Assembly: GCA_017305665.1 (NCBI GenBank)
Contig: JAFKKH010000017.1
Span: forward strand, 62,001-126,000
Length of the DNA: 64,000 nt
From: Hyphomicrobiales bacterium
GTDB lineage: Bacteria; Pseudomonadota; Alphaproteobacteria; Rhizobiales; Xanthobacteraceae
Direction: 5' to 3'
The stretch's first letter is position 1; the number at the start of each line of letters is the position of its first letter. The notes beneath the pieces were generated by a model. That model had not been told where the DNA came from and did not search any database. It saw nothing but the letters and a program-made list of their open reading frames with translations. Positions 1 to 64,000 of the stretch are shown one piece after another. Made by a program: the position numbers and the translations under genes.

Positions 1-34
1 GACAAACCTCGCCTTTGACAGCGCACGATAACTG

Positions 35-49
35 TTTGATATTCACAAT
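35..49 (+). promoter_or_regulatory. Shared operator-like element, copy 1 (before deacetylase 1)
   Basis: The 15-mer TTTGATATTCACAAT has the form TTTG-N7-CAAT and is followed by TAAAT. It ends 28 bp before the ATG of the deacetylase-fold gene at 78. It matches the elements at 2640, 9101, 9117, 13458 and 17208 in the same orientation relative to its gene. TTGATA inside it could serve as a -35 box; no convincing -10 was found. Binding by a regulator is inferred. Confidence 0.6.
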
Positions 50-77
50 TAAATGACTCCATGCTCCTGGGGGCCGG

Positions 78-980
78 ATGAACCCAAACGATAGCGTTTT
101 CCACGAGAATACGACCGTGGTGTCGCGGCCGCCTCTGACTTGGCCGAACGGATGCCGGCTCGCTTTCGCCGCCGTCGTGAGCGTCGAATACTATGAGCTC
201 CAGCCTCCTCCCGGCGCCTTCATCCCACCCAATGTGCCCGGAGGCTTTGGACGAGCACCGTATCCCGACGTTCGCGCCTTTTCCCAGAGAGAGTATGGCA
301 ACCGCGTTGGCGTCTTCAGAGTGATCGACGCATTCGACAAGTCCGGCTTATCGGCAACGGCTGCCGTGGACGCTTCCAGTGCCCGACGCTATCCGTATCT
401 GGTCCGCCAGTTCCGCGAACGCCGCTGGCCCATTATTGGTCACGGCTACAGCGTCACCCAAGTCATCTCGAACAACATGACGGTCGAGCAGGAGCGTGAG
501 TATCTTCGTGACTCGCTTGCGCAGGTGGAGAGCCAAGCAGGTACGCGCCTAAAGGGCTGGCACGGTCCGGAGTATGGAGAGTCCGAGTGGACGCCAGCCC
601 TCCTCGCAGAGCTTGGAGTCAATTATCTGCTCGATTGGCCTAACGACGAACAACCCTACGTCATGCGCACCCCGTCGGGTCCGATCATTTCGCTACCGAT
701 AGCACTGGAGCTTGATGACGTCGTCGCTCACTACCACCGTCGTATTAGCATGAAGCGCTGGAAACAAGCCGTTCTGGATGCAGTTGATCAGTTATCGAAC
801 GATGGTACGCAGAGCGGTCGACTTCTTATCTTGAATCTTCATCCTTGGCTCATTGGTCATCCGCATCGGATTGGCTATCTGGAAGAGCTCCTGGCGGAGA
901 TCGCGAGTCGAAAAGACGTCTGGAAAGCGACAACGGAGCAATTGGTCGATCACTATTGCGCCGTCAGTCAATCCAACTAA
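78..980 (+). CDS. PuuE-like polysaccharide deacetylase-fold protein 1
   Basis: This 300-residue protein reads as a member of the polysaccharide deacetylase (NodB fold) superfamily, closest in layout to PuuE-type allantoinases and related cyclic-amide hydrolases rather than to chitin or peptidoglycan deacetylases. Seen: a WPNG entry near residue 22, a VVSVEYYE strand (33-40) where NodB enzymes carry the metal-binding Asp-Asp pair, and GHG at 121-123 on the second catalytic strand. There is no signal peptide, so it is probably cytoplasmic. It is a paralogue of the protein at 9186-10139, sharing the WP-G, YYEL-PPP, R-E-G-RVG and GHG positions. The ATG at 78 follows a G-rich stretch and the shared operator-like element. 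It converges on the amidase at 1032-2546. Substrate unknown; hydrolysis of a cyclic amide or imide is an inference from PuuE relatives and the amidase neighbours. Confidence 0.8.
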   Translation: MNPNDSVFHENTTVVSRPPLTWPNGCRLAFAAVVSVEYYELQPPPGAFIPPNVPGGFGRAPYPDVRAFSQREYGNRVGVFRVIDAFDKSGLSATAAVDASSARRYPYLVRQFRERRWPIIGHGYSVTQVISNNMTVEQEREYLRDSLAQVESQAGTRLKGWHGPEYGESEWTPALLAELGVNYLLDWPNDEQPYVMRTPSGPIISLPIALELDDVVAHYHRRISMKRWKQAVLDAVDQLSNDGTQSGRLLILNLHPWLIGHPHRIGYLEELLAEIASRKDVWKATTEQLVDHYCAVSQSN

Positions 981-1031
981 GACGCTCCAGCCGATCAGAA
1001 GACCCCAGCGATACCCTACCGTCTGAAAGAT

Positions 1032-2546
1032 CTAAAGCGAACGCCAATCGCAGGCTTGTTCGAATGCATGAGCCGCGCGGTAGATCATGGCCTCCTGCCA
1101 CTCAGAACCGATCAGCATCATTCCGACTGGCAATCCATTGATCAGACCACACGGCACTGTCATCGCGGGATGATGCGAGGCGTTGAAGCAACACGTGTTG
1201 ACCATAACCTCCGCCGATTCCCGCAGGACTCTCTCACGGTGACCCTCGCCCTCCGGCAAAACGGGGGCCGTAAATGGCACTGTCGGCATCAGCAAGAGAT
1301 CAACACTCTCAAAAGCCCGATCGTAAGCTCTTTTGAGTTGGCGCGTGAGATTCTGGGCTTTTCCGTAGAACTCTCCGTGAAAATGGTCGCGAATGTATCT
1401 TCCGACCGTCAGGATCACCTTTACGGTATCAGGCAGTTCCTGCGCCTTCGCACGCAGATTGACCAATGCTCCGCCTAGCCCTGCGATGTGCAGTCCCCGC
1501 TGCCCGAAGCCTGAACCACAGTCCTCGAAGGCAAGTGCATACGTTCCTTCCAACGACAGGGCGCGCCAAATGATGGGAGCTTGCAGATGCATGGGAATGG
1601 ATATCTCTCTGACCTGAGCACCGAGCCGTTCAAACAAAGCTGCGCCGTCGCGCACCTTTTGGTCCACTTCAGGCATCGATTGAGGATGGCCGAAACCTTC
1701 CTGCACGATTCCAATTCTTAGACCTGCTACCCCTTGTCCGATGGCCTTCGAATACGCATCGGTTTTTGGTCCATATTGGCGCGGATCGAGATCATCCTGG
1801 CCAGCGACCACCTCGAGCAGAAGCGCATTGTCGGCGACTGTCGCAGTCATCGGCCCCAGATGTTCCAAAGTTGGCTCCATGCTGAGAACACCTGTATAGG
1901 GGACCAGACCATGTGTCGGCTTCATTCCGTATATGCCGCAATGAGCAGCAGGAATTCGGATCGATCCTGCCTGGTCGCCACCAATCGCCATGTCGACTTC
2001 TCCCGTCGACACGACAACCGTGCAACCGGACGAAGATCCGCCACTCGAGTGCGCCGTATTCCATGGATTTCTGACGGGGCCGCGAGCTGAGGTGTTGCTT
2101 CCGCTGGATACGCAAAAGCATTCACAATGCACATTGCCGACGATTAACCCGCCCGCGTCGAGAATGCGCGTCACAACGGTCGCGTCATCCCTGGGGACAA
2201 ATCCCTCAAGAACGGTCGTACCGTTCATCATCGGCACGCCCGCCATGCCGATGTTGTCCTTGAGGGCGATCATTTTCCCAAAGAGCTTTCCGCTTCGTTC
2301 GCCGGCGATAAACGTCTTGCGGTGCCAAGCACCGAACGGATTATCGCTCAGACTCGGCTCATAGCCGGCTGACCGCGGATAGAGGACTGGCGCTATCTCC
2401 AGTTCAATCTGATCAAGCGCACGATAAGTCCCGAGAGTTCGCTTGAGAGCCTGGAATAGCAGCGCGGTATCGTCTTCCGACGTCAATGCGATTCCAACAG
2501 CTTCCGCAGCAGCTGCAAGTGCGTCTAACGTCGGTTCTTCGATCAT
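1032..2546 (-). CDS. Amidase-signature hydrolase 1
   Basis: This 504-residue protein belongs to the amidase signature family, which hydrolyses carboxamides through a Ser-cisSer-Lys triad. The triad is visible: Lys96 in MIALKDN, cis-Ser171 in GGSSSG and nucleophile Ser195 in GGDQAGSIRIP. Length is normal for the family and there is no signal peptide, so it is cytoplasmic. The ATG at 2546 has AGGAG seven bases upstream. It is the last minus-strand gene of a run that includes the ABC importer and a second amidase, but a 213-base gap carrying its own shared element (2640-2654) suggests an independent promoter. It is not a GatA candidate by context, since gatB and gatC are absent. Substrate not determinable; a catabolic amide is inferred. 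Confidence 0.9.
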   Translation of the reverse strand: MIEEPTLDALAAAAEAVGIALTSEDDTALLFQALKRTLGTYRALDQIELEIAPVLYPRSAGYEPSLSDNPFGAWHRKTFIAGERSGKLFGKMIALKDNIGMAGVPMMNGTTVLEGFVPRDDATVVTRILDAGGLIVGNVHCECFCVSSGSNTSARGPVRNPWNTAHSSGGSSSGCTVVVSTGEVDMAIGGDQAGSIRIPAAHCGIYGMKPTHGLVPYTGVLSMEPTLEHLGPMTATVADNALLLEVVAGQDDLDPRQYGPKTDAYSKAIGQGVAGLRIGIVQEGFGHPQSMPEVDQKVRDGAALFERLGAQVREISIPMHLQAPIIWRALSLEGTYALAFEDCGSGFGQRGLHIAGLGGALVNLRAKAQELPDTVKVILTVGRYIRDHFHGEFYGKAQNLTRQLKRAYDRAFESVDLLLMPTVPFTAPVLPEGEGHRERVLRESAEVMVNTCCFNASHHPAMTVPCGLINGLPVGMMLIGSEWQEAMIYRAAHAFEQACDWRSL

Positions 2547-2639
2547 TGAGCACTCCTACACGCCATTTCGCCGGCGCATGCCAAATCGCTCCAGATCGGA
2601 GCCAGAATCGCAAAACCATCCGGCAACATTAGTCCATTA

Positions 2640-2654
2640 ATTGTGAAAAACAAT
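2640..2654 (-). promoter_or_regulatory. Shared operator-like element, copy 2 (before amidase 1)
   Basis: Plus-strand ATTGTGAAAAACAAT is ATTG-N7-CAAT with perfect 4-bp arms. Read toward the amidase it is ATTGTTTTTCACAAT followed by TAAT, the same orientation as the other copies. It lies 94 bp upstream of the ATG at 2546. TTGTTT inside it may be a -35 box. Regulator binding is inferred. Confidence 0.65.
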
Positions 2655-2759
2655 CATTTGCGCGTCCATCGGATCGACGACCGTACACGACACAAACAGT
2701 GGTGATCGTCGACGCCAAGCCGGCGCGCCTCCCACCTCAGTTAAAGATCGGAACGAATC

Positions 2760-3578
2760 CTAGCTAACTGATCTCGCTCGATCGACCGCGCGCTTGGATG
2801 CAGCAAGGGCTTGTTCCGCCCAGGACGTTGGTCCGAGTCCGGCAAGGCGGGTGCTGTTCGGCACCTCCACGCCAATAGGAATGTCGGTGGGCAGCCGCGA
2901 CAAAATGCCTTGGATATCCACATCTCCTTCTCCGGGCATCAATCGCTCGTACCGCGCGGATTGCATCATTGCTTCCGGAGTTACGTTTCCAAGGTTCTTG
3001 CCGTCACAGATTTGCACCGATCGGATCATGCTCGGCGGGATTGCGCTCAAGTCATCGAGCGTGGTTTTCGACCTCGCTACATGCAAGGTATCGACGAGGA
3101 TTTTTGCGTTGGATAAGCCAACGCCCTTGACGACTGTGTGCGCGGTACGTGCATCCGGAACCGTGGTCCAAGGCATAAATTCAAGCTGGATATCGAGACG
3201 GTAAGGAGCCGCCAATTCGCATAGCCCACCCAACCTATCCGTTAGCCGCAACTTGTCTCCATCATCGGCAATCACCAGAACAGCAGCCGCGCCCAACATG
3301 GCCGCGACCTCCATGAACCGCTTATATTGCCTTACCTCGAAGTCTGCACCGATCCTGACAACCTCAACATCGAAGATCTCGATGCCCGTCGCTCTCATAC
3401 GTGAGATGGTCTCCTTTAGCAGAGCAACGTTTCCGAGCAGAGCGTTCGGCTCATTCGGCCCCGTCGTCGTTAAGCGAGCGCCGATTGATTCAAAGCCCAC
3501 GCGTCTCGCGAGTTGAACCATATCTGGAGCTTGCATCGGAGCAGTCGTGAGATACGACAACGAGTATTTGTCAGCCAT
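2760..3578 (-). CDS. Sugar phosphate isomerase/epimerase-like TIM-barrel protein
   Basis: This 272-residue protein has the layout of the xylose-isomerase-like TIM barrel (AP endonuclease family 2) superfamily, whose members isomerise or epimerise small hydroxy-carbonyl compounds using a divalent metal. Candidate metal ligands are the Glu in LEFMPW (about residue 150), the Asp and His in LVDTLH (about 185-190) and the C-terminal Glu in IGVEVPN. There is no signal peptide. It sits 64 bases downstream of amidase 2 on the same strand and is probably in the same operon as the ABC transporter. In the pathway it may act on a ring-opened or deamidated intermediate, which is inference. The exact reaction cannot be read from sequence. 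Confidence 0.75.
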   Translation of the reverse strand: MADKYSLSYLTTAPMQAPDMVQLARRVGFESIGARLTTTGPNEPNALLGNVALLKETISRMRATGIEIFDVEVVRIGADFEVRQYKRFMEVAAMLGAAAVLVIADDGDKLRLTDRLGGLCELAAPYRLDIQLEFMPWTTVPDARTAHTVVKGVGLSNAKILVDTLHVARSKTTLDDLSAIPPSMIRSVQICDGKNLGNVTPEAMMQSARYERLMPGEGDVDIQGILSRLPTDIPIGVEVPNSTRLAGLGPTSWAEQALAASKRAVDRARSVS

Positions 3579-3642
3579 GATTTTCGCCGATGAAAGAGGA
3601 TGCGGTCTTTAGGACGGTTCTCCCGGACACATCGGGAGCGCA

Positions 3643-5085
3643 TCAGCAGAGCGTCACCTTTATCCGTTCTCCAAGGATTGAGAACAGAGTCAGGCCGATC
3701 TGCAGGAGCTTGATATCTTTCCCGCGCGGAGCATACAGCGTTACGCCGAAGGGAGCGCCATCGGCACCTTTTCCAATTGGAATCGCCAGAGCCGGCGCAC
3801 CAGCTTTTCCAGTGCACTTCGCAGCCGCCGCCATGGGAGTCATAAGGACATCAACGTCGCCGAGCTTCGTTGCCGCATCGATGCCCGCCCGCCGTGCCAG
3901 GTAGATATCGCGGCGGCGGTCCAGCCGATATTGCCTATCCTGAAGCCCGCCAGTCGCTTGAGCAGCGAGCAATAACGATTGCCCATATGGAATCGCATCC
4001 GGATGCCTCTCGTTCCACGCAATCAGGCTCTGCAGAGAGTCGATCCCGCATGGAGACTCGTTCTCAATCAAGAACGCGTCAATGGCAGCCTTGAACTCGG
4101 TTCGAAACACTGATGATCGAACGTCTTGCAACTGTTCGGCCGCCGGCAGATCACAGGGGTCAACGATCGTTACACCCGACTTGCGGAGTTCATCTATCGC
4201 GGCGTGAAATGCAGCCATCGCATCAACGAAATCGGGACGATCGGCCATTGCTCGACGGGGAATCCCGACGCGTATTTGCCTTGGCGGCAGAGGCTCCAAC
4301 TGGGCTGGAATATCGTGCAAGCACTCGAGTCCCAACGTGTCAGCGGTGTCCGCGCCGGCTATCGCAGAGAGAACGAGCACGAGGTCTTCGACCGTCCGCG
4401 CAAGCGGCCCGGGTGAGTCCTGGCTAGGCACCAGGGGTATAATGCCAGCCCGGCTGACGAGACCCGTGCTGGGCTTGAATCCGACAATCGATGACGCCAA
4501 GGCAGGCGATTGGATCGAGTTTTGCGTCTCGCTGCCAATGGCAAAGGGAGCAAGCGAAGCTGCCACAGACGCCGCAGACCCCACACTCGAGCCCAAACCT
4601 CGGCCATATTCCTCGCCGGTCAGCGGGTTCTTGACGCGCCCACCCGCACCGCTAAAGCCCGAGGGCATGACGTCCGACACGTAGTCAGCAAATTCTGTCA
4701 GATTGGTCTTTCCGAGTACGAGAGCGCCTGCCGCTCGGAGCCGCTTTACAATCGTAGCCTCTCGCATTGGTTTGAAGTCCGCCAGCGCTGCAACGCCCGC
4801 GCTCGCCCTCAAACCATCCGCGGTCATAATATTGTCCTTCAACAGCACAGGTATGCCGTGAAGAGGCCCTCGAGGCCGCCCTGCAGCAAACTCCTCATCA
4901 AGACGAACGGCCTCTCGCTCGATATCCGGAGCGAGCTCGCGAACAGCGTTTAGTTTGATCCCGGCTCTATCGACCGCGCCGATCCGCGCAACATAGAACG
5001 CAGCAATCTCCCGGATGCTCACTTTGCGCGCACGGATCGCATTCGACAGATCGCCGATCGTTCCATTCAGTAACAGATCGTTCAT
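3643..5085 (-). CDS. Amidase-signature hydrolase 2
   Basis: From the ATG at 5085 this is a 480-residue amidase-signature enzyme. The triad is present: Lys83 in VLLKDN, cis-Ser166 in LGSSVGS and nucleophile Ser190 in GSETQNSIQSP. The usual GTETDGSI is changed to GSETQNSI, so the specificity loop differs from both GatA and amidase 1. A TTG at 5130 would add 15 residues; the ATG is preferred because it has AGGG about ten bases upstream and gives a family-like N-terminus. It lies 117 bases downstream of the last ABC gene, same strand, and upstream of the TIM-barrel gene. A role in hydrolysing an imported amide or a ring-opening product is inferred from this linkage. Confidence 0.9.
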   Translation of the reverse strand: MNDLLLNGTIGDLSNAIRARKVSIREIAAFYVARIGAVDRAGIKLNAVRELAPDIEREAVRLDEEFAAGRPRGPLHGIPVLLKDNIMTADGLRASAGVAALADFKPMREATIVKRLRAAGALVLGKTNLTEFADYVSDVMPSGFSGAGGRVKNPLTGEEYGRGLGSSVGSAASVAASLAPFAIGSETQNSIQSPALASSIVGFKPSTGLVSRAGIIPLVPSQDSPGPLARTVEDLVLVLSAIAGADTADTLGLECLHDIPAQLEPLPPRQIRVGIPRRAMADRPDFVDAMAAFHAAIDELRKSGVTIVDPCDLPAAEQLQDVRSSVFRTEFKAAIDAFLIENESPCGIDSLQSLIAWNERHPDAIPYGQSLLLAAQATGGLQDRQYRLDRRRDIYLARRAGIDAATKLGDVDVLMTPMAAAAKCTGKAGAPALAIPIGKGADGAPFGVTLYAPRGKDIKLLQIGLTLFSILGERIKVTLC

Positions 5086-5202
5086 GTCGGTCGGCCCTAG
5101 CTCTGTGAGCGCTGTGAACTCAAGTTTCAAACGGCCCCATGGGAGCAGTTGTTAGGATCAGAAATGAAATGGGGTGCCCTCGCCTTGATGGTCGCCGGCC
5201 GC

Positions 5203-6069
5203 TCATCGCATTGCGGCAACAGCGGAAGGCAGTTCGGTAACGGCCTCGGAATCGCATCTGCGGGATTCGTCCAGCCAATCTTTCTCCACCACAGGCAAGG
5301 GAACTGCGCGCAACAGCTTCTTCGTGTAGTCGTTGCGAGGATCGTTAAAAACCCTCGTACACTCTCCGGCCTCGACCACCCGACCGTGCTGCATCACGAC
5401 GACATCGTCGCAGAGCGTTCGCACAACGGAGAGATCGTGGCTTATGAAGACCATGCCAAGGGAGTTTTCGGCACGCAGTTGCCGGAGCAGCGCGAGAACC
5501 TGCGCTTGTACCGATACGTCCAATCCTGACACGATTTCGTCGGCCACGATGTAGCTCGGCTCGAGTGCGATGGCTCGCGCGATTCCAATCCGCTGGCGCT
5601 GACCGCCGGAGAGCTGATGCGGATAGCGGTCACCGTGGGCCGGCCGCATGCCGACCCGCTCCAGCAAGGCGAGCGCCTTGTTTCGTGCGTCACTTCGGCT
5701 TGCTCGCCCATTGGCCACGAACGGATCCGCCAAAATATCGATGATCTTTCGTCGCGGGTTCAGCGAGGACTGCGAATCCTGGAAGATCATCTGGATTTTG
5801 AAGCGAGCTTCTCGCAGTTCCTCCTTCGAGAGCGAGGCGAGATCCTTGCCTTCGAGCATCACCTTTCCCGTGACCGGACGGTAAAGACCCAACAACGAGC
5901 GGCCTATCGTGCTCTTGCCGGAGCCTGACTCGCCAACAATGCCAACCACTTTCCCGCGCTGGACGGTCAGATCAACATTCTGGATGATTTTCAGCAGCGG
6001 CGCGCGGCCAAACAGCGACTTCTGGCTACGATCGGGCAACGCGATCGAAACATTGATCGCTTCAAGCAT
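5203..6069 (-). CDS. Oligopeptide/dipeptide-type ABC transporter ATPase (OppF/DppF-like)
   Basis: This 288-residue ATPase energises import with the permeases encoded upstream. Seen in order: Walker A GESGSGKST (46-54), Q-loop, signature LSGGQRQR, Walker B YIVADE with the following D-loop, and a short C-terminal extension. The ATG at 6069 overlaps the end of the preceding ATPase gene by eight bases; a longer frame to 6162 would run back into that gene and is rejected. The order permease-permease-ATPase-ATPase matches Opp/Dpp importers. The substrate is likely a small polar molecule and need not be a peptide. The binding protein is not adjacent and is probably the one at 14389-15924. Confidence 0.92.
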   Translation of the reverse strand: MLEAINVSIALPDRSQKSLFGRAPLLKIIQNVDLTVQRGKVVGIVGESGSGKSTIGRSLLGLYRPVTGKVMLEGKDLASLSKEELREARFKIQMIFQDSQSSLNPRRKIIDILADPFVANGRASRSDARNKALALLERVGMRPAHGDRYPHQLSGGQRQRIGIARAIALEPSYIVADEIVSGLDVSVQAQVLALLRQLRAENSLGMVFISHDLSVVRTLCDDVVVMQHGRVVEAGECTRVFNDPRNDYTKKLLRAVPLPVVEKDWLDESRRCDSEAVTELPSAVAAMR

Positions 6070-6946
6070 GGCTCTGCTCCAGATCAGATGCCACTGCATC
6101 GTTCCACAAACTAGCCGTAAGTTCACCTGGTACCGGTTGTAGTCCGGCATCCGGCCGATCAAGACGGGGGGAAGCCGCTATCAACGCTTGAGTATAGGGA
6201 TGGGCTGGACGTCCAATGACGTCTTCCGTTCGGCCTTGTTCAAGAATGCGTCCGGCAAATATGACAGATACCACATCGCAAATCTTGGCGACCACGCCGA
6301 GGTCATGCGTGACGAATAGAACAGCCGTGCCTGTCTTGGCTTGCAACTCTTTGATGAGCTTTAGGATCTCGAATTGGACAGTGACATCCAGCGCTGTTGT
6401 CGGCTCATCGGCCACAATCAGGGATGGTTTCCCGGCGAATGCAATCGCGATCACCACGCGTTGACACATTCCTCCCGACAATTCGTGGGGATATTGGCGA
6501 AGCACCCGCTCGGGTGCGCGAATGTGGACCATGCTCAGGAGTTCGAGAGCATAGTCACGCGCGCTCTTCCTATCGTAACCTAAACGCCGCGTCAGCACGT
6601 CGGTGATCTGGTTTTCAATGCGGAGAACCGGGTTAAGCGCCGTGCTGGGTTGCTGCAGGATCATTGCGATTTTCGTTCCGAGCAACAGACGGCGGTTCTT
6701 CGCAGGCAGCTCAAGCAAATTCTGCTCTTGGAACAAGATGCGTCCCGACGACACCACTGCGCTGCTTGGAAGCAATCCCGTGATGGCTTTGCCGACCATC
6801 GTCTTTCCACCGCCGGATTCTCCCACCAGCCCTCTGATCTCGCCGGGTTTGATCTCAAGGTTCACACCACGCAGAATCCGCGTGGCATGCTTTCCCGTTC
6901 CGATCTCCACACCGAGATCTGACACTTGAAGAAGCGCTTTGCTCAT
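6062..6946 (-). CDS. Oligopeptide/dipeptide-type ABC transporter ATPase (OppD/DppD-like)
   Basis: From the ATG at 6946 the protein is 294 residues long and begins SKALLQVSDLGVEIG, as expected for an ABC ATPase. It has Walker A GESGGGKT, signature LSGGMCQR, Walker B LIVADEPTTALD and the switch His in FVTHDLG. The signature carries Cys where Gln is usual, a minor change. The start overlaps the stop of the upstream permease gene by four bases (ATGA), so translation is likely coupled. It pairs with the OppF-like subunit as the second half of a heterodimeric ATPase, which is typical of nickel/peptide/opine importers. Confidence 0.92.
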   Translation of the reverse strand: MSKALLQVSDLGVEIGTGKHATRILRGVNLEIKPGEIRGLVGESGGGKTMVGKAITGLLPSSAVVSSGRILFQEQNLLELPAKNRRLLLGTKIAMILQQPSTALNPVLRIENQITDVLTRRLGYDRKSARDYALELLSMVHIRAPERVLRQYPHELSGGMCQRVVIAIAFAGKPSLIVADEPTTALDVTVQFEILKLIKELQAKTGTAVLFVTHDLGVVAKICDVVSVIFAGRILEQGRTEDVIGRPAHPYTQALIAASPRLDRPDAGLQPVPGELTASLWNDAVASDLEQSHA

Positions 6947-7794
6947 CGGCGAATAACCGGATCGAGCGCCAACCGAAGTCCATCGGCAAGCAGACTGAGC
7001 GTTAGGACCGATAGCGTGATGGCAAAGATGGGCAGAGTCATGATCCACCATGCCTGATATATGTAGTTCCTTCCGTCTGCTAAAATTCCGCCCCATGTGG
7101 CCATGTCGCTGGTGCTGAACCCGATGAACGCGAGGATGGCCTCAACGACGATCGCGCGACCCATTTCCAGAGCCAGAAGTGCCAACACCATTGGAATGAT
7201 ATTGGGCAGCAGTTCCTGGAACAGGATTCGGAACCAGCGGTAGCCCAACAGATGCGCTGCCGTTATGAAATCCTGTTCGCGCAGAACCAGAACCTCGGCG
7301 CGAACGACGCGCGCAAATCGCGTCCATCCGATCAGGGCGATCGAAATGACGACGGCATAGAGTCCCGGACCGACGACGGCGACAAGCACAATCGCCAGCA
7401 ACATGGGCGGAAAGGCCATGAAAACCTCGATGATGCGACTGAGGACTGCGTCCGATCCGCCTCCCAAATAGCCAGACACCAGCCCGACGATCACGCCAAC
7501 CACGCCTGAAAGCGCAGCTCCCAAAACCATTACGATCAACACAGGACGCGCGCCCCATACCAGCCGCGAAAGCAGATCGCGACCCAAGCTATCCGTTCCG
7601 AGGAGATACGACGCGTCATGGCCTGGCAGCCAAAATGGCGGAAGATTCTGCGCAAAGAGGCTTTGATCGAGCGGGTCTTGAAGCGGCAGCAGAGGCGCTG
7701 CGAGCGCGATCGCCGCGATGATCGCCAACCCCAGACCGCCAATCAACAATTTCGGATTGGCAAAGGCGGTATCCACGTATCGGGTGAGATTCAT
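6943..7794 (-). CDS. ABC transporter permease (OppC/DppC-like)
   Basis: This 283-residue inner-membrane protein has a first transmembrane segment near residues 18-38, a periplasmic stretch with the GTDSLGRD motif characteristic of OppC/DppC, and about five further hydrophobic segments with the EAA-type loop RVVRAEVLVLREQDFITAA. The ATG at 7794 overlaps the last base of the upstream permease stop (TGATG); a TTG three bases earlier is possible. It is downstream of the DppB-like gene and upstream of two ATPases in one operon. Substrate specificity is set mainly by the binding protein, so it cannot be read here. Confidence 0.92.
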   Translation of the reverse strand: MNLTRYVDTAFANPKLLIGGLGLAIIAAIALAAPLLPLQDPLDQSLFAQNLPPFWLPGHDASYLLGTDSLGRDLLSRLVWGARPVLIVMVLGAALSGVVGVIVGLVSGYLGGGSDAVLSRIIEVFMAFPPMLLAIVLVAVVGPGLYAVVISIALIGWTRFARVVRAEVLVLREQDFITAAHLLGYRWFRILFQELLPNIIPMVLALLALEMGRAIVVEAILAFIGFSTSDMATWGGILADGRNYIYQAWWIMTLPIFAITLSVLTLSLLADGLRLALDPVIRR

Positions 7795-8801
7795 CAATCT
7801 AGCCGCACTCTTGGATTGATCAGCGCATAGCTCATGTCAATGCATATGTTGATCAGGATGAAGACAACCGCGAAAACGATAGTGATGCCCTGCATCAGCG
7901 GAAGGTCACGGTTGATGGCCGCTCCGAAGAGCATATTTCCAATTCCCGGATAGGCGAAGATCAGCTCGATCAGCACCGTTCCGCCGACCAACAACGTAAA
8001 TTGCGTACCCGTGATCGTAATGGTTGGAATGAGAGCATTTGGAAGCGCATGCCTCAGTAGGACGTAGAGCGGTGAAAACCCCTTGGCTCGCGCGAGAAGC
8101 ACATAGTCCTGATTGATTGCATCCAGCAGCGAGCTCTTCAGGACCCGCCCTATGACGGCCGTCAGGGGAAGGGCTAAAGAAATTGCAGGAAGAAACATGT
8201 GACGCAGTATCTCCGCAAAATCGGAGAACCTGGCGGTGAACAAACTCTCGAAGAGATAGAACTGAGTGTGAAACACCGCGGCATTTGAAGGATCTGTCCG
8301 TCCCGAAATAGGAAACAGCGGTATGGATACGCTCAACAACAGAATGAGCAGTAGCGCCCAGAGAAATTCCGGGAGAGCTAGCGCCAGGGCGTTAGCGGCA
8401 TCTACGGCAACCTCAGGCCACCGACCGCGCCAGTAGACAGAGGTCAGCGCGAAGGACACACCCAATACAGTCGCGAAGAAAAGCGCAAGAATCGCCAGCT
8501 CCAGAGTTGCAGGGAGCCGTCCCATGATCAACTCGAGGACATCCTGGTGCAAGCTGATCGATGTCCCCAAATGCCCGGTCGAAACAGTCTTCAGAAAATA
8601 GAGAAACTGGACAGGTATCGAGCGGTCCAGCCCGTAAGCTTCGCGCAACTTGGCAATGTCGTCGGGCGACGCCTCCCCCGAAATCATCATCGAGATCGGA
8701 TCGCCTGGAACGACCCGAATCAGAACAAACACGACAACCATGACGCCGAGCAACGTCGGCAAAGCCATCGCGAGCCTTCTTAGCAAGTAAGCTAGTCGCA
8801 T
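7794..8801 (-). CDS. ABC transporter permease (OppB/DppB-like)
   Basis: This 335-residue membrane protein opens with RLAYLLRRLAMALPTLLGV and VVFVLIRVVPGDP, the N-terminal signature of DppB/OppB permeases, and has six hydrophobic segments and an EAA-type loop around LLARAKGFSPLYVLLRHALPNA. The ATG at 8801 has AGGGA five bases upstream; a GTG at 8816 would add five residues. It is the first gene of the minus-strand operon that continues through the second permease, two ATPases, amidase 2 and the TIM-barrel protein. The operon appears to start from the promoter at 9086-9114, which overlaps a shared operator-like element. Confidence 0.92.
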   Translation of the reverse strand: MRLAYLLRRLAMALPTLLGVMVVVFVLIRVVPGDPISMMISGEASPDDIAKLREAYGLDRSIPVQFLYFLKTVSTGHLGTSISLHQDVLELIMGRLPATLELAILALFFATVLGVSFALTSVYWRGRWPEVAVDAANALALALPEFLWALLLILLLSVSIPLFPISGRTDPSNAAVFHTQFYLFESLFTARFSDFAEILRHMFLPAISLALPLTAVIGRVLKSSLLDAINQDYVLLARAKGFSPLYVLLRHALPNALIPTITITGTQFTLLVGGTVLIELIFAYPGIGNMLFGAAINRDLPLMQGITIVFAVVFILINICIDMSYALINPRVRLD

Positions 8802-9085
8802 TTGATCCCTAAGCACCCTTGATGATGCATCGGCGACTCCCTAGTCAGGCGTCGCCGAGCACCTTCCCTGCGCCACACAAAGTGCGGAGGAAGATACGAC
8901 ACGGTCCCGCCCGCCAACTGCATTTTCATCAGACGAGCAAAATTGACCGGCTACATTACCAGCTGTTGACATCAATCCTCCCCTTCTCGGCCGGCGCTCG
9001 CTTATTGCATTTTTTTTGCACGGCCCACGAAAGGCGGACCAAATCGCAACAAAAAAGCTCGCGGCCCGGTCCCGCCTGGGGCAAA

Positions 9086-9114
9086 ACTATATCGCTTTTA
9101 TTTGTGACTTACAA
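9086..9114 (-). promoter_or_regulatory. Sigma70-like promoter for importer/amidase operon
   Basis: On the minus strand TTGTAA (9114-9109) and TATAGT (9091-9086) are separated by exactly 17 bases. The -10 matches five of six consensus bases. The -35 lies inside operator-like copy 3a, so a bound regulator would be expected to compete with RNA polymerase. Transcription start not known. Confidence 0.55.
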
Positions 9115-9115
9115 C
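9101..9115 (-). promoter_or_regulatory. Shared operator-like element, copy 3a
   Basis: Plus-strand TTTGTGACTTACAAC is TTTG-N7-CAAC. Read toward the importer operon it is GTTGTAAGTCACAAA followed by TAAAA, aligned with the other copies. It contains the -35 box of the minus promoter and is separated from copy 3b by one base (centres 16 bp apart). Confidence 0.6.
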
Positions 9116-9116
9116 A

Positions 9117-9131
9117 ACTGTGATTCACAAA
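9117..9131 (+). promoter_or_regulatory. Shared operator-like element, copy 3b
   Basis: ACTGTGATTCACAAA is followed by TAAATTG and faces the deacetylase gene at 9186. The inner TGTGATTCACA is itself an 11-base palindrome. A possible promoter is CTGTGA, 16 bases, ACTAAT. It adjoins copy 3a, so one divergent region would serve both directions. Confidence 0.6.
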
Positions 9132-9185
9132 TAAATTGTACTAATGTGCTTCTACCGCGGCAAACGCGGGGCAAGGAGATTACTC

Positions 9186-10139
9186 GTGCTGCAGTACAGC
9201 TACAGGCCGCAGTTTCCTGAAACTGCCCGCCAGCGACGGGATATCGACCAGGCATGGATCGACTATCTTCCAATCACGGAGCGACCGCCGCTGACATGGC
9301 CAGGCGGCGCTCGTATTGCCGTGATGGTTTGTCCAAATGTCCTATACTACGAACTGATGCCGCCCCCCGATCCGTGGATCAATCCGTGGGCTCGCATGAC
9401 CCCGGATGTGATGATGTATGGACGGCAGGAGTTCGGCGCGCGCGTCGGATTCTGGAGAATGGTTGATGTGCTCGACAAGTATAATTTGCCCTGCACAGCC
9501 GTTCTGAATGTCGCCGCGCTCGCGAAATTTCCGGAGATCCGCAACGCGCTCATCGAACGCAGATGGGATATCCTCGGACACGGCATGCACAATACGCGCT
9601 TTATCTGCGGGTACGGCGAGGAACAGGAACGTCAGTATTATCGGGACATGCGGCGGATTGTGCTCGACGAAACAGGTGTCGACATGAGGGGCATGGGTGG
9701 ACCGGGTCCTCAAGCTGCCACCGAGAACACTCCCGATCTGCTGGCCGAAGAGGGGTTCTGGTACTACAGCGATTTCTTTCACGATGACCAGCCCTTCCCC
9801 ATTCGGGTGCGCTCGAACAGATTGATCTCGATGCCTTACTCAGTTGAGACCAACGACGTTCCCGTGTTTGCGACTGCTTACGAGGCTGACGACTTTGCCG
9901 ACCTGGTGAAAAGGCAGTTTGACCGGCTTTACGCGGAGGGCGGCCGCACAATGTGCTTCACGATCCACCCCGCACTCATCGGCCAGGCCCAACGAGCAAA
10001 ATACCTTGAAGTGGCGCTGCAATATCTAACGTCTCGATCAGACGTGTGGTTCGCTACCGGAAGGGAAATAGCCGACTACTACCTGACCCACTGCTATGCT
10101 TCGGTCGTGAACCATCTGTCGACTTGGCAAAACGCCTAA
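9186..10139 (+). CDS. PuuE-like polysaccharide deacetylase-fold protein 2
   Basis: From the GTG at 9186 this is a 317-residue protein. The start is chosen because AGGAG lies seven bases upstream; an ATG at 9144 has no such site. It is a paralogue of the protein at 78-980: WPGG (39-42), the strand MVCPNVLYYEL replacing the usual Asp-Asp motif, the PPPDPW stretch, and GHG at 131-133. No signal peptide. It is transcribed divergently from the importer operon and upstream of the MarR gene. The N-terminal extension of about 30 residues is absent in paralogue 1. A hydrolase of a cyclic amide or imide is the best guess from PuuE-like relatives. Two copies in one regulon suggest either heteromeric assembly or two successive substrates. 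Confidence 0.8.
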   Translation: MLQYSYRPQFPETARQRRDIDQAWIDYLPITERPPLTWPGGARIAVMVCPNVLYYELMPPPDPWINPWARMTPDVMMYGRQEFGARVGFWRMVDVLDKYNLPCTAVLNVAALAKFPEIRNALIERRWDILGHGMHNTRFICGYGEEQERQYYRDMRRIVLDETGVDMRGMGGPGPQAATENTPDLLAEEGFWYYSDFFHDDQPFPIRVRSNRLISMPYSVETNDVPVFATAYEADDFADLVKRQFDRLYAEGGRTMCFTIHPALIGQAQRAKYLEVALQYLTSRSDVWFATGREIADYYLTHCYASVVNHLSTWQNA

Positions 10140-10308
10140 CCGAGAACGGAGATGATTTTGCAGAAAGCACGCATTTTCCCGCGAGTTTCGGCTCCGGTAC
10201 ACCTTTTCCCAGTTGCGAGAGGCAGCTTCTCGGTCTACTTCTGGTAGAGAGCCGCTTGGATCCCTTGGCCAGTGCTTTACCCTTACGAACCTTAGACTGG
10301 ATTACCGA

Positions 10309-10809
10309 ATGGCCCTCAAAACTAAACCTCGAGAGGGGGCTGACAACATCCGCTTGGAATTATCAGAACGCTCCTTCTATCGATTTTCCCTCCTCGCCGG
10401 CCAAATCAACAAAGCCATCGGTCGCGCCTACGTAAGGCGCTATGGTCGTCCGGCCCACGGGTGGAGAGTTCTTACAGTCCTCGGAAACTTTGGTCCTTTA
10501 TCCGCGACTGAGATTACGCATCATAACACTCTCGAAATCGACAAGGTTACGCGCATTGTCGATAGCCTGGTGGAACAGGGCCTTGTTACCCGGCAACAGG
10601 ATAGCGAAGATCGTCGAAGGGTCATCGTTGCTCTCACCGCCAAGGGCAAGCGCATCTACGTCCAGATTGAAGAGATGATCGGTCAGATGGAGCACGAGTT
10701 CTTGATCGTTCTTTCGAACCAGGAGCGCGAGATCCTCTACGATATCCTGGAGCGATTGAAGCAGCGCGGCGACCAGGTATTTCGGACAGCGGCCCGTTGG
10801 GCCACTTAA
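10309..10809 (+). CDS. MarR family transcriptional regulator
   Basis: From the ATG at 10309 this is a 166-residue winged-helix protein of the MarR family. Seen: an N-terminal dimerisation helix, recognition-helix region around ATEITHHNTLEIDKVTRIVDSLVEQGLV, and the wing DSEDRRRVIVALTAKG with the conserved D-DRR. MarR proteins bind short palindromes as dimers and release DNA on ligand binding. It is the only regulator in the first 17 kb and sits inside the cluster, so it is the best candidate to bind the shared NTTG-N7-CAAN elements, although none was found in its own 169-base upstream gap. An alternative start at 10213 would add 32 residues that do not look family-like. Confidence 0.88.
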   Translation: MALKTKPREGADNIRLELSERSFYRFSLLAGQINKAIGRAYVRRYGRPAHGWRVLTVLGNFGPLSATEITHHNTLEIDKVTRIVDSLVEQGLVTRQQDSEDRRRVIVALTAKGKRIYVQIEEMIGQMEHEFLIVLSNQEREILYDILERLKQRGDQVFRTAARWAT

Positions 10810-10861
10810 ACTGAACTGCCGCGACACAACGAGCTCCGCCTTTCATGCTCTCATTTGCTCT

Positions 10862-12088
10862 TTATCGAGAGGCGACAAAGCTCTTTAGCGGAATTGATGT
10901 GTCAGTCGCCCGATCAACCGGTACTAGAGCATCGGCAGCTATAAGCTTCCGGGCGGCCATATGGTCGGCAGGTTTGTTGACGGATTCGACGACTTTGAGC
11001 CGACCGTCGCGATCATATCCAAGTATCGAGAATGCGCGGTCAGCAACGTCGCCGCGCGCTACGAATGTGTCGCAGTTCGACCAAATGCCGGCAATTTGCA
11101 GCTTAAGATCCGATTGGTCGCTCCAGAACCAAGGCACCGCATCATAGTTTCCTTTCTTTCCGGTCAAACGACGCGCAACAGTCTTGGCTTGGTCGAGAGC
11201 ATTTTGCACGCACTCCAGGCGAGCAAGTCCTCCTGGCACGAATTTGTTGGGGTGCCGTGTGCAGTCGCCGACTGCCGAAATGGAATCGTCCGCCGTCAGC
11301 AGATCGATATCGACAATAATCCCGTTATCGCAGGGCAAGCCTGCCTCAATCGCCAGGCCGTCTTCTGCTGTCGTTCCGATGCCCGCAACCGCGAGGTCTG
11401 CCGGCATTACAAGGCCATCGGACAGTCGGAGTTCAAGCTCGGAGCCGTTCGATCGAATGCCAACAACGGTCCTGGAGAGGCTGATATTGACTCCCATCCT
11501 TCGGTGCTCGACCTCGAAGAACGACGACATCAACGGGCTCACGCTCCGAGCCAGGAGGCGATCACTTTGTTCGACGACGTGAGCTTCACAGCCCATCTGC
11601 AAGGCGACCGCGGCGAACTCCAAACCGATAAAGCCGGCCCCGATGATCGCTATCCTCTCTGCCCGTGTCAGACGAGCGCGCAACGCTTCCGCGTCCCGCA
11701 AACTTCCGAGATAATTTATTTCAGCGCCGTCCGTTGCGAACGGCAACCGCCGCTGGCGAGATCCTGTCGCAAGAATAAGATGTCCGTACGACAGCGTTTC
11801 CCCGGTTTCGAGACATAGGGCCTTTGCATGTCTATCGATGCGGATCGCTTTCCCGTGATGAAGCTTGATATCTCGCTGCGCGTAAAATCCCTCTCCGCGA
11901 AGCACCAGCCCATCCGCCTCCACCTCGCCCTTCATGAAGGCCTTGGACAAAGGCGGGCGTTGATACGGAAGGTTCTGCTCGCCATTTACGAGCAGAACCG
12001 GTCCGTCGAAGCCCTCATCTCTGAGAGCTGCGGCCGCGCCCACACCGGCATGACCCGCTCCTAAAATTACAACCGGTTCGGCGGCCAT
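10862..12088 (-). CDS. FAD-dependent ferredoxin reductase (Rieske oxygenase electron-transfer partner)
   Basis: This 408-residue protein passes electrons from NAD(P)H to a ferredoxin. It has two dinucleotide-binding folds: VVILGAGHAGVGAA at the N-terminus for FAD and IAIIGAGFIGLE in the middle for NAD(P)H, plus RPPLSKAF and the C-terminal ISAVGDC typical of the BphA4/ThcD-type oxygenase-coupled reductases. It has no [2Fe-2S] domain of its own. The ATG at 12088 is chosen; a GTG at 12103 overlaps the last base of the Rieske gene stop. It is directly downstream of the Rieske oxygenase gene and cotranscribed. No ferredoxin gene is visible in the island, so the intermediate carrier must come from elsewhere or be bypassed. 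Confidence 0.9.
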   Translation of the reverse strand: MAAEPVVILGAGHAGVGAAAALRDEGFDGPVLLVNGEQNLPYQRPPLSKAFMKGEVEADGLVLRGEGFYAQRDIKLHHGKAIRIDRHAKALCLETGETLSYGHLILATGSRQRRLPFATDGAEINYLGSLRDAEALRARLTRAERIAIIGAGFIGLEFAAVALQMGCEAHVVEQSDRLLARSVSPLMSSFFEVEHRRMGVNISLSRTVVGIRSNGSELELRLSDGLVMPADLAVAGIGTTAEDGLAIEAGLPCDNGIIVDIDLLTADDSISAVGDCTRHPNKFVPGGLARLECVQNALDQAKTVARRLTGKKGNYDAVPWFWSDQSDLKLQIAGIWSNCDTFVARGDVADRAFSILGYDRDGRLKVVESVNKPADHMAARKLIAADALVPVDRATDTSIPLKSFVASR

Positions 12089-12102
12089 CGCTGCCCGCAG
12101 CA

Positions 12103-13413
12103 CTATTGAGCCATGACTGCATTCGCGGTCGACAAATGCCGCTCATCGACACCCAAGGACCGCTCGTAATCCTCCTGCGCCTTCACGACCGCCTGCCAAG
12201 GCTTATCTGCTGAAAGATTGAATGAACAAGCACGCTGGTTGTAGTCGAGCGAGGGATCCTGACCCGGCAACGGCTTTCCTTCATCCATTTCCTTGAGCTT
12301 CTGCAACAGGAGCTTACGATAGAACATCACCGCCTTATCGCTGGTCCCGAGATGCTCCTTCGTGCGATCGACGATGGGCAGCATGCTTTCTTGGACAACA
12401 CGATCCTGAACCGCAGCACCGGATACCCCTGAGAAATTGCCGCGCTTCATTCTCTCGCGGTCCTGCAAGTGCATGTTGGCCAGACTATGCGGCGTTTTGT
12501 ATTCCGGTGGCGAGGTCAGGTGACCCCAGTTCGAATACGCGGCCTCCTTATCGATCGGCTTTTCAAGGTCAAAATGAACGTAGAAGGTATAACAGTTGTG
12601 ATCGTCGATGGGATGCCATGCCTTGAACAACCTGGACTCCCGCGGGCCGGTCGCAATGTAGCAATAGAATGGCGCGATCCACTCAGTTGAACGGACATAG
12701 TGCACGTCCGGCTTCTCGGTGTTGCGAACCGCACCAACACGCATGAGGTATGGCGTCTCTTCGCAATGGATGACTGGCGCGCCGTCCGACATCAGATGGG
12801 CAATCGACTCCCAACCCGCACCGGCCCAACTTTCCTTGTCCTCGAGATCGAAATCTCGATGCAGATAGTTCGGATGCGCCGGGTCCAAATCACCTTCGAC
12901 GCCCTGCAAGTAATTGCTCGCCTGGTGCATCTTCACAACAAGCAGCTGGCTCTCGGGAAGATTCAGCCAGGGAAATTTCGGGAAGGGAGGCTCAAGCTCC
13001 GGCGGCCCCATATACGCCCAAAGAAGCTGCCCGGCTTCCCGAACTGGATAAGAGACGTGCTGCAATTTTTTGGCGAAGGTTCGCGTTGGCGGCTCAGGCG
13101 GAGATTCCAGCACGTAGCCACAACCCATCTTCCAACCGTGATAGAGGCACCGAAGGCCATCCTCTTCGTTTCGGCCATACACCAGTGATGCTCCGCGATG
13201 CGGACAGTATTCACCGATGAGACCGACCTTCCCATTCGGATCGCGGAACGCAACCAAGGCCTCACCCAACAGCTTCACCCGAATTGGTGCACCGCCCGGC
13301 TCAGCAATTTGCTCCAGCTTGGCGGCAGGAATCCAATACCGCCGCATGAAGCGGCCCATAGGAGTTTCAGGGCCCACCTGCGTGAGCGCCATATTGTCTT
13401 CATGTCTCAGCAT
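12103..13413 (-). CDS. Rieske non-heme iron oxygenase, alpha subunit (phthalate dioxygenase-like)
   Basis: This 436-residue oxygenase resembles the phthalate 4,5-dioxygenase/phenoxybenzoate dioxygenase branch, which acts as homo-oligomers without a beta subunit. The Rieske cluster ligands are Cys70, His72, Cys89 and His92. The mononuclear iron site has His180 and His185 with the bridging Asp175 or Asp177 in GDLDPAH. The N-terminus (LRHEDNMALTQVGPETPMG) is typical of the group. ATG at 13413 with GGAGG upstream. Its reductase partner follows directly. The promoter (13443-13471) overlaps the most symmetrical shared element. Likely chemistry is hydroxylation or oxidative demethylation/ring attack on an aromatic or heterocyclic substrate; the substrate is unknown. 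Confidence 0.92.
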   Translation of the reverse strand: MLRHEDNMALTQVGPETPMGRFMRRYWIPAAKLEQIAEPGGAPIRVKLLGEALVAFRDPNGKVGLIGEYCPHRGASLVYGRNEEDGLRCLYHGWKMGCGYVLESPPEPPTRTFAKKLQHVSYPVREAGQLLWAYMGPPELEPPFPKFPWLNLPESQLLVVKMHQASNYLQGVEGDLDPAHPNYLHRDFDLEDKESWAGAGWESIAHLMSDGAPVIHCEETPYLMRVGAVRNTEKPDVHYVRSTEWIAPFYCYIATGPRESRLFKAWHPIDDHNCYTFYVHFDLEKPIDKEAAYSNWGHLTSPPEYKTPHSLANMHLQDRERMKRGNFSGVSGAAVQDRVVQESMLPIVDRTKEHLGTSDKAVMFYRKLLLQKLKEMDEGKPLPGQDPSLDYNQRACSFNLSADKPWQAVVKAQEDYERSLGVDERHLSTANAVMAQ

Positions 13414-13442
13414 AGCCGCCTCCGTTCGATCCCATTGTCGAC

Positions 13443-13471
13443 GATATAATCATTTTAATTGCGAAACACAA
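13443..13471 (-). promoter_or_regulatory. Sigma70-like promoter for Rieske oxygenase operon
   Basis: On the minus strand TTGTGT (13471-13466) and TATATC (13448-13443) are exactly 17 bases apart. The -35 lies inside operator-like copy 4, the same geometry as at 9086-9114. The ATG follows about 30 bases after the -10. Confidence 0.55.
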
Positions 13472-13474
13472 TTA
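13456..13474 (-). promoter_or_regulatory. Shared operator-like element, copy 4 (before Rieske operon)
   Basis: TAATTG-N7-CAATTA is a perfect 6-bp inverted repeat and the most symmetrical copy; the core is 13458-13472. Read toward the gene: ATTGTGTTTCGCAAT followed by TAAAA. It covers the -35 and part of the spacer of the Rieske promoter. Confidence 0.7.
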
Positions 13475-13529
13475 TATTGTGATGCCTTTTTAAGCAAAGC
13501 GTCGCTTCGGAGCAGAGCTGCGAGTCCGC

Positions 13530-13667
13530 TCACGGCGATCGCAGGAACAGCGCGAAGCCAACCGCATAAGCAGCTATGGCGGCTCCTGCGATGGCAAAGG
13601 CTCGAAGGATATCCTTCCTGAAGGACCGATAATCCTTCTCTTCTGCGACCGGAAAGAGCTCCCACAT
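13530..13667 (-). CDS. Small single-span membrane protein (45 aa), hypothetical
   Basis: The minus strand encodes a 45-residue protein starting MWELFPVAEEKDYRSF and ending FLRSP. The first 22 residues are charged; residues 23-42 (starting AFAIAGAAIAAYAVG) form one clear transmembrane helix, and a final Arg-Ser-Pro caps it. A coherent charged-then-hydrophobic layout in so short a frame argues that it is real, but the Shine-Dalgarno match is weak (GAG about seven bases before the ATG). It lies between the flavin reductase gene (150 bases upstream) and the Rieske promoter, same strand, so it could end the LLM operon. Function unknown; no homologue recognised. Confidence 0.45.
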   Translation of the reverse strand: MWELFPVAEEKDYRSFRKDILRAFAIAGAAIAAYAVGFALFLRSP

Positions 13668-13815
13668 GAATCAGCTCATTGAACGCCGAGAGACCGTCTC
13701 AAATCTCGACACTTCGCTTCGTTATCTCGCGCAAACGCCTCTTTCCGAAACCACCGCATCAAATGTGCTTCGTCGATGCAGTCGGGAAATGCGCGACCGA
13801 GTCCACACGCTGACG

Positions 13816-14346
13816 TCAACTGGCCAGCCTTCGATAGGCCCCGTCGAAGTACAAAAGCGGATCCCTCTGCTTCACGCAGGTATCGATAACTCGACCCACG
13901 AAAATCGTGTGTGTATGCACATCAAGTCTCGATTCCAGTTCGCATAACACGTACGCAATGGCATCCGACAAAACTGGCGTTCTGCCATTGATCAGCCTGT
14001 GTGGCGCCGATTCGAACGGGTTTAGCTTTTTCGACGCGAACAGATCCGCCAAATCCTCTTGGGCCGCTCCCAATACATTCACGGAAAACGCACAACTCCC
14101 TTCCAGAAAGGCGTGCGTCCTGGACGTTTTATTGAGAATAACCAATAGAGTCGGCGGATCTGCGCTGGCGCTGCATATTGCCGTTGCGGTCATCCCGTGC
14201 AACCCGTCAGGACCCGCAACGCCAACCACGCAGACCGCACCAGCCAGTTTCCTCATCACTCCTTTGAACGTTGAGCTGTCGACGCCTTGCGAGTCGCTCT
14301 GAATACGCATGTTCAGGACGCGTCCCTCTGTTCGCTCGATTGCCAT
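13816..14346 (-). CDS. Flavin reductase (FMN/FAD-binding split-barrel, RutF/HpaC-like)
   Basis: This 176-residue protein has the flavin reductase-like split barrel: TFKGVMRKLAGAVCVVGV, GLHGMTATAICSASADPPTLLVILN and the later FSVNVLGAAQEDLADLFA. Such enzymes supply reduced FMN to a partner monooxygenase, here most likely the LLM enzyme at 16034-17155 in the same minus-strand run. It is 42 bases downstream of the binding-protein gene. The ATG at 14346 is immediately preceded by an 18-bp perfect palindrome and has no Shine-Dalgarno site; a start at 14310 is possible. The LLM plus reductase pairing recalls RutA/RutF uracil ring opening, but RutB-E equivalents are not all present. Confidence 0.88.
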   Translation of the reverse strand: MAIERTEGRVLNMRIQSDSQGVDSSTFKGVMRKLAGAVCVVGVAGPDGLHGMTATAICSASADPPTLLVILNKTSRTHAFLEGSCAFSVNVLGAAQEDLADLFASKKLNPFESAPHRLINGRTPVLSDAIAYVLCELESRLDVHTHTIFVGRVIDTCVKQRDPLLYFDGAYRRLAS

Positions 14347-14364
14347 GTTGACTGATCAGTCAAC
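14347..14364. promoter_or_regulatory. 18-bp perfect palindrome abutting a start codon
   Basis: GTTGACTGATCAGTCAAC is identical to its reverse complement and ends exactly at the base before the ATG at 14346, occupying the place of the ribosome-binding site. It has no loop, so it is more like a protein-binding site (the TGACTGATCAGTCA core resembles TetR-type operators) than a hairpin. No TetR gene is in the window. Confidence 0.55.
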
Positions 14365-14388
14365 GCTTCGCCGTTAGAGTTCGCCGCT

Positions 14389-15924
14389 TTACGCCATGGA
14401 AAACAGAGAGGGCATCACATATCCCGCCACATGCGGCGTGAACTTCAGCGTCGGCTTGTAGACGACCGGTTGGTAGTACTGAAAGAGAGGGATGATGTAG
14501 GCATTGTCGGACACGGTCTGATCGATCGCTTTGTACTGCGCGAGCCGCTTCTCCTCATCCTTCTGTACAAATGCTGCCTTCAATGCGTCGTCCAGCTGGC
14601 CGCCCTTCCATGAGGAGTGAGCACTGGCGGAGATCATGGCTGTACCAAGCGAGCTTTCCGGATCAGCGGTTGAATTCCCCCAGTCATAGAATGCTGCCGG
14701 CGCCAGCTTGTGCTGTGCACGCAATTCGAAGTGCTTCGCAATCTCATAGACTTCGATGTTCGCGTGGATACCGACCTTTCTCCACATCTGGACGATCGCC
14801 TGAACGATCTCGTAATCTTTCGGTTTATAACCCTTCGTGGTCTGTATCGTCAGCTCGACGGGCTTGCTTGGCGAATAGCCGGACTTGGCAAGCAACTCAC
14901 CAGCCTTTGCGGGATCGAACGGAGTATAGATCGACGGATCGAAGCCCTTGTATTCGGGAGCCAGCAACGTCCCAAGCGGCTTTGCATATCCGCGCAGCAG
15001 ACGTTCAACGATCGCCTTCTTGTCGATTGCAAAGACCGCAGCCCGTCGCACGTTCTCATCGGCAAACGCGCCCTCGTTGTTTACGAAAATTAGAGCGACG
15101 TCGGCGATCGGATAACAACTGCCCGCAAGCCCGCGACTTTTTAGCCGTTCGTATTCCTCATATGGAACATCGGCCGTTGCATCGGCACTTCCGCGCTCAA
15201 GCTCGGCGACCCTGCTGGGTGGATCGGTGACGAATTTGAAAACAACCGTCTCAAACTCCGGGCGAGGACCCCAATAGTCGCTGAATTTCTTCAAACGGAG
15301 GAACGATCCGCGTTCATACGTATCGAACATGTATGGGCCGGTTCCGATCGGCTTCTTCTCGAAGCCCTCGGCACCCACCTTCTCGTAGTATTTCTTCGGA
15401 AGAAGATAGCAACCGAGGAACGTGAGGCGCTCGAGCATGTTTGCACGCCAAGGCGACACATCGAACGTGATGGTATTGCCGTTGACAACAAAGTTCTTGT
15501 TACTCGCAAAGATGGGGGCAAGCGGCGCCTTGGGATCGGTAAGTCGCTTCAAATTCCAAAGCACATCATCGATCGTTACGGTTTCGCCGTCGTGCCATTT
15601 CACTCCCGCGCGAAGCGTCAACGATATCTTCGATTTGTCGTCGTTCCAGCCAAACTTCTCGATCACACCCGGACTGAGCGTCAAATCGGGATTTTGGGTA
15701 ATATACGGGTCATAGATGGTTCGAAAGATGGACTGATTTCCCGGACTCGTTGTCTGCGGACCTGTGTTGGGGTCGAAGGCCGCCGGCGCTGCCGGGTAAG
15801 CGATCGTCAGAACATCGCCCGGAGCGGACTTGGCCGCCTCGCCGAATAAAGCAAAATCACTTCCGGCCGCCAGCGTGGACAAGCCGGCAAGCTGCAATAG
15901 AGAACGTCGTGACAGATTGCTCAT
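14389..15924 (-). CDS. ABC transporter substrate-binding protein, family 5 (Opp/Dpp type), TAT-exported
   Basis: This 511-residue periplasmic binding protein has a twin-arginine leader (NLSRRSLLQLAGLSTLAAG) and family-5 layout: LTIAYPAAPAAFDPNTGPQ at the mature N-terminus, LTLRAGVKWHDGETVTIDDV and a C-terminal domain closing at FTPHVAGYVMP. Length is normal. GGAGG lies before the ATG at 15924. It is 109 bases downstream of the LLM monooxygenase gene, same strand. Although separated by 5.6 kb from the permease/ATPase genes at 5.2-8.8 kb, it is the only family-5 binding protein here and very likely feeds that importer. Family-5 proteins bind peptides, opines, nickel chelates and various amide compounds. 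Confidence 0.92.
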   Translation of the reverse strand: MSNLSRRSLLQLAGLSTLAAGSDFALFGEAAKSAPGDVLTIAYPAAPAAFDPNTGPQTTSPGNQSIFRTIYDPYITQNPDLTLSPGVIEKFGWNDDKSKISLTLRAGVKWHDGETVTIDDVLWNLKRLTDPKAPLAPIFASNKNFVVNGNTITFDVSPWRANMLERLTFLGCYLLPKKYYEKVGAEGFEKKPIGTGPYMFDTYERGSFLRLKKFSDYWGPRPEFETVVFKFVTDPPSRVAELERGSADATADVPYEEYERLKSRGLAGSCYPIADVALIFVNNEGAFADENVRRAAVFAIDKKAIVERLLRGYAKPLGTLLAPEYKGFDPSIYTPFDPAKAGELLAKSGYSPSKPVELTIQTTKGYKPKDYEIVQAIVQMWRKVGIHANIEVYEIAKHFELRAQHKLAPAAFYDWGNSTADPESSLGTAMISASAHSSWKGGQLDDALKAAFVQKDEEKRLAQYKAIDQTVSDNAYIIPLFQYYQPVVYKPTLKFTPHVAGYVMPSLFSMA

Positions 15925-16033
15925 GTTGGGCCTCCTCCTGTACTCCCCGATCCTCTGGCTGGGATCGTGCGTGAGTGATCTACGAAAGCAAAACGGCTAG
16001 GTCGGCTACGAAGCTTCTCCGACGTCGATCGGA

Positions 16034-17155
16034 CTACTGGGCACGCAATCCCTTCCTGGCAAGACGTGGCAAAACCTCTTGAACGAAGAACGGCATTTCC
16101 TCGAGGTAATTCACGAACGAGATTGCGACTCCGTCAAAACCCGCATTCGACAGTTGGGCGAGTTGCTCCGCCACGTCATCGGGAGATCCGCACAGAGAGT
16201 AGCTCCCACCGTAGCCAAGCACGGCTCTGACCTGCTGTTGATGACGGACATACTCAGTCTCCGCGGATGAACGGGTCTTCGAACCAAATGCGCCGGTATA
16301 CAGCCGGTACTGCTCATCCAACGCTTCCCAATCGGCATTTTCGACGCAGTGCATTGCGTATTGCTGGGCCAACTCACGCGTTCCCCTGCACACAACCGAC
16401 GCCGGGATCCATACGTTGATATTGCGTCCGGCAGCCTGCGCCAGAGCCTTGGTTTCAGCGATGCGGCCGCGGCTCTCTTCGGGAGTTCGGCAGTAATCGA
16501 AATGCAAATCGACGTTGCGGATTGCGAAATCGCGCCCCGTTTCGGACGCTCCAGCGCTCATTGTTATGGGAGCGACACCGCCGTACGGAGCCGGCTCTCC
16601 GGTCAACTTCTTAAGATCAAAAAATTCGCTGGTGTAATCTTGTGGCTCTTTGGCAGCCCATAGCGACTTCACGACATTGAACCAGTCTTCGCCGTACTTG
16701 TAGCGCAGGTCGTGCGCGAGAGCTTCAACGCCGAACATATCGAATTCGCTTTTATTCCAGCCGCAAACGATATTGAGGCCAAATCGACCGTGGCCGATAT
16801 GATCTGCCGTCACCATCTGCTTCGCGGCAAAAACGGGATGAACCATCGGCACGTGCACCGTCCCGAAGACAGTAATCCTGCTGGTCTTCGCCAGCAGACC
16901 GGTCGCCCAGGTCAGTGTTTCCCAGGATTTCGAATTGACGTTCGAGGCGCCGCCAAAGCCGCTCCAGCGGGCAATCGGCACCATGCACTCGAAACCGACC
17001 TGGTCGGCGAGCATGGCGAGCCGCTCGTTCCCCTCCCAACTTCCGTTCCATCGCTCGGGAAGCTTGGTAAAGGCCAATCCTCCACTGCAGTTTGCTCCGA
17101 ACAGACCAAGCTTCAGCTTGTTGCCGCCGAGCAAACCCGGATTGCGCTCCACCAT
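16034..17155 (-). CDS. LLM-class flavin-dependent monooxygenase (RutA/SsuD-like)
   Basis: From the ATG at 17155 this is a 373-residue bacterial luciferase-like (LLM) enzyme. Seen: KLGLFGANCSGG at the barrel start, RWSGFGG, TVFGTVHVPMVHP, and GRFGLNIVCGWNKSEFDMFG, a hallmark of the RutA/SsuD/SfnG branch that uses FMNH2 and O2 for oxidative cleavage. No signal peptide. The partner reductase is probably 13816-14346. A frame extending to a TTG at 17221 would overlap the shared operator-like element and is rejected; the ATG has GAGGGG upstream. First gene of the operon LLM - binding protein - flavin reductase. Substrate unknown; oxidative ring opening or C-N/C-S cleavage is the plausible chemistry. 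Confidence 0.9.
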   Translation of the reverse strand: MVERNPGLLGGNKLKLGLFGANCSGGLAFTKLPERWNGSWEGNERLAMLADQVGFECMVPIARWSGFGGASNVNSKSWETLTWATGLLAKTSRITVFGTVHVPMVHPVFAAKQMVTADHIGHGRFGLNIVCGWNKSEFDMFGVEALAHDLRYKYGEDWFNVVKSLWAAKEPQDYTSEFFDLKKLTGEPAPYGGVAPITMSAGASETGRDFAIRNVDLHFDYCRTPEESRGRIAETKALAQAAGRNINVWIPASVVCRGTRELAQQYAMHCVENADWEALDEQYRLYTGAFGSKTRSSAETEYVRHQQQVRAVLGYGGSYSLCGSPDDVAEQLAQLSNAGFDGVAISFVNYLEEMPFFVQEVLPRLARKGLRAQ

Positions 17156-17192
17156 CTCGCCCCTCACCTGTCGGCTCTGTTCATTGCCAGGA

Positions 17193-17222
17193 TATCTATA
17201 TTTTTTATTTGGGAAACGCAAT
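17193..17222 (-). promoter_or_regulatory. Shared operator-like element, copy 5, with promoter of LLM operon
   Basis: The core at 17208-17222 reads ATTGCGTTTCCCAAA toward the gene, followed by TAAAAAATA. On the minus strand TTGCGT (17221-17216) and TAGATA (17198-17193) are 17 bases apart. The geometry repeats copies 3a and 4. The -10 match is modest. Confidence 0.55.
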
Positions 17223-17431
17223 CACATATTTGTATATCCCAATAATCTATCAATCAACCCACCTGCCCCGCCAAGCGCTGAGGCCAAGAGAAGCAATTAC
17301 CTTGAGCGTCCTCCTTGAGCGCGGCTGTTCGGCTTTGAGGACAGTGGCAAGCAACGACGCGAGACCGGCCGGTCGACGAGCTTCATAAGAAAGACAGCGA
17401 TCTTCCTGAGAGGTGCCAGGCCTTGGACGTC

Positions 17432-17465
17432 AAAAAAATGGCCACCAGGTGTGTTCCCAGTGGCC
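17432..17465 (-). terminator. Rho-independent terminator, minus strand, without an obvious gene
   Basis: Read on the minus strand, TGGCCAC and GTGGCCA pair around a 14-base segment whose outer part also pairs through G-U and G-C, followed directly by seven Ts. On the plus strand the run is A and precedes the hairpin, so it works only leftward. The only leftward transcript it could end must begin between 17466 and 17862. Confidence 0.65.
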
Positions 17466-17517
17466 AAGTCTCGGGAGAAAGTATGAGCTTTCCAGATTTT
17501 AACCTGTACTCATAGTA

Positions 17518-17532
17518 TTTGTTTTTTACAAC
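17518..17532 (-). promoter_or_regulatory. Possible sixth shared operator-like element
   Basis: Read leftward it is GTTGTAAAAAACAAA followed by TA, matching NTTG-N7-CAAN but less well in the spacer. It would face the terminator at 17432-17465, leaving room for a transcript of roughly 60-90 bases. AT-rich context makes a chance match possible. Confidence 0.3.
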
Positions 17533-17862
17533 TATTATTCTGATGATCATTTTAGCCCGCCGTACAACCACCACTGAGATTCAGTGAGGTCACCAGCTTC
17601 TAACGACCGCCCTTGCAAAGACGCCATTACAAAGAGATGAGAGCAACGGCGTCTCTGCGGATTCCGCGGACAACACCGAAGGCGCTTTCTGCCGCTCCGC
17701 CAAGCGCTACTGGCGGGTGACTGACCCTTTCCCGAAATCGAGCGGCGGCCGCATCAATGCTCCGGGGCCGAAGCCAAACAACTAGACTCCGGCATTGATG
17801 ATCAATATGACGACAGGGCGATTAATTTCACCGAAATTTGCCAATCTATAGAAGGTTTTCGC

Positions 17863-18861
17863 ATGAATGATCGTCCGACCGTTTTGATCACGGGCGGCGC
17901 CGGCTATATCGGGGCGCATTGCTGTAGGGCCTTGGCTTCAGCCGGTTATAAGACTGTCGTCTACGACAATTTTTCGACGGGGCATCGCAGTTTTGTCACT
18001 GGCCCGTTCGTGGAAGGCGATCTCCGCGACAGATCAACCCTGGCAAGCGCCTTCGCGCAACACCGTATTGCGGCGGTTTTGCATTTCGCGGCGTTCAGCC
18101 TGGTTGGTGAATCCGTCGTTAATCCGCAGAAATACTACAACAACAACGTCGCGGGCACGCTGTCTCTATTGGACGTGATGCGCGAGGCCGGATGTAACAG
18201 GCTGGTGTTTTCATCAACCGGAGCGGTCTATGGCAACGCTGATAGTAAAGCGCTGCCGGAAAATTTCCCGTGCGAACCAATCAATCCTTACGGTACGTCG
18301 AAATGGATGATCGAGCGGATTTTATCTGACTACCGTCAGGCCTACGGGCTTGGTGCCTTTTGCCTGCGTTATTTCAACGCCAGCGGCGCCGATGCATCCG
18401 CAGAAATAGGTGAATTCCGGGAGAACGAAACACATCTCATCCCACGCGCGATGATGGCGCTGCAGGGACATGTAGGTGACTTCGCGATCTTCGGTGACGA
18501 CTACGATACGCCCGACGGCACTGCCATCCGCGACTATATTCACGTCACGGACCTTGCAGCTGCTCATGTCGCAGCGTTGAAGCTTCTGATGGAAGGTCAT
18601 GTCGGCGGCACTTGCAATCTCGGCACCGGGTCGGGCTTTTCGGTGCGGGAGATCCTTGCCGCGATCGCTGCGGAGACCGGACGCGAGGTGCCTTCCACTG
18701 TCAAACCGCGCCGCGCCGGCGATCCGACCTACCTCATCGCCGACCCCAGCTCAGCCCGTCATGTGCTGAAATTCAAGCCAACACATTCGGACCTCGTGAC
18801 CATCATCCGGACGGCATGGGCCTGGCACAAGAAAGCCCATCCCTTGAAGGTTTCTGTCTGA
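17863..18861 (+). CDS. galE: UDP-glucose 4-epimerase
   Basis: This 332-residue short-chain dehydrogenase-type epimerase interconverts UDP-glucose and UDP-galactose (or the N-acetyl forms) and supplies precursors for surface polysaccharide. It has the NAD-binding TGGAGYIGAHC at the N-terminus, YDNFSTGH, the catalytic Ser in FSSTGAVYG and the Tyr-Lys pair in NPYGTSKWMIE, then FNASGADASAEIGE typical of GalE. Length is normal. AAGG lies before the ATG. It opens the polysaccharide locus on the plus strand, 256 bases ahead of the Wzz-like gene. Confidence 0.93.
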   Translation: MNDRPTVLITGGAGYIGAHCCRALASAGYKTVVYDNFSTGHRSFVTGPFVEGDLRDRSTLASAFAQHRIAAVLHFAAFSLVGESVVNPQKYYNNNVAGTLSLLDVMREAGCNRLVFSSTGAVYGNADSKALPENFPCEPINPYGTSKWMIERILSDYRQAYGLGAFCLRYFNASGADASAEIGEFRENETHLIPRAMMALQGHVGDFAIFGDDYDTPDGTAIRDYIHVTDLAAAHVAALKLLMEGHVGGTCNLGTGSGFSVREILAAIAAETGREVPSTVKPRRAGDPTYLIADPSSARHVLKFKPTHSDLVTIIRTAWAWHKKAHPLKVSV

Positions 18862-19117
18862 TCCCTATGCCGCTGCGCGGCAGCGACGGAATTCACGCAA
18901 CATCGCGTGCGTCGGTCACTATCGGTCCCGGATTTCGCTGACATCGACCGACGTCCACCTCCGATCGACTGAATTGTCGCAGTCGATTTGGCATTCAAAC
19001 CATACCCTTCGACCCCACCCGAATACCGTGCCATCAATCCAAAATTAACCGTAGATCTTTACTTTGCGGGAGGTCGCAGTTTGGGCCTCGTTGTGTCGCG
19101 CGAGTTGGATTTTCGGT

Positions 19118-21184
19118 ATGTCGCTTGAACAAGAGGGGAGCGTCAGGAAGGTTAATGACGGCGCGACAGCCGCGGCCCGAGCTTTGGAGGGCATCAGTCT
19201 CGGCGATTTGGCCGGCATTCTCGTTCGACGCAAGGCATGGATTTTCGGAACGGCCGTCGCTTGTGTTGTGCTGGCAGCCGGATATCTGGCCGTCGCAAAG
19301 CCGACCTACACATCCACTGCCGAGGTCTATGTTGATCCGCGCGATCGCCCTATTCCCAAAGAAGACCCGAGCGAGCGAAGCAATGTGCCGGGAGACGGTA
19401 TTCTCCTTGTCGAAAGCCAGTTGAAAATAATCACGTCCGGCGAAGTGCTTTCGCGGGTCGTCGATCGGATGAACCTGCTCCAGGATCCGGAATTCAACGG
19501 ACGGAGCGGCTTCATCGCGAACATCAAGGCGATGTTTGGCTTCGGAGGATCCGATAACCCGCGTCTGGCCGCTTTGCGCCGCTTGCGCCAGGCGACATCG
19601 GTCAGACGAAATGAGCGATCCTACGTGATCGATATTTCTGTCTCAGCCCATGCACCACAACGGGCGGCAGACCTCGCGAATGCGGTTGCTAACGCGTATC
19701 TCGAGGAACAAGCCGACGCCAATGCCGGCTTCAACCGGCGGATTTCCAGTGCGATCACGTCGCAGCTGGAAAGAATGCGCGATGCCGTGAGCCATTCGGA
19801 GCAAGCTGTTGCAGCTTACAAGGTGGCCAATAATCTGGTGGGCTCGCGCGACAAGCTGGTCACCGATCAAGAGCTTACCGAAGCCAACACCCAGCTTACC
19901 AATGCCAAAGCAAGGCTGAACGAGGCGCAGGCGCGCGTCAAACTCATTGATTCGATCGAATCAGGCGGCGCGCCACTCGAATCTCTGCCCGAGGCCATAC
20001 AATCAAATACCATAGTACAGTTGCGGGCACGCGCCGTCGACGCTTCGCGTACTGAAGTTCAACTCGCGCGGGTCCTTGGCTCCAATCATCCCGCCCTGCA
20101 GCAGGCTCGGGCTGAGGTGCAAGATGTCCAATCCGCCATCAAGAGCGAGGTCAAGCGGATTGCTCAGTCCGTGCGAAACGTCGCCGCGAGCGAGCGCATC
20201 AACGTCCAGAACCTTCAGACTCGTTTCAATTCATTGAAGGCGCTCACACAGACCAACGAAAAGGCTATGGTGCAACTGCGCGAACTCGAACTCAAGGCGA
20301 ACTCCGACCGCGCGGTGTATGAAACCTACCTTGCAAAAGCTAAAGCCGCAACTGAAGAGCAAAGCATCAACAGCACGAACATTCGGCTGATCTCCCGAGC
20401 GATTCTTCCGGAACAACGGAGTTGGCCACGGACGATCCCTTTAATCGGTGGAGCGCTGTTCGGGGGAATATTCTTCGGTGTCATGCTGGCGTTACTGCGC
20501 AGCGCCTTGGACCAGTTTGTGAGGACGCCGCCAAAGCCGAGCGCGGAAAGGACAGAACAATCGCTATCACACGCCGTGGAAATTCCTGCCGTCGGACGGC
20601 GAGACGAGTTATCCCGTCTGAAGGCGGAGTTCATGGCAGCGTCGGCAGATCATTCCATTCTGCTGGTACGCACTTCAAATGAAGAAGCGTTGCGTCTGGT
20701 CGCATTGGAGCTCGCACGTGCTGTCGACGAGTGTGGACAGAAAGCCGTCGTGATCGATGCCGATTTGAAGAACAGTACTGTATCGTCACGATTGCGGTTC
20801 GATCGGCGTCTCGGTGTTCGCGACATTCTGGCGGGCCGGGCTTCCTTCCGCGAGGCCGCACATGCGCTGGGACAGACGGCAATAAAGGTCATCCCCGTCG
20901 GCGTAGCCACCTTGGCGCCGCTCAACCAGCAAATGCGAAACGCCTTCCTGGCGGCTTTGCGTCAGGCGCGAGAATTCGGTCGCGTTATTATCGATGGCGG
21001 TGAATTGAGTATGACGCGATCGGAACTTGGCCTCTATGCTTTAGCCGATGAAGTTATCTTTCTCGAGCCGCTGCACGACGACCGACTATCTGACGTATCC
21101 ATGTTCGTGGAGCTGTTGCGTCACAATGCGATCAAAGCCAAGGTGGTATCCATCGATACAACGTCGCAAGCGATGGCCGCTTGA
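19118..21184 (+). CDS. Wzz/ExoP-like chain-length protein with degenerate tyrosine-kinase domain
   Basis: This 688-residue inner-membrane protein has a Wzz domain: first transmembrane helix in AWIFGTAVACVVLAAGYLAV, then YTSTAEVYVDPRD, a long coiled-coil periplasmic region, and a second helix in IPLIGGALFGGIFFGVMLALL. Such proteins set chain length and couple Wzy polymerisation to export. The cytoplasmic C-terminus (from about residue 495) has the BY-kinase fold order, but the Walker A lysine loop is missing (ILLVRTSNEEALR), the Walker A' is VVIDADLKNS, the Walker B is VIIDGGELS and no C-terminal tyrosine cluster is seen. It is therefore probably catalytically dead. The ATG at 19118 is preferred over 19064. 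It converges on the FAD gene at 21268-22482. Confidence 0.88.
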   Translation: MSLEQEGSVRKVNDGATAAARALEGISLGDLAGILVRRKAWIFGTAVACVVLAAGYLAVAKPTYTSTAEVYVDPRDRPIPKEDPSERSNVPGDGILLVESQLKIITSGEVLSRVVDRMNLLQDPEFNGRSGFIANIKAMFGFGGSDNPRLAALRRLRQATSVRRNERSYVIDISVSAHAPQRAADLANAVANAYLEEQADANAGFNRRISSAITSQLERMRDAVSHSEQAVAAYKVANNLVGSRDKLVTDQELTEANTQLTNAKARLNEAQARVKLIDSIESGGAPLESLPEAIQSNTIVQLRARAVDASRTEVQLARVLGSNHPALQQARAEVQDVQSAIKSEVKRIAQSVRNVAASERINVQNLQTRFNSLKALTQTNEKAMVQLRELELKANSDRAVYETYLAKAKAATEEQSINSTNIRLISRAILPEQRSWPRTIPLIGGALFGGIFFGVMLALLRSALDQFVRTPPKPSAERTEQSLSHAVEIPAVGRRDELSRLKAEFMAASADHSILLVRTSNEEALRLVALELARAVDECGQKAVVIDADLKNSTVSSRLRFDRRLGVRDILAGRASFREAAHALGQTAIKVIPVGVATLAPLNQQMRNAFLAALRQAREFGRVIIDGGELSMTRSELGLYALADEVIFLEPLHDDRLSDVSMFVELLRHNAIKAKVVSIDTTSQAMAA

Positions 21185-21267
21185 TTTGCACGACATCTCA
21201 CCTACCCAGATCGTCAGACGAACCTGCGATTCAGGCGATGGCCGCTACGGCTGAACGGTAGACCCGA

Positions 21268-22482
21268 TCAGCCCGCACTCGCATGATTTGGCACGGCGGA
21301 CGGATGTGCACCGGCCTGATTGAACCAGCCGAAAACTTGCCGGCGCATAAAGTGTCGCTGACGATGAAATCGCCATAGCAGACTGCGATCAACCGTGAGT
21401 GAGCGTCTATACCCCGCCGCACGCAGGGCCTCGATATCAGTCGCTCGCTTGACCGGATCGGAATAGAATTCCTTTATCTTTTCCTTGCCCATCCCCGGTG
21501 TCTCGACCCATTGCGGGATAAGAACATTGCAAAGCCTGTCAACATCCGTCAGCAGCCGGGTGACCCCCGTTCCGGCAGCGGGACATGACGTCTGGAACGC
21601 ATCTCCAACGAGAACGATGCCGTCTTGATCGACGTTTTCAGCAACGGAAAGATTCATGACCCAGCTTTGGACCGGATCAATCGGTTCCATGTCGCCAATG
21701 AAATTGGCAACACCCGGCAAAGCTTTTGACAATTCTGCAATCGGAGTTCGCCGGAATTCGCGAATCCAGGGATCCTCTTGATCGAGGAAAGTGAAGAGGT
21801 TTGCGCGAAGGAGTTTGCCGATCGGAAAGATATTGAGATAGTCGATCCGGTTTGAGGCGCCTGCACCGTAATAGGTGAACACCGGGCATGCTGATGCACG
21901 CTCTGTCCTCGGTGCGAGTGTAAAGCCAAACGATATCGATTGCTTTTCCGCTATGATCCGGCGGCCGATACCGACCTTGTGCCGAAGCGCGTCTGCCATG
22001 CCCGTCGCCAGAACGATGAGATCGGGCGTGATCGAGCCGTGCTTCGCCAGAGATACGCGTTGCGCCTGCGGGCTTGTCTGAATATCCCGAACGTCGTCGA
22101 TGACCAGATCGACGGATGCGGGAAGCTGTGCGCGGACGATGCGCACGATGTCTTCGTAAAGAATGCCAAAATGTGGGGCTTGGGTGCGATCGACGATGCG
22201 GCCCGCGCGAACGTTGAGAATGTCGTGAAATAGTGTCGCTTCGTCGGCGATGGGACCGAAAACCCCAAGCTTCCGCATCAGGTCAATCTGGCTGCCCGCA
22301 ATCTTTTCGACACGAAACTGCTTTGGATAGACCGCATGCTTGTCGATAAGCGTGACTCGGTAACCCGCCTGCGCCAGAACGACAGCAGCGAGAGAGCCGC
22401 TCAGGCCGGCGCCAATGATCGCGATGTGCGCGTTCTTGGACGGGCCGAATGTCGATACCGTTTCACGGTTAATATATGTCAT
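21268..22482 (-). CDS. FAD-dependent monooxygenase-like protein in polysaccharide locus
   Basis: This 404-residue protein has the group A flavoprotein monooxygenase fold: IAIIGAGLSGSLAAVVLAQAGYRVTLID at residues 20-47, a middle DLIVLATGMAD strand, and the second FAD motif VLVGDAFQTSCPAAGTG. The architecture resembles halogenase/hydroxylase or geranylgeranyl-reductase-like enzymes; which one cannot be decided. It is the last gene of the minus-strand operon, 14 bases after the GT4 gene. Oxidative modification of a glycan or of a lipid-linked intermediate is possible but inferred from location alone. Confidence 0.78.
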   Translation of the reverse strand: MTYINRETVSTFGPSKNAHIAIIGAGLSGSLAAVVLAQAGYRVTLIDKHAVYPKQFRVEKIAGSQIDLMRKLGVFGPIADEATLFHDILNVRAGRIVDRTQAPHFGILYEDIVRIVRAQLPASVDLVIDDVRDIQTSPQAQRVSLAKHGSITPDLIVLATGMADALRHKVGIGRRIIAEKQSISFGFTLAPRTERASACPVFTYYGAGASNRIDYLNIFPIGKLLRANLFTFLDQEDPWIREFRRTPIAELSKALPGVANFIGDMEPIDPVQSWVMNLSVAENVDQDGIVLVGDAFQTSCPAAGTGVTRLLTDVDRLCNVLIPQWVETPGMGKEKIKEFYSDPVKRATDIEALRAAGYRRSLTVDRSLLWRFHRQRHFMRRQVFGWFNQAGAHPSAVPNHASAG

Positions 22483-22496
22483 GTGAGCAACCAGGA

Positions 22497-23696
22497 TTAG
22501 GCAGCGCTAGCTTTTGCCAGTTCACTTTGTGATATCGTGTTGGGGAAGAGATCGAGCTCGACGAGATATTGCCTGCCGATAGCTTCGATCGAGAAAAGCC
22601 GGAGGTATTCCTTCAACTCGTTCGACATGGCCGGCTTGGGATTGTCCAGATTTGCAGCTATTGCACGTGCAAGCCCATCGACGTCGCCAATCGGGACGAG
22701 CGTGCCGTAGCGTCCGCCGGCCAGGATTTCCCGGGGACCATGAGGACAATCCGTACTGATCACGGGCGTCCCGCATGCGAGAGCCTCCACGAGGACGTTG
22801 CCGAAGCCCTCAGCCACCGACGACAGCACAAAGACAGCCGCTTGTCGCATGTAGGCGAGCACGTTCGGCGTATATCCGAGAAAATGAACACGCGAGGCGA
22901 TGCCGAGTGAGTTGGCCAGCCTTTGCAATTCTTCGCGCTCGTCGCCTTCACCCAGGATGACGAGATGCGAAGGCCGTTGCTTGACGACGCGGGCAAAGGC
23001 CATGAGCAGATGTCTATAACCCTTCTGCTTGTGCAAGCGGCCTACCGCGAGCACAAATGGCTCTTCTGGTCCGACCGAGGACGGCAGTGCTGGAGTCAGG
23101 CTAGCCTGCGCATCAAACTCCTTGTGAATGATCGGATTGTAGATTTGGTGGATCGGCTTCTTGCCAAGGCCGGGGACGCGGCGGAGCTGCTTCTTCAACC
23201 CCTTGGATACCGCGACGAACCCATCAGCAGCGTGAAACGTGGATGCAATGGCCATCATCACGGGCCAACGGTGTGCCTGCAGCGGCAGTATTCCTGGCTC
23301 GGACAGCGAGTTGTCGAGGCGAACGAGAAGCCGATGGCGATGAGAACTAAGCATCTTCCCGATGCACGAGATGATGTTGGCGTTTTCGACCGAGCTCAGA
23401 ACAACCGATGGTCGTGCGATCCGCAGATAGCGCAGGTAAGCAGGCAGGCTGAGCATCACTTTGGAGGCATCGAGACTGATCAGCCGAACGCCGCTCGGTA
23501 CCTTGTCCTTCAAGGAACCGACGTATTTGCATACGACCAGGTCGACCCGAAGTCCTTGATCAAGAAAATATCTCGCCAGGTTGATCTGCACGCGTTCCGC
23601 TCCCCCGCTATAAAGCGTTGGGAGAAAAAGCGTGATATCGGGCCGCGCTTCATCGACGGCCAACTGCGATACGGAGACACAGACCGGCGCGGTCAT
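22497..23696 (-). CDS. Glycosyltransferase family 4 protein
   Basis: This 399-residue GT-B fold enzyme has the family-4 layout: LFLPTLYSGGAERVQINLARYF near the N-terminus for acceptor binding, and in the C-terminal half FVLAVGRLHKQKGYRHLLMAFARV, GEGDEREELQRLANSLG, and the EGFGNVLVEALACGTPVISTDCPHGPREIL nucleotide-sugar motif with the E-x7-E pair. It adds one sugar to the lipid-linked repeat unit on the cytoplasmic face. Start overlaps the Wzx stop by four bases. The sugar donor cannot be read. Confidence 0.92.
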   Translation of the reverse strand: MTAPVCVSVSQLAVDEARPDITLFLPTLYSGGAERVQINLARYFLDQGLRVDLVVCKYVGSLKDKVPSGVRLISLDASKVMLSLPAYLRYLRIARPSVVLSSVENANIISCIGKMLSSHRHRLLVRLDNSLSEPGILPLQAHRWPVMMAIASTFHAADGFVAVSKGLKKQLRRVPGLGKKPIHQIYNPIIHKEFDAQASLTPALPSSVGPEEPFVLAVGRLHKQKGYRHLLMAFARVVKQRPSHLVILGEGDEREELQRLANSLGIASRVHFLGYTPNVLAYMRQAAVFVLSSVAEGFGNVLVEALACGTPVISTDCPHGPREILAGGRYGTLVPIGDVDGLARAIAANLDNPKPAMSNELKEYLRLFSIEAIGRQYLVELDLFPNTISQSELAKASAA

Positions 23697-25000
23697 CGCA
23701 TGTAACTCGTTATCATGATATGGCGGGCCACTATTCCAGCGACATAGGAGACAATGATCGCACAGGCCGCGCCTTCGAGCGCGAATGCAGGAATTAGAAT
23801 CACGTTGGCTAAAATTGATAGTGCAATGACGAATAATCCGCTGAACAGCGTGAATGAATCCTTGTAGCGACTGTAGAAAACAGTGCCCTGAACCTCATAG
23901 GCCATGCGGAGCACGAAGCCAAACAGCACCAGCCACAGCACCTGTATCCAGTCCGCTACGAGAGGGCGGTTCAGATATGGGATTGCGATTTTTACGAGTA
24001 TGGCGGCAACGATCGCCAGCACGATCGAAATCGTTATCGTCTCGACAAGCAGAAATCGAAAGACGGTCCAATAAGAGCGATCTTGACGCGTATGCGCGTC
24101 GATAAGCTTGGGTCCGGATATTTGAACAATGCCCGTATCAACAAGGTTGCTCAGAGCGTTCCCGATCGACCAGAACAGCACGTAGACGCCGGTAAACTCC
24201 AGCCCCATGAACAGGCTGACGAGATAGCGATCGGTGTACTGCGACACGGTATTGGCAATATCGTTCGCGTACAGGGTTCGAGAAATCTTGAAGTGATGCA
24301 AGAACCAATCCCGATGCCCCTCCCCTCGCGCGCGGTCCAACCATGGCCAACCGCGCGCAGCCAGGGCGAAGCCTGCAATCGCCAGCAGACCGCCGCCTAT
24401 CCAGAACAGCAGCAGGACGTGCAGATTGCGAAGAGAGGGAAACATGAATGCGAAAATCATATAGATGCAGATCCATGCGGCCGTGCGGAGGAACATCAGC
24501 ACATTCGCCAAGCATGGTCGCAAAAGATGATTGAGCAGGATGAACAGGTCGCCGTTCACGTGCTCGAGAAACACGATGGCGAGGATGATTGAAGCGAAAA
24601 CGACCTCATGGAGATAGATGCCGATCCCGAGGCCGATAACGCTGATAAGCCCATAGATGGCAGCCTGGACGCCCCAGTAGAGACGGAACGTTCGAGTGAC
24701 TTCATCGAGCTGTTGTGCCACCGCGTTACGGCTCAGGATGCGGATCAAGCCAAGACCAGCAACGGTTGGAAAAATCACCGCGGCGCCGGCGATGAGGCCG
24801 TAGATTCCCAAGGTATGAAGGTCGATAAACCTTGCGATAAAGAGAGTAAGCGCGAACTTTGCAACCAGCGCGAATCCGCGCAACCCCATGATCGTCAACG
24901 ACGTCAACGTGCGGTTGTTCAGCACCGTCTCTAATGCCGCATCGACGAGCAAAAAGTCACCCTTTGCGAAAAGCAGCACGGCGAGCACATTGTGTGGCAC
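23693..25000 (-). CDS. Wzx-type polysaccharide flippase
   Basis: This 435-residue protein is almost entirely hydrophobic, with about twelve membrane segments and a MOP/MATE-like (polysaccharide synthase) pattern: GLRGFALVAKFALTLFIARFIDLHTLGIYGLI near the start and repeated paired helices to the C-terminus. It would flip the undecaprenyl-linked repeat unit to the periplasm for Wzy. The annotated start is a GTG at 25000; a TTG at 24952 with AAGGG upstream is an equally good alternative. It sits between two GT4 genes in one minus-strand operon. Confidence 0.85.
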   Translation of the reverse strand: MPHNVLAVLLFAKGDFLLVDAALETVLNNRTLTSLTIMGLRGFALVAKFALTLFIARFIDLHTLGIYGLIAGAAVIFPTVAGLGLIRILSRNAVAQQLDEVTRTFRLYWGVQAAIYGLISVIGLGIGIYLHEVVFASIILAIVFLEHVNGDLFILLNHLLRPCLANVLMFLRTAAWICIYMIFAFMFPSLRNLHVLLLFWIGGGLLAIAGFALAARGWPWLDRARGEGHRDWFLHHFKISRTLYANDIANTVSQYTDRYLVSLFMGLEFTGVYVLFWSIGNALSNLVDTGIVQISGPKLIDAHTRQDRSYWTVFRFLLVETITISIVLAIVAAILVKIAIPYLNRPLVADWIQVLWLVLFGFVLRMAYEVQGTVFYSRYKDSFTLFSGLFVIALSILANVILIPAFALEGAACAIIVSYVAGIVARHIMITSYMR

Positions 25001-25036
25001 CGGAGCGCTGGCAGTGAAGGTAATTGACCGTGACGA

Positions 25037-26209
25037 TCATCGAAGCGCCTTCTCCACCGCGCTCCGGCCGGCAACCTGTTCTCGATTCTTCTGATCGAGG
25101 TGAACTGCTGGCGTCATTTTCGCCTTGGGCGCCTCTTCGACAAGGCTATCGTATAGTTCGACCAACTCGTAGTTCATCCGCTCTCCGCGAAACATGGTCA
25201 CATAGGTCGCGCGCGCTGCCGCGTTCATCGCCGAGCGGTCGGCATTTTCGAGTACCGTCAGAGCGCGATCCAGGAAGCCGGATGTGTTGATGTCCGTCAG
25301 AACGCCATTGACGCCGCTTTTGATGAAATACGGAAACACACCATGATTGCTGCAGATCAATAGGCGCCCGGAGCGAAGCACCTCGAGGGCGAGCAAAGGC
25401 ATACCTTCCCAGCGTGACGGCATGACAACGGCATCAAACTTCGCGAACATCGCCGGCAGAGTCTCGCGCGGCACCCAGCCGAGCAGTTTGACATCGGAAG
25501 GTATCGTCAGGTCGCGATTGTTGACGATCTTTGCACCAACCAAGCTCAGCGTCGCGCGGCCCGGCTCGAGCCGTGTGAAGTCGCGCAGGAGAAGATCGAG
25601 ACCCTTCTGTTGGTCGAACCGTCCGACGAAGAGCAAGCGCATTGGACCCGTTGGGGGCAGCGCTTCGGCATCGGGAAGCGGCGTCAGATCCCTTATACCA
25701 CTCACAACAAGTCTGGTGTTGCCGAGCGAAATACCGCTCCTCCGAAGAAGCTTCCCCTCGTGAGGAGAGATGTTCACGATGGCGTCGGCGTAGTGGCTGA
25801 GCTTGCGCTCAAGAATTGCGTAGAGACGAGTCACAATGGTCTGCTGAGGCCGATCGAATGCCCAGCAATGCGCGCAATAGACAACACGGGCCTTCGAATG
25901 GATTCCGCGAATGATCAATCGGCCGATGGCGCCGGCAAAGCTGCTGTGCAAATGGACGATGTCGGGATTGTGCCGTTTGATATTCGCTCGAATCGCGAAA
26001 GCAAGTGCTAGGATCGAGCGGACATCGCGGCCCCTTCGCCTATAGGTTTCGACGACACAATTGACCGATGCGATCGAATCGCGCTGGTCTGCCGGCGCAA
26101 GCACCATGACATTGTCCGCCCCGAACCGCTGTATTTGGTACGGCAGCACTTCCTCGAGATACGAAGCTGGGCCGCCAATGAGGCTTTCGCAGATGTGAAG
26201 AATTTTCAT
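25037..26209 (-). CDS. Glycosyltransferase family 4 protein
   Basis: From the ATG at 26209 (GGGAG upstream) this is a 390-residue GT-B enzyme starting KILHICESLIGGPASYLEEVLPYQ. It has MRLLFVGRFDQQKGLDLLLRDF, DVKLLGWVPRETLPAMFAKFDAVVMPSRWEGMPLLALEVLRSGRLLICSNH, the family-4 donor site with E-x7-E. A longer frame to 26311 has no supporting signal. It is between the Wzx gene and the glycoside hydrolase gene on the same strand. Likely adds a sugar to the repeat unit. Confidence 0.92.
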   Translation of the reverse strand: MKILHICESLIGGPASYLEEVLPYQIQRFGADNVMVLAPADQRDSIASVNCVVETYRRRGRDVRSILALAFAIRANIKRHNPDIVHLHSSFAGAIGRLIIRGIHSKARVVYCAHCWAFDRPQQTIVTRLYAILERKLSHYADAIVNISPHEGKLLRRSGISLGNTRLVVSGIRDLTPLPDAEALPPTGPMRLLFVGRFDQQKGLDLLLRDFTRLEPGRATLSLVGAKIVNNRDLTIPSDVKLLGWVPRETLPAMFAKFDAVVMPSRWEGMPLLALEVLRSGRLLICSNHGVFPYFIKSGVNGVLTDINTSGFLDRALTVLENADRSAMNAAARATYVTMFRGERMNYELVELYDSLVEEAPKAKMTPAVHLDQKNREQVAGRSAVEKALR

Positions 26210-26343
26210 AAATGCTCCCGCGACGAATTGAGGGCGGAGCAATTCAGTGGGACGTCCCGCCGCATACTCAACATTCGCATGCATTCGAAACTTACCGTCT
26301 CTGCGTCCCAAATGGACGTCAAAACCAAAACAAGGTGAATACG

Positions 26344-27717
26344 TCAGCGCGCGGCGGTCACGGGGATGTAGCTCACCGATGTCTTCGGCTGTAGCTCTAA
26401 AACGCCGTTTGTGTTCGGTTGTGAGACATCTTGCCGTCCCAAATAATCAATCGCGGGACCGGACCTGCGCCAGCCTGGCACAGCCACCTTCTGGGGTGTC
26501 CCACTTGTTTCGGTAGTCCAGACAACGAGCTTGCATTGTTGTGAAATTTCACCGCAAAATCGCAAAATCGTGATGCCTCGCGCGGTTGCCGGCTCAAAAC
26601 GTGCAATCGTCTCGCGCAAGGACATGCTGCCGATCTCACGCGATAGGGTCTGATAGGCCTGAAACGACGGGCGCAGAGTTCCGTCGGATCGCACCAGTCC
26701 GAAGCGGTCCTCCATCTCGTTGTCGTTGTTTCCGGTGTCGATCAGGCAGTACCAATTGGTCAAGCCGACCTGCTCCATCAGATTGGTAAGGACCATGCGA
26801 GGAAGCCAAAGCGCCTGGGTATCTTCAGAAATGCCCGATCGGTAGACCGAGTCGCCCCATTCGGTGTCGACAATTGGTTTGCGCGGGACCGACGCCGGCC
26901 ACGCCGCGAGATAGTCGTTGCGGAGAACGGCATAGTCGCGGGAAACGGTCTCGGGCGACTGTCCGAAACGATGCGTATGCAGGCTGATCGCATCAAGGCA
27001 GGTCAAAAGCTCCTTATCGTTCAGGAGTGCCTGGATAAGGGGTTTTCTTGGACGCCAAACCGTTGGCATCTGAGCTGCCGCAGGGCCGACCACGAAAGCG
27101 TTTGGGACACGTTGCCTGATCGCAAGGCAGGTTGCGCGGGCGAGAGTGACATAGCCCTCCGGGTTGGGTTTCGGCGGCCAAAATCCGTCCTCGTCAGGCT
27201 CGTTCCAGATCTCCCAAATCGGATTGAGATGCCGGTATCGCTCGGCTGCCGCGGTAGCCCATCGGGTAAACGCCGCAATCTGCGACGGCGTGGAGGGGGG
27301 CTCGGCGCCTCGATGGCGCGCGCCGTCGACAACCGCATCGTAGGGCACCCCATACAACGGATTAGGCCTGTTCAGAATAAACAACGGGCGCAACCGAAGC
27401 TTTTCCAGCTCCGCCGCATACGCGTCGTAGAGGGACCAATCATAATGGCCGGGCTGTTTCTCAATCCATGGCCAGTTGAGGTCGATACGGACGATAGCCG
27501 CGCCGAGGGTCGACGCGAGTTCAAGCCGTTCACGCCAATCCGGCAGGTGCAGGTATTTATCCGAAAATTGAACCGAGAGGCCACTGCCAACTGTTTGCGC
27601 TGATGATCGCGCATGGACTGCGGACAGCGGCGCAAGGAAAGCGCATGCGACCATGGCGATGCTGATGCGTCTTCGGCGAACAGGTCGGTTAGTTAACAAA
27701 CTTTCAATCCAACCCAT
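26344..27717 (-). CDS. Secreted glycoside hydrolase (clan GH-A, GH5/GH39-like)
   Basis: This 457-residue protein has a basic N-terminus and a hydrophobic stretch ending at VHARS, consistent with a signal peptide. The (beta/alpha)8 part begins near SGLSVQFSDKYL; the acid/base Glu is in IWEIWNEPDEDG and the nucleophile Glu in PIVDTEWGDSVY, as in GH39/GH5 retaining enzymes. A C-terminal beta-sandwich of about 90 residues follows. Hydrolases inside Wzx/Wzy loci usually trim or release the polymer in the periplasm. First gene of the minus operon, divergent from the GT2 gene. Confidence 0.82.
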   Translation of the reverse strand: MGWIESLLTNRPVRRRRISIAMVACAFLAPLSAVHARSSAQTVGSGLSVQFSDKYLHLPDWRERLELASTLGAAIVRIDLNWPWIEKQPGHYDWSLYDAYAAELEKLRLRPLFILNRPNPLYGVPYDAVVDGARHRGAEPPSTPSQIAAFTRWATAAAERYRHLNPIWEIWNEPDEDGFWPPKPNPEGYVTLARATCLAIRQRVPNAFVVGPAAAQMPTVWRPRKPLIQALLNDKELLTCLDAISLHTHRFGQSPETVSRDYAVLRNDYLAAWPASVPRKPIVDTEWGDSVYRSGISEDTQALWLPRMVLTNLMEQVGLTNWYCLIDTGNNDNEMEDRFGLVRSDGTLRPSFQAYQTLSREIGSMSLRETIARFEPATARGITILRFCGEISQQCKLVVWTTETSGTPQKVAVPGWRRSGPAIDYLGRQDVSQPNTNGVLELQPKTSVSYIPVTAAR

Positions 27718-27891
27718 CGATTCACCACAGTTCGCAGATTCACCACAGTTCGCATCGTTCAGATATTTCCGAACGATTTAACGTATAGGAGGCTACGATA
27801 TCTATAACATCGCCATACGTTTCTCGTCACTGATCGGCCGCCTCACGGAGGTCTCGCACGACTGCGAGGCCGCGACGGAGCAATAAAAAAG
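27718..27891. promoter_or_regulatory. Divergent promoter region of the polysaccharide locus
   Basis: This 174-base gap separates the hydrolase operon (minus) from the GT2-Wzy operon (plus). It is AT-richer than its flanks and carries an 18-base tandem repeat at its left edge (27719-27754). Specific -35/-10 boxes could not be assigned with confidence. Confidence 0.45.
27719..27754. repeat. Tandem 18-bp direct repeat, two copies
   Basis: GATTCACCACAGTTCGCA occurs twice in a row without spacer (27719-27736 and 27737-27754), just before the start codon of the glycoside hydrolase on the minus strand. It may be a regulator site or a slippage duplication. Confidence 0.9.
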
Positions 27892-28728
27892 ATGAAGCGA
27901 CGAACTGCCTTTCTTATGCCGGCCTATAATCCGACTCGCGAAGATCTGGCGCGAACGGTCAACTCCTTGTTGGCTCAAACCGAAGATGCCGACATCGTCA
28001 TTGTTGATGATGGCTCGCGGATATCGATTAGCGAGATGTTGGCACCGCACGAGAACGTCGTTCTGCTTCGGTCCGATCGCAATCAGGGTATCGCGACCGC
28101 CCTGAACCAAGGCCTCGAATACATCGTCAGGAGCGGCTACGAATTCGTGGCGCGCATGGATTGCGGTGACATTTGCACGCGGGACCGTGTCGCAAAACAA
28201 CAGGCCTATATGGACGCCCATCCTGGCATAGACCTGCTCGGCGCCTTCGCGGACATCGTGGACGAAAGCGGGAATCATCTGTTCTTCGAAGGAACGTCTG
28301 GCGGCAGGGCCGCGATCGGACGGAAGCTGCGAGACAACGCGGCGTTCAAACACCCGACATTCTTCTTTCGGACGTCCTGTATTCAGAAGCTGGGCGGGTA
28401 TTCAACAGACTATCCGCACGCTGAAGATTACGAATTTATGGTACGGGTTTACAAAGAGGGTGGCATTGAATGTCTCGACGACGTTCTTGTGATCTATGAA
28501 AAGAATTCCGGCAGTATAAGCAGCAAGAACCGCGGCGCGCAGTTGCGGTCACGGCTGCGGGTTCAGCTGAAGTACCTCGAACCGACGAGTGTCTCCGCAT
28601 ATATCGGAATGGCCCGCACGATCGTTACTCTACTCGTGCCGGCACCGATATGGGCCCGTCTTTCGCAGTTGTACTGGGATCATGCAGGTGAGCGCACGGT
28701 AGTTGCCAAGGCGCGATTGCTTCGATGA
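27892..28728 (+). CDS. Glycosyltransferase family 2 protein
   Basis: This 278-residue GT-A enzyme begins RRTAFLMPAYNPTREDLARTVNSLL, with DADIVIVDDGSRI (nucleotide-binding Asp), the DxD-like ARMDCGD at about residue 90 and EDYEFMVRVY in place of the catalytic ED motif. It would add a sugar to the lipid-linked intermediate. It overlaps the Wzy gene by four bases (ATGA). Ribosome-binding site is weak (GGAG at an 11-base distance). Confidence 0.92.
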   Translation: MKRRTAFLMPAYNPTREDLARTVNSLLAQTEDADIVIVDDGSRISISEMLAPHENVVLLRSDRNQGIATALNQGLEYIVRSGYEFVARMDCGDICTRDRVAKQQAYMDAHPGIDLLGAFADIVDESGNHLFFEGTSGGRAAIGRKLRDNAAFKHPTFFFRTSCIQKLGGYSTDYPHAEDYEFMVRVYKEGGIECLDDVLVIYEKNSGSISSKNRGAQLRSRLRVQLKYLEPTSVSAYIGMARTIVTLLVPAPIWARLSQLYWDHAGERTVVAKARLLR

Positions 28729-30116
28729 GTTCGATGGAAGCGGCAGCCATTGATGAGAGGACGAGAGCGCAAGGTAACTTGCGCGATCGACTGATCTGGT
28801 TTGCCGTCCTGCTGCTGCCGATCACGGGCCTCTCAGGCATTGGCGCGTTTGGTGAGCTGAAAGGATCGGCTACCGTTTATGTCCTCGCCGCGGCAATTCT
28901 GGTCGCAGTCACGACGCAGTTCAACGAAATCCTGATCCCGCGAACGCTCTTCGTCTTTGTCGCCTGCATGCTGATCTGGCTCCTTGTGAGCACTGCGGTC
29001 AATTTCCAGGGAATTCTGACGTCTGTCTATCACGGCCGAAGCGGTTTCAATAAATTCACGACATCATCCGCCGTTCTCATTTTTGGTATTGCGAGTGCGG
29101 TTATCTGCACGAGCTCGTTCCGGCGTGTGAGCGACGTTGAAAAGTTGTTCGCGAACCCGCTGATGGTTGCCCTGTTCGCTTGTGCGATTTTCGCTGTGCC
29201 GGAGGTGTTGTCGTGGTTCTCGCCGGCTGGCGAGATTCTTTACAAGATGTCGACAGGATTGTTGCACACGGCAGAGGACGAGAAAGGACGGGCCGCCGGT
29301 CGCTTGATCAGTCTTGCTTTCGAAGCGCCCGACCTTTCCTATTTCTGCGGCTTTGCGTGCCCGTGGGCATTGTTCGCTTATCGCATACGAGCCAAAAACC
29401 GCTCGCTGCTCAGTGTTCCGATCGTGATAGGCTTGCCTCTCTTGCTTGGCCTGATCATGTTGCTACTGAGCAACTCGCGGACGGGTTTGTTGATGCTTGG
29501 CGGGCTGATCTTCGCTGAGCTGGTCTATTGGATCGCAATGCGTGGCATGCGGCTCGGCGTATTTGCACTGGTCGCAGCCGTTCCCGTGTTTGCCGCGGTC
29601 TTGCTCGTCCCTTTGTTCGCCTTGCACCATGTCGATGCCACCCTCGCTGCGGGCGATGTCTCGACAACATCGCGACTGGCGTTGTTCAGCGCGCAGCTCT
29701 CGATCTTCGCTCACAATCCGATCTTTGGCGTCGGATTCGGACAATTCGGCTTTCACGCGTATCCGGTTTTGCCGTCGTGGGCTTGGGACAGCTACGAGGT
29801 CGTCAATTGGTTCGAGATGTTCGACGACCTGCCGCCGACGTTCAATATTGCGGGGCGACTGGGCGCGGAGCTCGGAGCACCCGGCTTGATGATCTGGTAC
29901 GGTTTCTGGGCCACCGCGATTTTCCGGATCGCACGAGCCGCGGTCCGACAGCGGCGGGATTCAACCGTGAATTTCCTGAATGTCGCGCTGCTCGGCAGCA
30001 TTTTCAGCTTGATCCTCGGCGGCATGAGTAACGATCCGTTTCGTCGTCCGGAAACCTGGATCCTCGTGGCGATCACGGCACTTCACGCGGGACGAACGTC
30101 GGAGGCGTCGGCGTGA
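28725..30116 (+). CDS. O-antigen ligase/polymerase-like protein (Wzy)
   Basis: This 463-residue protein has about ten membrane helices and the Wzy_C/O-antigen ligase pattern: a helix pair around LLLGLIMLLLSNSRTGLLML, where SNSRTG is the usual loop after the central helices, and a large periplasmic loop with NPIFGVGFGQFGFHAYP. It would polymerise repeat units in the periplasm. A TGA stop shared with the start of a small frame at 30113 follows. Distinguishing Wzy from WaaL by sequence alone is unsafe; locus context favours Wzy. Confidence 0.85.
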   Translation: MSSMEAAAIDERTRAQGNLRDRLIWFAVLLLPITGLSGIGAFGELKGSATVYVLAAAILVAVTTQFNEILIPRTLFVFVACMLIWLLVSTAVNFQGILTSVYHGRSGFNKFTTSSAVLIFGIASAVICTSSFRRVSDVEKLFANPLMVALFACAIFAVPEVLSWFSPAGEILYKMSTGLLHTAEDEKGRAAGRLISLAFEAPDLSYFCGFACPWALFAYRIRAKNRSLLSVPIVIGLPLLLGLIMLLLSNSRTGLLMLGGLIFAELVYWIAMRGMRLGVFALVAAVPVFAAVLLVPLFALHHVDATLAAGDVSTTSRLALFSAQLSIFAHNPIFGVGFGQFGFHAYPVLPSWAWDSYEVVNWFEMFDDLPPTFNIAGRLGAELGAPGLMIWYGFWATAIFRIARAAVRQRRDSTVNFLNVALLGSIFSLILGGMSNDPFRRPETWILVAITALHAGRTSEASA

Positions 30117-30313
30117 CGACCGGGATTCCTATGATCGAAAGCGATGACTCGCGGCGCACTCGTCGCCGCACTACCGCTTCGTCCTCAGTTCAGGTCGTAA
30201 ACCTTAACTCCGAAGGTCGAGGGCGATCGCAACCACAACCGGATACACTCGATCGATCCTTTGGATCTGCGCTGGATTTGCGCAAAGCTGGGGTCGAGCT
30301 CAATGCCCGCTGA
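30113..30313 (+). CDS. Possible small coupled ORF (66 aa), hypothetical
   Basis: A GTG at 30113 overlaps the Wzy stop (GTGA) and the frame ends at a TGA at 30311-30313, 11 bases inside the next gene if that starts at 30303. The 66-residue product is rich in Ser, Arg and Thr with no domain or membrane segment. The tight overlaps at both ends suggest translational bridging, but the composition is not convincing and the 186-base gap may simply be untranslated. Confidence 0.25.
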   Translation: MTTGIPMIESDDSRRTRRRTTASSSVQVVNLNSEGRGRSQPQPDTLDRSFGSALDLRKAGVELNAR

Positions 30314-31937
30314 GTGCTGCACGACAGATTTATCGATGAATGAGGAGACGCCGCTTCGGCGTCCGAAGCCACATTCTTTCGGTAACGAGCATAATCGAAC
30401 ATCCCAAGGGGCGGACCGAACGCGCCTTGCAATCATTCTGCCGAGGTACCGGCTTTGGGAATGGCATCGTCAACTGCTTCGGCATCTCAAGAAGAATTAC
30501 GACGTCAGCGTGTTTCTCGACGATGGTGCGCCACCATATGGGCGCGCAAGGCAGCTTTGGCTGAAACTGGAACAACTCGCGTTCTCCATTGGAGAATCTG
30601 CAAGACCGATCGCTCCTGATGAGGCCTGGCGTCCGGCCTCCGATCTGGAAGACGGCTTTGACGAGGTTGTCATCAACCTGTCCGAGCGCCCTCGACCTTA
30701 TGCCGGAGCGATCGAACTTCGATATAACGACGCCTTGGACAGCAGCGCCCTCATCGAGGGGCTGTTGTCGCAGAGAACTCCGTATCTGGCGGTTCACTGT
30801 TCTGACCAGAACAGAACTCTCGCGACGTCGAGATTGGCGATCGAAGACAAATTCTCGATTGGGCGGGGGCTGCAAGATTCATTCTCGCGTTGCTTGGCGC
30901 TTGTCGACCGCGCGCTGTCTTCAGCCGATGGCGAGCTTGCCGACGAGACAGCCGCGGCTGGAGCACCGCGAAACGCTACCCTGGCCGAATTCGCCTTGCG
31001 CGTGATTGCGCATAAGGTCTCGAATCTGATGATGAAGCCGTTTCGGCGCCCGGAGCATTGGCAGGTGGCGTTACGCCGCGATGCACAGCCATTCGACGTC
31101 ATTCCGGACGATGGCGGTCGGTTCTACGCCGATCCATTCCTGCATCATGCAAATGGCCGGACGTTTTTGTTCGTCGAAGAATACCCCTACACCGACCGAA
31201 AGGGAATCATCTCAGCCGCCGAAGTTGTCGACGGTCGACTGGCGACCGCACCTGTGGCAGTACTCAAGCGCCCCTATCATCTTTCGTATCCGTTCGTTTT
31301 CGAACACGAAGGAGAATTCTGGATGATCCCGGAGACGGGTGAAAACCGATCCATTGAACTCTATCGAGCAGCCGAATTCCCGTGGAAATGGAAGCTGAGT
31401 ACTGTCCTGATGGAGGGCGCCGTGTTCTCCGATGCGACCGTCTTGTTTCATGGCGGCCTCTGGTGGCTTTTTGTAACCGCTGATTGGTTTGGCACTTCGA
31501 CGCAGGATGAATTGTCGATCTTCTACAGCGAAGCGCTTGAAGGCGAATGGAAGCCGCATCGTGCCAATCCGGTGAAGTCGGATAGCCGCTTTTCCCGACC
31601 AGCGGGTCGCATCATCCAGCAAAACGGCCGCCTGTTCCGGCCTGCACAAAATTGCGATCGAACCTACGGTGCCGGTATCGTGTGGTTTGAAATTACGGAA
31701 TTGACGCCGACAAGCTTCAGCGAACGGGAAATAGCCGACTGGGATGGCCAAACTGAGCTATCGATGGATGGGCTTCACAGTTTCGATCAGCTCGGTCCGC
31801 TTCAAGTCATAGACTTCAAATGCCCGGTTTATCGCGGAATGGCGCGCAGGAACATCACGGCGGTCACGCCGCGCCATGGCGGTGAATTGGAGCGTTCGTT
31901 TTCCAAATTGTCATTTCTTCAGTTCAGCCGGGGCTAG
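30303..31937 (+). CDS. Two-domain protein with GIPC-transferase-like/GH43-like propeller C-domain
   Basis: This 544-residue protein has an N-terminal part (about 40-200) of alpha/beta type opening TRLAIILPRYRLWEWHRQLL and FDEVVINLSERP, recalling formyltransferase-like or Rossmann folds. A C-terminal half starts RPEHWQVALRR and GGRFYADPFLHHANGRTFLFVEEYPY, a five-bladed propeller pattern as in GH43-like proteins and in the N-terminal domain of plant glucosamine inositolphosphorylceramide transferase. It also has WMIPETGENRSIELYRAAEFP and GRLFRPAQNC. No signal peptide or transmembrane helix. Start could also be the ATG at 30336. It lies in the Wzy operon; a glycan-modifying role (for example acyl or formyl transfer) is inferred only. 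Confidence 0.7.
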   Translation: MPAECCTTDLSMNEETPLRRPKPHSFGNEHNRTSQGADRTRLAIILPRYRLWEWHRQLLRHLKKNYDVSVFLDDGAPPYGRARQLWLKLEQLAFSIGESARPIAPDEAWRPASDLEDGFDEVVINLSERPRPYAGAIELRYNDALDSSALIEGLLSQRTPYLAVHCSDQNRTLATSRLAIEDKFSIGRGLQDSFSRCLALVDRALSSADGELADETAAAGAPRNATLAEFALRVIAHKVSNLMMKPFRRPEHWQVALRRDAQPFDVIPDDGGRFYADPFLHHANGRTFLFVEEYPYTDRKGIISAAEVVDGRLATAPVAVLKRPYHLSYPFVFEHEGEFWMIPETGENRSIELYRAAEFPWKWKLSTVLMEGAVFSDATVLFHGGLWWLFVTADWFGTSTQDELSIFYSEALEGEWKPHRANPVKSDSRFSRPAGRIIQQNGRLFRPAQNCDRTYGAGIVWFEITELTPTSFSEREIADWDGQTELSMDGLHSFDQLGPLQVIDFKCPVYRGMARRNITAVTPRHGGELERSFSKLSFLQFSRG

Positions 31938-31952
31938 TTAGCCTGGACCCTT

Positions 31953-33050
31953 ATGAAAAACGCCATTCGAGAGTCATCTGTGTTCACAGTCGCGGTTACG
32001 TCACAATTTGACTTCCTGTCGGAAGAATACGCAATTCTATTTGCCGAATCGTCCGCGACTGCATTTCAGCATCCGATCTGGCTCGACGCCATTTATCGTA
32101 AGCTCGTTCCAGAATTAAAGGTCGACCCCCTTATAGTAACCGTGCGGGACGCTGCGAGCGGTCGTCTCACAATGGTACTCCCGCTGGTGCGCCGACGATA
32201 TCGCGGACTCCGCACCATCGAGTTTGCAGACCTTGGGGTGTCCGATTATGTGGCGCCTATCGCCAGCGACGCTGCCATTGACGCAATTGCCGCCGATCCT
32301 TTCACCTGCAAGCGCGTCAACGCCGTGTTGAAGCCATTCGATATGTTGCGGATCCGAAAGCTGCGGTCGCCATCGATGGCCGTGAAGAAGCTGTTAGGTG
32401 CGACGGACTGTTCAGAGATGTCGATGGGTGCCTATGCGGTGCCGCTCAGTTCCGATTTCGCTGCCTGGCGAGCGGACAGCATATCGGCGTCCTACTGCAA
32501 GGAACTGGACAAGAAGTCTCGACAATTACACCGCAAGGGTCAGGTTTCATTTGATTGTTCGACCGATGTGGAGTTGATCGAGGCAACGCTTCTGAAGATG
32601 CGGGAATATCGCCGGGGCCGTTTTGAGACTGGAGACCTGCTGCAGGATCAGATTTATTTTGATTTCTATCTCGACATCGCGATCCGCGCACGCTCGACGC
32701 TGAGCCGGCTCTATAGCGTGCTGATGGATGGTGCACCTATCGCAGGAGCCATGTGTCTCTCGCATAAAGGCTCACTTCTGATCATTCTCACTGGGTTTGA
32801 CCATGACAGATACAAGAGCCAGTCGCTTGGTTCCTTGATCTTCGAGATGGTTGCGAAACACAGCATAAATGTCGGCGACCGGGAACTCGATTTCACGATT
32901 GGTGATGAATCGTACAAGACCCTGTTTGGTGCGCGGAAGTCACCCATCTATCAGATCTTCCGCTCCGGAAGTATTCCGGGCGCCATCGCGGGAGCAGCGG
33001 TGCAGCGCTCGTCATGGATTAAAGGTCTCGCGCAGCGTTTTGCTGAATAG
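31953..33050 (+). CDS. GNAT-type acetyltransferase (CelD/BioF2-like)
   Basis: This 365-residue protein has the two-lobed FemAB/CelD-like GNAT layout: TAFQHPIWLDAIYRKL near residue 40, MREYRRGRFETGDLL, and the C-terminal GAPIAGAMCLSHKGSLLIILTGFDHDRYKSQSLGSLIFEMVAKHSI with the acyl-CoA-loop-like SQSLGS, then DFTIGDESYKTLFG. Such proteins occur in exopolysaccharide loci and acylate sugars. It is 15 bases downstream of the propeller-protein gene and ends the operon shortly before the tRNA genes. Confidence 0.85.
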   Translation: MKNAIRESSVFTVAVTSQFDFLSEEYAILFAESSATAFQHPIWLDAIYRKLVPELKVDPLIVTVRDAASGRLTMVLPLVRRRYRGLRTIEFADLGVSDYVAPIASDAAIDAIAADPFTCKRVNAVLKPFDMLRIRKLRSPSMAVKKLLGATDCSEMSMGAYAVPLSSDFAAWRADSISASYCKELDKKSRQLHRKGQVSFDCSTDVELIEATLLKMREYRRGRFETGDLLQDQIYFDFYLDIAIRARSTLSRLYSVLMDGAPIAGAMCLSHKGSLLIILTGFDHDRYKSQSLGSLIFEMVAKHSINVGDRELDFTIGDESYKTLFGARKSPIYQIFRSGSIPGAIAGAAVQRSSWIKGLAQRFAE

Positions 33051-33135
33051 GATTCGAGGGAGCGATCTTTGCTGCGCAGGGGAAAATAATCGACGGCGGC
33101 CGCGCCAGCAATCAAATGCAGCCGAATTCTAAAGT

Positions 33136-33211
33136 TGGAGGCCCGGCCTGGACTTGAACCAGGATGTGAAGCGTTTGCGGCGCCTCCGCGTATTCTTTCC
33201 GCCACCGGGCC
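33136..33211 (-). tRNA. Aberrant tRNA, predicted anticodon GCA (Cys-like)
   Basis: The minus strand folds as a 76-base cloverleaf with encoded CCA: 7-bp acceptor GGCCCGG/CCGGGCC, D-arm GCG/CGC, anticodon arm of up to 6 bp with loop CCGCAAA, 4-base variable loop, T-arm CCTGG-TTCAAGT-CCAGG, discriminator U73. Anticodon GCA and U73 fit tRNA-Cys. Odd points: position 33 is C instead of the near-universal U, the 7-base D-loop lacks the GG at 18-19, and the anticodon stem can extend to six pairs. It may be a divergent isoacceptor or a decayed tRNA. It has no long variable arm, so Leu and Ser are excluded. Confidence 0.55.
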
Positions 33212-33357
33212 ACGAACATATTCAGAAATATTCCGAACCGGTCCAGCGTATGGTTAGCGGAGTGGTTAACGGGAGGACACCGATGCGATGCGGCGTCCAC
33301 AGCGCGCAAACATGCGCTGGCACAGAGTTCGCGGTTCTACTCTGAAGGACGGCGAAC

Positions 33358-33434
33358 TGGCGCACCCGACACGATTCGAACGTGTGACCTTTGCCTTCGG
33401 AGGGCAACGCTCTATCCAGCTGAGCTACGGGTGC
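33358..33434 (-). tRNA. tRNA-Arg(CCG)
   Basis: A 77-base canonical cloverleaf on the minus strand with encoded CCA: acceptor GCACCCG/CGGGTGC, D-arm with AGCTCAGCTGGATAGAGC, anticodon stem TTGCC/GGCAA around loop CTCCGAA (anticodon CCG), T-arm ACACG-TTCGAAT-CGTGT. It reads CGG codons, which are common in this GC-rich DNA. The plus-strand gap between this tRNA and the GCA tRNA (147 bases) holds nothing recognisable. Confidence 0.95.
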
Positions 33435-33463
33435 GTGACCTTCCGTTTAGCCGATTGACCCTG

Positions 33464-33493
33464 GATCGGCAACGCCCCGAGGCGCTGCCGATC
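33464..33493. repeat. Strong stem-loop downstream of tRNA-Arg
   Basis: GATCGGCA and TGCCGATC pair, extended by CGCC/GGCG, across a short loop with one internal mismatch pair. No T-run on either strand, so it is not a standard terminator. Another hairpin, TCCACC-N6-GGTGGA (33651-33668), lies just before the ribosome-binding site of the VOC gene. The frame at 33431-33697 through this region is not protein-like. Confidence 0.6.
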
Positions 33494-33687
33494 GCGGAAT
33501 TTCTGCCTGATCAGGCGGCGGGCTATCCGGCTGAACCTCAGGCCCGCCCGATTTGGCGGCACACCGTGTCGCGAGGCCGTTCTCCCGATTTGACACCCGC
33601 TTGCCTTCTGACGAACAAATGCCGCACCGGCTCATCCGGCGGCTTCGCCGTCCACCCGGACAGGTGGATCAATAAAGGAGCGCGATC

Positions 33688-34095
33688 ATGCCCGTAACAA
33701 TCAATGCGCTCGACCACCTCGTTATCAACGTGGCCGACGTCCGGCGCACGGCCGAATGGTACAGCAAGGTGCTCGGCATGGCGGTGAAGGTGTTCGATCC
33801 CGGCAACGGTCGGGCACCCCGGACCTCACTGATCTTCGGCGCCCAGAAGATCAACGTGCGCCCGATCGATGCTGACAAGGTCGAGTGGTTCACCGCGGAC
33901 CACGAGGCCACCGGCAGCGACGACCTCTGCTTCCTCACCGCGGCGTCTCCGGCCGAAGTCGTTGCGCACCTCACTTCGTGCGGCGTCGTGATCGAGGAAG
34001 GCCCGGTCACCCGGCAGGGCGCGCGGGGCACGTTGCAATCTGTCTATTGCAGGGATCCCGACGGCAGCCTGATCGAAATCTCGTCGTACGCATGA
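33688..34095 (+). CDS. VOC-superfamily (glyoxalase/bleomycin-resistance-like) protein
   Basis: This 135-residue protein has the paired beta-alpha-beta-beta-beta modules of VOC proteins: INALDHLVINVADVRRTAEWYSKVLGM, then LIFGAQKINVRP, and the second half with SVYCRDPDGSLIEISSY, where His and Glu positions fit metal binding (His6-position of LDHLV, Glu in IEISSY). AAGGAG precedes the ATG. A 6-bp hairpin lies just before that site. Single-gene unit, convergent with the BtaB-like gene. Substrate unknown. Confidence 0.9.
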   Translation: MPVTINALDHLVINVADVRRTAEWYSKVLGMAVKVFDPGNGRAPRTSLIFGAQKINVRPIDADKVEWFTADHEATGSDDLCFLTAASPAEVVAHLTSCGVVIEEGPVTRQGARGTLQSVYCRDPDGSLIEISSYA

Positions 34096-34105
34096 CGCGT
34101 CGCGG

Positions 34106-34786
34106 CTATCGGAATGCGCGCTCCACCACGGCATGGACGGCGTAGCCGCGGAACAGGCTGGCGACGCGGCCGCGCATGTTGAGCGTCGTTGCGACATCGT
34201 TGACAGCGAGGCGGAGATCGGCACGCGGCGTCACGTCGAACCACCCGAGCCATCGGGTGAGGCCGGATTGGAACCAGGCCGGCAGGCCGGACTGGTCGCC
34301 GAAGTCCACCACATGCAGCGAGCCGCCGACCGACAGGCACTCCGCCGAATGCATCAGCACGTCGCGCCAGGGCGGGATCATCGACAATGCATAGGAAATG
34401 AAGATGCGATCGAACGACGGCTGGCCGAACAGCGCATCCGGCTTGAAGCATGTGGCGTCGGCCTTGGCCAGCCGAATGCGGTCACTCAGACCCGCGCGAT
34501 TGACGGCCTGACACGCCGTGTCCAGCATTTCGAGCGAGACATCCAGACCGAAGCATTGCGCGGTCGGATAGGTTCGCGCCGCCTTCACCAGATTTCGCCC
34601 GGTACCGCAGCCGATTTCCAGTACGCTTCCGCCGGGCGGAATCGCGAGACTCTCGATCAATTCGTCGCGGCCCAGAAGATAGAACTTCCGGCTCGCGTCG
34701 TAGACATAACGTTGCCGGCGATACATCCGGTCCATCAGGCTTGCCGGATCGTCCGGCGCCCGCGGATTCAGTTCAGACAGGATCAT
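34106..34786 (-). CDS. btaB: SAM-dependent N-methyltransferase, BtaB-like
   Basis: From the ATG at 34786 this is a 226-residue class I methyltransferase with the SAM motif VLEIGCGTGRNLVKAARTYP, then CFGLDVSLEMLDTA (acidic ribose-binding Asp) and LHVVDFGDQSGLPAWFQ. The start overlaps the stop of the DUF3419 gene by four bases. In Rhodobacter sphaeroides BtaA makes diacylglyceryl homoserine and BtaB trimethylates it to the betaine lipid DGTS; this gene pair has the same order and sizes. The symbol rests on that pairing rather than on direct comparison. Confidence 0.8.
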   Translation of the reverse strand: MILSELNPRAPDDPASLMDRMYRRQRYVYDASRKFYLLGRDELIESLAIPPGGSVLEIGCGTGRNLVKAARTYPTAQCFGLDVSLEMLDTACQAVNRAGLSDRIRLAKADATCFKPDALFGQPSFDRIFISYALSMIPPWRDVLMHSAECLSVGGSLHVVDFGDQSGLPAWFQSGLTRWLGWFDVTPRADLRLAVNDVATTLNMRGRVASLFRGYAVHAVVERAFR

Positions 34787-36108
34787 GCCACACGATCCTT
34801 CAGCGTATAGAGATGGAACGCGCCGTAGATCGATGAACGATCCTGCTGCCCCAATTCGTGGCTGCGCGCGGCGTTGAATGACCACATGTCGAGAATTGCG
34901 GCGGGGATTCGCCCCGGCAACAGCCGCTCATCGGCGGCAGTGCGGAAAATCACCCGGCTTCCCGGACGGGCCGTGCGCGTGATCTGGGTCCACAGCGCGG
35001 TGAGATCCGTATCGTTCATCCAGTCCTGCGCATCAAGCAGGACGTAGCAATCGACGCTTTCCGCGGGCGCGTCCTGCAAAAATCCTGTCATCGCACATTG
35101 CCGGAAATCCAACCGATCGCTGCGCGCTCGCAAGAGCTCGAAGTTTTCGCGCTGCAGATAAGGCGGCAGCGGCGCATCGGATGCCGAGCCGTAGCCGCGG
35201 CCAAAGGCCTGCCAGGCAAAATAGTTGGATTTGATGTCGAAGCCGCAGGCGAGCCGCTCGAGGCGCTGCCGCAGGACGTCGGCGATGCCGCCGGGCAGAT
35301 CGCTTGCGAGCGCGTGATATTGGGCGGGTGGAATACCGAGCCCATAAAGCGACGCAGGTTGCCGGATCAACCAGCGAAACAGTGGCTTCTCGAACACCGG
35401 CGCAAGATGCCGCTCGAACAATTCCTTCTGCTCCGCGAGCGTCGATGCGCGCAGGATCGCACGTGGATCACATCCGAACATCCGCGCCAGCAGGTGCCCG
35501 GCGCCGATGAAGGTGCCGAGCAGACCGTGACGATAGAAATTGTCTGTAAATTGCGCGATCCGGCGGCGGCCGGTGAGTTGCCGGCCCTCCCAGTAGGCGC
35601 GAGAGACGCGATCCAGATGGGGTGCGACCCAGGATTCGTAGGCTTCGATATTGGCGCTGGCATTTGCACTGCCGAAAAGCCGCAGGAACGCGGCACGATC
35701 GGGCAAATTGCGCAGCGCTGCGAGCTTGAGATGACCGAGCGCGATATGGGCACCGTTCAGATCCACCGCGCTAATCCGCGTCGGGTTTGCCGTCAGATAC
35801 GACAGGACGTTGCAGCCTCCCGACGCAATCGCGACGATATGATCCGTCGGCCGGATCTCGAGCGCGGCCATATCGACCACGGGGTCCTCCCAGATCTGCG
35901 GGTAGACCAGGCCCCGGAAGGCAAAGGTGAACGCCCTTTCCAGAAGTCCGGCCCGCGTGAGGGCCTTGCTGCGATGAACCGCCGAATTCAGTCCCACCGC
36001 CGTGGCGCGCCGAACGGCGCGAGCCGATTGAGTCACAGGAACGTCTCCGAACAACGCCTGACCCGTGGCCATAGAAGACTCGCATGACGGCGGTGTGACT
36101 TCCGCCAT
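34783..36108 (-). CDS. btaA: DUF3419 protein, BtaA-like (diacylglycerol 3-amino-3-carboxypropyl transferase)
   Basis: From the ATG at 36108 this is a 441-residue protein of the DUF3419/BtaA family. Seen: RGLVYPQIWEDPVVDMAAL, HIVAIASGGCNVLSYLTANPTRISAVDLNGAH (SAM-binding loop with acidic Asp) and CYVLLDAQDWMNDTDLTALW. BtaA transfers the homoserine moiety of SAM to diacylglycerol at the membrane. A frame continuing to 36609 is antisense to the ligase gene and is rejected. It pairs with the BtaB-like gene through an ATGA overlap and diverges from the ligase gene with about 50 bases between starts. Betaine lipids usually replace phospholipids under phosphate limitation. Confidence 0.85.
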   Translation of the reverse strand: MAEVTPPSCESSMATGQALFGDVPVTQSARAVRRATAVGLNSAVHRSKALTRAGLLERAFTFAFRGLVYPQIWEDPVVDMAALEIRPTDHIVAIASGGCNVLSYLTANPTRISAVDLNGAHIALGHLKLAALRNLPDRAAFLRLFGSANASANIEAYESWVAPHLDRVSRAYWEGRQLTGRRRIAQFTDNFYRHGLLGTFIGAGHLLARMFGCDPRAILRASTLAEQKELFERHLAPVFEKPLFRWLIRQPASLYGLGIPPAQYHALASDLPGGIADVLRQRLERLACGFDIKSNYFAWQAFGRGYGSASDAPLPPYLQRENFELLRARSDRLDFRQCAMTGFLQDAPAESVDCYVLLDAQDWMNDTDLTALWTQITRTARPGSRVIFRTAADERLLPGRIPAAILDMWSFNAARSHELGQQDRSSIYGAFHLYTLKDRVA

Positions 36109-36159
36109 GGGACCGCGTATCTTTTGACGGGAACCCAAGCAAGAAAAACAGGGATGGAA

Positions 36160-37752
36160 ATGACGATGACTCGACCCGCCATTCGACCCGGAGATATTGG
36201 CCCGTTTGCCGGCCTCGACGTGCCGTGGCTGCTGCGGATGCGGGCTGAAACCCGCCGGGATCACCCGTTCCTGATCTGGGCACCGTTCGATGCACCGGCC
36301 CGGACATGGAACTATGGCGAATTCCACGACCGGGTCGGCGCGCTGGCCGCCGGTCTCGTAGCCCGCGGCGTCAAGCCGGGCGACTTCGTTCTGATCCATC
36401 TCGACAACTGCATCGAGGCGCTCCTGGCCTGGTTCGCGTGCGTCGAACTCGGCGCCATCGCGGTCACCACCAACACCCGCTCCGCTGCGGCCGAGATCGA
36501 ATACTTCGCCGATCATTGCGGCGCCGTAGCCGCGATCACCCAGCCGGCCTATGCGAGCCTTGTGGCCGCGAGCTGCCGCAACCTGCGCTGGATGGCAGTG
36601 ATTTCCCACGATGCCGGCGTATCGCCCGCACAGGGAAATATACCCGCGCGGGCCGAGCGTTTTGAATCGCTGTTCGCCGACAGCGCCGATCGGCCACGCC
36701 GTCCCGCCGATCCGTTCGCGCCATGCAGCGTGCAGTACACATCGGGCACCACCTCGCGGCCGAAAGCGGTGCTATGGACCCATGCCAATGCGCTGTGGGG
36801 CGCGAAGGTCAACGCCGCGCATCAGGATCTGCACGCGAACGACGTGCACCAGACCTATCTGCCGCTATTTCACACCAATGCGCTGGCCTACTCCATGTTG
36901 TCGAGCCTGTGGGTCGGCGCGACCTGCGTGATCCAGCCACGTTTTTCGGCAAGCCGCTTCTGGACCGTCGCGGCCGAGCATCGCTGCACCTGGACCTCGA
37001 CGATTCCGTTTTGCATGAAGGCATTGCTGGATCGCGAAATCCCGAAGCAGCATACCTTCCGGCTCTGGGGCACGGCGGTTTGCGAGCCGCCGGCGTTCTC
37101 CGTCTTCGGTGTCAAGATCATCGGCTGGTGGGGCATGACCGAAACCATCACCCATGGCATCATCGGGGAAGTGGATCAGCCGAATACACCGATGGCGATC
37201 GGTCGTGCCGCGCCCGAGTACGGAATTCGCGTGACCAATGACGACGGCACTCCAACGGCCGTCGGCGAGACCGGCAATCTGTCGATCCGCGGCATCCCCG
37301 GTCTTTCGCTGTTCAAGGAGTATCTTCACAACGAGCAGGCGACACGCGACAGTTTTGACGAGCGCGGCTATTTCCTGACGGGCGACCGGGTGACGCTCAT
37401 GGAACGCGGCTTCATCAGGTTCGGCGACCGCGCCAAGGACATGCTGAAGGTCGGTGGCGAGAATGTCGCAGCATCCGAGATCGAACAGATCGTCATCACC
37501 GTGCCCGGTGTGCGCGAGGCTGCGGTGGTGGCCAAGAAGCATCCGATGCTGGACGAAGTCCCCGTCGTCTTTATCATTCCGCGCGACGGGACAACCGGCA
37601 TGGCGACCGCGCTACACGACGCGGTGATGACCGCGTGCCGCGGCGCGCTCGCCGATTTCAAGGTGCCTCACGAGATTCGCTTCGTCGACGACATGCCGCG
37701 CTCGACCCTGGAGAAGGTCGCGAAGGCGGAGCTGCGAAAGATGCTGGCCTAG
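36160..37752 (+). CDS. AMP-dependent acyl-CoA synthetase/ligase-like protein
   Basis: This 530-residue ANL-superfamily enzyme activates a carboxylic acid as acyl-AMP and then CoA thioester. Seen: the P-loop-like VQYTSGTTSRPKAVLWTH, GWWGMTETITHG (A5 region), YFLTGDRVTLMERGFIRFGDRAKDMLKVGGENVAASEIE (A7-A8), and the C-terminal Lys in STLEKVAKAELRK. Starts at 36154, 36160 or 36166 are possible; 36160 has AGGGA five bases upstream. It resembles caiC-type or fatty-acid ligases, but the acid is unknown. Divergent from btaA. Confidence 0.88.
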   Translation: MTMTRPAIRPGDIGPFAGLDVPWLLRMRAETRRDHPFLIWAPFDAPARTWNYGEFHDRVGALAAGLVARGVKPGDFVLIHLDNCIEALLAWFACVELGAIAVTTNTRSAAAEIEYFADHCGAVAAITQPAYASLVAASCRNLRWMAVISHDAGVSPAQGNIPARAERFESLFADSADRPRRPADPFAPCSVQYTSGTTSRPKAVLWTHANALWGAKVNAAHQDLHANDVHQTYLPLFHTNALAYSMLSSLWVGATCVIQPRFSASRFWTVAAEHRCTWTSTIPFCMKALLDREIPKQHTFRLWGTAVCEPPAFSVFGVKIIGWWGMTETITHGIIGEVDQPNTPMAIGRAAPEYGIRVTNDDGTPTAVGETGNLSIRGIPGLSLFKEYLHNEQATRDSFDERGYFLTGDRVTLMERGFIRFGDRAKDMLKVGGENVAASEIEQIVITVPGVREAAVVAKKHPMLDEVPVVFIIPRDGTTGMATALHDAVMTACRGALADFKVPHEIRFVDDMPRSTLEKVAKAELRKMLA

Positions 37753-37768
37753 TTTAGCGCGCAGGCAC

Positions 37769-38863
37769 TCAATAGCCCATCGCGACCGGACGAAAAGCCT
37801 GCAGCAGGTGCTGATCGAGCTTGTCACCCATTTCTTCCATGATAGCGAAAGCCTTGGCGTGGGTGAACGGCAGGCGGTAGGCCCGGTTCTCGACCAGCGC
37901 GGCATGAATATCCACGATCGTGGTCAGGCGCACGATATCGCTGATCTGATCACCGCGCAGACCGTCGGGATACCCCGAACCATCGAGTAACTCGTGATGA
38001 TGCAAGACCACGTCGAGCATCTCGGGCGGGAAACCACCCTGCTTCATCAGGGCTTCATAACCGAGGCGCGGGTGCTGTCGTATCTGCCCCATCTCCTCGT
38101 CCGTCAGTTTGCCCGGCTTGTCGAGGATTTCCACGGGAATGAAGGCCTTGCCGACGTCATGCAGCAATGCCGCGCGCGCCAACCGGCGCTGATCGTCCTC
38201 GCGCATGCCGAGGTGCTGGGCGAAGGCCACCGCGAACCCTGTGACGAACAGACAATGCCGATAGCTATGAGTGTGATGACGGCCGACCGCGGTGAGCCAC
38301 TCGCGCAACGACGAGCGCTTGATCGCCTTTAATATTTGATTTTCCGCCTCCAGCACGTCGCTGAACGCAAGCGGAATTCCGGTCGGAAGCCGATCGAATA
38401 TCTTGACCAGCACGGCATGCGCCGCGGCAATGCCTCGATTCAGCGCCTTGCCGCTCGCCGTCGCATCGTAGACATCGCCGTCAGGAAATGCGGAGCGAAT
38501 GCGTTGCAGGATGCTCTGCGCATCGAATGGACGTGAAATGGTATCGGTGGCGCCGAGCGCCCACGCCTGCATCGAACCGTGGTGAAGCGCGTCCGCCAGG
38601 ACGAACAGCCGAGGCACCGAGCGATAGGCCTCGCCGCGCAGCTTGTCGCGCACCCGCTGCACGCTTTCGGCCGAGCGTAAATTGATATCGACGACGATGC
38701 CGGCAAACTTGTTCGCAGGCACCTCCGGAATATCCGAGGTCGGAATGGTCTCGACCTCGCCGGCGCGTTGCAGGATGGCCGCGAGTTCGCCGCTTTGATC
38801 GCTGCGGTCAGACGCCAGGAGCAGGCGGCGCCTTGCGGGCGATCCAGTTGTGAGAGTGGTCAT
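37769..38863 (-). CDS. Receiver-HD-GYP protein (probable cyclic-di-GMP phosphodiesterase)
   Basis: This 364-residue protein has an N-terminal CheY-like receiver (about 12-130; LLLASDRS, IVVDINLRS as the phospho-Asp strand, LFVLADALHH, SRPFDAQSI with the conserved Lys replaced) and a C-terminal HD-GYP domain: HTHSYRH, LLHDVGKAFIP, HHHELLDGSGYPDGLRGDQISDIVRL. HD-GYP domains hydrolyse c-di-GMP to GMP, so it may control motility or polysaccharide production. The receiver lacks the usual DD pair and the Lys, so it may not be phosphorylated normally. Converges on the ligase gene. Confidence 0.88.
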   Translation of the reverse strand: MTTLTTGSPARRRLLLASDRSDQSGELAAILQRAGEVETIPTSDIPEVPANKFAGIVVDINLRSAESVQRVRDKLRGEAYRSVPRLFVLADALHHGSMQAWALGATDTISRPFDAQSILQRIRSAFPDGDVYDATASGKALNRGIAAAHAVLVKIFDRLPTGIPLAFSDVLEAENQILKAIKRSSLREWLTAVGRHHTHSYRHCLFVTGFAVAFAQHLGMREDDQRRLARAALLHDVGKAFIPVEILDKPGKLTDEEMGQIRQHPRLGYEALMKQGGFPPEMLDVVLHHHELLDGSGYPDGLRGDQISDIVRLTTIVDIHAALVENRAYRLPFTHAKAFAIMEEMGDKLDQHLLQAFRPVAMGY

Positions 38864-39096
38864 TCATCCTCATCGGCTTGCAGTTCGGCGCTGGGAACTT
38901 TAGCCGATAAGTAGATTCGCGAAGCTTAAGGGGTATTATTAATGCTTGCATAGCGGTACGCCGATAATTCAAGCGAAAAGCAGCCTCCCAGCGATTTCGC
39001 AAGGAATTTCAGCAACTCTTCGGCGAATCGACCAGTCAGCCATGGAGAGCGCCCGCAAGGCAGGCCCGCAATAATGAAAAGCGCACGGAGAGACCC

Positions 39097-39999
39097 TTGG
39101 CCGATCTGATCACCGTTCGAACATCCGTGCTCGATATTGCCTGCGAGCAAAGCGGCCCGGCCGACGCAACGCCGGTCGTGCTGCTGCATGGATTTCCCTA
39201 CGATCCGCGCGGATACGATGACGTGGTCGGGATACTCAACCGGGCCGGCTACCGCACCTTCGTGCCCTATCTGCGCGGCTATGGCCCGACGCGCTTCCTG
39301 TCGCCGGACACGCCACGCTCCGGCGAGCAGGCGGCGCTCGGCCATGATCTTCTCGAACTGCTCGATGCATTGAAGCTGCCCCGCGCCGTGCTGGCAGGCT
39401 TTGACTGGGGCGGCCGCGCCGCGTGCATCGTATCCGCCCTGTGGCCCGAGCGCGTGATCGGGCTTGTCACCTGCGGCGGCTACAACATCCAGAACATTGC
39501 CGTATCGCACCAGCCGGCCGCGCCGGAGCAGGAGCTGCGCTACTGGTATCAATATTATTTTCATACCGAACGCGGCCGCAACGGATTAACCGAGAACCGC
39601 CGTGCGTTGTGCCGGCTGCTGTGGTCCTTGTGGTCGCCGACCTGGACGTTCGACGACGCGACTTACGAGCGAACGGCAAAGTCCTTCGACAATGCGGATT
39701 TCGTCGACGTGGTGATCCAGTCCTACAGGCATCGCATGAAGGCCGCGCCAGGAGATCCGCGCTATGCGGGCATCGAGGCGCAACTCGCCGGGCAGCCGAT
39801 CATCCGCGTGCCCACCATCACCATTCATGGCGCTGTGGACGGCGTGACGCCGATGCAGGGTTCGGAAGGTCATCCGGAATATTTCGGCGCGCATTACGAA
39901 CGCCGTGTGCTCGCCAATGTCGGCCACAATCCGCCGCAGGAGGATCCGAAGGCGTTCACGGACGCGATCCTCGCGCTGGGCAAAGGCGTCCTCGCTTGA
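39097..39999 (+). CDS. Alpha/beta hydrolase with Asp nucleophile (epoxide hydrolase/haloalkane dehalogenase type)
   Basis: This 300-residue alpha/beta hydrolase starts with a TTG that has GGAG seven bases upstream. The nucleophile elbow is LAGFDWGGRAAC, with Asp in place of Ser, as in epoxide hydrolases and haloalkane dehalogenases. The oxyanion region is LLHGFPYDPRGYDD, a cap domain lies between about 130 and 225 and the catalytic His is in NVGHNPPQEDP. No signal peptide. No linked genes on the same strand. Epoxide hydrolysis is the more common activity; the substrate cannot be read. Confidence 0.85.
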   Translation: MADLITVRTSVLDIACEQSGPADATPVVLLHGFPYDPRGYDDVVGILNRAGYRTFVPYLRGYGPTRFLSPDTPRSGEQAALGHDLLELLDALKLPRAVLAGFDWGGRAACIVSALWPERVIGLVTCGGYNIQNIAVSHQPAAPEQELRYWYQYYFHTERGRNGLTENRRALCRLLWSLWSPTWTFDDATYERTAKSFDNADFVDVVIQSYRHRMKAAPGDPRYAGIEAQLAGQPIIRVPTITIHGAVDGVTPMQGSEGHPEYFGAHYERRVLANVGHNPPQEDPKAFTDAILALGKGVLA

Positions 40000-40075
40000 A
40001 GATGCGCGATTCATAGCCAAAAAAATCCGCCGGAAGCAGCGCTTCCGGCGGATTGATTTTATTTGCAGGTACCTG

Positions 40076-42370
40076 TCAGGCCTTCATCGCCGCCTTGACC
40101 GCTTCCGCGGTGATCGGCAATTCACGTACGCGGGCACCGACCGCGTTGAAGACCGCGTTGCCGATGGCAGGCGCGATCACGGTCACCGCCGGTTCGCCGA
40201 CACCGGTGGCATGCTCGCCGTTGGAGATGACGTTGACCGTCACCTCAGGTAGCTGGCTCATCCGCAGCGGCATGTAGCTGTCGAAGTTGGTCTGCTCGAT
40301 GCCGCCGTCCTTCAGCGTCGCCTTCTCGTACAGCGCGAGCGACAGTCCCCACAACGCCGCACCCTCAACCTGAGCACGGATCCCGTCAGGGTTGACCTGC
40401 GTACCGACATCGGTGGCGACGGTGAGCTTCTTCACCGTCACCTCGCCCGATGGCGCGACCGCGACATGGGCCGCACAGGCGGTCCAGCTCGCGGTCTTTC
40501 TCTCTTGTGAAGAGACGCAGGCGACGCCCATGCCCTCGCCCTTCGGCAGCTTGAGCGAGCCGTAGCCGGCAAGCCCCATCGCGGCGAGCAAGGTATTGCG
40601 GAGACGTTGCGCGCCGCCGTCGTTCTTACCCTTGCCGTCCAGCAGTTCGATGCGGAACTGCGCCGGATCCTTGCCAGCCGCGTGTGCGATCTCGTCGATC
40701 ATGCTTTCAACGGCCCAGAAGGTCCAGCCGGGCGCCACCGACCGCAACTGACCGGACGGCGTGGCCTCGTGCGCCATCTCGTTCTTGATCGCCCGGACGT
40801 AGTGGTTCGGCACGGTATAGAAGAAGTCCGCGCCGTTCACGGTGAACGCGTCGAGCGGGCCCTTCTTGTCGACCGACGGCGACAGGAAATCTGGGATTCC
40901 CCAGCGCGCGGTCGGCCAGGCCGACACCACATCATGGCTGATCGCGACCAGCTTGCCGTCGCCGTCGAGTCCCGCCTTGACTTTCTGGTAGGTGAGCGGA
41001 CGCGAGAAATCCATCGTCATGTCGTTCTCGCGCGAGTAGATCACCTTGACTGGCTTGCCGACGGCTTTCGCCGCCTGCACCGCAGGCACCGTCATGTCGC
41101 CATCGAGACGCCGGCCGAAACCGCCGCCCAGATACATCTGGTGCATTACCACATGCTTGGGGTCGATCCCGGCCGCTCCAGCCGCGATCGCACCCGAGCG
41201 GGTCGCGAACTGATTACCCGTATAGACGTGCAGGATGTCGCCCTTGAACTCGGCCACAGCGTTCATCGGCTCCATCGGGCAATGGATGTTGATGTTGGTG
41301 GTGTATTCCGCCTCGATCACTTTCGCCGCGGAGCCCAGTGCCGTTGCCGGATCGCCATCCTTGACGAAGAACTCTCCGGAATCGCTAAGGCCTTGCAGAC
41401 GCTTCGCCTCATCGAACAGCGACTGACTCGACAGCTTGGCGTTCGGTCCATTGTCGTAGGTGATCTTCAGCGCGTCGGCTGCCTTCTGGGCGTCGATGTA
41501 GGTCTTGGCGACCGCCACCACCCAACCCGTCGTCGTCTTGGTCTTGTCGTCGATGACCACGGTCTTGATGAAGCCCGGCACCTTCTTCGCCGCGCTGTCA
41601 TCGACCGACTTCACCGTTGCGCCGTAGCGCACCGGCGGCGTCACCAGCTTGCCATACACCATGTCCGGAAGCATGACATCGATGCCGTATTTGGCAGCCC
41701 CCCGGGTCTTGTCGGGAATGTCCAACTGCGGCACCGAGACGCCGACCTTGGTGTATTGATCGGGCGTCTTGAGCGTGATCGCCTTGAGATCGTCCGGCGT
41801 GAAGGTCTTGGTGATCTTGCCGCTCTTGACGACGTCGGCAAACGTCTTCGACTTCTTCGATTTGGTGTGCATGATCACGGAATCGCGGACGGTCAGTTCG
41901 CTGGCCGGGACGCCCATCATGCCGGCGGCCGCCTCCGTCAACGCGATGCGGCCTGCGGCACCCGCGCGGCTCATCGCATCGAAGTTCATCATCGTGCTCC
42001 AGCTTCCGCCGGTGATCTGCGCGCCGAGCACCGGATCGTTGAATTTCGGATCGTTGGTCGCGAGATGGATGCGCATGTCCTTCCAGTTCGAGCCGAGCTC
42101 TTCGGAGATGAGCTGAGCCATGGTGGACGCGATGTGCTGACCCATGTCGGCCTTGCCGACCGTCACGGTCACGACCCCGTCCGGCGCGATCGCATACCAG
42201 ACGCTTGGATCGAAGTTCTTGGCAGTCGCGGCAAGTGCCTGGTCATCTCCGACCATTCCGGGAACAGCCGAGTAGCCGAGCGCAAGGCCGGCTGCAGCGG
42301 TGCCGATGAGGAACGAACGGCGCGAGAGATCGGCAGGCTCGCTCTTGGTGATTTTCACGTGGGTATTCAT
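40076..42370 (-). CDS. Molybdopterin-binding subunit of xanthine-oxidase-family hydroxylase (IorB-like)
   Basis: From the ATG at 42370 this is a 764-residue large subunit with a twin-arginine leader ([20 protein letters not shown]), as in isoquinoline 1-oxidoreductase beta subunits, which combine the two halves of the molybdenum domain in one chain. Seen: [39 protein letters not shown] (Moco-binding), [23 protein letters not shown] and the C-terminal [20 protein letters not shown] with the catalytic Glu. Start overlaps the IorA-like stop by four bases. Needs Moco and electron export through the [2Fe-2S] subunit. Periplasmic or membrane-attached N-heterocycle or aldehyde oxidation is the likely role. 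Confidence 0.9.
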
Positions 42371-42855
42371 GTGTGCCTCCGCTCGGTTCCGGCGGACGCG
42401 GTGCGCATTTCGTGCGCGGCCCGCATGATCGCTTTCTGGATGCGCGAATAGGTCATGCAGCGGCACAGGTTGCCGTCCATGTGCGCGACCACCTCTTCCT
42501 TGCTCGGGTTGCTGTTCTTGGCGAGCAGCGAAGCCGCCTGCATGATCTGTCCCGACTGGCAGTAACCGCATTGCGGCACCTGCTCGGCAATCCAGGCTTT
42601 CTGCAAGGGATGATCACCCTTGGCACTCAACCCTTCGATGGTGGTGATCTTCTTGCCCACGGCATCGTGAACCGATGTCTGGCAGGAGCGAACGGCTTCG
42701 CCATTGACGTGCACCGTGCAGGCACCGCAGAGGCCGGCGCCGCAGCCGAATTTTGTGCCGGTCATCTGTAATTGTTCGCGGATGACCCAGAGCAGCGGCG
42801 TATCGCCGGCTGCCTCCACGGACATATTTCGTCCGTTGATATTCAGAGTAGCCAT
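42367..42855 (-). CDS. [2Fe-2S] subunit of xanthine-oxidase-family hydroxylase (IorA-like)
   Basis: This 162-residue protein has two [2Fe-2S] clusters: plant-type ligands Cys38, Cys43, Cys46 and Cys58, and the four-helix cluster ligands Cys96, Cys99, Cys131 and Cys133. Length and motif spacing match IorA/CoxS small subunits. It forms a heterodimer with the large subunit encoded directly downstream. No FAD subunit gene is nearby, as is usual in Ior-type enzymes. An 8-bp inverted repeat (42918-42942) lies 63 bases upstream of its start and may be an operator. Confidence 0.93.
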
Positions 42856-43186
42856 CGTTTCTTCCCCTCCGGTGTATGAAGCCGCTTACGGCGGCAACTC
42901 ACGTGTGGGCAACCGGTCCGACATCCACCGGGTCGATGTCGGCCTGGCTGGAAGCATGATCGCCTTGTCATTCGAAGGCAATCGAAATTAGAATCGATCA
43001 AATTGGACTTCGAACGGCGGCGGCAAAAGAATTCCACGCCGCAGATTTGTGCGATGCGACGGCTTTGTCATAACGGTTCGGCAGATGAAACCGCGCTAGA
43101 TAAATGTGATCGCGAATTTTCCCGCGTCGTCGGACCTGCGCGTTACAATGGTCATGAATGCTGACTGAATTCTGGGAAGGCCGCCA
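42856..43186. promoter_or_regulatory. Divergent region between iorA-like and hydrolase genes
   Basis: These 331 bases hold no gene. The main structure is the perfect inverted repeat CCGACATC-N9-GATGTCGG (42918-42942). The right part is AT-richer around 42977-43010 and may hold promoters; none was assigned. Confidence 0.5.
42918..42942. promoter_or_regulatory. 8-bp inverted repeat upstream of iorA-like gene
   Basis: CCGACATC and GATGTCGG are perfect complements separated by nine bases. The spacing fits a dimeric regulator (for example LysR or TetR type), but no regulator gene is adjacent. Confidence 0.5.
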
Positions 43187-43963
43187 ATGCCCAAGCTCGA
43201 CCGCGACGGTGTAAACATCCACTACGAGGTTCACGGCAGCGGGCCGGCGCTGCTGCTGACGCACGGCTACTCCTCGACCTCGGCGATGTGGGCCGAACAG
43301 ATCAATGCGCTCGCGAAGCAGCATACGCTGGTGCTGTGGGACATGCGCGGCCACGGACAGTCCGACTATCCCAGCGATCCCTCGGCCTATAGCGAAGATC
43401 TCACCGTGGGTGACATGGCGGCGCTGCTGGATCACATTGGCACAGAACGCGCCATTGTCGGCGGCCTGTCCCTCGGCGGTTACATGTCGCTTGCGTTTTA
43501 CCGCGCCCATCCGGACCGGGTCCGCGCACTGCTCATTATCGACACTGGCCCGGGCTTCAAGAAGGACGACGCGCGCGCGGTTTGGAACAAACGCGCTCAC
43601 GACACCGGCGATCGTTTTGAGCGCGAAGGCTTGGCCTCGCTGAAAAACGCCAGCCGCGAACGCTCGACGGTCCACCATCGCGACGCCAGCGGCCTGGCGC
43701 TGGCCGCGCGTGGTATGCTGACCCAGCGCGATGCTCGCGTGATCGAATTGCTTCCCCATATCAAGGTGCCGTCGCTGGTGGTGGTCGGAGCTGACGACAC
43801 ACCATTCCTGCCGGCATCCGACTACATGGCGGCAAAAATTCCCGGCGCACGGAAGGTGGTCATTCCGGCGGCGGGGCACGCGGTCAATATCGACCAGCCG
43901 CAGGCGTTCATCGATGCGGTGACGCCATTTCTGGATGGTCTCGACACAAGGACACCATCATGA
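43187..43963 (+). CDS. Alpha/beta hydrolase with Ser nucleophile
   Basis: This 258-residue hydrolase has LLTHGYSSTSAMW (oxyanion), the nucleophile elbow VGGLSLGGYMSL, the acid in VVVGADDTPFLP and the His in IPAAGHAVNIDQPQAF. No signal peptide, so cytoplasmic. GGAAGG lies before the ATG. It overlaps the next gene by four bases. Likely an esterase, lactonase or C-C hydrolase; substrate unknown. Confidence 0.88.
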   Translation: MPKLDRDGVNIHYEVHGSGPALLLTHGYSSTSAMWAEQINALAKQHTLVLWDMRGHGQSDYPSDPSAYSEDLTVGDMAALLDHIGTERAIVGGLSLGGYMSLAFYRAHPDRVRALLIIDTGPGFKKDDARAVWNKRAHDTGDRFEREGLASLKNASRERSTVHHRDASGLALAARGMLTQRDARVIELLPHIKVPSLVVVGADDTPFLPASDYMAAKIPGARKVVIPAAGHAVNIDQPQAFIDAVTPFLDGLDTRTPS

Positions 43964-44313
43964 GCCGACAACCATTGGCGTTGATCCTGGCGGGAATCGC
44001 CGCATTGCTCGCAAGCCTTGCCCCCTGCAATGCGCAACCTCCCGAGATTCCACCGCATTCGCCGCCCTTCACGGCGACACTATCGAACAACACGCCGCTG
44101 GCATTCGGGATGGATGAGACCACGGCGGCAGCCGCGCTGGGCGTGCCCCTGAACTACATCAGCGGCCGTCCCGGTAATGAAATCTTCCTGGCATTCCGAA
44201 CCTATGGCGGCAGCGGATTCTTCGATCGCAAGGATCGGCTCTATCTGCAATTCCGCCGCGGCCGGCTCACCGGCTGGAAGGGCGACTGGGGCCGCAACTG
44301 GATGTGGCGATAA
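43960..44313 (+). CDS. Small secreted hypothetical protein
   Basis: This 117-residue protein starts with a classical signal peptide (PLALILAGIAALLASLAPCNA, cleavage after CNA) and has a mature part of about 90 residues with alternating Gly/aromatic stretches (YGGSGFFDRKDRLYLQFRRG, WGRNWMWR at the end). Its ATG overlaps the preceding hydrolase stop, so the two are cotranscribed. The pattern resembles SmpA/BamE-like small periplasmic folds (the TTAAAALGVPLNYI stretch) but no family is certain. Confidence 0.75.
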   Translation: MSRQPLALILAGIAALLASLAPCNAQPPEIPPHSPPFTATLSNNTPLAFGMDETTAAAALGVPLNYISGRPGNEIFLAFRTYGGSGFFDRKDRLYLQFRRGRLTGWKGDWGRNWMWR

Positions 44314-44411
44314 GGGCAACGAGCGAACGCCCGGACCGCTTTCGCAAAACACCAACGGCCCGCGGATGATCGATCCACATCCGCATTTGCATAACTCAAG
44401 GAGTAAATGAC

Positions 44412-45086
44412 GTGGGACAAGATCTGACCCTGACCGCTTCGGACGGCTTTCAACTCGGCGCCTACCGCGCCGATCCCGCGACGGCACCCAAGGCCGCGAT
44501 CGTCGTGATCCAGGAAATCTTCGGCGTCAATCATCACATCCGCGCGGTGTGCGACCGCTACGCAGCAAAAGGCTATGCCGCCATCGCGCCGGCGATCTTC
44601 GATCGAAGCGAGCGCAATTTTCAGTCTGGTTATTCGCCTGAAGAGGTCGCGGTGGCGCGAAAATTCATCGCCAATCCCGATTGGCCGGCGATGCTGCGCG
44701 ACACCCAGGCTGCGATCGATGCAGTGAAAGGCGTGGGACCGGTCGGCATCGTCGGCTTCTGTCTCGGCGGCAGCGTCGCCTATGCGGCGGCGACAAAACT
44801 GTCAGGCCTGACCGCGGCGATCGGCTACTACGGCGGCGTCATCGCGCGCTTCGCCGACGACAAGCCGAAAGTGCCGACCATGCTGCACTTTGGCGAGAAG
44901 GATACTAGCATCCCCTTGACCGACGTCGAAACCATCCGCAGCAAGCGGCCCGATGTCGAAATCTTCGTCTACCCTGGCGCTCAGCATGGCTTCAGTTGCG
45001 ACGAGCGCGCAAGCTACGACAAGGCAAGCTCTGATCTCGCCGGCGAGCGCAGCCTCGCCTTCTTCGCCAAGCATCTCAAGGCATAA
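44412..45086 (+). CDS. Dienelactone hydrolase family protein
   Basis: This 224-residue enzyme uses a GTG start with AAGGAG upstream. It has AAIVVIQEIFGVNHHIRAVCDRYAAKGYAAIAP, the Cys nucleophile elbow VGFCLGGSVAYAA and the His in VYPGAQHGFSCDERASYD, so the Cys-Asp-His triad of dienelactone hydrolases is complete. The known reaction is hydrolysis of 4-carboxymethylenebut-2-en-4-olide in chlorocatechol breakdown, but many paralogues act on other esters and lactones. No catechol genes are nearby. Confidence 0.92.
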   Translation: MGQDLTLTASDGFQLGAYRADPATAPKAAIVVIQEIFGVNHHIRAVCDRYAAKGYAAIAPAIFDRSERNFQSGYSPEEVAVARKFIANPDWPAMLRDTQAAIDAVKGVGPVGIVGFCLGGSVAYAAATKLSGLTAAIGYYGGVIARFADDKPKVPTMLHFGEKDTSIPLTDVETIRSKRPDVEIFVYPGAQHGFSCDERASYDKASSDLAGERSLAFFAKHLKA

Positions 45087-45095
45087 GCGCGGTAC

Positions 45096-45797
45096 TCAGA
45101 ACCAGCGTTCGCCGACGACGACGGTGTCGCCGGGGCTGAGCGATGTGGTGGCGGGCACCACGAGGCGGACGGTGCCGCGCGCATCGGTGTGGGTGACGGT
45201 GACGGTGTCGCGCTTGGCGCGGGGCGAGAAGCCGCCGGCGATGGCGACCGCGCTCTCCACCGTCATGTTCGGCACGAACGGATACTGGCCGGGCGCTGCG
45301 ACCTCGCCGAGAATGAAGAACGGACGGTAGGCTTCGATCTCGGCGGCGACATAGGGCTCGCGGATGTAGCCGTTGCGCAGTTTCGCGGCGATGGCAGCGG
45401 CGAGTTCGGCCGGTGTCCTGCCGCGCGCCGCAACCGAGCCGATCAGCGGCATGGTGATGTGGCCGCCGGCATCGACCAGATAGGTATTGGTGAGGCCTTC
45501 CTGGCCGTAGACCACGATACGCAGCCGGTCGCCGGCATCGAGGCGATAGGCGGGATCGTGCACGACCGGCGGCGCTGCGGCATAGACGACAGGAGCGGCG
45601 TAAGCAGAAGGCGGTGCACCGCGATAGGCAGACGGTACGGCGCCTGGCTGTCCGCCATAGGCCATGGCATCGAGATTGCTATGCGGCGCGACCCCAGCCA
45701 CCGGCACCGGACGCCGCATGCAGCCGGACAGCGCCAGCGCGGTCACCGCGACTGCCAATGCCTTTTTAAATGCGCGCGCGCCGGGCACTGGACCCAT
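45096..45797 (-). CDS. Polysaccharide export lipoprotein (Wza/BexD-like, short form)
   Basis: This 233-residue protein has a lipoprotein signal with lipobox LSGC, then a proline/alanine-rich linker and the polysaccharide-export (PES) domain YRLDAGDRLRIVVYGQEGLTNTYLVDAGGHITMPLIGSVAARGRT, followed by a SLBB domain ending FILGEVAAPGQYPFVPNMTVESAVAIAGGFSPRAKRDTV. Wza-type proteins form the outer-membrane exit of capsule or exopolysaccharide. It is short compared with full Wza (about 380 residues). It lies 12 kb from the Wzx/Wzy locus that lacks such a gene, so it may serve it. No cotranscribed partner. Confidence 0.88.
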   Translation of the reverse strand: MGPVPGARAFKKALAVAVTALALSGCMRRPVPVAGVAPHSNLDAMAYGGQPGAVPSAYRGAPPSAYAAPVVYAAAPPVVHDPAYRLDAGDRLRIVVYGQEGLTNTYLVDAGGHITMPLIGSVAARGRTPAELAAAIAAKLRNGYIREPYVAAEIEAYRPFFILGEVAAPGQYPFVPNMTVESAVAIAGGFSPRAKRDTVTVTHTDARGTVRLVVPATTSLSPGDTVVVGERWF

Positions 45798-45883
45798 CCC
45801 TTGTCATAAGATGTCTCCGGTTCTGCACCGCTATGGTTAACAAATGGTATTTTTTCAGGAGTGCGGCTCATATCGGCCGGAGA

Positions 45884-46201
45884 TCAGTTCCGCGAGTAAC
45901 CGATCAATGGCCGCCGCGGCCGGAACAGCAACATCAGGAGAATGCCGACGACGGCGAGCACTGCGAAGGCCGGCTGATTCAAAATCACCTTGACGACGTG
46001 ATCCCACAGCCAGGGAGCCGAAGCTTCCATCCAGGTCCGCACCGCCTGCTGACTGGTCTGGTGGATATCGTTCCAGAATTCGCCGAACCTCGTCAGCCGC
46101 ACGGCCTGATCGGCGATCGAGCGCGCTCCGTCATAGACCAGGAAGACGAAACCGCCGGCAAGCAGCAGCAGCCCTATCAAGCGAAAAAACCCGCGGATCA
46201 T
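45884..46201 (-). CDS. Small membrane protein, hypothetical
   Basis: This 105-residue protein has two hydrophobic segments (IRGFFRLIGLLLLAGGFVFLVYDG at the N-terminus and NQPAFAVLAVVGILLMLLF near the C-terminus) with a hydrophilic, aromatic-rich region between them (FGEFWNDIHQTSQQAVRTWM). GTGAGG precedes the ATG. The two-segment layout with an internal PRRPL tail suggests an inner-membrane protein. No family recognised; similar short proteins lie next to rpsT in related genomes, but I cannot confirm this here. Confidence 0.75.
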   Translation of the reverse strand: MIRGFFRLIGLLLLAGGFVFLVYDGARSIADQAVRLTRFGEFWNDIHQTSQQAVRTWMEASAPWLWDHVVKVILNQPAFAVLAVVGILLMLLFRPRRPLIGYSRN

Positions 46202-46549
46202 GCCTCACCTGCCCTCCAGCTACCGGACCTGCCGACCGCCCATTACCGGCCGAAGACAGGAAATTCAACCTCGCCAGTGTCTTAGCGCTATTTATCGCGG
46301 CATCTGCACGAGAAGCCGTTGACGCTCCAGACCAGGCCCTCTATAAGGACCGCCGATGGCGGCGGGGGCAATCCTGCCGCCGCTGTTCTTTGAACGACGA
46401 CACCTCGTGAACCTGTTCGCTCCGAGGATGGCATTTTCAGGAACACCCGGAAACACATTCAGGCTCACCTGCAGGCCCACCCGCGTCGTCGAATGACCGG
46501 TACTGGCCGGCCTCTCGCGGTGAGACCCTGCGAAGGATAGTTGGAGACC
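46202..46549. other. Gap upstream of rpsT
   Basis: These 348 bases separate the small membrane-protein gene (minus) from rpsT (plus). No gene of its own is seen; long frames here are antisense to rpsT. The rpsT promoter and leader must lie here, but no boxes were confidently assigned. Confidence 0.5.
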
Positions 46550-46816
46550 ATGGCCAATACGACTTCCGCCAAGAAAGCGACGCGCAAGATTGCCCGCCGC
46601 ACCGCCGTCAACAAATCGCGGCGCACCCAGATGCGCGGGTCGATCCGGATCGTCGAGGAAGCGATCGCGAAGGGCGATCGTGACGCGGCCATCAAGGCGA
46701 TGACCCGGGCTGAACCGGAACTGATGCGGGCCGCCCAGCGCAACATCATTCATAAGAACAATGCGAGCCGGAAGGTATCGCGCCTGACGCATCAGATCGC
46801 GAAGCTCGCGAAGTAA
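46550..46816 (+). CDS. rpsT: 30S ribosomal protein S20
   Basis: This 88-residue protein starts [20 protein letters not shown] after the ATG at 46550, the standard S20 N-terminus, with basic helices to [11 protein letters not shown]20 is the primary 16S rRNA-binding protein of the 30S body. A GGAG lies eight bases before the ATG; a start at 46541 would add three residues. It is monocistronic and ends in a strong terminator. In Bradyrhizobium-type genomes rpsT sits directly before dnaA, as here. Confidence 0.97.
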
Positions 46817-46859
46817 GCTGATCGGCGACGTTATTCGTCAGCGACATTCTCGTTTGAAA

Positions 46860-46886
46860 GGCCCGGCCAAGCGCCGGGCCTTTTTT
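46860..46886 (+). terminator. Rho-independent terminator of rpsT
   Basis: GGCCCGGC and GCCGGGCC form an 8-bp perfect stem with a five-base loop, followed by six Ts, 44 bases after the rpsT stop. Confidence 0.92.
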
Positions 46887-47096
46887 ATGCTGACACACCG
46901 TCTCGGCATTCCGCGATCTCACATCCCGGTTCGCACCGCGAAACGTCGACCGGCGATTGGCCTGCGGCCTCGCGAGTTCATGTCGGTTCGATGACATCGA
47001 CGAGATACCCTCGCCGGCGCATTCGATTTCAATCCAGCGCGACCGGCGCGGGTTACCCTCAAAAACAGACAGAAAAAAACGCGCGTCGATAATCAC

Positions 47097-47105
47097 TTAT
47101 CCACA
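47097..47105 (+). promoter_or_regulatory. DnaA box
   Basis: TTATCCACA is the perfect consensus DnaA-binding nonamer. It lies about 920 bases before the dnaA start and 50 bases left of the AT-rich stretch TTTTTTAAAATATTTT. It may support autoregulation or origin function. Confidence 0.75.
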
Positions 47106-47934
47106 TAGTGTGACGAAGCACTTCCAAAATGAGCCGGCGCCTCGCTCCGCTTTACGGTTTTTTAAAATATTTTGGACACCCGCGACGAATTTGCGACACC
47201 TGGCGCGCGCTTCGAATCCGCGCGCAGATTCAAAAAGATGCCGCAGCGATGCAGCAAGTGTCGATCATATCGCGTGCGGTCGCTGCTTTTCCGTCGCACC
47301 CGAACGAGACGAAAGCCGTTGCGGGAATTGGAGCGTCGTGTATTCCTTTCTTGCGCGCGTCACTCATAGCTCTCCAGATCAGCGCGGTTTGAGAGTCTTG
47401 AGTGGACATGCAAATCGGCGGCGATGTGCACGTTAGTGACGCTTTCCAAGCGATGCTGGAGTTGCAGCTCATAGCAATATGAGAACGGATGTGCTGTGTC
47501 GAAATTTCTCAAACCCGGTGCTCGGACAGAGCATCGATAAGCAAGAGAGATACGCTACAGATCATTCTGCATCTTCGGACTGAAAGCGGCTGCGCGAGCG
47601 AGTTGGACGGGTAGGTAGAGTGCGCGGCGTAGCGATCGCCATGCGGGGCATCGCGGACTGAATTTGAAATGCATCTGAACGGATGTCTTGACGCGATCCA
47701 TCGCGGCGAGAAGGGGGAGACTATGCCTGAGAAAAACGCCACGGAACATCATCGCGCGGTTGGCTTGCGCGGTTTTCCTTCGAGTGCCGTGTCTGTGCGT
47801 CCCCCGACGAGAATTCTAGACAGACCGTCGAGTAGTCGCTGACCTCGCGTCCACTGCGTTTCCCACCACCTGAACTGCCTGCGGCGCTTCGCCGAATGGC
47901 TGGTTGTTGGCTGAAACAAAGCACGCTGAAGGTC

Positions 47935-47961
47935 GGGTCATTGCAACAAAATGCATGACCC
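47935..47961 (+). promoter_or_regulatory. Hairpin in the dnaA leader
   Basis: GGGTCAT and ATGACCC pair, continued by GCA/TGC with one bulged T, around the loop ACAAAA. It lies 59 bases before the chosen dnaA start and includes the alternative ATG at 47951. A role in controlling dnaA translation is possible. Confidence 0.5.
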
Positions 47962-48019
47962 ATTGTTTGCAGAGCGGCCGGGCCGCAACGTCATTCAAAT
48001 CAGAGAAGTCGCCACACAG

Positions 48020-49450
48020 ATGTCAAACATGGAACAGGATCGCTGGTCGCGGGTCAAAGGTCGGTTGCGCTCGACGGTTGGAGAGGATGTCTATTCGAGC
48101 TGGTTCGCGCGGATGGACCTGGAGAGCGTGCAGGGGGAAAGCGTCCACCTGTCGGTCCCGACCCGGTTCCTGAAGAGCTGGATCCAGGCGCACTATGCCG
48201 AGCGCGTTCTCGCCTGCTGGCAAGCCGAGCTACCGGACGTTCACCGGATCGATCTGACAGTGCGGTCGGCTATGCGCTGCGCGGCTCCGGCGAAGGAACC
48301 AGCAGTGGCGACCGATCCGCGACGTGTCGAGCCGGGCGATGGCCGGCCCCATGCCGATCTGAAGACGACGGCGACCACGCCAGTCTCCGCGAGCCACGAT
48401 GCGCTCGGCGGTTCGCCGCTCGATCCGCGCCTGACTTTCGCAAGCTTCGTCACCGGCCGCTCCAACACGCTCGCTTATGCCGCGGCGCGTCAGGTCGCCG
48501 AAGGCCGACGCGGCGATGCCGTCATGTTCAACCCGCTCTATATCCATGCGGGTGTGGGACTCGGCAAAACCCACCTTCTGCAGGCCGTCACTTGGGCCGG
48601 CAATGCCGGCAACGAGCGCAAGGTTCTCTACCTCACCGCGGAAAAATTCATGTACGGCTTCGTCGCTGCGCTCAAGAGCCAGACGGCGCTGGCCTTCAAG
48701 GAAGCGCTTCGCGGCATCGACGTTCTGGTGATCGACGACCTGCAATTTCTGCAGGGTAAATCGACGCAGGCCGAGTTCTGCCACACGCTGAATGCACTGA
48801 TCGACGCCGGCCGTCAGGTCGTAATCGCAGCCGACCGGCCGCCGTCCGATCTCGAAAGCCTCGACGATCGCGTGCGCTCGCGGCTCGCCGGCGGCTTGGT
48901 CGTGGAAATGGGATCGCTCGGCGAAGAACTGCGGCTCGGCATCCTGAAATCGCGCGTCGAGGCGGCGCGGGTGCATCATGCGAGCTTCGATGTGCCGGAG
49001 CCGGTGCTGGACTATCTGGCGAAAGCCATCACCCACAACGGACGCGACCTCGAAGGCGCGATCAATCGCCTGCTCGCCCACAGCAAGCTCAATGCGCAGC
49101 CGGTGACGCTGGAGATGGCCGAGCGCGAAGTGCGAGACCTGATCCGCCCGCAGGAACCCAAGCGGATCAAGATCGAAGACATCCAGCGGGTGGTTGCCCG
49201 GCAATACAATGTCAGCCGTTCGGACCTCTTGTCCTCGCGCCGGACCGCGAACGTGGTGCGGCCCCGGCAGGTCGCGATGTATCTGGCGAAGACCCTGACG
49301 TTGCGCTCCCTGCCCGAGATCGGCCGCCGCTTCGGAGGCCGCGATCACACCACGGTGCTGCATGCCGTGCGCAAGATCGAGGCGCTGGTGTCGAAGGATG
49401 CGACCCTTTCGGACGAGGTCGAGTTGCTGAAGCGCCAGCTTCAGGAATAG
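48020..49450 (+). CDS. dnaA: Chromosomal replication initiator protein DnaA
   Basis: This 476-residue AAA+ protein binds DnaA boxes and melts the origin. Domain I begins [17 protein letters not shown]; domain III has Walker [13 protein letters not shown], Walker [14 protein letters not shown] and sensor Arg in SRLAGGLV; domain IV has the DNA-binding helix-turn-helix [12 protein letters not shown] and the signature [16 protein letters not shown]. The ATG at 48020 gives the usual N-terminus; 48029 or 47951 are possible. Followed by dnaN after a 200-base gap. Confidence 0.97.
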
Positions 49451-49650
49451 GCCCGGCACAGGCATTTTCTGGCAAAATACCGGGGAAAGCCGGATCGGGG
49501 CGAGCCACAGGCTTGCGCCGGCCGGTTATCCGCGTCACCTTGCAGTCCCCCCGGATTTGAGCAAAATCGGCCTTGAACTCCGGATTTTGGTGCCGCGGTC
49601 CCCGCGGCATTTTCATCACAGAACGTGAATTTGGATCGGACGGATTTGCA

Positions 49651-50769
49651 ATGAAGGTCACCGTCGAACGCGCGCAACTGCTGAAATCGCTTGGCCACGT
49701 GCATCGCGTGGTCGAACGGCGGAACACGATTCCCATCCTGGGGAACGTGCTGGTTCGTGCCGAGGGCTCCAAGCTGTCGTTGAAGGCGACGGACCTCGAT
49801 CTCGAAGTGACGGAAACGCTGGCCGCCGAAACCGGAACCAGCGGCTCAACCACGGTTCCGGCGCACATGTTCTACGACATCGTGCGCAAGCTCCCGGACG
49901 GCTCGCAGATCGTACTGGAAGGCGACGGCGACCGCTCGGTGCTGGCGATCCGCGCCGGACGTTCGCGCTTCACCCTTCAGACGCTGCCGGAGAACGACTT
50001 CCCAGATCTCGCCGCTGGCGACATGACGCATTCGTTTACGCTGGCCGCCGCCGACATGAAGCGGCTGATCGATCGCACCCAGTTCGCGATCTCGACCGAG
50101 GAAACCCGCTACTACCTCAACGGCATCTACCTGCACGGCGCCGGCAGCGCCAAGAACGCCACGCTGCGTGGTGTCGCGACCGACGGTCACCGCCTGGCAC
50201 AGGTCGATCTCGCGCTGCCGAACGGCGCCGGCGGCATGCCCGGCGTCATCATTCCGCGCAAGACCGTCGGCGAGGTGCAGCGGCTGATCGAGGACAACGA
50301 GGCCGAAGTCGGCATCGAACTGTCGCAAGGCAAGATCCGATTCACCATCGGCAACGTCGTGCTGACCTCGAAGCTGATCGACGGCACCTTCCCGGACTAC
50401 GGCCGCGTGATTCCGCAGAACAACGACAAGGAACTGGTCGTCGACAAGAAGGATTTCGAGGCGGCGGTCGATCGCGTCTCGACGATTTCGAGCGAGCGCG
50501 GCCGGGCCGTGAAACTGGCGCTGTCGGCGGGCAAGCTCATCCTCTCGGTGACCAACCCGGATTCCGGCAGCGCGACTGAGGAACTCGAGGTCGAATACGC
50601 CTCGGACGCGCTCGATATCGGATTCAACTCGCGCTATCTGCTGGATATCGCCGCCCAGATCGAGGGCGAGGTCGCGGTTCTGAAGCTCGCCGATCCCGGC
50701 TCGCCAACGCTGGTGCAGGACAAAGATTCCAAGAACGCACTCTACGTGCTGATGCCGATGCGGGTGTGA
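49651..50769 (+). CDS. dnaN: DNA polymerase III beta subunit (sliding clamp)
   Basis: This 372-residue clamp has the three similar domains: KVTVERAQLLKSLGHVHRVVERRNTIPILGNVLV at the start, LIDRTQFAISTEETRYYLNGIYLH in the middle and IDGTFPDYGRVIPQNN, with the C-terminal VLMPMRV. Length is standard. The ATG at 49651 is the family start; the frame to 49573 is rejected. It encircles DNA and tethers polymerase III. Confidence 0.97.
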   Translation: MKVTVERAQLLKSLGHVHRVVERRNTIPILGNVLVRAEGSKLSLKATDLDLEVTETLAAETGTSGSTTVPAHMFYDIVRKLPDGSQIVLEGDGDRSVLAIRAGRSRFTLQTLPENDFPDLAAGDMTHSFTLAAADMKRLIDRTQFAISTEETRYYLNGIYLHGAGSAKNATLRGVATDGHRLAQVDLALPNGAGGMPGVIIPRKTVGEVQRLIEDNEAEVGIELSQGKIRFTIGNVVLTSKLIDGTFPDYGRVIPQNNDKELVVDKKDFEAAVDRVSTISSERGRAVKLALSAGKLILSVTNPDSGSATEELEVEYASDALDIGFNSRYLLDIAAQIEGEVAVLKLADPGSPTLVQDKDSKNALYVLMPMRV

Positions 50770-50796
50770 AGAGCACTTCCTTTCCCGACGTTTTTT

Positions 50797-50893
50797 CGTC
50801 ATGCCCGGCCTTGTGCCGGGCATCTACGTCTTTGCCATTCGACGCTCGTAAAGTATCCAAGACGTGGATGGCCGGGACGAGCCCGATCATGAC
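50797..50893. repeat. Pair of inverted REP-like palindromes between dnaN and recF
   Basis: The left unit (50797-50831) has ATGCCCGGC-CTTGT-GCCGGGCAT, a perfect 9-bp hairpin flanked by CGTC and TACGTC. The right unit (50861-50893) has the inverted form GACGTGGATGGCCGGG-ACGAG-CCCGATCATGAC with small mismatches. Such CGTC-hairpin pairs are common intergenic repeats in Bradyrhizobium-type genomes. Both lie before the recF start. Confidence 0.8.
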
Positions 50894-50908
50894 CATCACA
50901 AGCGAACG

Positions 50909-52048
50909 ATGACCGCCTCGCGCATCCACCGTCTCAGCCTCACCCACTTCCGCAACTACCACGCGGCAACGCTGGAGACGCGTGGCGAGATGGTCGTGCT
51001 GGTCGGACCGAACGGCGCCGGCAAGACCAATTGCATCGAGGCGATTTCCTTCCTGTCGCCCGGCCGCGGGCTGCGCCGTGCCACGCGCGAGGACGTCGCC
51101 GACATCCAGGGCGACGGCTCCTGGGCAATCTCGGCCGAAGTCGAAGGCGCGCTCGGCCTGGCCACGCTCGGCACCGGTATCGATGCATCAGGCGGCGAAT
51201 CCACCGGCCGGCGCTGCCGGATCGACCGTGAGCCGGTGGGTTCGGCGGCGGCCTTCGGCGACCATCTGCGCATGGTGTGGCTGACGCCGGCGATGGATGG
51301 GCTGTTCACGGGCGCGGCGTCGGAGCGGCGGCGCTTCTTCGATCGTCTGGTGCTGGCGATCGACAGCGATCATTCCAGCCGCGTGTCGGCGCTTGATCGC
51401 AGCCTGCGCTCGCGTAATCGCCTGCTGGAGGTACGCAACTACGACGACCACTGGTGCGGCGCCGTCGAACACGAAACCGCTGAGCTGGCCGTCGCGGTGG
51501 CAGCGATGCGCGCGCAAACCGTGACACGGCTCGCCGCCGCGCTGGATGCACGCGGCGCGGCTTCGGCCTTCCCGTCGGCGAGGATCCGGCTCGACGGCTG
51601 GATGGAAAATGCCCTGCTCACCGAGCCGGCAACGGCGGTGGAGGATCGCTATCGCGAGATCCTGCGCGACAATCGCGCTCGCGATGCCGCGGCCGGCCGC
51701 ACGCTCGATGGCCCGCACCTCACCGATCTCGAGGTGGTCTATGCGCCCAAGAATATGCCGGCAAAGGATGCCTCCACCGGCGAGCAGAAGGCGCTGCTGA
51801 TCGGGCTCGTGCTCGCGCATGCTGGTCTCGTCGCCGAAATGACCGGCATCACGCCATTGCTGCTGCTCGACGAGGTGGTGGCGCACCTCGATCCCGGCCG
51901 CCGCGCCGCGCTGTTCAACGAATTGTCGAACCTCGGCGCACAGGTCTGGATGACCGGCGCGGATCCGGCCGCGTTTGCGGAGATCGGCGCGGGCAGCGAG
52001 ATTTTCGACGTGGAAGCGGGACGGATCGCACGGCGTCCGGCGCCATAG
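50909..52048 (+). CDS. recF: DNA replication and repair protein RecF
   Basis: This 379-residue SMC-like ATPase loads RecA at gaps with RecOR. Seen: RIHRLSLTHFRNYHAATLE at the start, Walker A LVGPNGAGKTNCIEAISFLSPGRGLR, the signature region around KDASTGEQKALLIGLVLAHA, and Walker B PLLLLDEVVAHLD. The ATG at 50909 is chosen as it gives the family N-terminus. Confidence 0.95.
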   Translation: MTASRIHRLSLTHFRNYHAATLETRGEMVVLVGPNGAGKTNCIEAISFLSPGRGLRRATREDVADIQGDGSWAISAEVEGALGLATLGTGIDASGGESTGRRCRIDREPVGSAAAFGDHLRMVWLTPAMDGLFTGAASERRRFFDRLVLAIDSDHSSRVSALDRSLRSRNRLLEVRNYDDHWCGAVEHETAELAVAVAAMRAQTVTRLAAALDARGAASAFPSARIRLDGWMENALLTEPATAVEDRYREILRDNRARDAAAGRTLDGPHLTDLEVVYAPKNMPAKDASTGEQKALLIGLVLAHAGLVAEMTGITPLLLLDEVVAHLDPGRRAALFNELSNLGAQVWMTGADPAAFAEIGAGSEIFDVEAGRIARRPAP

Positions 52049-52064
52049 AACCGCGGGAGAGACC

Positions 52065-52673
52065 ATGCCGGACAATGGACCGCGCGGAACGGAAGGCTAC
52101 GCCAGCGAAGCTGACGCGCTCGTCCGACAATACGAGAGCTTGCCCTTCGCCGATGTCCACCGGCACGTCCTGCACCTGCTGCCACGGCCGCCGGCCCGTG
52201 TGCTCGATATCGGGTCCGGTACCGGCCGCGACGCGGCCGGCCTTGCCGACCTCGGTCATCTCGTCACAGCAGTCGAGCCGACGGCTGCATTGCGCCTGCG
52301 CGCGAAGCATCTGCATCCCTCGCCCCGGATCGATTGGGTCGACGATAGCTTGCCCGATCTGCGCCTGCTGGCGGCGCGCGAACACACCTTCGATGTAGTG
52401 ATGCTGACGGCGGTCTGGATGCACCTCGACGCTATCGAGCGGGTCCGCGCGATGCCTGTCATCGCTGGTCTTCTACGCTCCGGCGGCCTGATGATGCTGA
52501 CGCAGCGCCATGGGCCGGTGCCTGCCGGCCGCCGTATGTTCGATGTCCCGGCCTCGGAGACGATCGCGCTTGCGGAAACGCATGGCCTGACCTGTATCCA
52601 GCGGCTCGAGGGCGGCGACAGCCACTTCAACCGTCCCGGCGTCACCTGGGACCGCCTGGCATTCCGGCGTTGA
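52065..52673 (+). CDS. Class I SAM-dependent methyltransferase
   Basis: From the ATG at 52065 (GGGAGAG upstream) this is a 202-residue methyltransferase with VLDIGSGTGRDAAGLADLGHLVTAVEPTAALRLRA (SAM motif I and acidic motif II) and FDVVMLTAVWMHL. It follows recF by 16 bases and is probably cotranscribed with it. Substrate unknown; small-molecule or polyketide-type methylation cannot be distinguished. Confidence 0.88.
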   Translation: MPDNGPRGTEGYASEADALVRQYESLPFADVHRHVLHLLPRPPARVLDIGSGTGRDAAGLADLGHLVTAVEPTAALRLRAKHLHPSPRIDWVDDSLPDLRLLAAREHTFDVVMLTAVWMHLDAIERVRAMPVIAGLLRSGGLMMLTQRHGPVPAGRRMFDVPASETIALAETHGLTCIQRLEGGDSHFNRPGVTWDRLAFRR

Positions 52674-52852
52674 AGCGATTGTCGCGCGTGTGAACGAGAG
52701 TTAATCCGCTGGACATATTCCCTTCACCCGCAGGCGCCTACATTTGCGGGCGCAAACTCAGGGGGAGTCGCGTCCACCCCTCGCCTCGGCGCTGGTCCGC
52801 GCCAATGCATCACTGGAATTCGGGGGCAACCTTGAAACCAGGAGATGTCCAC

Positions 52853-54115
52853 ATGACAACAACCACCCTGTTCGACCGCCGCATCCCGCGGCGCACACTG
52901 CTGAAGGCCGGTCTCGCAATCGGCGCCGTCAATCTGGCCTCGCCGCTTGCAAGCGCCTCACTGGCCGCACCTGAGCGGCACGGCGGAGGGGCCAACCGCG
53001 GCATCATCAAGATCGGCAATATCATGCCCTACAGCGGTCCGGCCTCGGCCTACAGCACTATCGGTAAAACCGAGGCGGCCTACTTCAACATGATCAACGA
53101 TGGCGGCGGCATCAACGGCCGCAGGATCGACTTCATTTCCTACGACGACGGCTACAGTCCGCCGAAGGCGGTCGAACAGGCTCGCAAGTTGGTCGAAGAC
53201 GACAACGTGCTGTTGATCTTCAATAGCCTCGGCACACCGAGCAACACGGCGATCGAGCGCTACATGAACGATAAAAAAGTACCGCAGTTGTTTATTGCCA
53301 CCGGCGCGACCAAATGGAACGATCCGAAGGACTTTCCGTGGACCATGGGCTGGCAGCCCAGCTACCGGAGCGAGGCCCAAGTCTACGCCAAATACCTCCT
53401 CAAGCATCGTCCCGACGGCAAGGTTGCGATTCTCTATCAGAACGACGACTACGGCATGGATTACCTGAAGGGCTTCAAGGACGGCCTTGGCGGCAAGCTG
53501 AAGATCGTCGCCGAGAAGTCCTACGACACCACCGAGCCGACCGTCGATTCGCAGATGATCAGCCTGAAGGCATCGGGCGCGGACATCTTATTCGACGTCA
53601 CCACGCCGAAATTTGCCGCACAGGCAATCACGAAGGCGGCCGAACTCGAATGGCGGCCGTTGCACATTCTCAATAACGTTTCGGCTTCTGTGGGAGCGGT
53701 GATGAAGCCTGCTGGCTTCGATCACGCCAAGGGTATTCTATCCACCGCCTACCTCAAGGATCCCACCGATCCGCAGTGGAAGACCGATTCCGCCCACAAG
53801 ACCTGGCTGTCGTTCATGGAGAAATACTATCCGGACGGCGATACGACCAGCGCCTTCCCGGTCTACGGCTATGCCGTCGCCGAAACCATGGCCCACGTCC
53901 TGAAGCAATGCGGCGACAACCTCAGCCGCGACAACATCATGAAGCAGGCGGCCAGTCTTCATGAATTCAAGCTCGGACTGCTGCTGCCCGGTATCACCAT
54001 CAGCACCGGGCCTCACGACTACGCACCGATCAAGCAGTTGCAGATGATGCGCTTCACCGGCAGTCGCTGGGAGCTGTTTGGCCCGATCGTCAATGGCGCC
54101 GTCTCGAGCAGTTAA
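52853..54115 (+). CDS. Branched-chain amino acid-type ABC binding protein, TAT-exported
   Basis: This 420-residue periplasmic protein has a twin-arginine leader (IPRRTLLKAGLAIGAVNLA) and the LivK/family-1-like binding-protein layout: IKIGNIMPYSGPASAYSTIGKTEAAYFNMINDGGGINGRRIDFISYDDGYSPPKAVEQARKLVEDDNVL and VAILYQNDDYGMDYLKGFKDGL. AGGAG precedes the ATG. No permease or ATPase gene is adjacent, so it is an orphan binding protein sitting between recF-linked genes and gyrB. Confidence 0.9.
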   Translation: MTTTTLFDRRIPRRTLLKAGLAIGAVNLASPLASASLAAPERHGGGANRGIIKIGNIMPYSGPASAYSTIGKTEAAYFNMINDGGGINGRRIDFISYDDGYSPPKAVEQARKLVEDDNVLLIFNSLGTPSNTAIERYMNDKKVPQLFIATGATKWNDPKDFPWTMGWQPSYRSEAQVYAKYLLKHRPDGKVAILYQNDDYGMDYLKGFKDGLGGKLKIVAEKSYDTTEPTVDSQMISLKASGADILFDVTTPKFAAQAITKAAELEWRPLHILNNVSASVGAVMKPAGFDHAKGILSTAYLKDPTDPQWKTDSAHKTWLSFMEKYYPDGDTTSAFPVYGYAVAETMAHVLKQCGDNLSRDNIMKQAASLHEFKLGLLLPGITISTGPHDYAPIKQLQMMRFTGSRWELFGPIVNGAVSSS

Positions 54116-56951
<2,836 letters not shown>

Positions 56952-56978
56952 GGTCGTCGGGTCGAGATTCCCGCTGAG

Positions 56979-58682
56979 TCAGACCGCAGCCTGTATCGCC
57001 TCTGCGACGCTGTGATAGAGACGATCTTCCCCGAGCAGATCGGCCACGCCGAATTTCACCAGCGCGTCCTGCGCGCGCGGAGACTCCAGCCGCGCGATAG
57101 CGAACCCGATCCCCTCGCTGTGACACTTGCGGATGATGTCGCTCAGGGCTTGCGCCGCCGTGAAGTCGATCTCGACGATCCCCGTCGCTTCGAGCACCAC
57201 CAGACGCGGCGGCGGCGGCGCTGACGCCAGCAGCGTTTCGATATCGCGCTTGAAATGGTCGGCGTTGAGGAATGACAGGGGCGCCTGAAATCCGACGACC
57301 ATGACACCCGGCTGGGTTTCGCCCGCGATCGAGGAATTGAACGGCCACCAGACCGACGTGCCTGGAACGCGTTCGAAGACAAGCACGCGGGCCCGCGTCG
57401 TGCTCCAGATGCCGTGAAGCAACGACAGCCCGATTCCGGTGGCAACACCTTGCTCGATCGGCAGAACGATGATGGCGGCCGCCGTCGCCGCCACCAGCAA
57501 GAACTCCCCGGGCGATTGGCGGAAGATCGTCGCGATCACTTTCATCCGCACGATCCGGCACGCCACGAACAGCAGCACGCCCCCGAGCGCCGCGCCGGGG
57601 ATATGACGCAGAACGCCGACGCCAACCAACAGCAGTGCGACAATGATGACCGCGGCGGCAAGCCCCGCGAGTTGCGAATGTCCACCAGTCTCGGACACGA
57701 TCGCCGTCCGGGGCGGACTTGCGTTGACAGGGAATGCGCCGATCAGGCCGGCGAGGATGCTGCCCGCGCCGACACCGATGAAATCGCGATTAACGTCTGG
57801 CGGCCGCTGGGGATCGGATAGGAATGATCGCGTGGTCGCGGCGGTCTGCACCATCACGACCAGCGCCACGATCAGCCCCAGCGACAGAAGTTCCGACAAA
57901 CGGTCAAGGCCGACGTTGGGGATAGCAAAGGACGGCGGTGTCGCGGAGATTGTGCCCAGCACCGAAACGCCGCGCTGATCGAGATGGAACAGAGTCACAC
58001 AGGCCACCGCGAGAACGATACCGATCAGCGCACCCGGAATTCGTGCATCGATCCGCTCCGAAATGGCGATGACCGCGAGCACGCCGAAGCCGATGGCAAT
58101 GGAGAATGGGTTCGAATCGCCAAGATGCGTCGCGATGGCGACGAGGCGGTCGAGCATGGGTCCTGTCGGCATTGCGATGCCGAGAATGCCCGGAAGCTGC
58201 GAGATGATGATGTGGGCAGAGATGCCGGCGAGAAAGCCCGTGGTCACCGGCGTCGATAGTAGATCGGCAATCCATCCCAGCCTGAAGATGCCGCCGGCGA
58301 TCAGAAACAGGCCCACCATGATTGCAAGCACCGCCGCCAGCGCGGCGTAGTCCGGCGATCCCGTGGCGGCCAGCATTGCAAGGCCGCCGGCAAAAATCGG
58401 CGTAATCGTGGAATCCGCGCCGGACGACAGGAAGCGATTGCTGCCGAACACGGCGAACGCCGTGGACCCCGCCAGAAAAGCGAAAAACCCGATCAGGGGA
58501 GAAAAGCCGCCCAATCGCGCCGTGGCCATCTGTTCCGGAATGGCGATCGCCGCAAGCGTCAAGCCCGCGAGGACATCTCCGGTCACGAACGACAGACGAT
58601 AGGCTCCGAACGAGCGAAACACCGGCCACATATGTCCGGTACCCGAGGACGTCACGGCGGGAATATTCGGTTTGTCAGCCAT
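56979..58682 (-). CDS. SulP family anion transporter with STAS domain
   Basis: From the ATG at 58682 this is a 567-residue inner-membrane protein with SulP features: LAGLTLAAIAIPEQMATARLGGFSPLIGFFAFLAG near the start, about eleven further helices, PLNASPPRTAIVSETGGHSQLAGL-type loop (seen as FPVNASPPRTAIVSETGGHSQ), and a C-terminal STAS domain from about residue 445 with VLEATGIVEIDFTAAQAL. SulP proteins carry sulfate, bicarbonate or other anions; which one is not readable. Confidence 0.9.
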   Translation of the reverse strand: MADKPNIPAVTSSGTGHMWPVFRSFGAYRLSFVTGDVLAGLTLAAIAIPEQMATARLGGFSPLIGFFAFLAGSTAFAVFGSNRFLSSGADSTITPIFAGGLAMLAATGSPDYAALAAVLAIMVGLFLIAGGIFRLGWIADLLSTPVTTGFLAGISAHIIISQLPGILGIAMPTGPMLDRLVAIATHLGDSNPFSIAIGFGVLAVIAISERIDARIPGALIGIVLAVACVTLFHLDQRGVSVLGTISATPPSFAIPNVGLDRLSELLSLGLIVALVVMVQTAATTRSFLSDPQRPPDVNRDFIGVGAGSILAGLIGAFPVNASPPRTAIVSETGGHSQLAGLAAAVIIVALLLVGVGVLRHIPGAALGGVLLFVACRIVRMKVIATIFRQSPGEFLLVAATAAAIIVLPIEQGVATGIGLSLLHGIWSTTRARVLVFERVPGTSVWWPFNSSIAGETQPGVMVVGFQAPLSFLNADHFKRDIETLLASAPPPPRLVVLEATGIVEIDFTAAQALSDIIRKCHSEGIGFAIARLESPRAQDALVKFGVADLLGEDRLYHSVAEAIQAAV

Positions 58683-58777
58683 AGGTGCATTCGCTGAAAA
58701 GACATCCCGCTCTATCACGAAAACCCGGCATTGCCTCCTGTCATGATTTTGGCCGCCAGCAGTGCTACCGTGACCCG

Positions 58778-60199
58778 ATGACCTCCCTGAATAACATCGA
58801 AGGCGCGCCGGCCGGAGCTGGCGGTGCGGAAGGGTCGGCGCGCAACCGGCTGTCCCTCGAGCTCACCGAGACCTTCCGCCTCGCGGTGCCGATCGCACTG
58901 ACGCAGCTCGGCCAGATCGCGATGATGACCACCGATCTCGCGCTGATCGGCCGGCTCGGCGACAACGCCGTCGCGGCGGCCGCGCTCGCGCACACCGTGT
59001 TCTTCGTGAGCTTCACAGCCGGCATGGGGCTTGTATCCGCGGTGGCGCCGCTGGCGGCTCAAGCCTTCGGCGCACGCGATCCGCGCATGGTTCGCCGCGC
59101 GCTGCGTGTCGGTCTGTGGGCCGCGCTGCTGGCAGCACTGCCACTGATGCTGCCGCCGCTGTTCGGCGAACAAATCCTGCTATGGCTCGGACAGGCGCCA
59201 GAGTCCGCCGCGCTCGCCCAACGCTATCTGCATGGCCTCACCTGGTGTCTGATTCCGGGCTTGTGGTTTCTGGCGATCCGCGGCTTCATGGGCGCTGTGA
59301 ACCGCCCCGAGCCGGGGCTCTGGATCACACTCACGGCAATTCCCGCCAATGCCGGCCTTGTCTATGTGCTGATGCACGGCAAATTCGGCCTGCCGGAGTT
59401 CGGTATCTTCGGCGCAGGCCTCGCCACCACGATCGTCAACATCGGCATGTTCGGCGCGGCACTGTGGTTCACCGTCAGCCGCCGACCGTTCCGCAAATAT
59501 CAGGTGCTCGGCGGCATAGCCCGCATCGACTGGCCGCTGATGCGACAGTTGATCGCGATCGGCGCACCGATCTCCGTGGCATTCCTGCTGGAGTACGGTC
59601 TGTTCGGTGCCGGCGGACTGCTGATGGGGTTGATCAGCACGACAGCATTGACCGCGCACCAGATCGCCCTGCAGATCGCCGCGATCCTGTTCATGGTGCC
59701 GTTCGGCGTCGGCATGGCGGCGACGGTGCGGGTCGGCCACGCGATCGGGCGTGGCGACGCGAGCGCTGTGCGGCGCGCCGGATACGTGGCGGTGCTGCTC
59801 GGCATCACCTTCATGTCGACGATGACGCTCGCCGTGATCGCTGGACGTTTCGAGATCGCCACGATCTTTCTTGGCAACGCACCCGACGCCACCATGCAGC
59901 TGACCGCGACGCTCCTGCTGGTCGGATCGACGTTCTTTGTCGCCGATGGCATCCAGACCGTCGCGGCCGGTGCGCTGCGCGGCCTGAACGACACGCGCGT
60001 GCCGCTGCTATTCGCCACCATCAGCTACTGGCTGGTCGGGTTCACCTGCGCTGCCTTGTTCGGATTTCATACGTCGCTCGGCGCCAGCGGCGTATGGGTT
60101 GGCCTGTCCTGCGGAACTGCCGTCTACGCTACGCTTCTGGTGAGCCGCTTCCATCTGTTGTCGCGGCGCGCCCTGCCGGCCCCGCCGCACCCATCCTGA
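58778..60199 (+). CDS. MATE family efflux transporter
   Basis: From the ATG at 58778 this is a 473-residue protein with twelve membrane segments in two repeats: FRLAVPIALTQLGQIAMMTTDLALIGRLGDNAVAAAALAHTVFF at the start and the second-half PISVAFLLEYGLFGAGGLLMGLISTTALTAHQIALQIA. It exports cationic compounds or metabolites in exchange for Na+ or H+. An ATG-less extension to 58685 is rejected. It diverges from the SulP gene with about 95 bases between starts. Confidence 0.9.
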   Translation: MTSLNNIEGAPAGAGGAEGSARNRLSLELTETFRLAVPIALTQLGQIAMMTTDLALIGRLGDNAVAAAALAHTVFFVSFTAGMGLVSAVAPLAAQAFGARDPRMVRRALRVGLWAALLAALPLMLPPLFGEQILLWLGQAPESAALAQRYLHGLTWCLIPGLWFLAIRGFMGAVNRPEPGLWITLTAIPANAGLVYVLMHGKFGLPEFGIFGAGLATTIVNIGMFGAALWFTVSRRPFRKYQVLGGIARIDWPLMRQLIAIGAPISVAFLLEYGLFGAGGLLMGLISTTALTAHQIALQIAAILFMVPFGVGMAATVRVGHAIGRGDASAVRRAGYVAVLLGITFMSTMTLAVIAGRFEIATIFLGNAPDATMQLTATLLLVGSTFFVADGIQTVAAGALRGLNDTRVPLLFATISYWLVGFTCAALFGFHTSLGASGVWVGLSCGTAVYATLLVSRFHLLSRRALPAPPHPS

Positions 60200-60220
60200 C
60201 GAGCGGAGCTTCGCTCTTTG

Positions 60221-61495
60221 TCACTGCATCAGCCGAAACTGCACGATGTAGACTACCGCGCCTGCGATATACCCGAGCAATGCGAGCCAGCTAATCTTAC
60301 GCAGATACCAGAGGAAGGTGATGCGCTCGAGGCCCATGGCGGCCACACCGGCGGCGGAACCGATAATCAGGATCGACCCACCGGTCCCCGCGCAATAGGC
60401 GATGAACTCCCACAGAAAACTGTCGACGGGATATTTGGCGACGTCGTACATGCCGATCGACGCGGCAACGAGCGGCACGTTGTCGACGATGGCGCTGAGT
60501 AATCCAAGCAGGCCGACGATGATGTCGAGCCGCCCGATCGTCTGATCCAGCCAGTTCGCGAGCGCGGTCAGAATCCCGGCGTGCTCCAGCGTTCCGACCG
60601 CCAGCAAGATGCCAAGGAAGAACACGATCGAACTCATGTCGATCCGGGTCAGCGCGTGGGCCACGGTCAGATGCTGCCTGGTTTCCGGCTTCTTGTTGCG
60701 ATGAAGGAGTTCGCCTGCCAGCCACAGCACGCCCAGCGCGACGACGATGCCCATGAACGGCGGCAGATGCGTGATCTGCTTGAATACCGGCACGAAAATG
60801 AGACCGGCCAACCCCAACGCAAACATCAGGTTGCGCTCGAAAGCCGGACGCTCCGACCCGTCGACATCCGATGAGAGAGCAAATGTCTGCCCGCGCAAGC
60901 GGAGGGCCACGACGGCCAGCGGCACCACGAGATTGGCGATCGAGGCCACGAAAAGAGCCTCGACAATCCCGAGCGCTGAAATCCGACCGCCGATCCACAG
61001 CATCGTCGTCGTGACATCGCCGATCGGCGACCATGCGCCGCCGGCATTGGCGGCGATCACGATCATCGATGCGAACAGCAGCCGGTCGGATTGCCGATCC
61101 AGCAATTTCCTGACCAGCGAGACCATCACGATAGTCGACGTCAGGTTGTCGAGAGCCGCGCTCAGGAAGAACGTGATGAACGAGACCAGAATCAGCAGCA
61201 TGGTCAGCTTGCGCGTTCTGATCCGTGACGTAATCACCTCGAAGCCATCATGGGCGTCGATCACCTCGACGACAGTCATGGCTCCCATCAGAAAGAAAAT
61301 GATCTGCGCCGTTGCCGCGACGGTTTCGTCGAGTTCGTGGCCGACGCGTGCATGATCGCCGACGGCAAGCGCGTAGATCGTCCACAACAGACCGGCACCG
61401 AGCAGCGCACTCGCGGACTTATTGACCCGGATCGGGTGTTCGAGTGCGATCGCCAGATAGGCGAGCGTGAAGACGGCGATAAGCGCAACGAGCAA
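60221..61495 (-). CDS. Na+/H+ antiporter, NhaD type
   Basis: This 424-residue protein starts with a TTG (GGGGGA upstream) and has about twelve helices. The NhaD/ArsB-like pattern includes IALEHPIRVNKSASALLGAGLLW near residue 18, DNLTSTIVMVSLVRKLL and GAWSPIGDVTTTMLW (ion-binding helices), and ALVDNVPLVAASIGM-type segment seen as SAIVDNVPLVAASIGM. It would exchange Na+ for H+ at the inner membrane. The gene lies 21 bases beyond the MATE gene on the opposite strand. Confidence 0.9.
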   Translation of the reverse strand: MLVALIAVFTLAYLAIALEHPIRVNKSASALLGAGLLWTIYALAVGDHARVGHELDETVAATAQIIFFLMGAMTVVEVIDAHDGFEVITSRIRTRKLTMLLILVSFITFFLSAALDNLTSTIVMVSLVRKLLDRQSDRLLFASMIVIAANAGGAWSPIGDVTTTMLWIGGRISALGIVEALFVASIANLVVPLAVVALRLRGQTFALSSDVDGSERPAFERNLMFALGLAGLIFVPVFKQITHLPPFMGIVVALGVLWLAGELLHRNKKPETRQHLTVAHALTRIDMSSIVFFLGILLAVGTLEHAGILTALANWLDQTIGRLDIIVGLLGLLSAIVDNVPLVAASIGMYDVAKYPVDSFLWEFIAYCAGTGGSILIIGSAAGVAAMGLERITFLWYLRKISWLALLGYIAGAVVYIVQFRLMQ

Positions 61496-61609
61496 TATGT
61501 CCCCCGAAAATACCGATGACGGTTCTGAACTCCTTAGCTATGCGCCATCTTGCCGCGCCAGACCATGCGGCGCGATGTTGCGGCCACCACGAAGTGGCTG
61601 CACGTAAAG

Positions 61610-62737
61610 CTATCCGGTCGGGTCTTCAGCGGTTTTGACGCCGGGTTCCGGTCGACCGGCCCATTCCGACAGGCAGCGTTCGAGATCCCTCAGGTTCTGT
61701 CGCATCTGTTCCAGCGAAAACCCCAACGCGAAGAAGCGCTCGGTCATGTCGCCCGGCAGACCGCGCGTCAGCCCTTCGCCGCGCATCGCAGCGACCTCCG
61801 CGGCGTAGGCTTCGAGCGCTACCTGCACCGGCAGAATGGCCGGCGCGCCGGCGCTGTTCCGCAATGCATCGGCCGATGCTTTCAGATATTTGCCCATGGC
61901 ATCGCTGAGTTTTGCGAGCGGCTGCGCGAGCCGCGCCTGAAGGTTGATCGGCAGCGGCGTCACGGTCGAGCGCCCGATCATCACTACGTCGTGCCGCAAC
62001 CGCAGCACGGTTCGCAGCAACGGACCGGTGTCCGGCCCATGGGACAGCCGCGCGGACCGTTCCCGTTCGGCCTCGACACCGATGGCCTGCAGTCCAGTGA
62101 TGGCCTGCCCGATTCCATCCTGAAGCGCGTGAAGCGCATCGTTGTCGCGCCCACGCGTCAGCGCCGCCAGCAACTCCTGCAGTGCGTCCGCGAGCAAATC
62201 CAGCACGCGAGCCGCATTGACGCGAATCTGGCTGTAGGCACGCGACGGCAGCACCAGAAAGGACACCAGCAGGCCCGTAATCGCGCCGACCGTCACCTCC
62301 AAAATCCGGTCGATCGCCGATTCCAGCGGCGACATCTGCCCCATGGTCGGGAGCAGCAGCACGATGATCGCTGTGACCGTCGCGACATTCAGGCTCGGAT
62401 TGATTGCCGCCACGAAGGCCAGCGGTGCCACCGCCAGCACCAGCACGGCGAGCAGGCCCGCTTCACCGTGATGCGGGACCAGGATCGCGATCGCCCCGCC
62501 GTAGATCGCGCCGCCAATGGTCCCGATGAGATAGTCGCGCGTCGCTTTCAGCGAGCGCCCGACGCTCATCTGCGTCACGATGATCGCCGTCAGAACCGCC
62601 CACAACGGCAGCCGCAGATGCAGCGCGATCGCCACCACCAGCGCGGCGAAGGCGGCGGCGGTGACCCGGATGCCCAGGCCCATTTCCACCTTACGCGACC
62701 AGAGCCGCGCTGCCGTGCGTTTCAGGAATGAGATCAT
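61610..62737 (-). CDS. FUSC family membrane protein (aromatic-acid exporter-like)
   Basis: This 375-residue protein has about six N-terminal transmembrane segments (VTAAAFAALVVAIALHLRLPLWAVLTAIIVTQMSVG, IGGAIYGGAIAILVP, and so on) and a soluble helical C-terminal region, the FUSC/ArAE layout, with SLKATRDYLIGTIGGAIYG as the typical signature. Proteins of this family export aromatic carboxylates or fusaric acid. No partner genes nearby. Confidence 0.85.
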   Translation of the reverse strand: MISFLKRTAARLWSRKVEMGLGIRVTAAAFAALVVAIALHLRLPLWAVLTAIIVTQMSVGRSLKATRDYLIGTIGGAIYGGAIAILVPHHGEAGLLAVLVLAVAPLAFVAAINPSLNVATVTAIIVLLLPTMGQMSPLESAIDRILEVTVGAITGLLVSFLVLPSRAYSQIRVNAARVLDLLADALQELLAALTRGRDNDALHALQDGIGQAITGLQAIGVEAERERSARLSHGPDTGPLLRTVLRLRHDVVMIGRSTVTPLPINLQARLAQPLAKLSDAMGKYLKASADALRNSAGAPAILPVQVALEAYAAEVAAMRGEGLTRGLPGDMTERFFALGFSLEQMRQNLRDLERCLSEWAGRPEPGVKTAEDPTG

Positions 62738-62878
62738 GCGCCGCAGGGTTGGGTTATCCGGTCATTTGGATGTTAAAGCGGTCATGCATCTCTCCGCAAC
62801 TGTACGGCTTGCCGGGCGAGCGCTTGAACTCCGGATTCAGGCCGCCTACGCTGACGAAACGAGAACAAGGAGCCCGCC

Positions 62879-64000
62879 ATGGCCGATGAAACCGCAACGC
62901 TCGCCGCCTATGTGGTCGACCTCAAATTCGCGGATATTCCGGCGGAGGTTCGCGAGCGCGCCAAGGCGCTGACGCTGGATTTCCTCGGCAGCGCGGTGCG
63001 GGCGCGGCGTGACGCGGAATCCACTGCGTCGCTCCTCAAGATGCTGGAAGCCCTGAAGCTCGATCAGGCCGGCGAGGCCACGGTGTTCGGCGATAGCAAG
63101 ACCTGGACACCGGCGGTGGCTGCGCTGCTGAACGGCGCGCTCGGTCATTCCCTCGACTTCGACGACACCCATGCGGACTCCTCACTGCATCCGAGCGCCC
63201 CGGTGGTGCCTGCTGCGTTCGCCGTCGGCGAGATGGTCGGAGCGTCCGGCCGCGACGTGCTGACCGCCATCGTCGCAGGCTACGAGGTCTGCTGCCGTCT
63301 CGGCAACGCGCTCGATCCGACCTCGCACTACGCGCGCGGTTTTCACCCGACCGCCACCGCCGGCACGTTCGGGGCGGCAGCCGCGGCCGGAAAACTGTTC
63401 GGCCTGAGCAAGGAGCAGCTCATTTCCGCGTTCGGCGTCTCGGGCAGCCAGGCCGCCGGCTCGCTGCAATTCCTCGTCAATGGCTCCTGGAACAAGCGCT
63501 ATCAGGTCGGCGCCGCCGCCATGAACGGCGTGATCGCCGCTACGCTGGCGCGCGACGGCTTTATCGGTTCGACCGAGTCGGTCGAGGGCAAGCACGGCCT
63601 TCTCGTCGGCTACAGCGATGATGCCCATCCCGGCAAGGCTGTGGCCGATCTCGGCAAGATCTACGAGACCATGAAGATCGGCGTGAAGCCGTACCCAAGC
63701 TGCCGCTACACCCATGCCGCGCTCGACGCGATCATCGCTATGCGCCGCGAGCACAATCTGACGCCGGACCAGATCAAGCGGGTCGAGATCGGGCTTCATC
63801 GCAATGGCATCACGCTGACCGGCGATGCCGCCACCAAGCGGCACCCGACCTCCATCGTCGGCGGACAGTTCTCCATGTTCTTCACCGGCGCGGTGGCCCT
63901 CGATCAGGGCCGCTTCGGCTGGGACGACTACGACCGGCTCGGCGACACCGCGATCGATGCGCTCGCCGACCGTTTCGATGTGGTACAGGATGACCGGCTT
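62879..64000 (+). CDS. MmgE/PrpD family protein (partial, runs off window)
   Basis: The ATG at 62879 has AAGGAG upstream and opens a frame of 374 residues still open at the window end. The sequence has DLKFADIPAEVRERAKALTLDFLGSAVRA, GALGHSLDFDDTHADSSLHPSAPVVPAAFAVGE and YPSCRYTHAALDAI, typical of the MmgE/PrpD fold, which includes 2-methylcitrate dehydratase and cis-aconitate decarboxylase. Full family members have about 450 residues, so roughly 75 are missing. The exact substrate cannot be assigned. Confidence 0.93.
   Translation, partial: MADETATLAAYVVDLKFADIPAEVRERAKALTLDFLGSAVRARRDAESTASLLKMLEALKLDQAGEATVFGDSKTWTPAVAALLNGALGHSLDFDDTHADSSLHPSAPVVPAAFAVGEMVGASGRDVLTAIVAGYEVCCRLGNALDPTSHYARGFHPTATAGTFGAAAAAGKLFGLSKEQLISAFGVSGSQAAGSLQFLVNGSWNKRYQVGAAAMNGVIAATLARDGFIGSTESVEGKHGLLVGYSDDAHPGKAVADLGKIYETMKIGVKPYPSCRYTHAALDAIIAMRREHNLTPDQIKRVEIGLHRNGITLTGDAATKRHPTSIVGGQFSMFFTGAVALDQGRFGWDDYDRLGDTAIDALADRFDVVQDDRL

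Follow-up and report, generated by a model that had tools for sequence, protein, structure and literature searches.

Does a single short palindrome that recurs in front of the genes of a bacterial catabolic island mark one regulon and, if so, which protein reads it? The question arises at the left end of the window, which is the whole 64,000-nucleotide stretch that was analyzed, where an initial annotation had noted one operator-like element at every major transcription unit and had proposed that a MarR protein binds it. Judged from sequence comparisons, the regulon is real, is conserved and belongs to a known kind, and the assignment of a predicted binder from the MarR family is well supported. 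As described below, the element is conserved in clusters from other genera, and its best genome-wide matches gather in the island, as the claim of one regulon would lead one to expect.

The palindromic element and its genes

The genes of the island are listed here; the transcription units were drawn from strand and spacing.

78..980, plus strand: PuuE-like polysaccharide-deacetylase-fold hydrolase, below the allantoinase cut-off
1032..2546, minus strand: amidase, with family profile matches
2760..8816, minus strand: oppBCDF importer, amidase and xylose-isomerase-like gene, probably one operon from strand and spacing
9144..10139, plus strand: second PuuE-like hydrolase, whose start may be GTG 9186
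10309..10809, plus strand: MarR1, the best candidate binder (Pfam MarR E 1.1e-12; orthologues and sites)
10862..13413, minus strand: Rieske oxygenase (LigXa_C) and ferredoxin reductase
13816..17155, minus strand: LLM monooxygenase, substrate-binding protein and flavin reductase

The allantoinase model matches both PuuE-like proteins (78-980 and 9144-10139) with scores far below its cut-off; they are possibly cyclic amide or imide hydrolases. Because PuuE-like hydrolases, amidases, cyclase-family (PF04199) and TauD genes are present here and in relatives, our guess is that the pathway breaks down a cyclic amide, an imide or an N-heteroaromatic compound.

The sites found at these genes, including some that lie upstream of the window, are as follows. 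L001 is a locus of the same genome (G000, contig C6) that reaches upstream of the window.

35..49, plus strand: operator 1, upstream of the deacetylase-like gene at 78
2640..2654, minus strand: operator 2, 94 bp upstream of the amidase gene (1032-2546)
9101..9115, minus strand: operator 3a, member of a tandem pair with a 16-bp pitch, facing the oppBCDF importer operon
9117..9131, plus strand: operator 3b, in the same 16-bp pair as 3a, facing the second deacetylase-like gene with marR behind it
13458..13472, minus strand: operator 4, upstream of the Rieske oxygenase, with a site at the same gene in five more genomes, one of them weak
17208..17222, minus strand: operator 5, upstream of the LLM monooxygenase
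17229..17243, minus strand: additional operator, missed initially, at a 21-bp pitch to operator 5
17518..17532, no strand assigned: additional intergenic site, missed initially, about 300 bp from the closest gene starts
L001:17830 and 17846, outside the window: upstream site and its partner, in front of a substrate-binding-protein gene
L001:11905, outside the window: upstream site in front of a short-chain dehydrogenase

All six sequences named in the initial annotation (operators 1 to 5) lie where it placed them, and each matches, imperfectly, the same 15-bp palindrome, WTTGTGA-N-TCACAAW. When 30 sites from this genome and its relatives, chosen by us and oriented by hand, are aligned, the palindrome extends to TA-WTTGTRA-W-TYACAAW-TA. 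TTG and CAA are nearly invariant, a T stands second before the core in 25 of the 30 sites, and of the two bases that follow the core the first is T in 22/30 and the second A in 23/30. This alignment omits window sites 14131, 15496 and 17518, L044:896 and 4010, L052:5469 and L041:2223, as well as the L001:15793/15809 pair, L001:17846 and every L035 and L036 site. The flank CAAWTAAA that had been noticed initially makes up one side of the extended, symmetric palindrome. Since the core is palindromic and TA occurs on both flanks, the statement that all of the copies have the same orientation relative to their genes carries little weight.

That the element is present at every major unit is borne out, as each transcription unit in window 1-17,200 has a site, and the regulon continues beyond the window, about 6 kb further upstream. 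Two sites within genes, at 14131 (flavin reductase reading frame) and 15496 (substrate-binding-protein gene), are probably due to chance. The site at 17518-17532 has the LLM gene on one side and, as named by eye, a galE-like gene on the other.

The initial claims about promoter geometry fared less well. Four of the six sites have the proposed distance of 28-95 bp to the gene start; copy 3b, however, lies 13 bp before ATG 9144 (about 55 bp before GTG 9186, which AAGGAG precedes, if the GTG is the start), and copy 3a, which had been excepted, is 285 bp from oppB. Over all of the sites the distance spans about 10 to 300 bp, a range that rests on crude gene calling and its ORF starts. Of three promoters said to share a 17-base spacer, the one at 9086-9114 is good (TTGTAA-N17-TATAGT) and the one at 13443-13471 is fair (TTGTGT-N17-TATATC), but the third, TTGCGT-N17-TAGATA at 17193-17222, has 3/6 matches to TATAAT. 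A -10-like hexamer with at least four matches is present at that spacing in 2/30 sites, relatives included, and a joint promoter offset scan of 25 sites gave no dominant register; a shared -35/-10 geometry was thus rejected. Two window operators do overlap a -35-like hexamer, and in three related loci (L044, L047 and L050) the Rieske operator is inside the spacer of TTTAC(A/T)-N17-TATATT. An operator on the -35 box or in the spacer would block RNA polymerase, and therefore repression is favored.

Distribution of the element in this genome and its relatives

In the window, the bare form TTG-N7-CAA occurs 23 times versus 12.4 expected (1 of 100 shuffles reaches 23), and WTTGTGANTCACAAW with up to three mismatches occurs 11 times versus 4.4 expected (none of 100 shuffles reaches 11). 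Across the 5.03-Mb genome, WTTGTGANTCACAAW is found at 14 places when two mismatches are allowed, five of them in the cluster, and the backwards pattern at two. The nine places outside the cluster have the TA flank on neither side; four of them are within stop-to-stop frames of more than 400 codons, and the best-scoring one (C43, 21.0 bits) is at the start of a CxxCH reading frame, judged by eye. The 19-mer TWWTTGYRAWTYRCAAWWA, at up to three mismatches, has 30 places in the 5.03 Mb, compared to eight for the backwards pattern. Fourteen of the 30 are located in 23.6 kb (C6:55.9-79.5 kb), including one intragenic place (window 14131), and at up to two mismatches 6/7 are located there. The 19-mer was tuned on these and related sites and therefore the held-out test described below weighs more.

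Genome-wide matches would ideally be confined to the cluster, and this is partly the case; the best ones concentrate in the island, but loose matches also occur in genomes that lack MarR1. For example, the 15-mer with up to two mismatches has 4-31 places in 14 other genomes, nine of which lack all of the MarR proteins returned by the search of the family genomes. Among the matches listed, the 19-mer with up to three mismatches has 3-31 places in 15 other genomes, with up to 25 in genomes without MarR1 and 2-16 for the backward controls. Because the MarR1-less genomes give similar counts, we rejected consensus-only counts over whole genomes as proof of specificity. Two genomes of the same genus, G403 and G444, have WTTGTGANTCACAAW with up to two mismatches at 31 and 29 places, versus four and three for the backwards pattern, and a family-genome search found no MarR1 in either of them. 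An unrelated repeat or another regulator may account for this excess.

MarR1 orthologues with at least 60% identity are present in three of the 390 other genomes of the family (G401, G398 and G388), and MarR relatives of about 40% identity are present in two further ones (G435 and G735). An alignment-based scan of named genomes added orthologues from two MAGs, one of Rhodospirillales and one of Alphaproteobacteria, and from a Roseiarcaceae isolate, which has two copies; a contig scan with a single-protein query found no relative. Plasmids gave no match to MarR1 (E 1e-20) or to the Rieske protein (E 1e-100). In a class draw (1/385) and an order-wide draw (1/397), the only genome with a close MarR1 orthologue was this genome itself. 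Close MarR1 orthologues (at least 60%) and Rieske orthologues co-occur in the same 4/391 family genomes.

The held-out test used a matrix built from the six window sites. It gives 20 matches of at least 15 bits in 140,074 bases from seven MarR1-orthologue loci in six other genomes, versus one match in 400,000 bases of control DNA (20 arbitrary stretches that we picked, all from G000, G401, G398 and G388). Some control stretches come from contigs with known consensus matches, which could only raise the control count. Another 16 MarR-like genes were found in this genome; around eight of them (26,370 bases) the matrix has no match, and column-permuted palindromic matrices have a mean of 0.6 matches, with 2/1000 reaching 20. 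The element is also recovered de novo in the relatives' loci with the window excluded (L041 and L042 were taken in as well), where TTGT-N5-ACAA ranks 1/4352 among palindromic dyads (17 versus 0.89 expected); the dyad is absent from 220 kb of control DNA.

The sites are thus conserved in related clusters from other genera. A copy at the Rieske oxygenase promoter is present in 6/6 genomes, 40 to 98 bp ahead of a start codon that we placed, and the flanking DNA has diverged; the copy in G388 is weak (12.2 bits). The G388 copy is on a different contig from MarR1. A good site in G388 lies on contig C420, flanked by a cyclase-family gene on one side and the beginning of a substrate-binding-protein gene on the other. 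The MarR1 contig of G388 (L051, 18.5 kb) has no site of at least 13 bits and a single 19-mer place, with four mismatches. The motif and the MarR gene could travel together via inheritance of whole clusters, although the flanks have diverged.

MarR proteins and tandem operators

MarR1 contains a MarR winged-helix domain (PF01047, 48.1 bits versus a cut-off of 24.6), and its closest solved structure by sequence profile is PDB 2fa5 (E 4.5e-26), an entry titled as a transcriptional regulator of the marR/emrR family. Its best NCBIfam match is HpaR (TIGR02337, E 2.7e-14); the score of 53.1 bits versus a cut-off of 121.2 led us to reject MarR1 as an HpaR. The segment DK(V/I)TR(I/L)VD, which we take to be the recognition helix, is retained in all eight MarR1 orthologues.

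A site directly adjoins MarR1 in L044, L043, L050, L052 and L053, and no site directly adjoins it in L047 or L051. In L052 and L053 the site is between MarR1 and a TauD dioxygenase gene; no relative of the window Rieske gene is present at either locus, and the L053 deacetylase relative is only a distant one (34% identity). The sites, that is, track the MarR orthologue even where the neighboring genes differ. A palindromic promoter site linked to the regulator gene is consistent with the membership of MarR1 in the MarR family.

A second paralogue is encoded about 12 kb upstream of MarR1.

L001:15899-16450 = G000:C6:59899-60450 (window about -2101 to -1550), outside the window: MarR2

MarR2 is 37% identical to MarR1 and is divergent from an operon for a benzoate-dioxygenase-like Rieske dioxygenase that is far below the benA cut-off. 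The long palindromic element between MarR2 and this operon reads as two degenerate operators 16 bp apart (L001:15793/15809). In one half of each, TCG replaces TTG; the matrix gives one of the two 8.1 bits, and the other is missing from the matches of at least 7 bits. In G435, the sole match in the searches for MarR1 and MarR2 is MarR2-like (44% identical to MarR2 and 40% to MarR1), and a tandem pair of the motif is present there. A tree of the MarR1/MarR2-type proteins is weakly supported. The motif is linked to MarR1, to MarR2 and to the MarR2-like protein of G435, and by this linkage it belongs to the MarR1/MarR2 subfamily, with MarR1 as the best single predicted binder. Accordingly, the proposal that the MarR protein at 10309-10809 is the best candidate stands in that it is a strong one, but it is not exclusive because MarR2 is linked to the same motif. 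With two motif-linked paralogues, either may be the binder at a given promoter, and both proteins likely use the operators jointly.

The 16-bp distance recurs. For the 40 strong sites from the island and 11 related loci, there are 17 close pairs, i.e., a second site (up to five mismatches) 10-60 bp away. The pitch is exactly 16 bp in nine of them and 21 bp in two, and any other distance occurs at most once. When flanks were shuffled, 0/500 shuffles reached the 16-bp count (13 incidences versus 0.12 expected). At least four of the nine 16-bp pairs are between divergent genes. Presumably, the 16-bp pairs hold two dimers about 1.5 turns apart, which probably cooperate.

The conserved palindrome is present at all of the gene groups and beside related MarR genes, and so a small repressor family likely turns the pathway on together. 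That the element is the operator of a small MarR repressor subfamily, which would switch the whole pathway jointly, is in our view quite probable. We infer the following course of events. A MarR dimer would dock on TA-WTTGTRA-W-TYACAAW-TA with one winged helix per WTTG half-site. At a site on or beside the promoter, the bound protein would keep RNA polymerase off until a pathway substrate or intermediate binds the MarR protein and releases it from the DNA. The importer, the hydrolases, the Rieske oxygenase and the LLM monooxygenase would then be expressed together. MarR1 would be the main candidate for this role, and MarR2 would probably read this operator or one much like it. Where two operators are 16 bp apart, as at some promoters, including several divergent ones, they would probably hold two side-by-side dimers, which could make the switch sharper.

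Other explanations have to be weighed against joint repression by the two paralogues. The operators might be bound mainly or only by MarR2, or the promoters might be split between both MarR proteins, an explanation that overlaps with the preferred one. The pair between MarR2 and its divergent Rieske dioxygenase operon would suggest this, as would the tandem pair in G435, where the only match is MarR2-like. However, L044, L043, L047 and L050 carry MarR1 with the motif, the MarR2 search, which covered G401 and G398, returned the MarR1 gene itself as the best match in both, and the operators beside MarR2 are the degenerate ones; on balance we regard this explanation as unlikely. Even less probable is that the MarR proteins activate some of the promoters from an element next to the -35 box or farther upstream. 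Some MarR proteins are activators according to the cited part of the CouR report (PMC4737184), and the distances of about 10 to 300 bp together with the lack of a promoter geometry common to the sites would allow for it, but the Rieske operators between TTTAC(A/T) and TATATT in three loci are in a repressing position and two window operators overlap a -35-like hexamer.

It is hardly credible that AT-rich promoter DNA in a GC-rich genome has simply given look-alike palindromes. Enrichment of the bare TTG-N7-CAA in the window is just twofold, and each of the genomes searched has some loose consensus matches, but the held-out result (20 in 140 kb versus one in 400 kb), the permuted-matrix controls, the de novo recovery of the dyad and the fixed 16-bp pitch all argue against chance. 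A CRP/FNR- or Rex-type regulator that uses TTGTGA half-sites might also bind the element. The half-sites of CRP resemble TTGTGA/TCACAA, and CRP operators space them wider, like TTGTGAAW4TTCACAA. Rex half-sites resemble them as well, but in the passage cited the Rex operator is TTGTGAAW4TTCACAA (PMC2883068), whereas one central base separates the half-sites here. The motif occurs once in 400 kb of arbitrary stretches, yet it is beside MarR1 in differing clusters, and such a regulator is very unlikely.

Comparison with known systems

MarR proteins bind palindromes as dimers, are frequently autoregulatory and are often released by early pathway intermediates, as summarized in the cited part of PMC5487221. 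The closest known operator, as far as the cited sources extend, is that of CouR from Rhodococcus jostii RHA1, a MarR repressor that controls a catabolic cluster and has been shown to bind its box, ATTGA-N5-TCAAT. This box is present at four promoters, over predicted -35 boxes, and the ligand is p-coumaroyl-CoA (excerpted from PMC4737184). Like the CouR system, the regulon described here has 15-bp inverted repeats at several catabolic promoters, and the spacing within them is again TTG-N7-CAA. Unlike the CouR box as given in that excerpt, the half-site in the 30 aligned sites is mostly WTTGTRA and not ATTGA, and the inner bases TRA/TYA, the TA flanks, the two paralogues and the 16-bp tandem pairs are further differences.

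DesR from Sphingobium sp. SYK-6, in the part of the report cited, is a repressor of the MarR type whose 15-bp inverted repeats are found at desB and ligM. It binds upstream of two catabolic genes and also of its own gene, the repeat IR-M overlaps the -35 region, and the ligands are vanillate and syringate (PMC6888825). The DesR repeat quoted there, GTTTGTGT(C/A)ACATAC, differs from the present element, with which it has the 15-bp inverted-repeat length in common (PMC6888825). By analogy, the regulon would work like the CouR and DesR systems. The open-access literature, covered by titles and abstract openings, returned no description of this regulon, operator or pathway.

The fixed tandem pitch together with shared paralogues is an unusual feature of a regulon that is otherwise of a known kind. 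A more tentative idea, which we find possible but put below an even chance, is that this MarR subfamily has a fixed two-dimer operator code. Palindromes repeated at 16 bp, often between divergent genes, and two co-resident paralogues would merge two catabolic modules into one switch, and the pitch would be kept across clusters whose MarR proteins are about 40% identical. The results tie one particular regulator subfamily to one particular operator and to an uncharacterized catabolic cluster that is rare. From this link between regulator and operator one could work toward the ligand and the pathway and toward a usable biosensor, and the rigid 16-bp pitch is a testable structural prediction for two MarR dimers on DNA.

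Two of the more distant clusters display features of their own. The MarR2-like cluster of G435 (L035:10184-13360) is near integrase- and recombinase-like reading frames (named by eye), which suggests a mobile island. In G735, a 40%-identical MarR is near TTG-N7-CAA palindromes that have other inner bases, ATTGCAATATGCAAT (L036:11977 and 19232), and 16-bp partners; these palindromes are a possible specificity variant.
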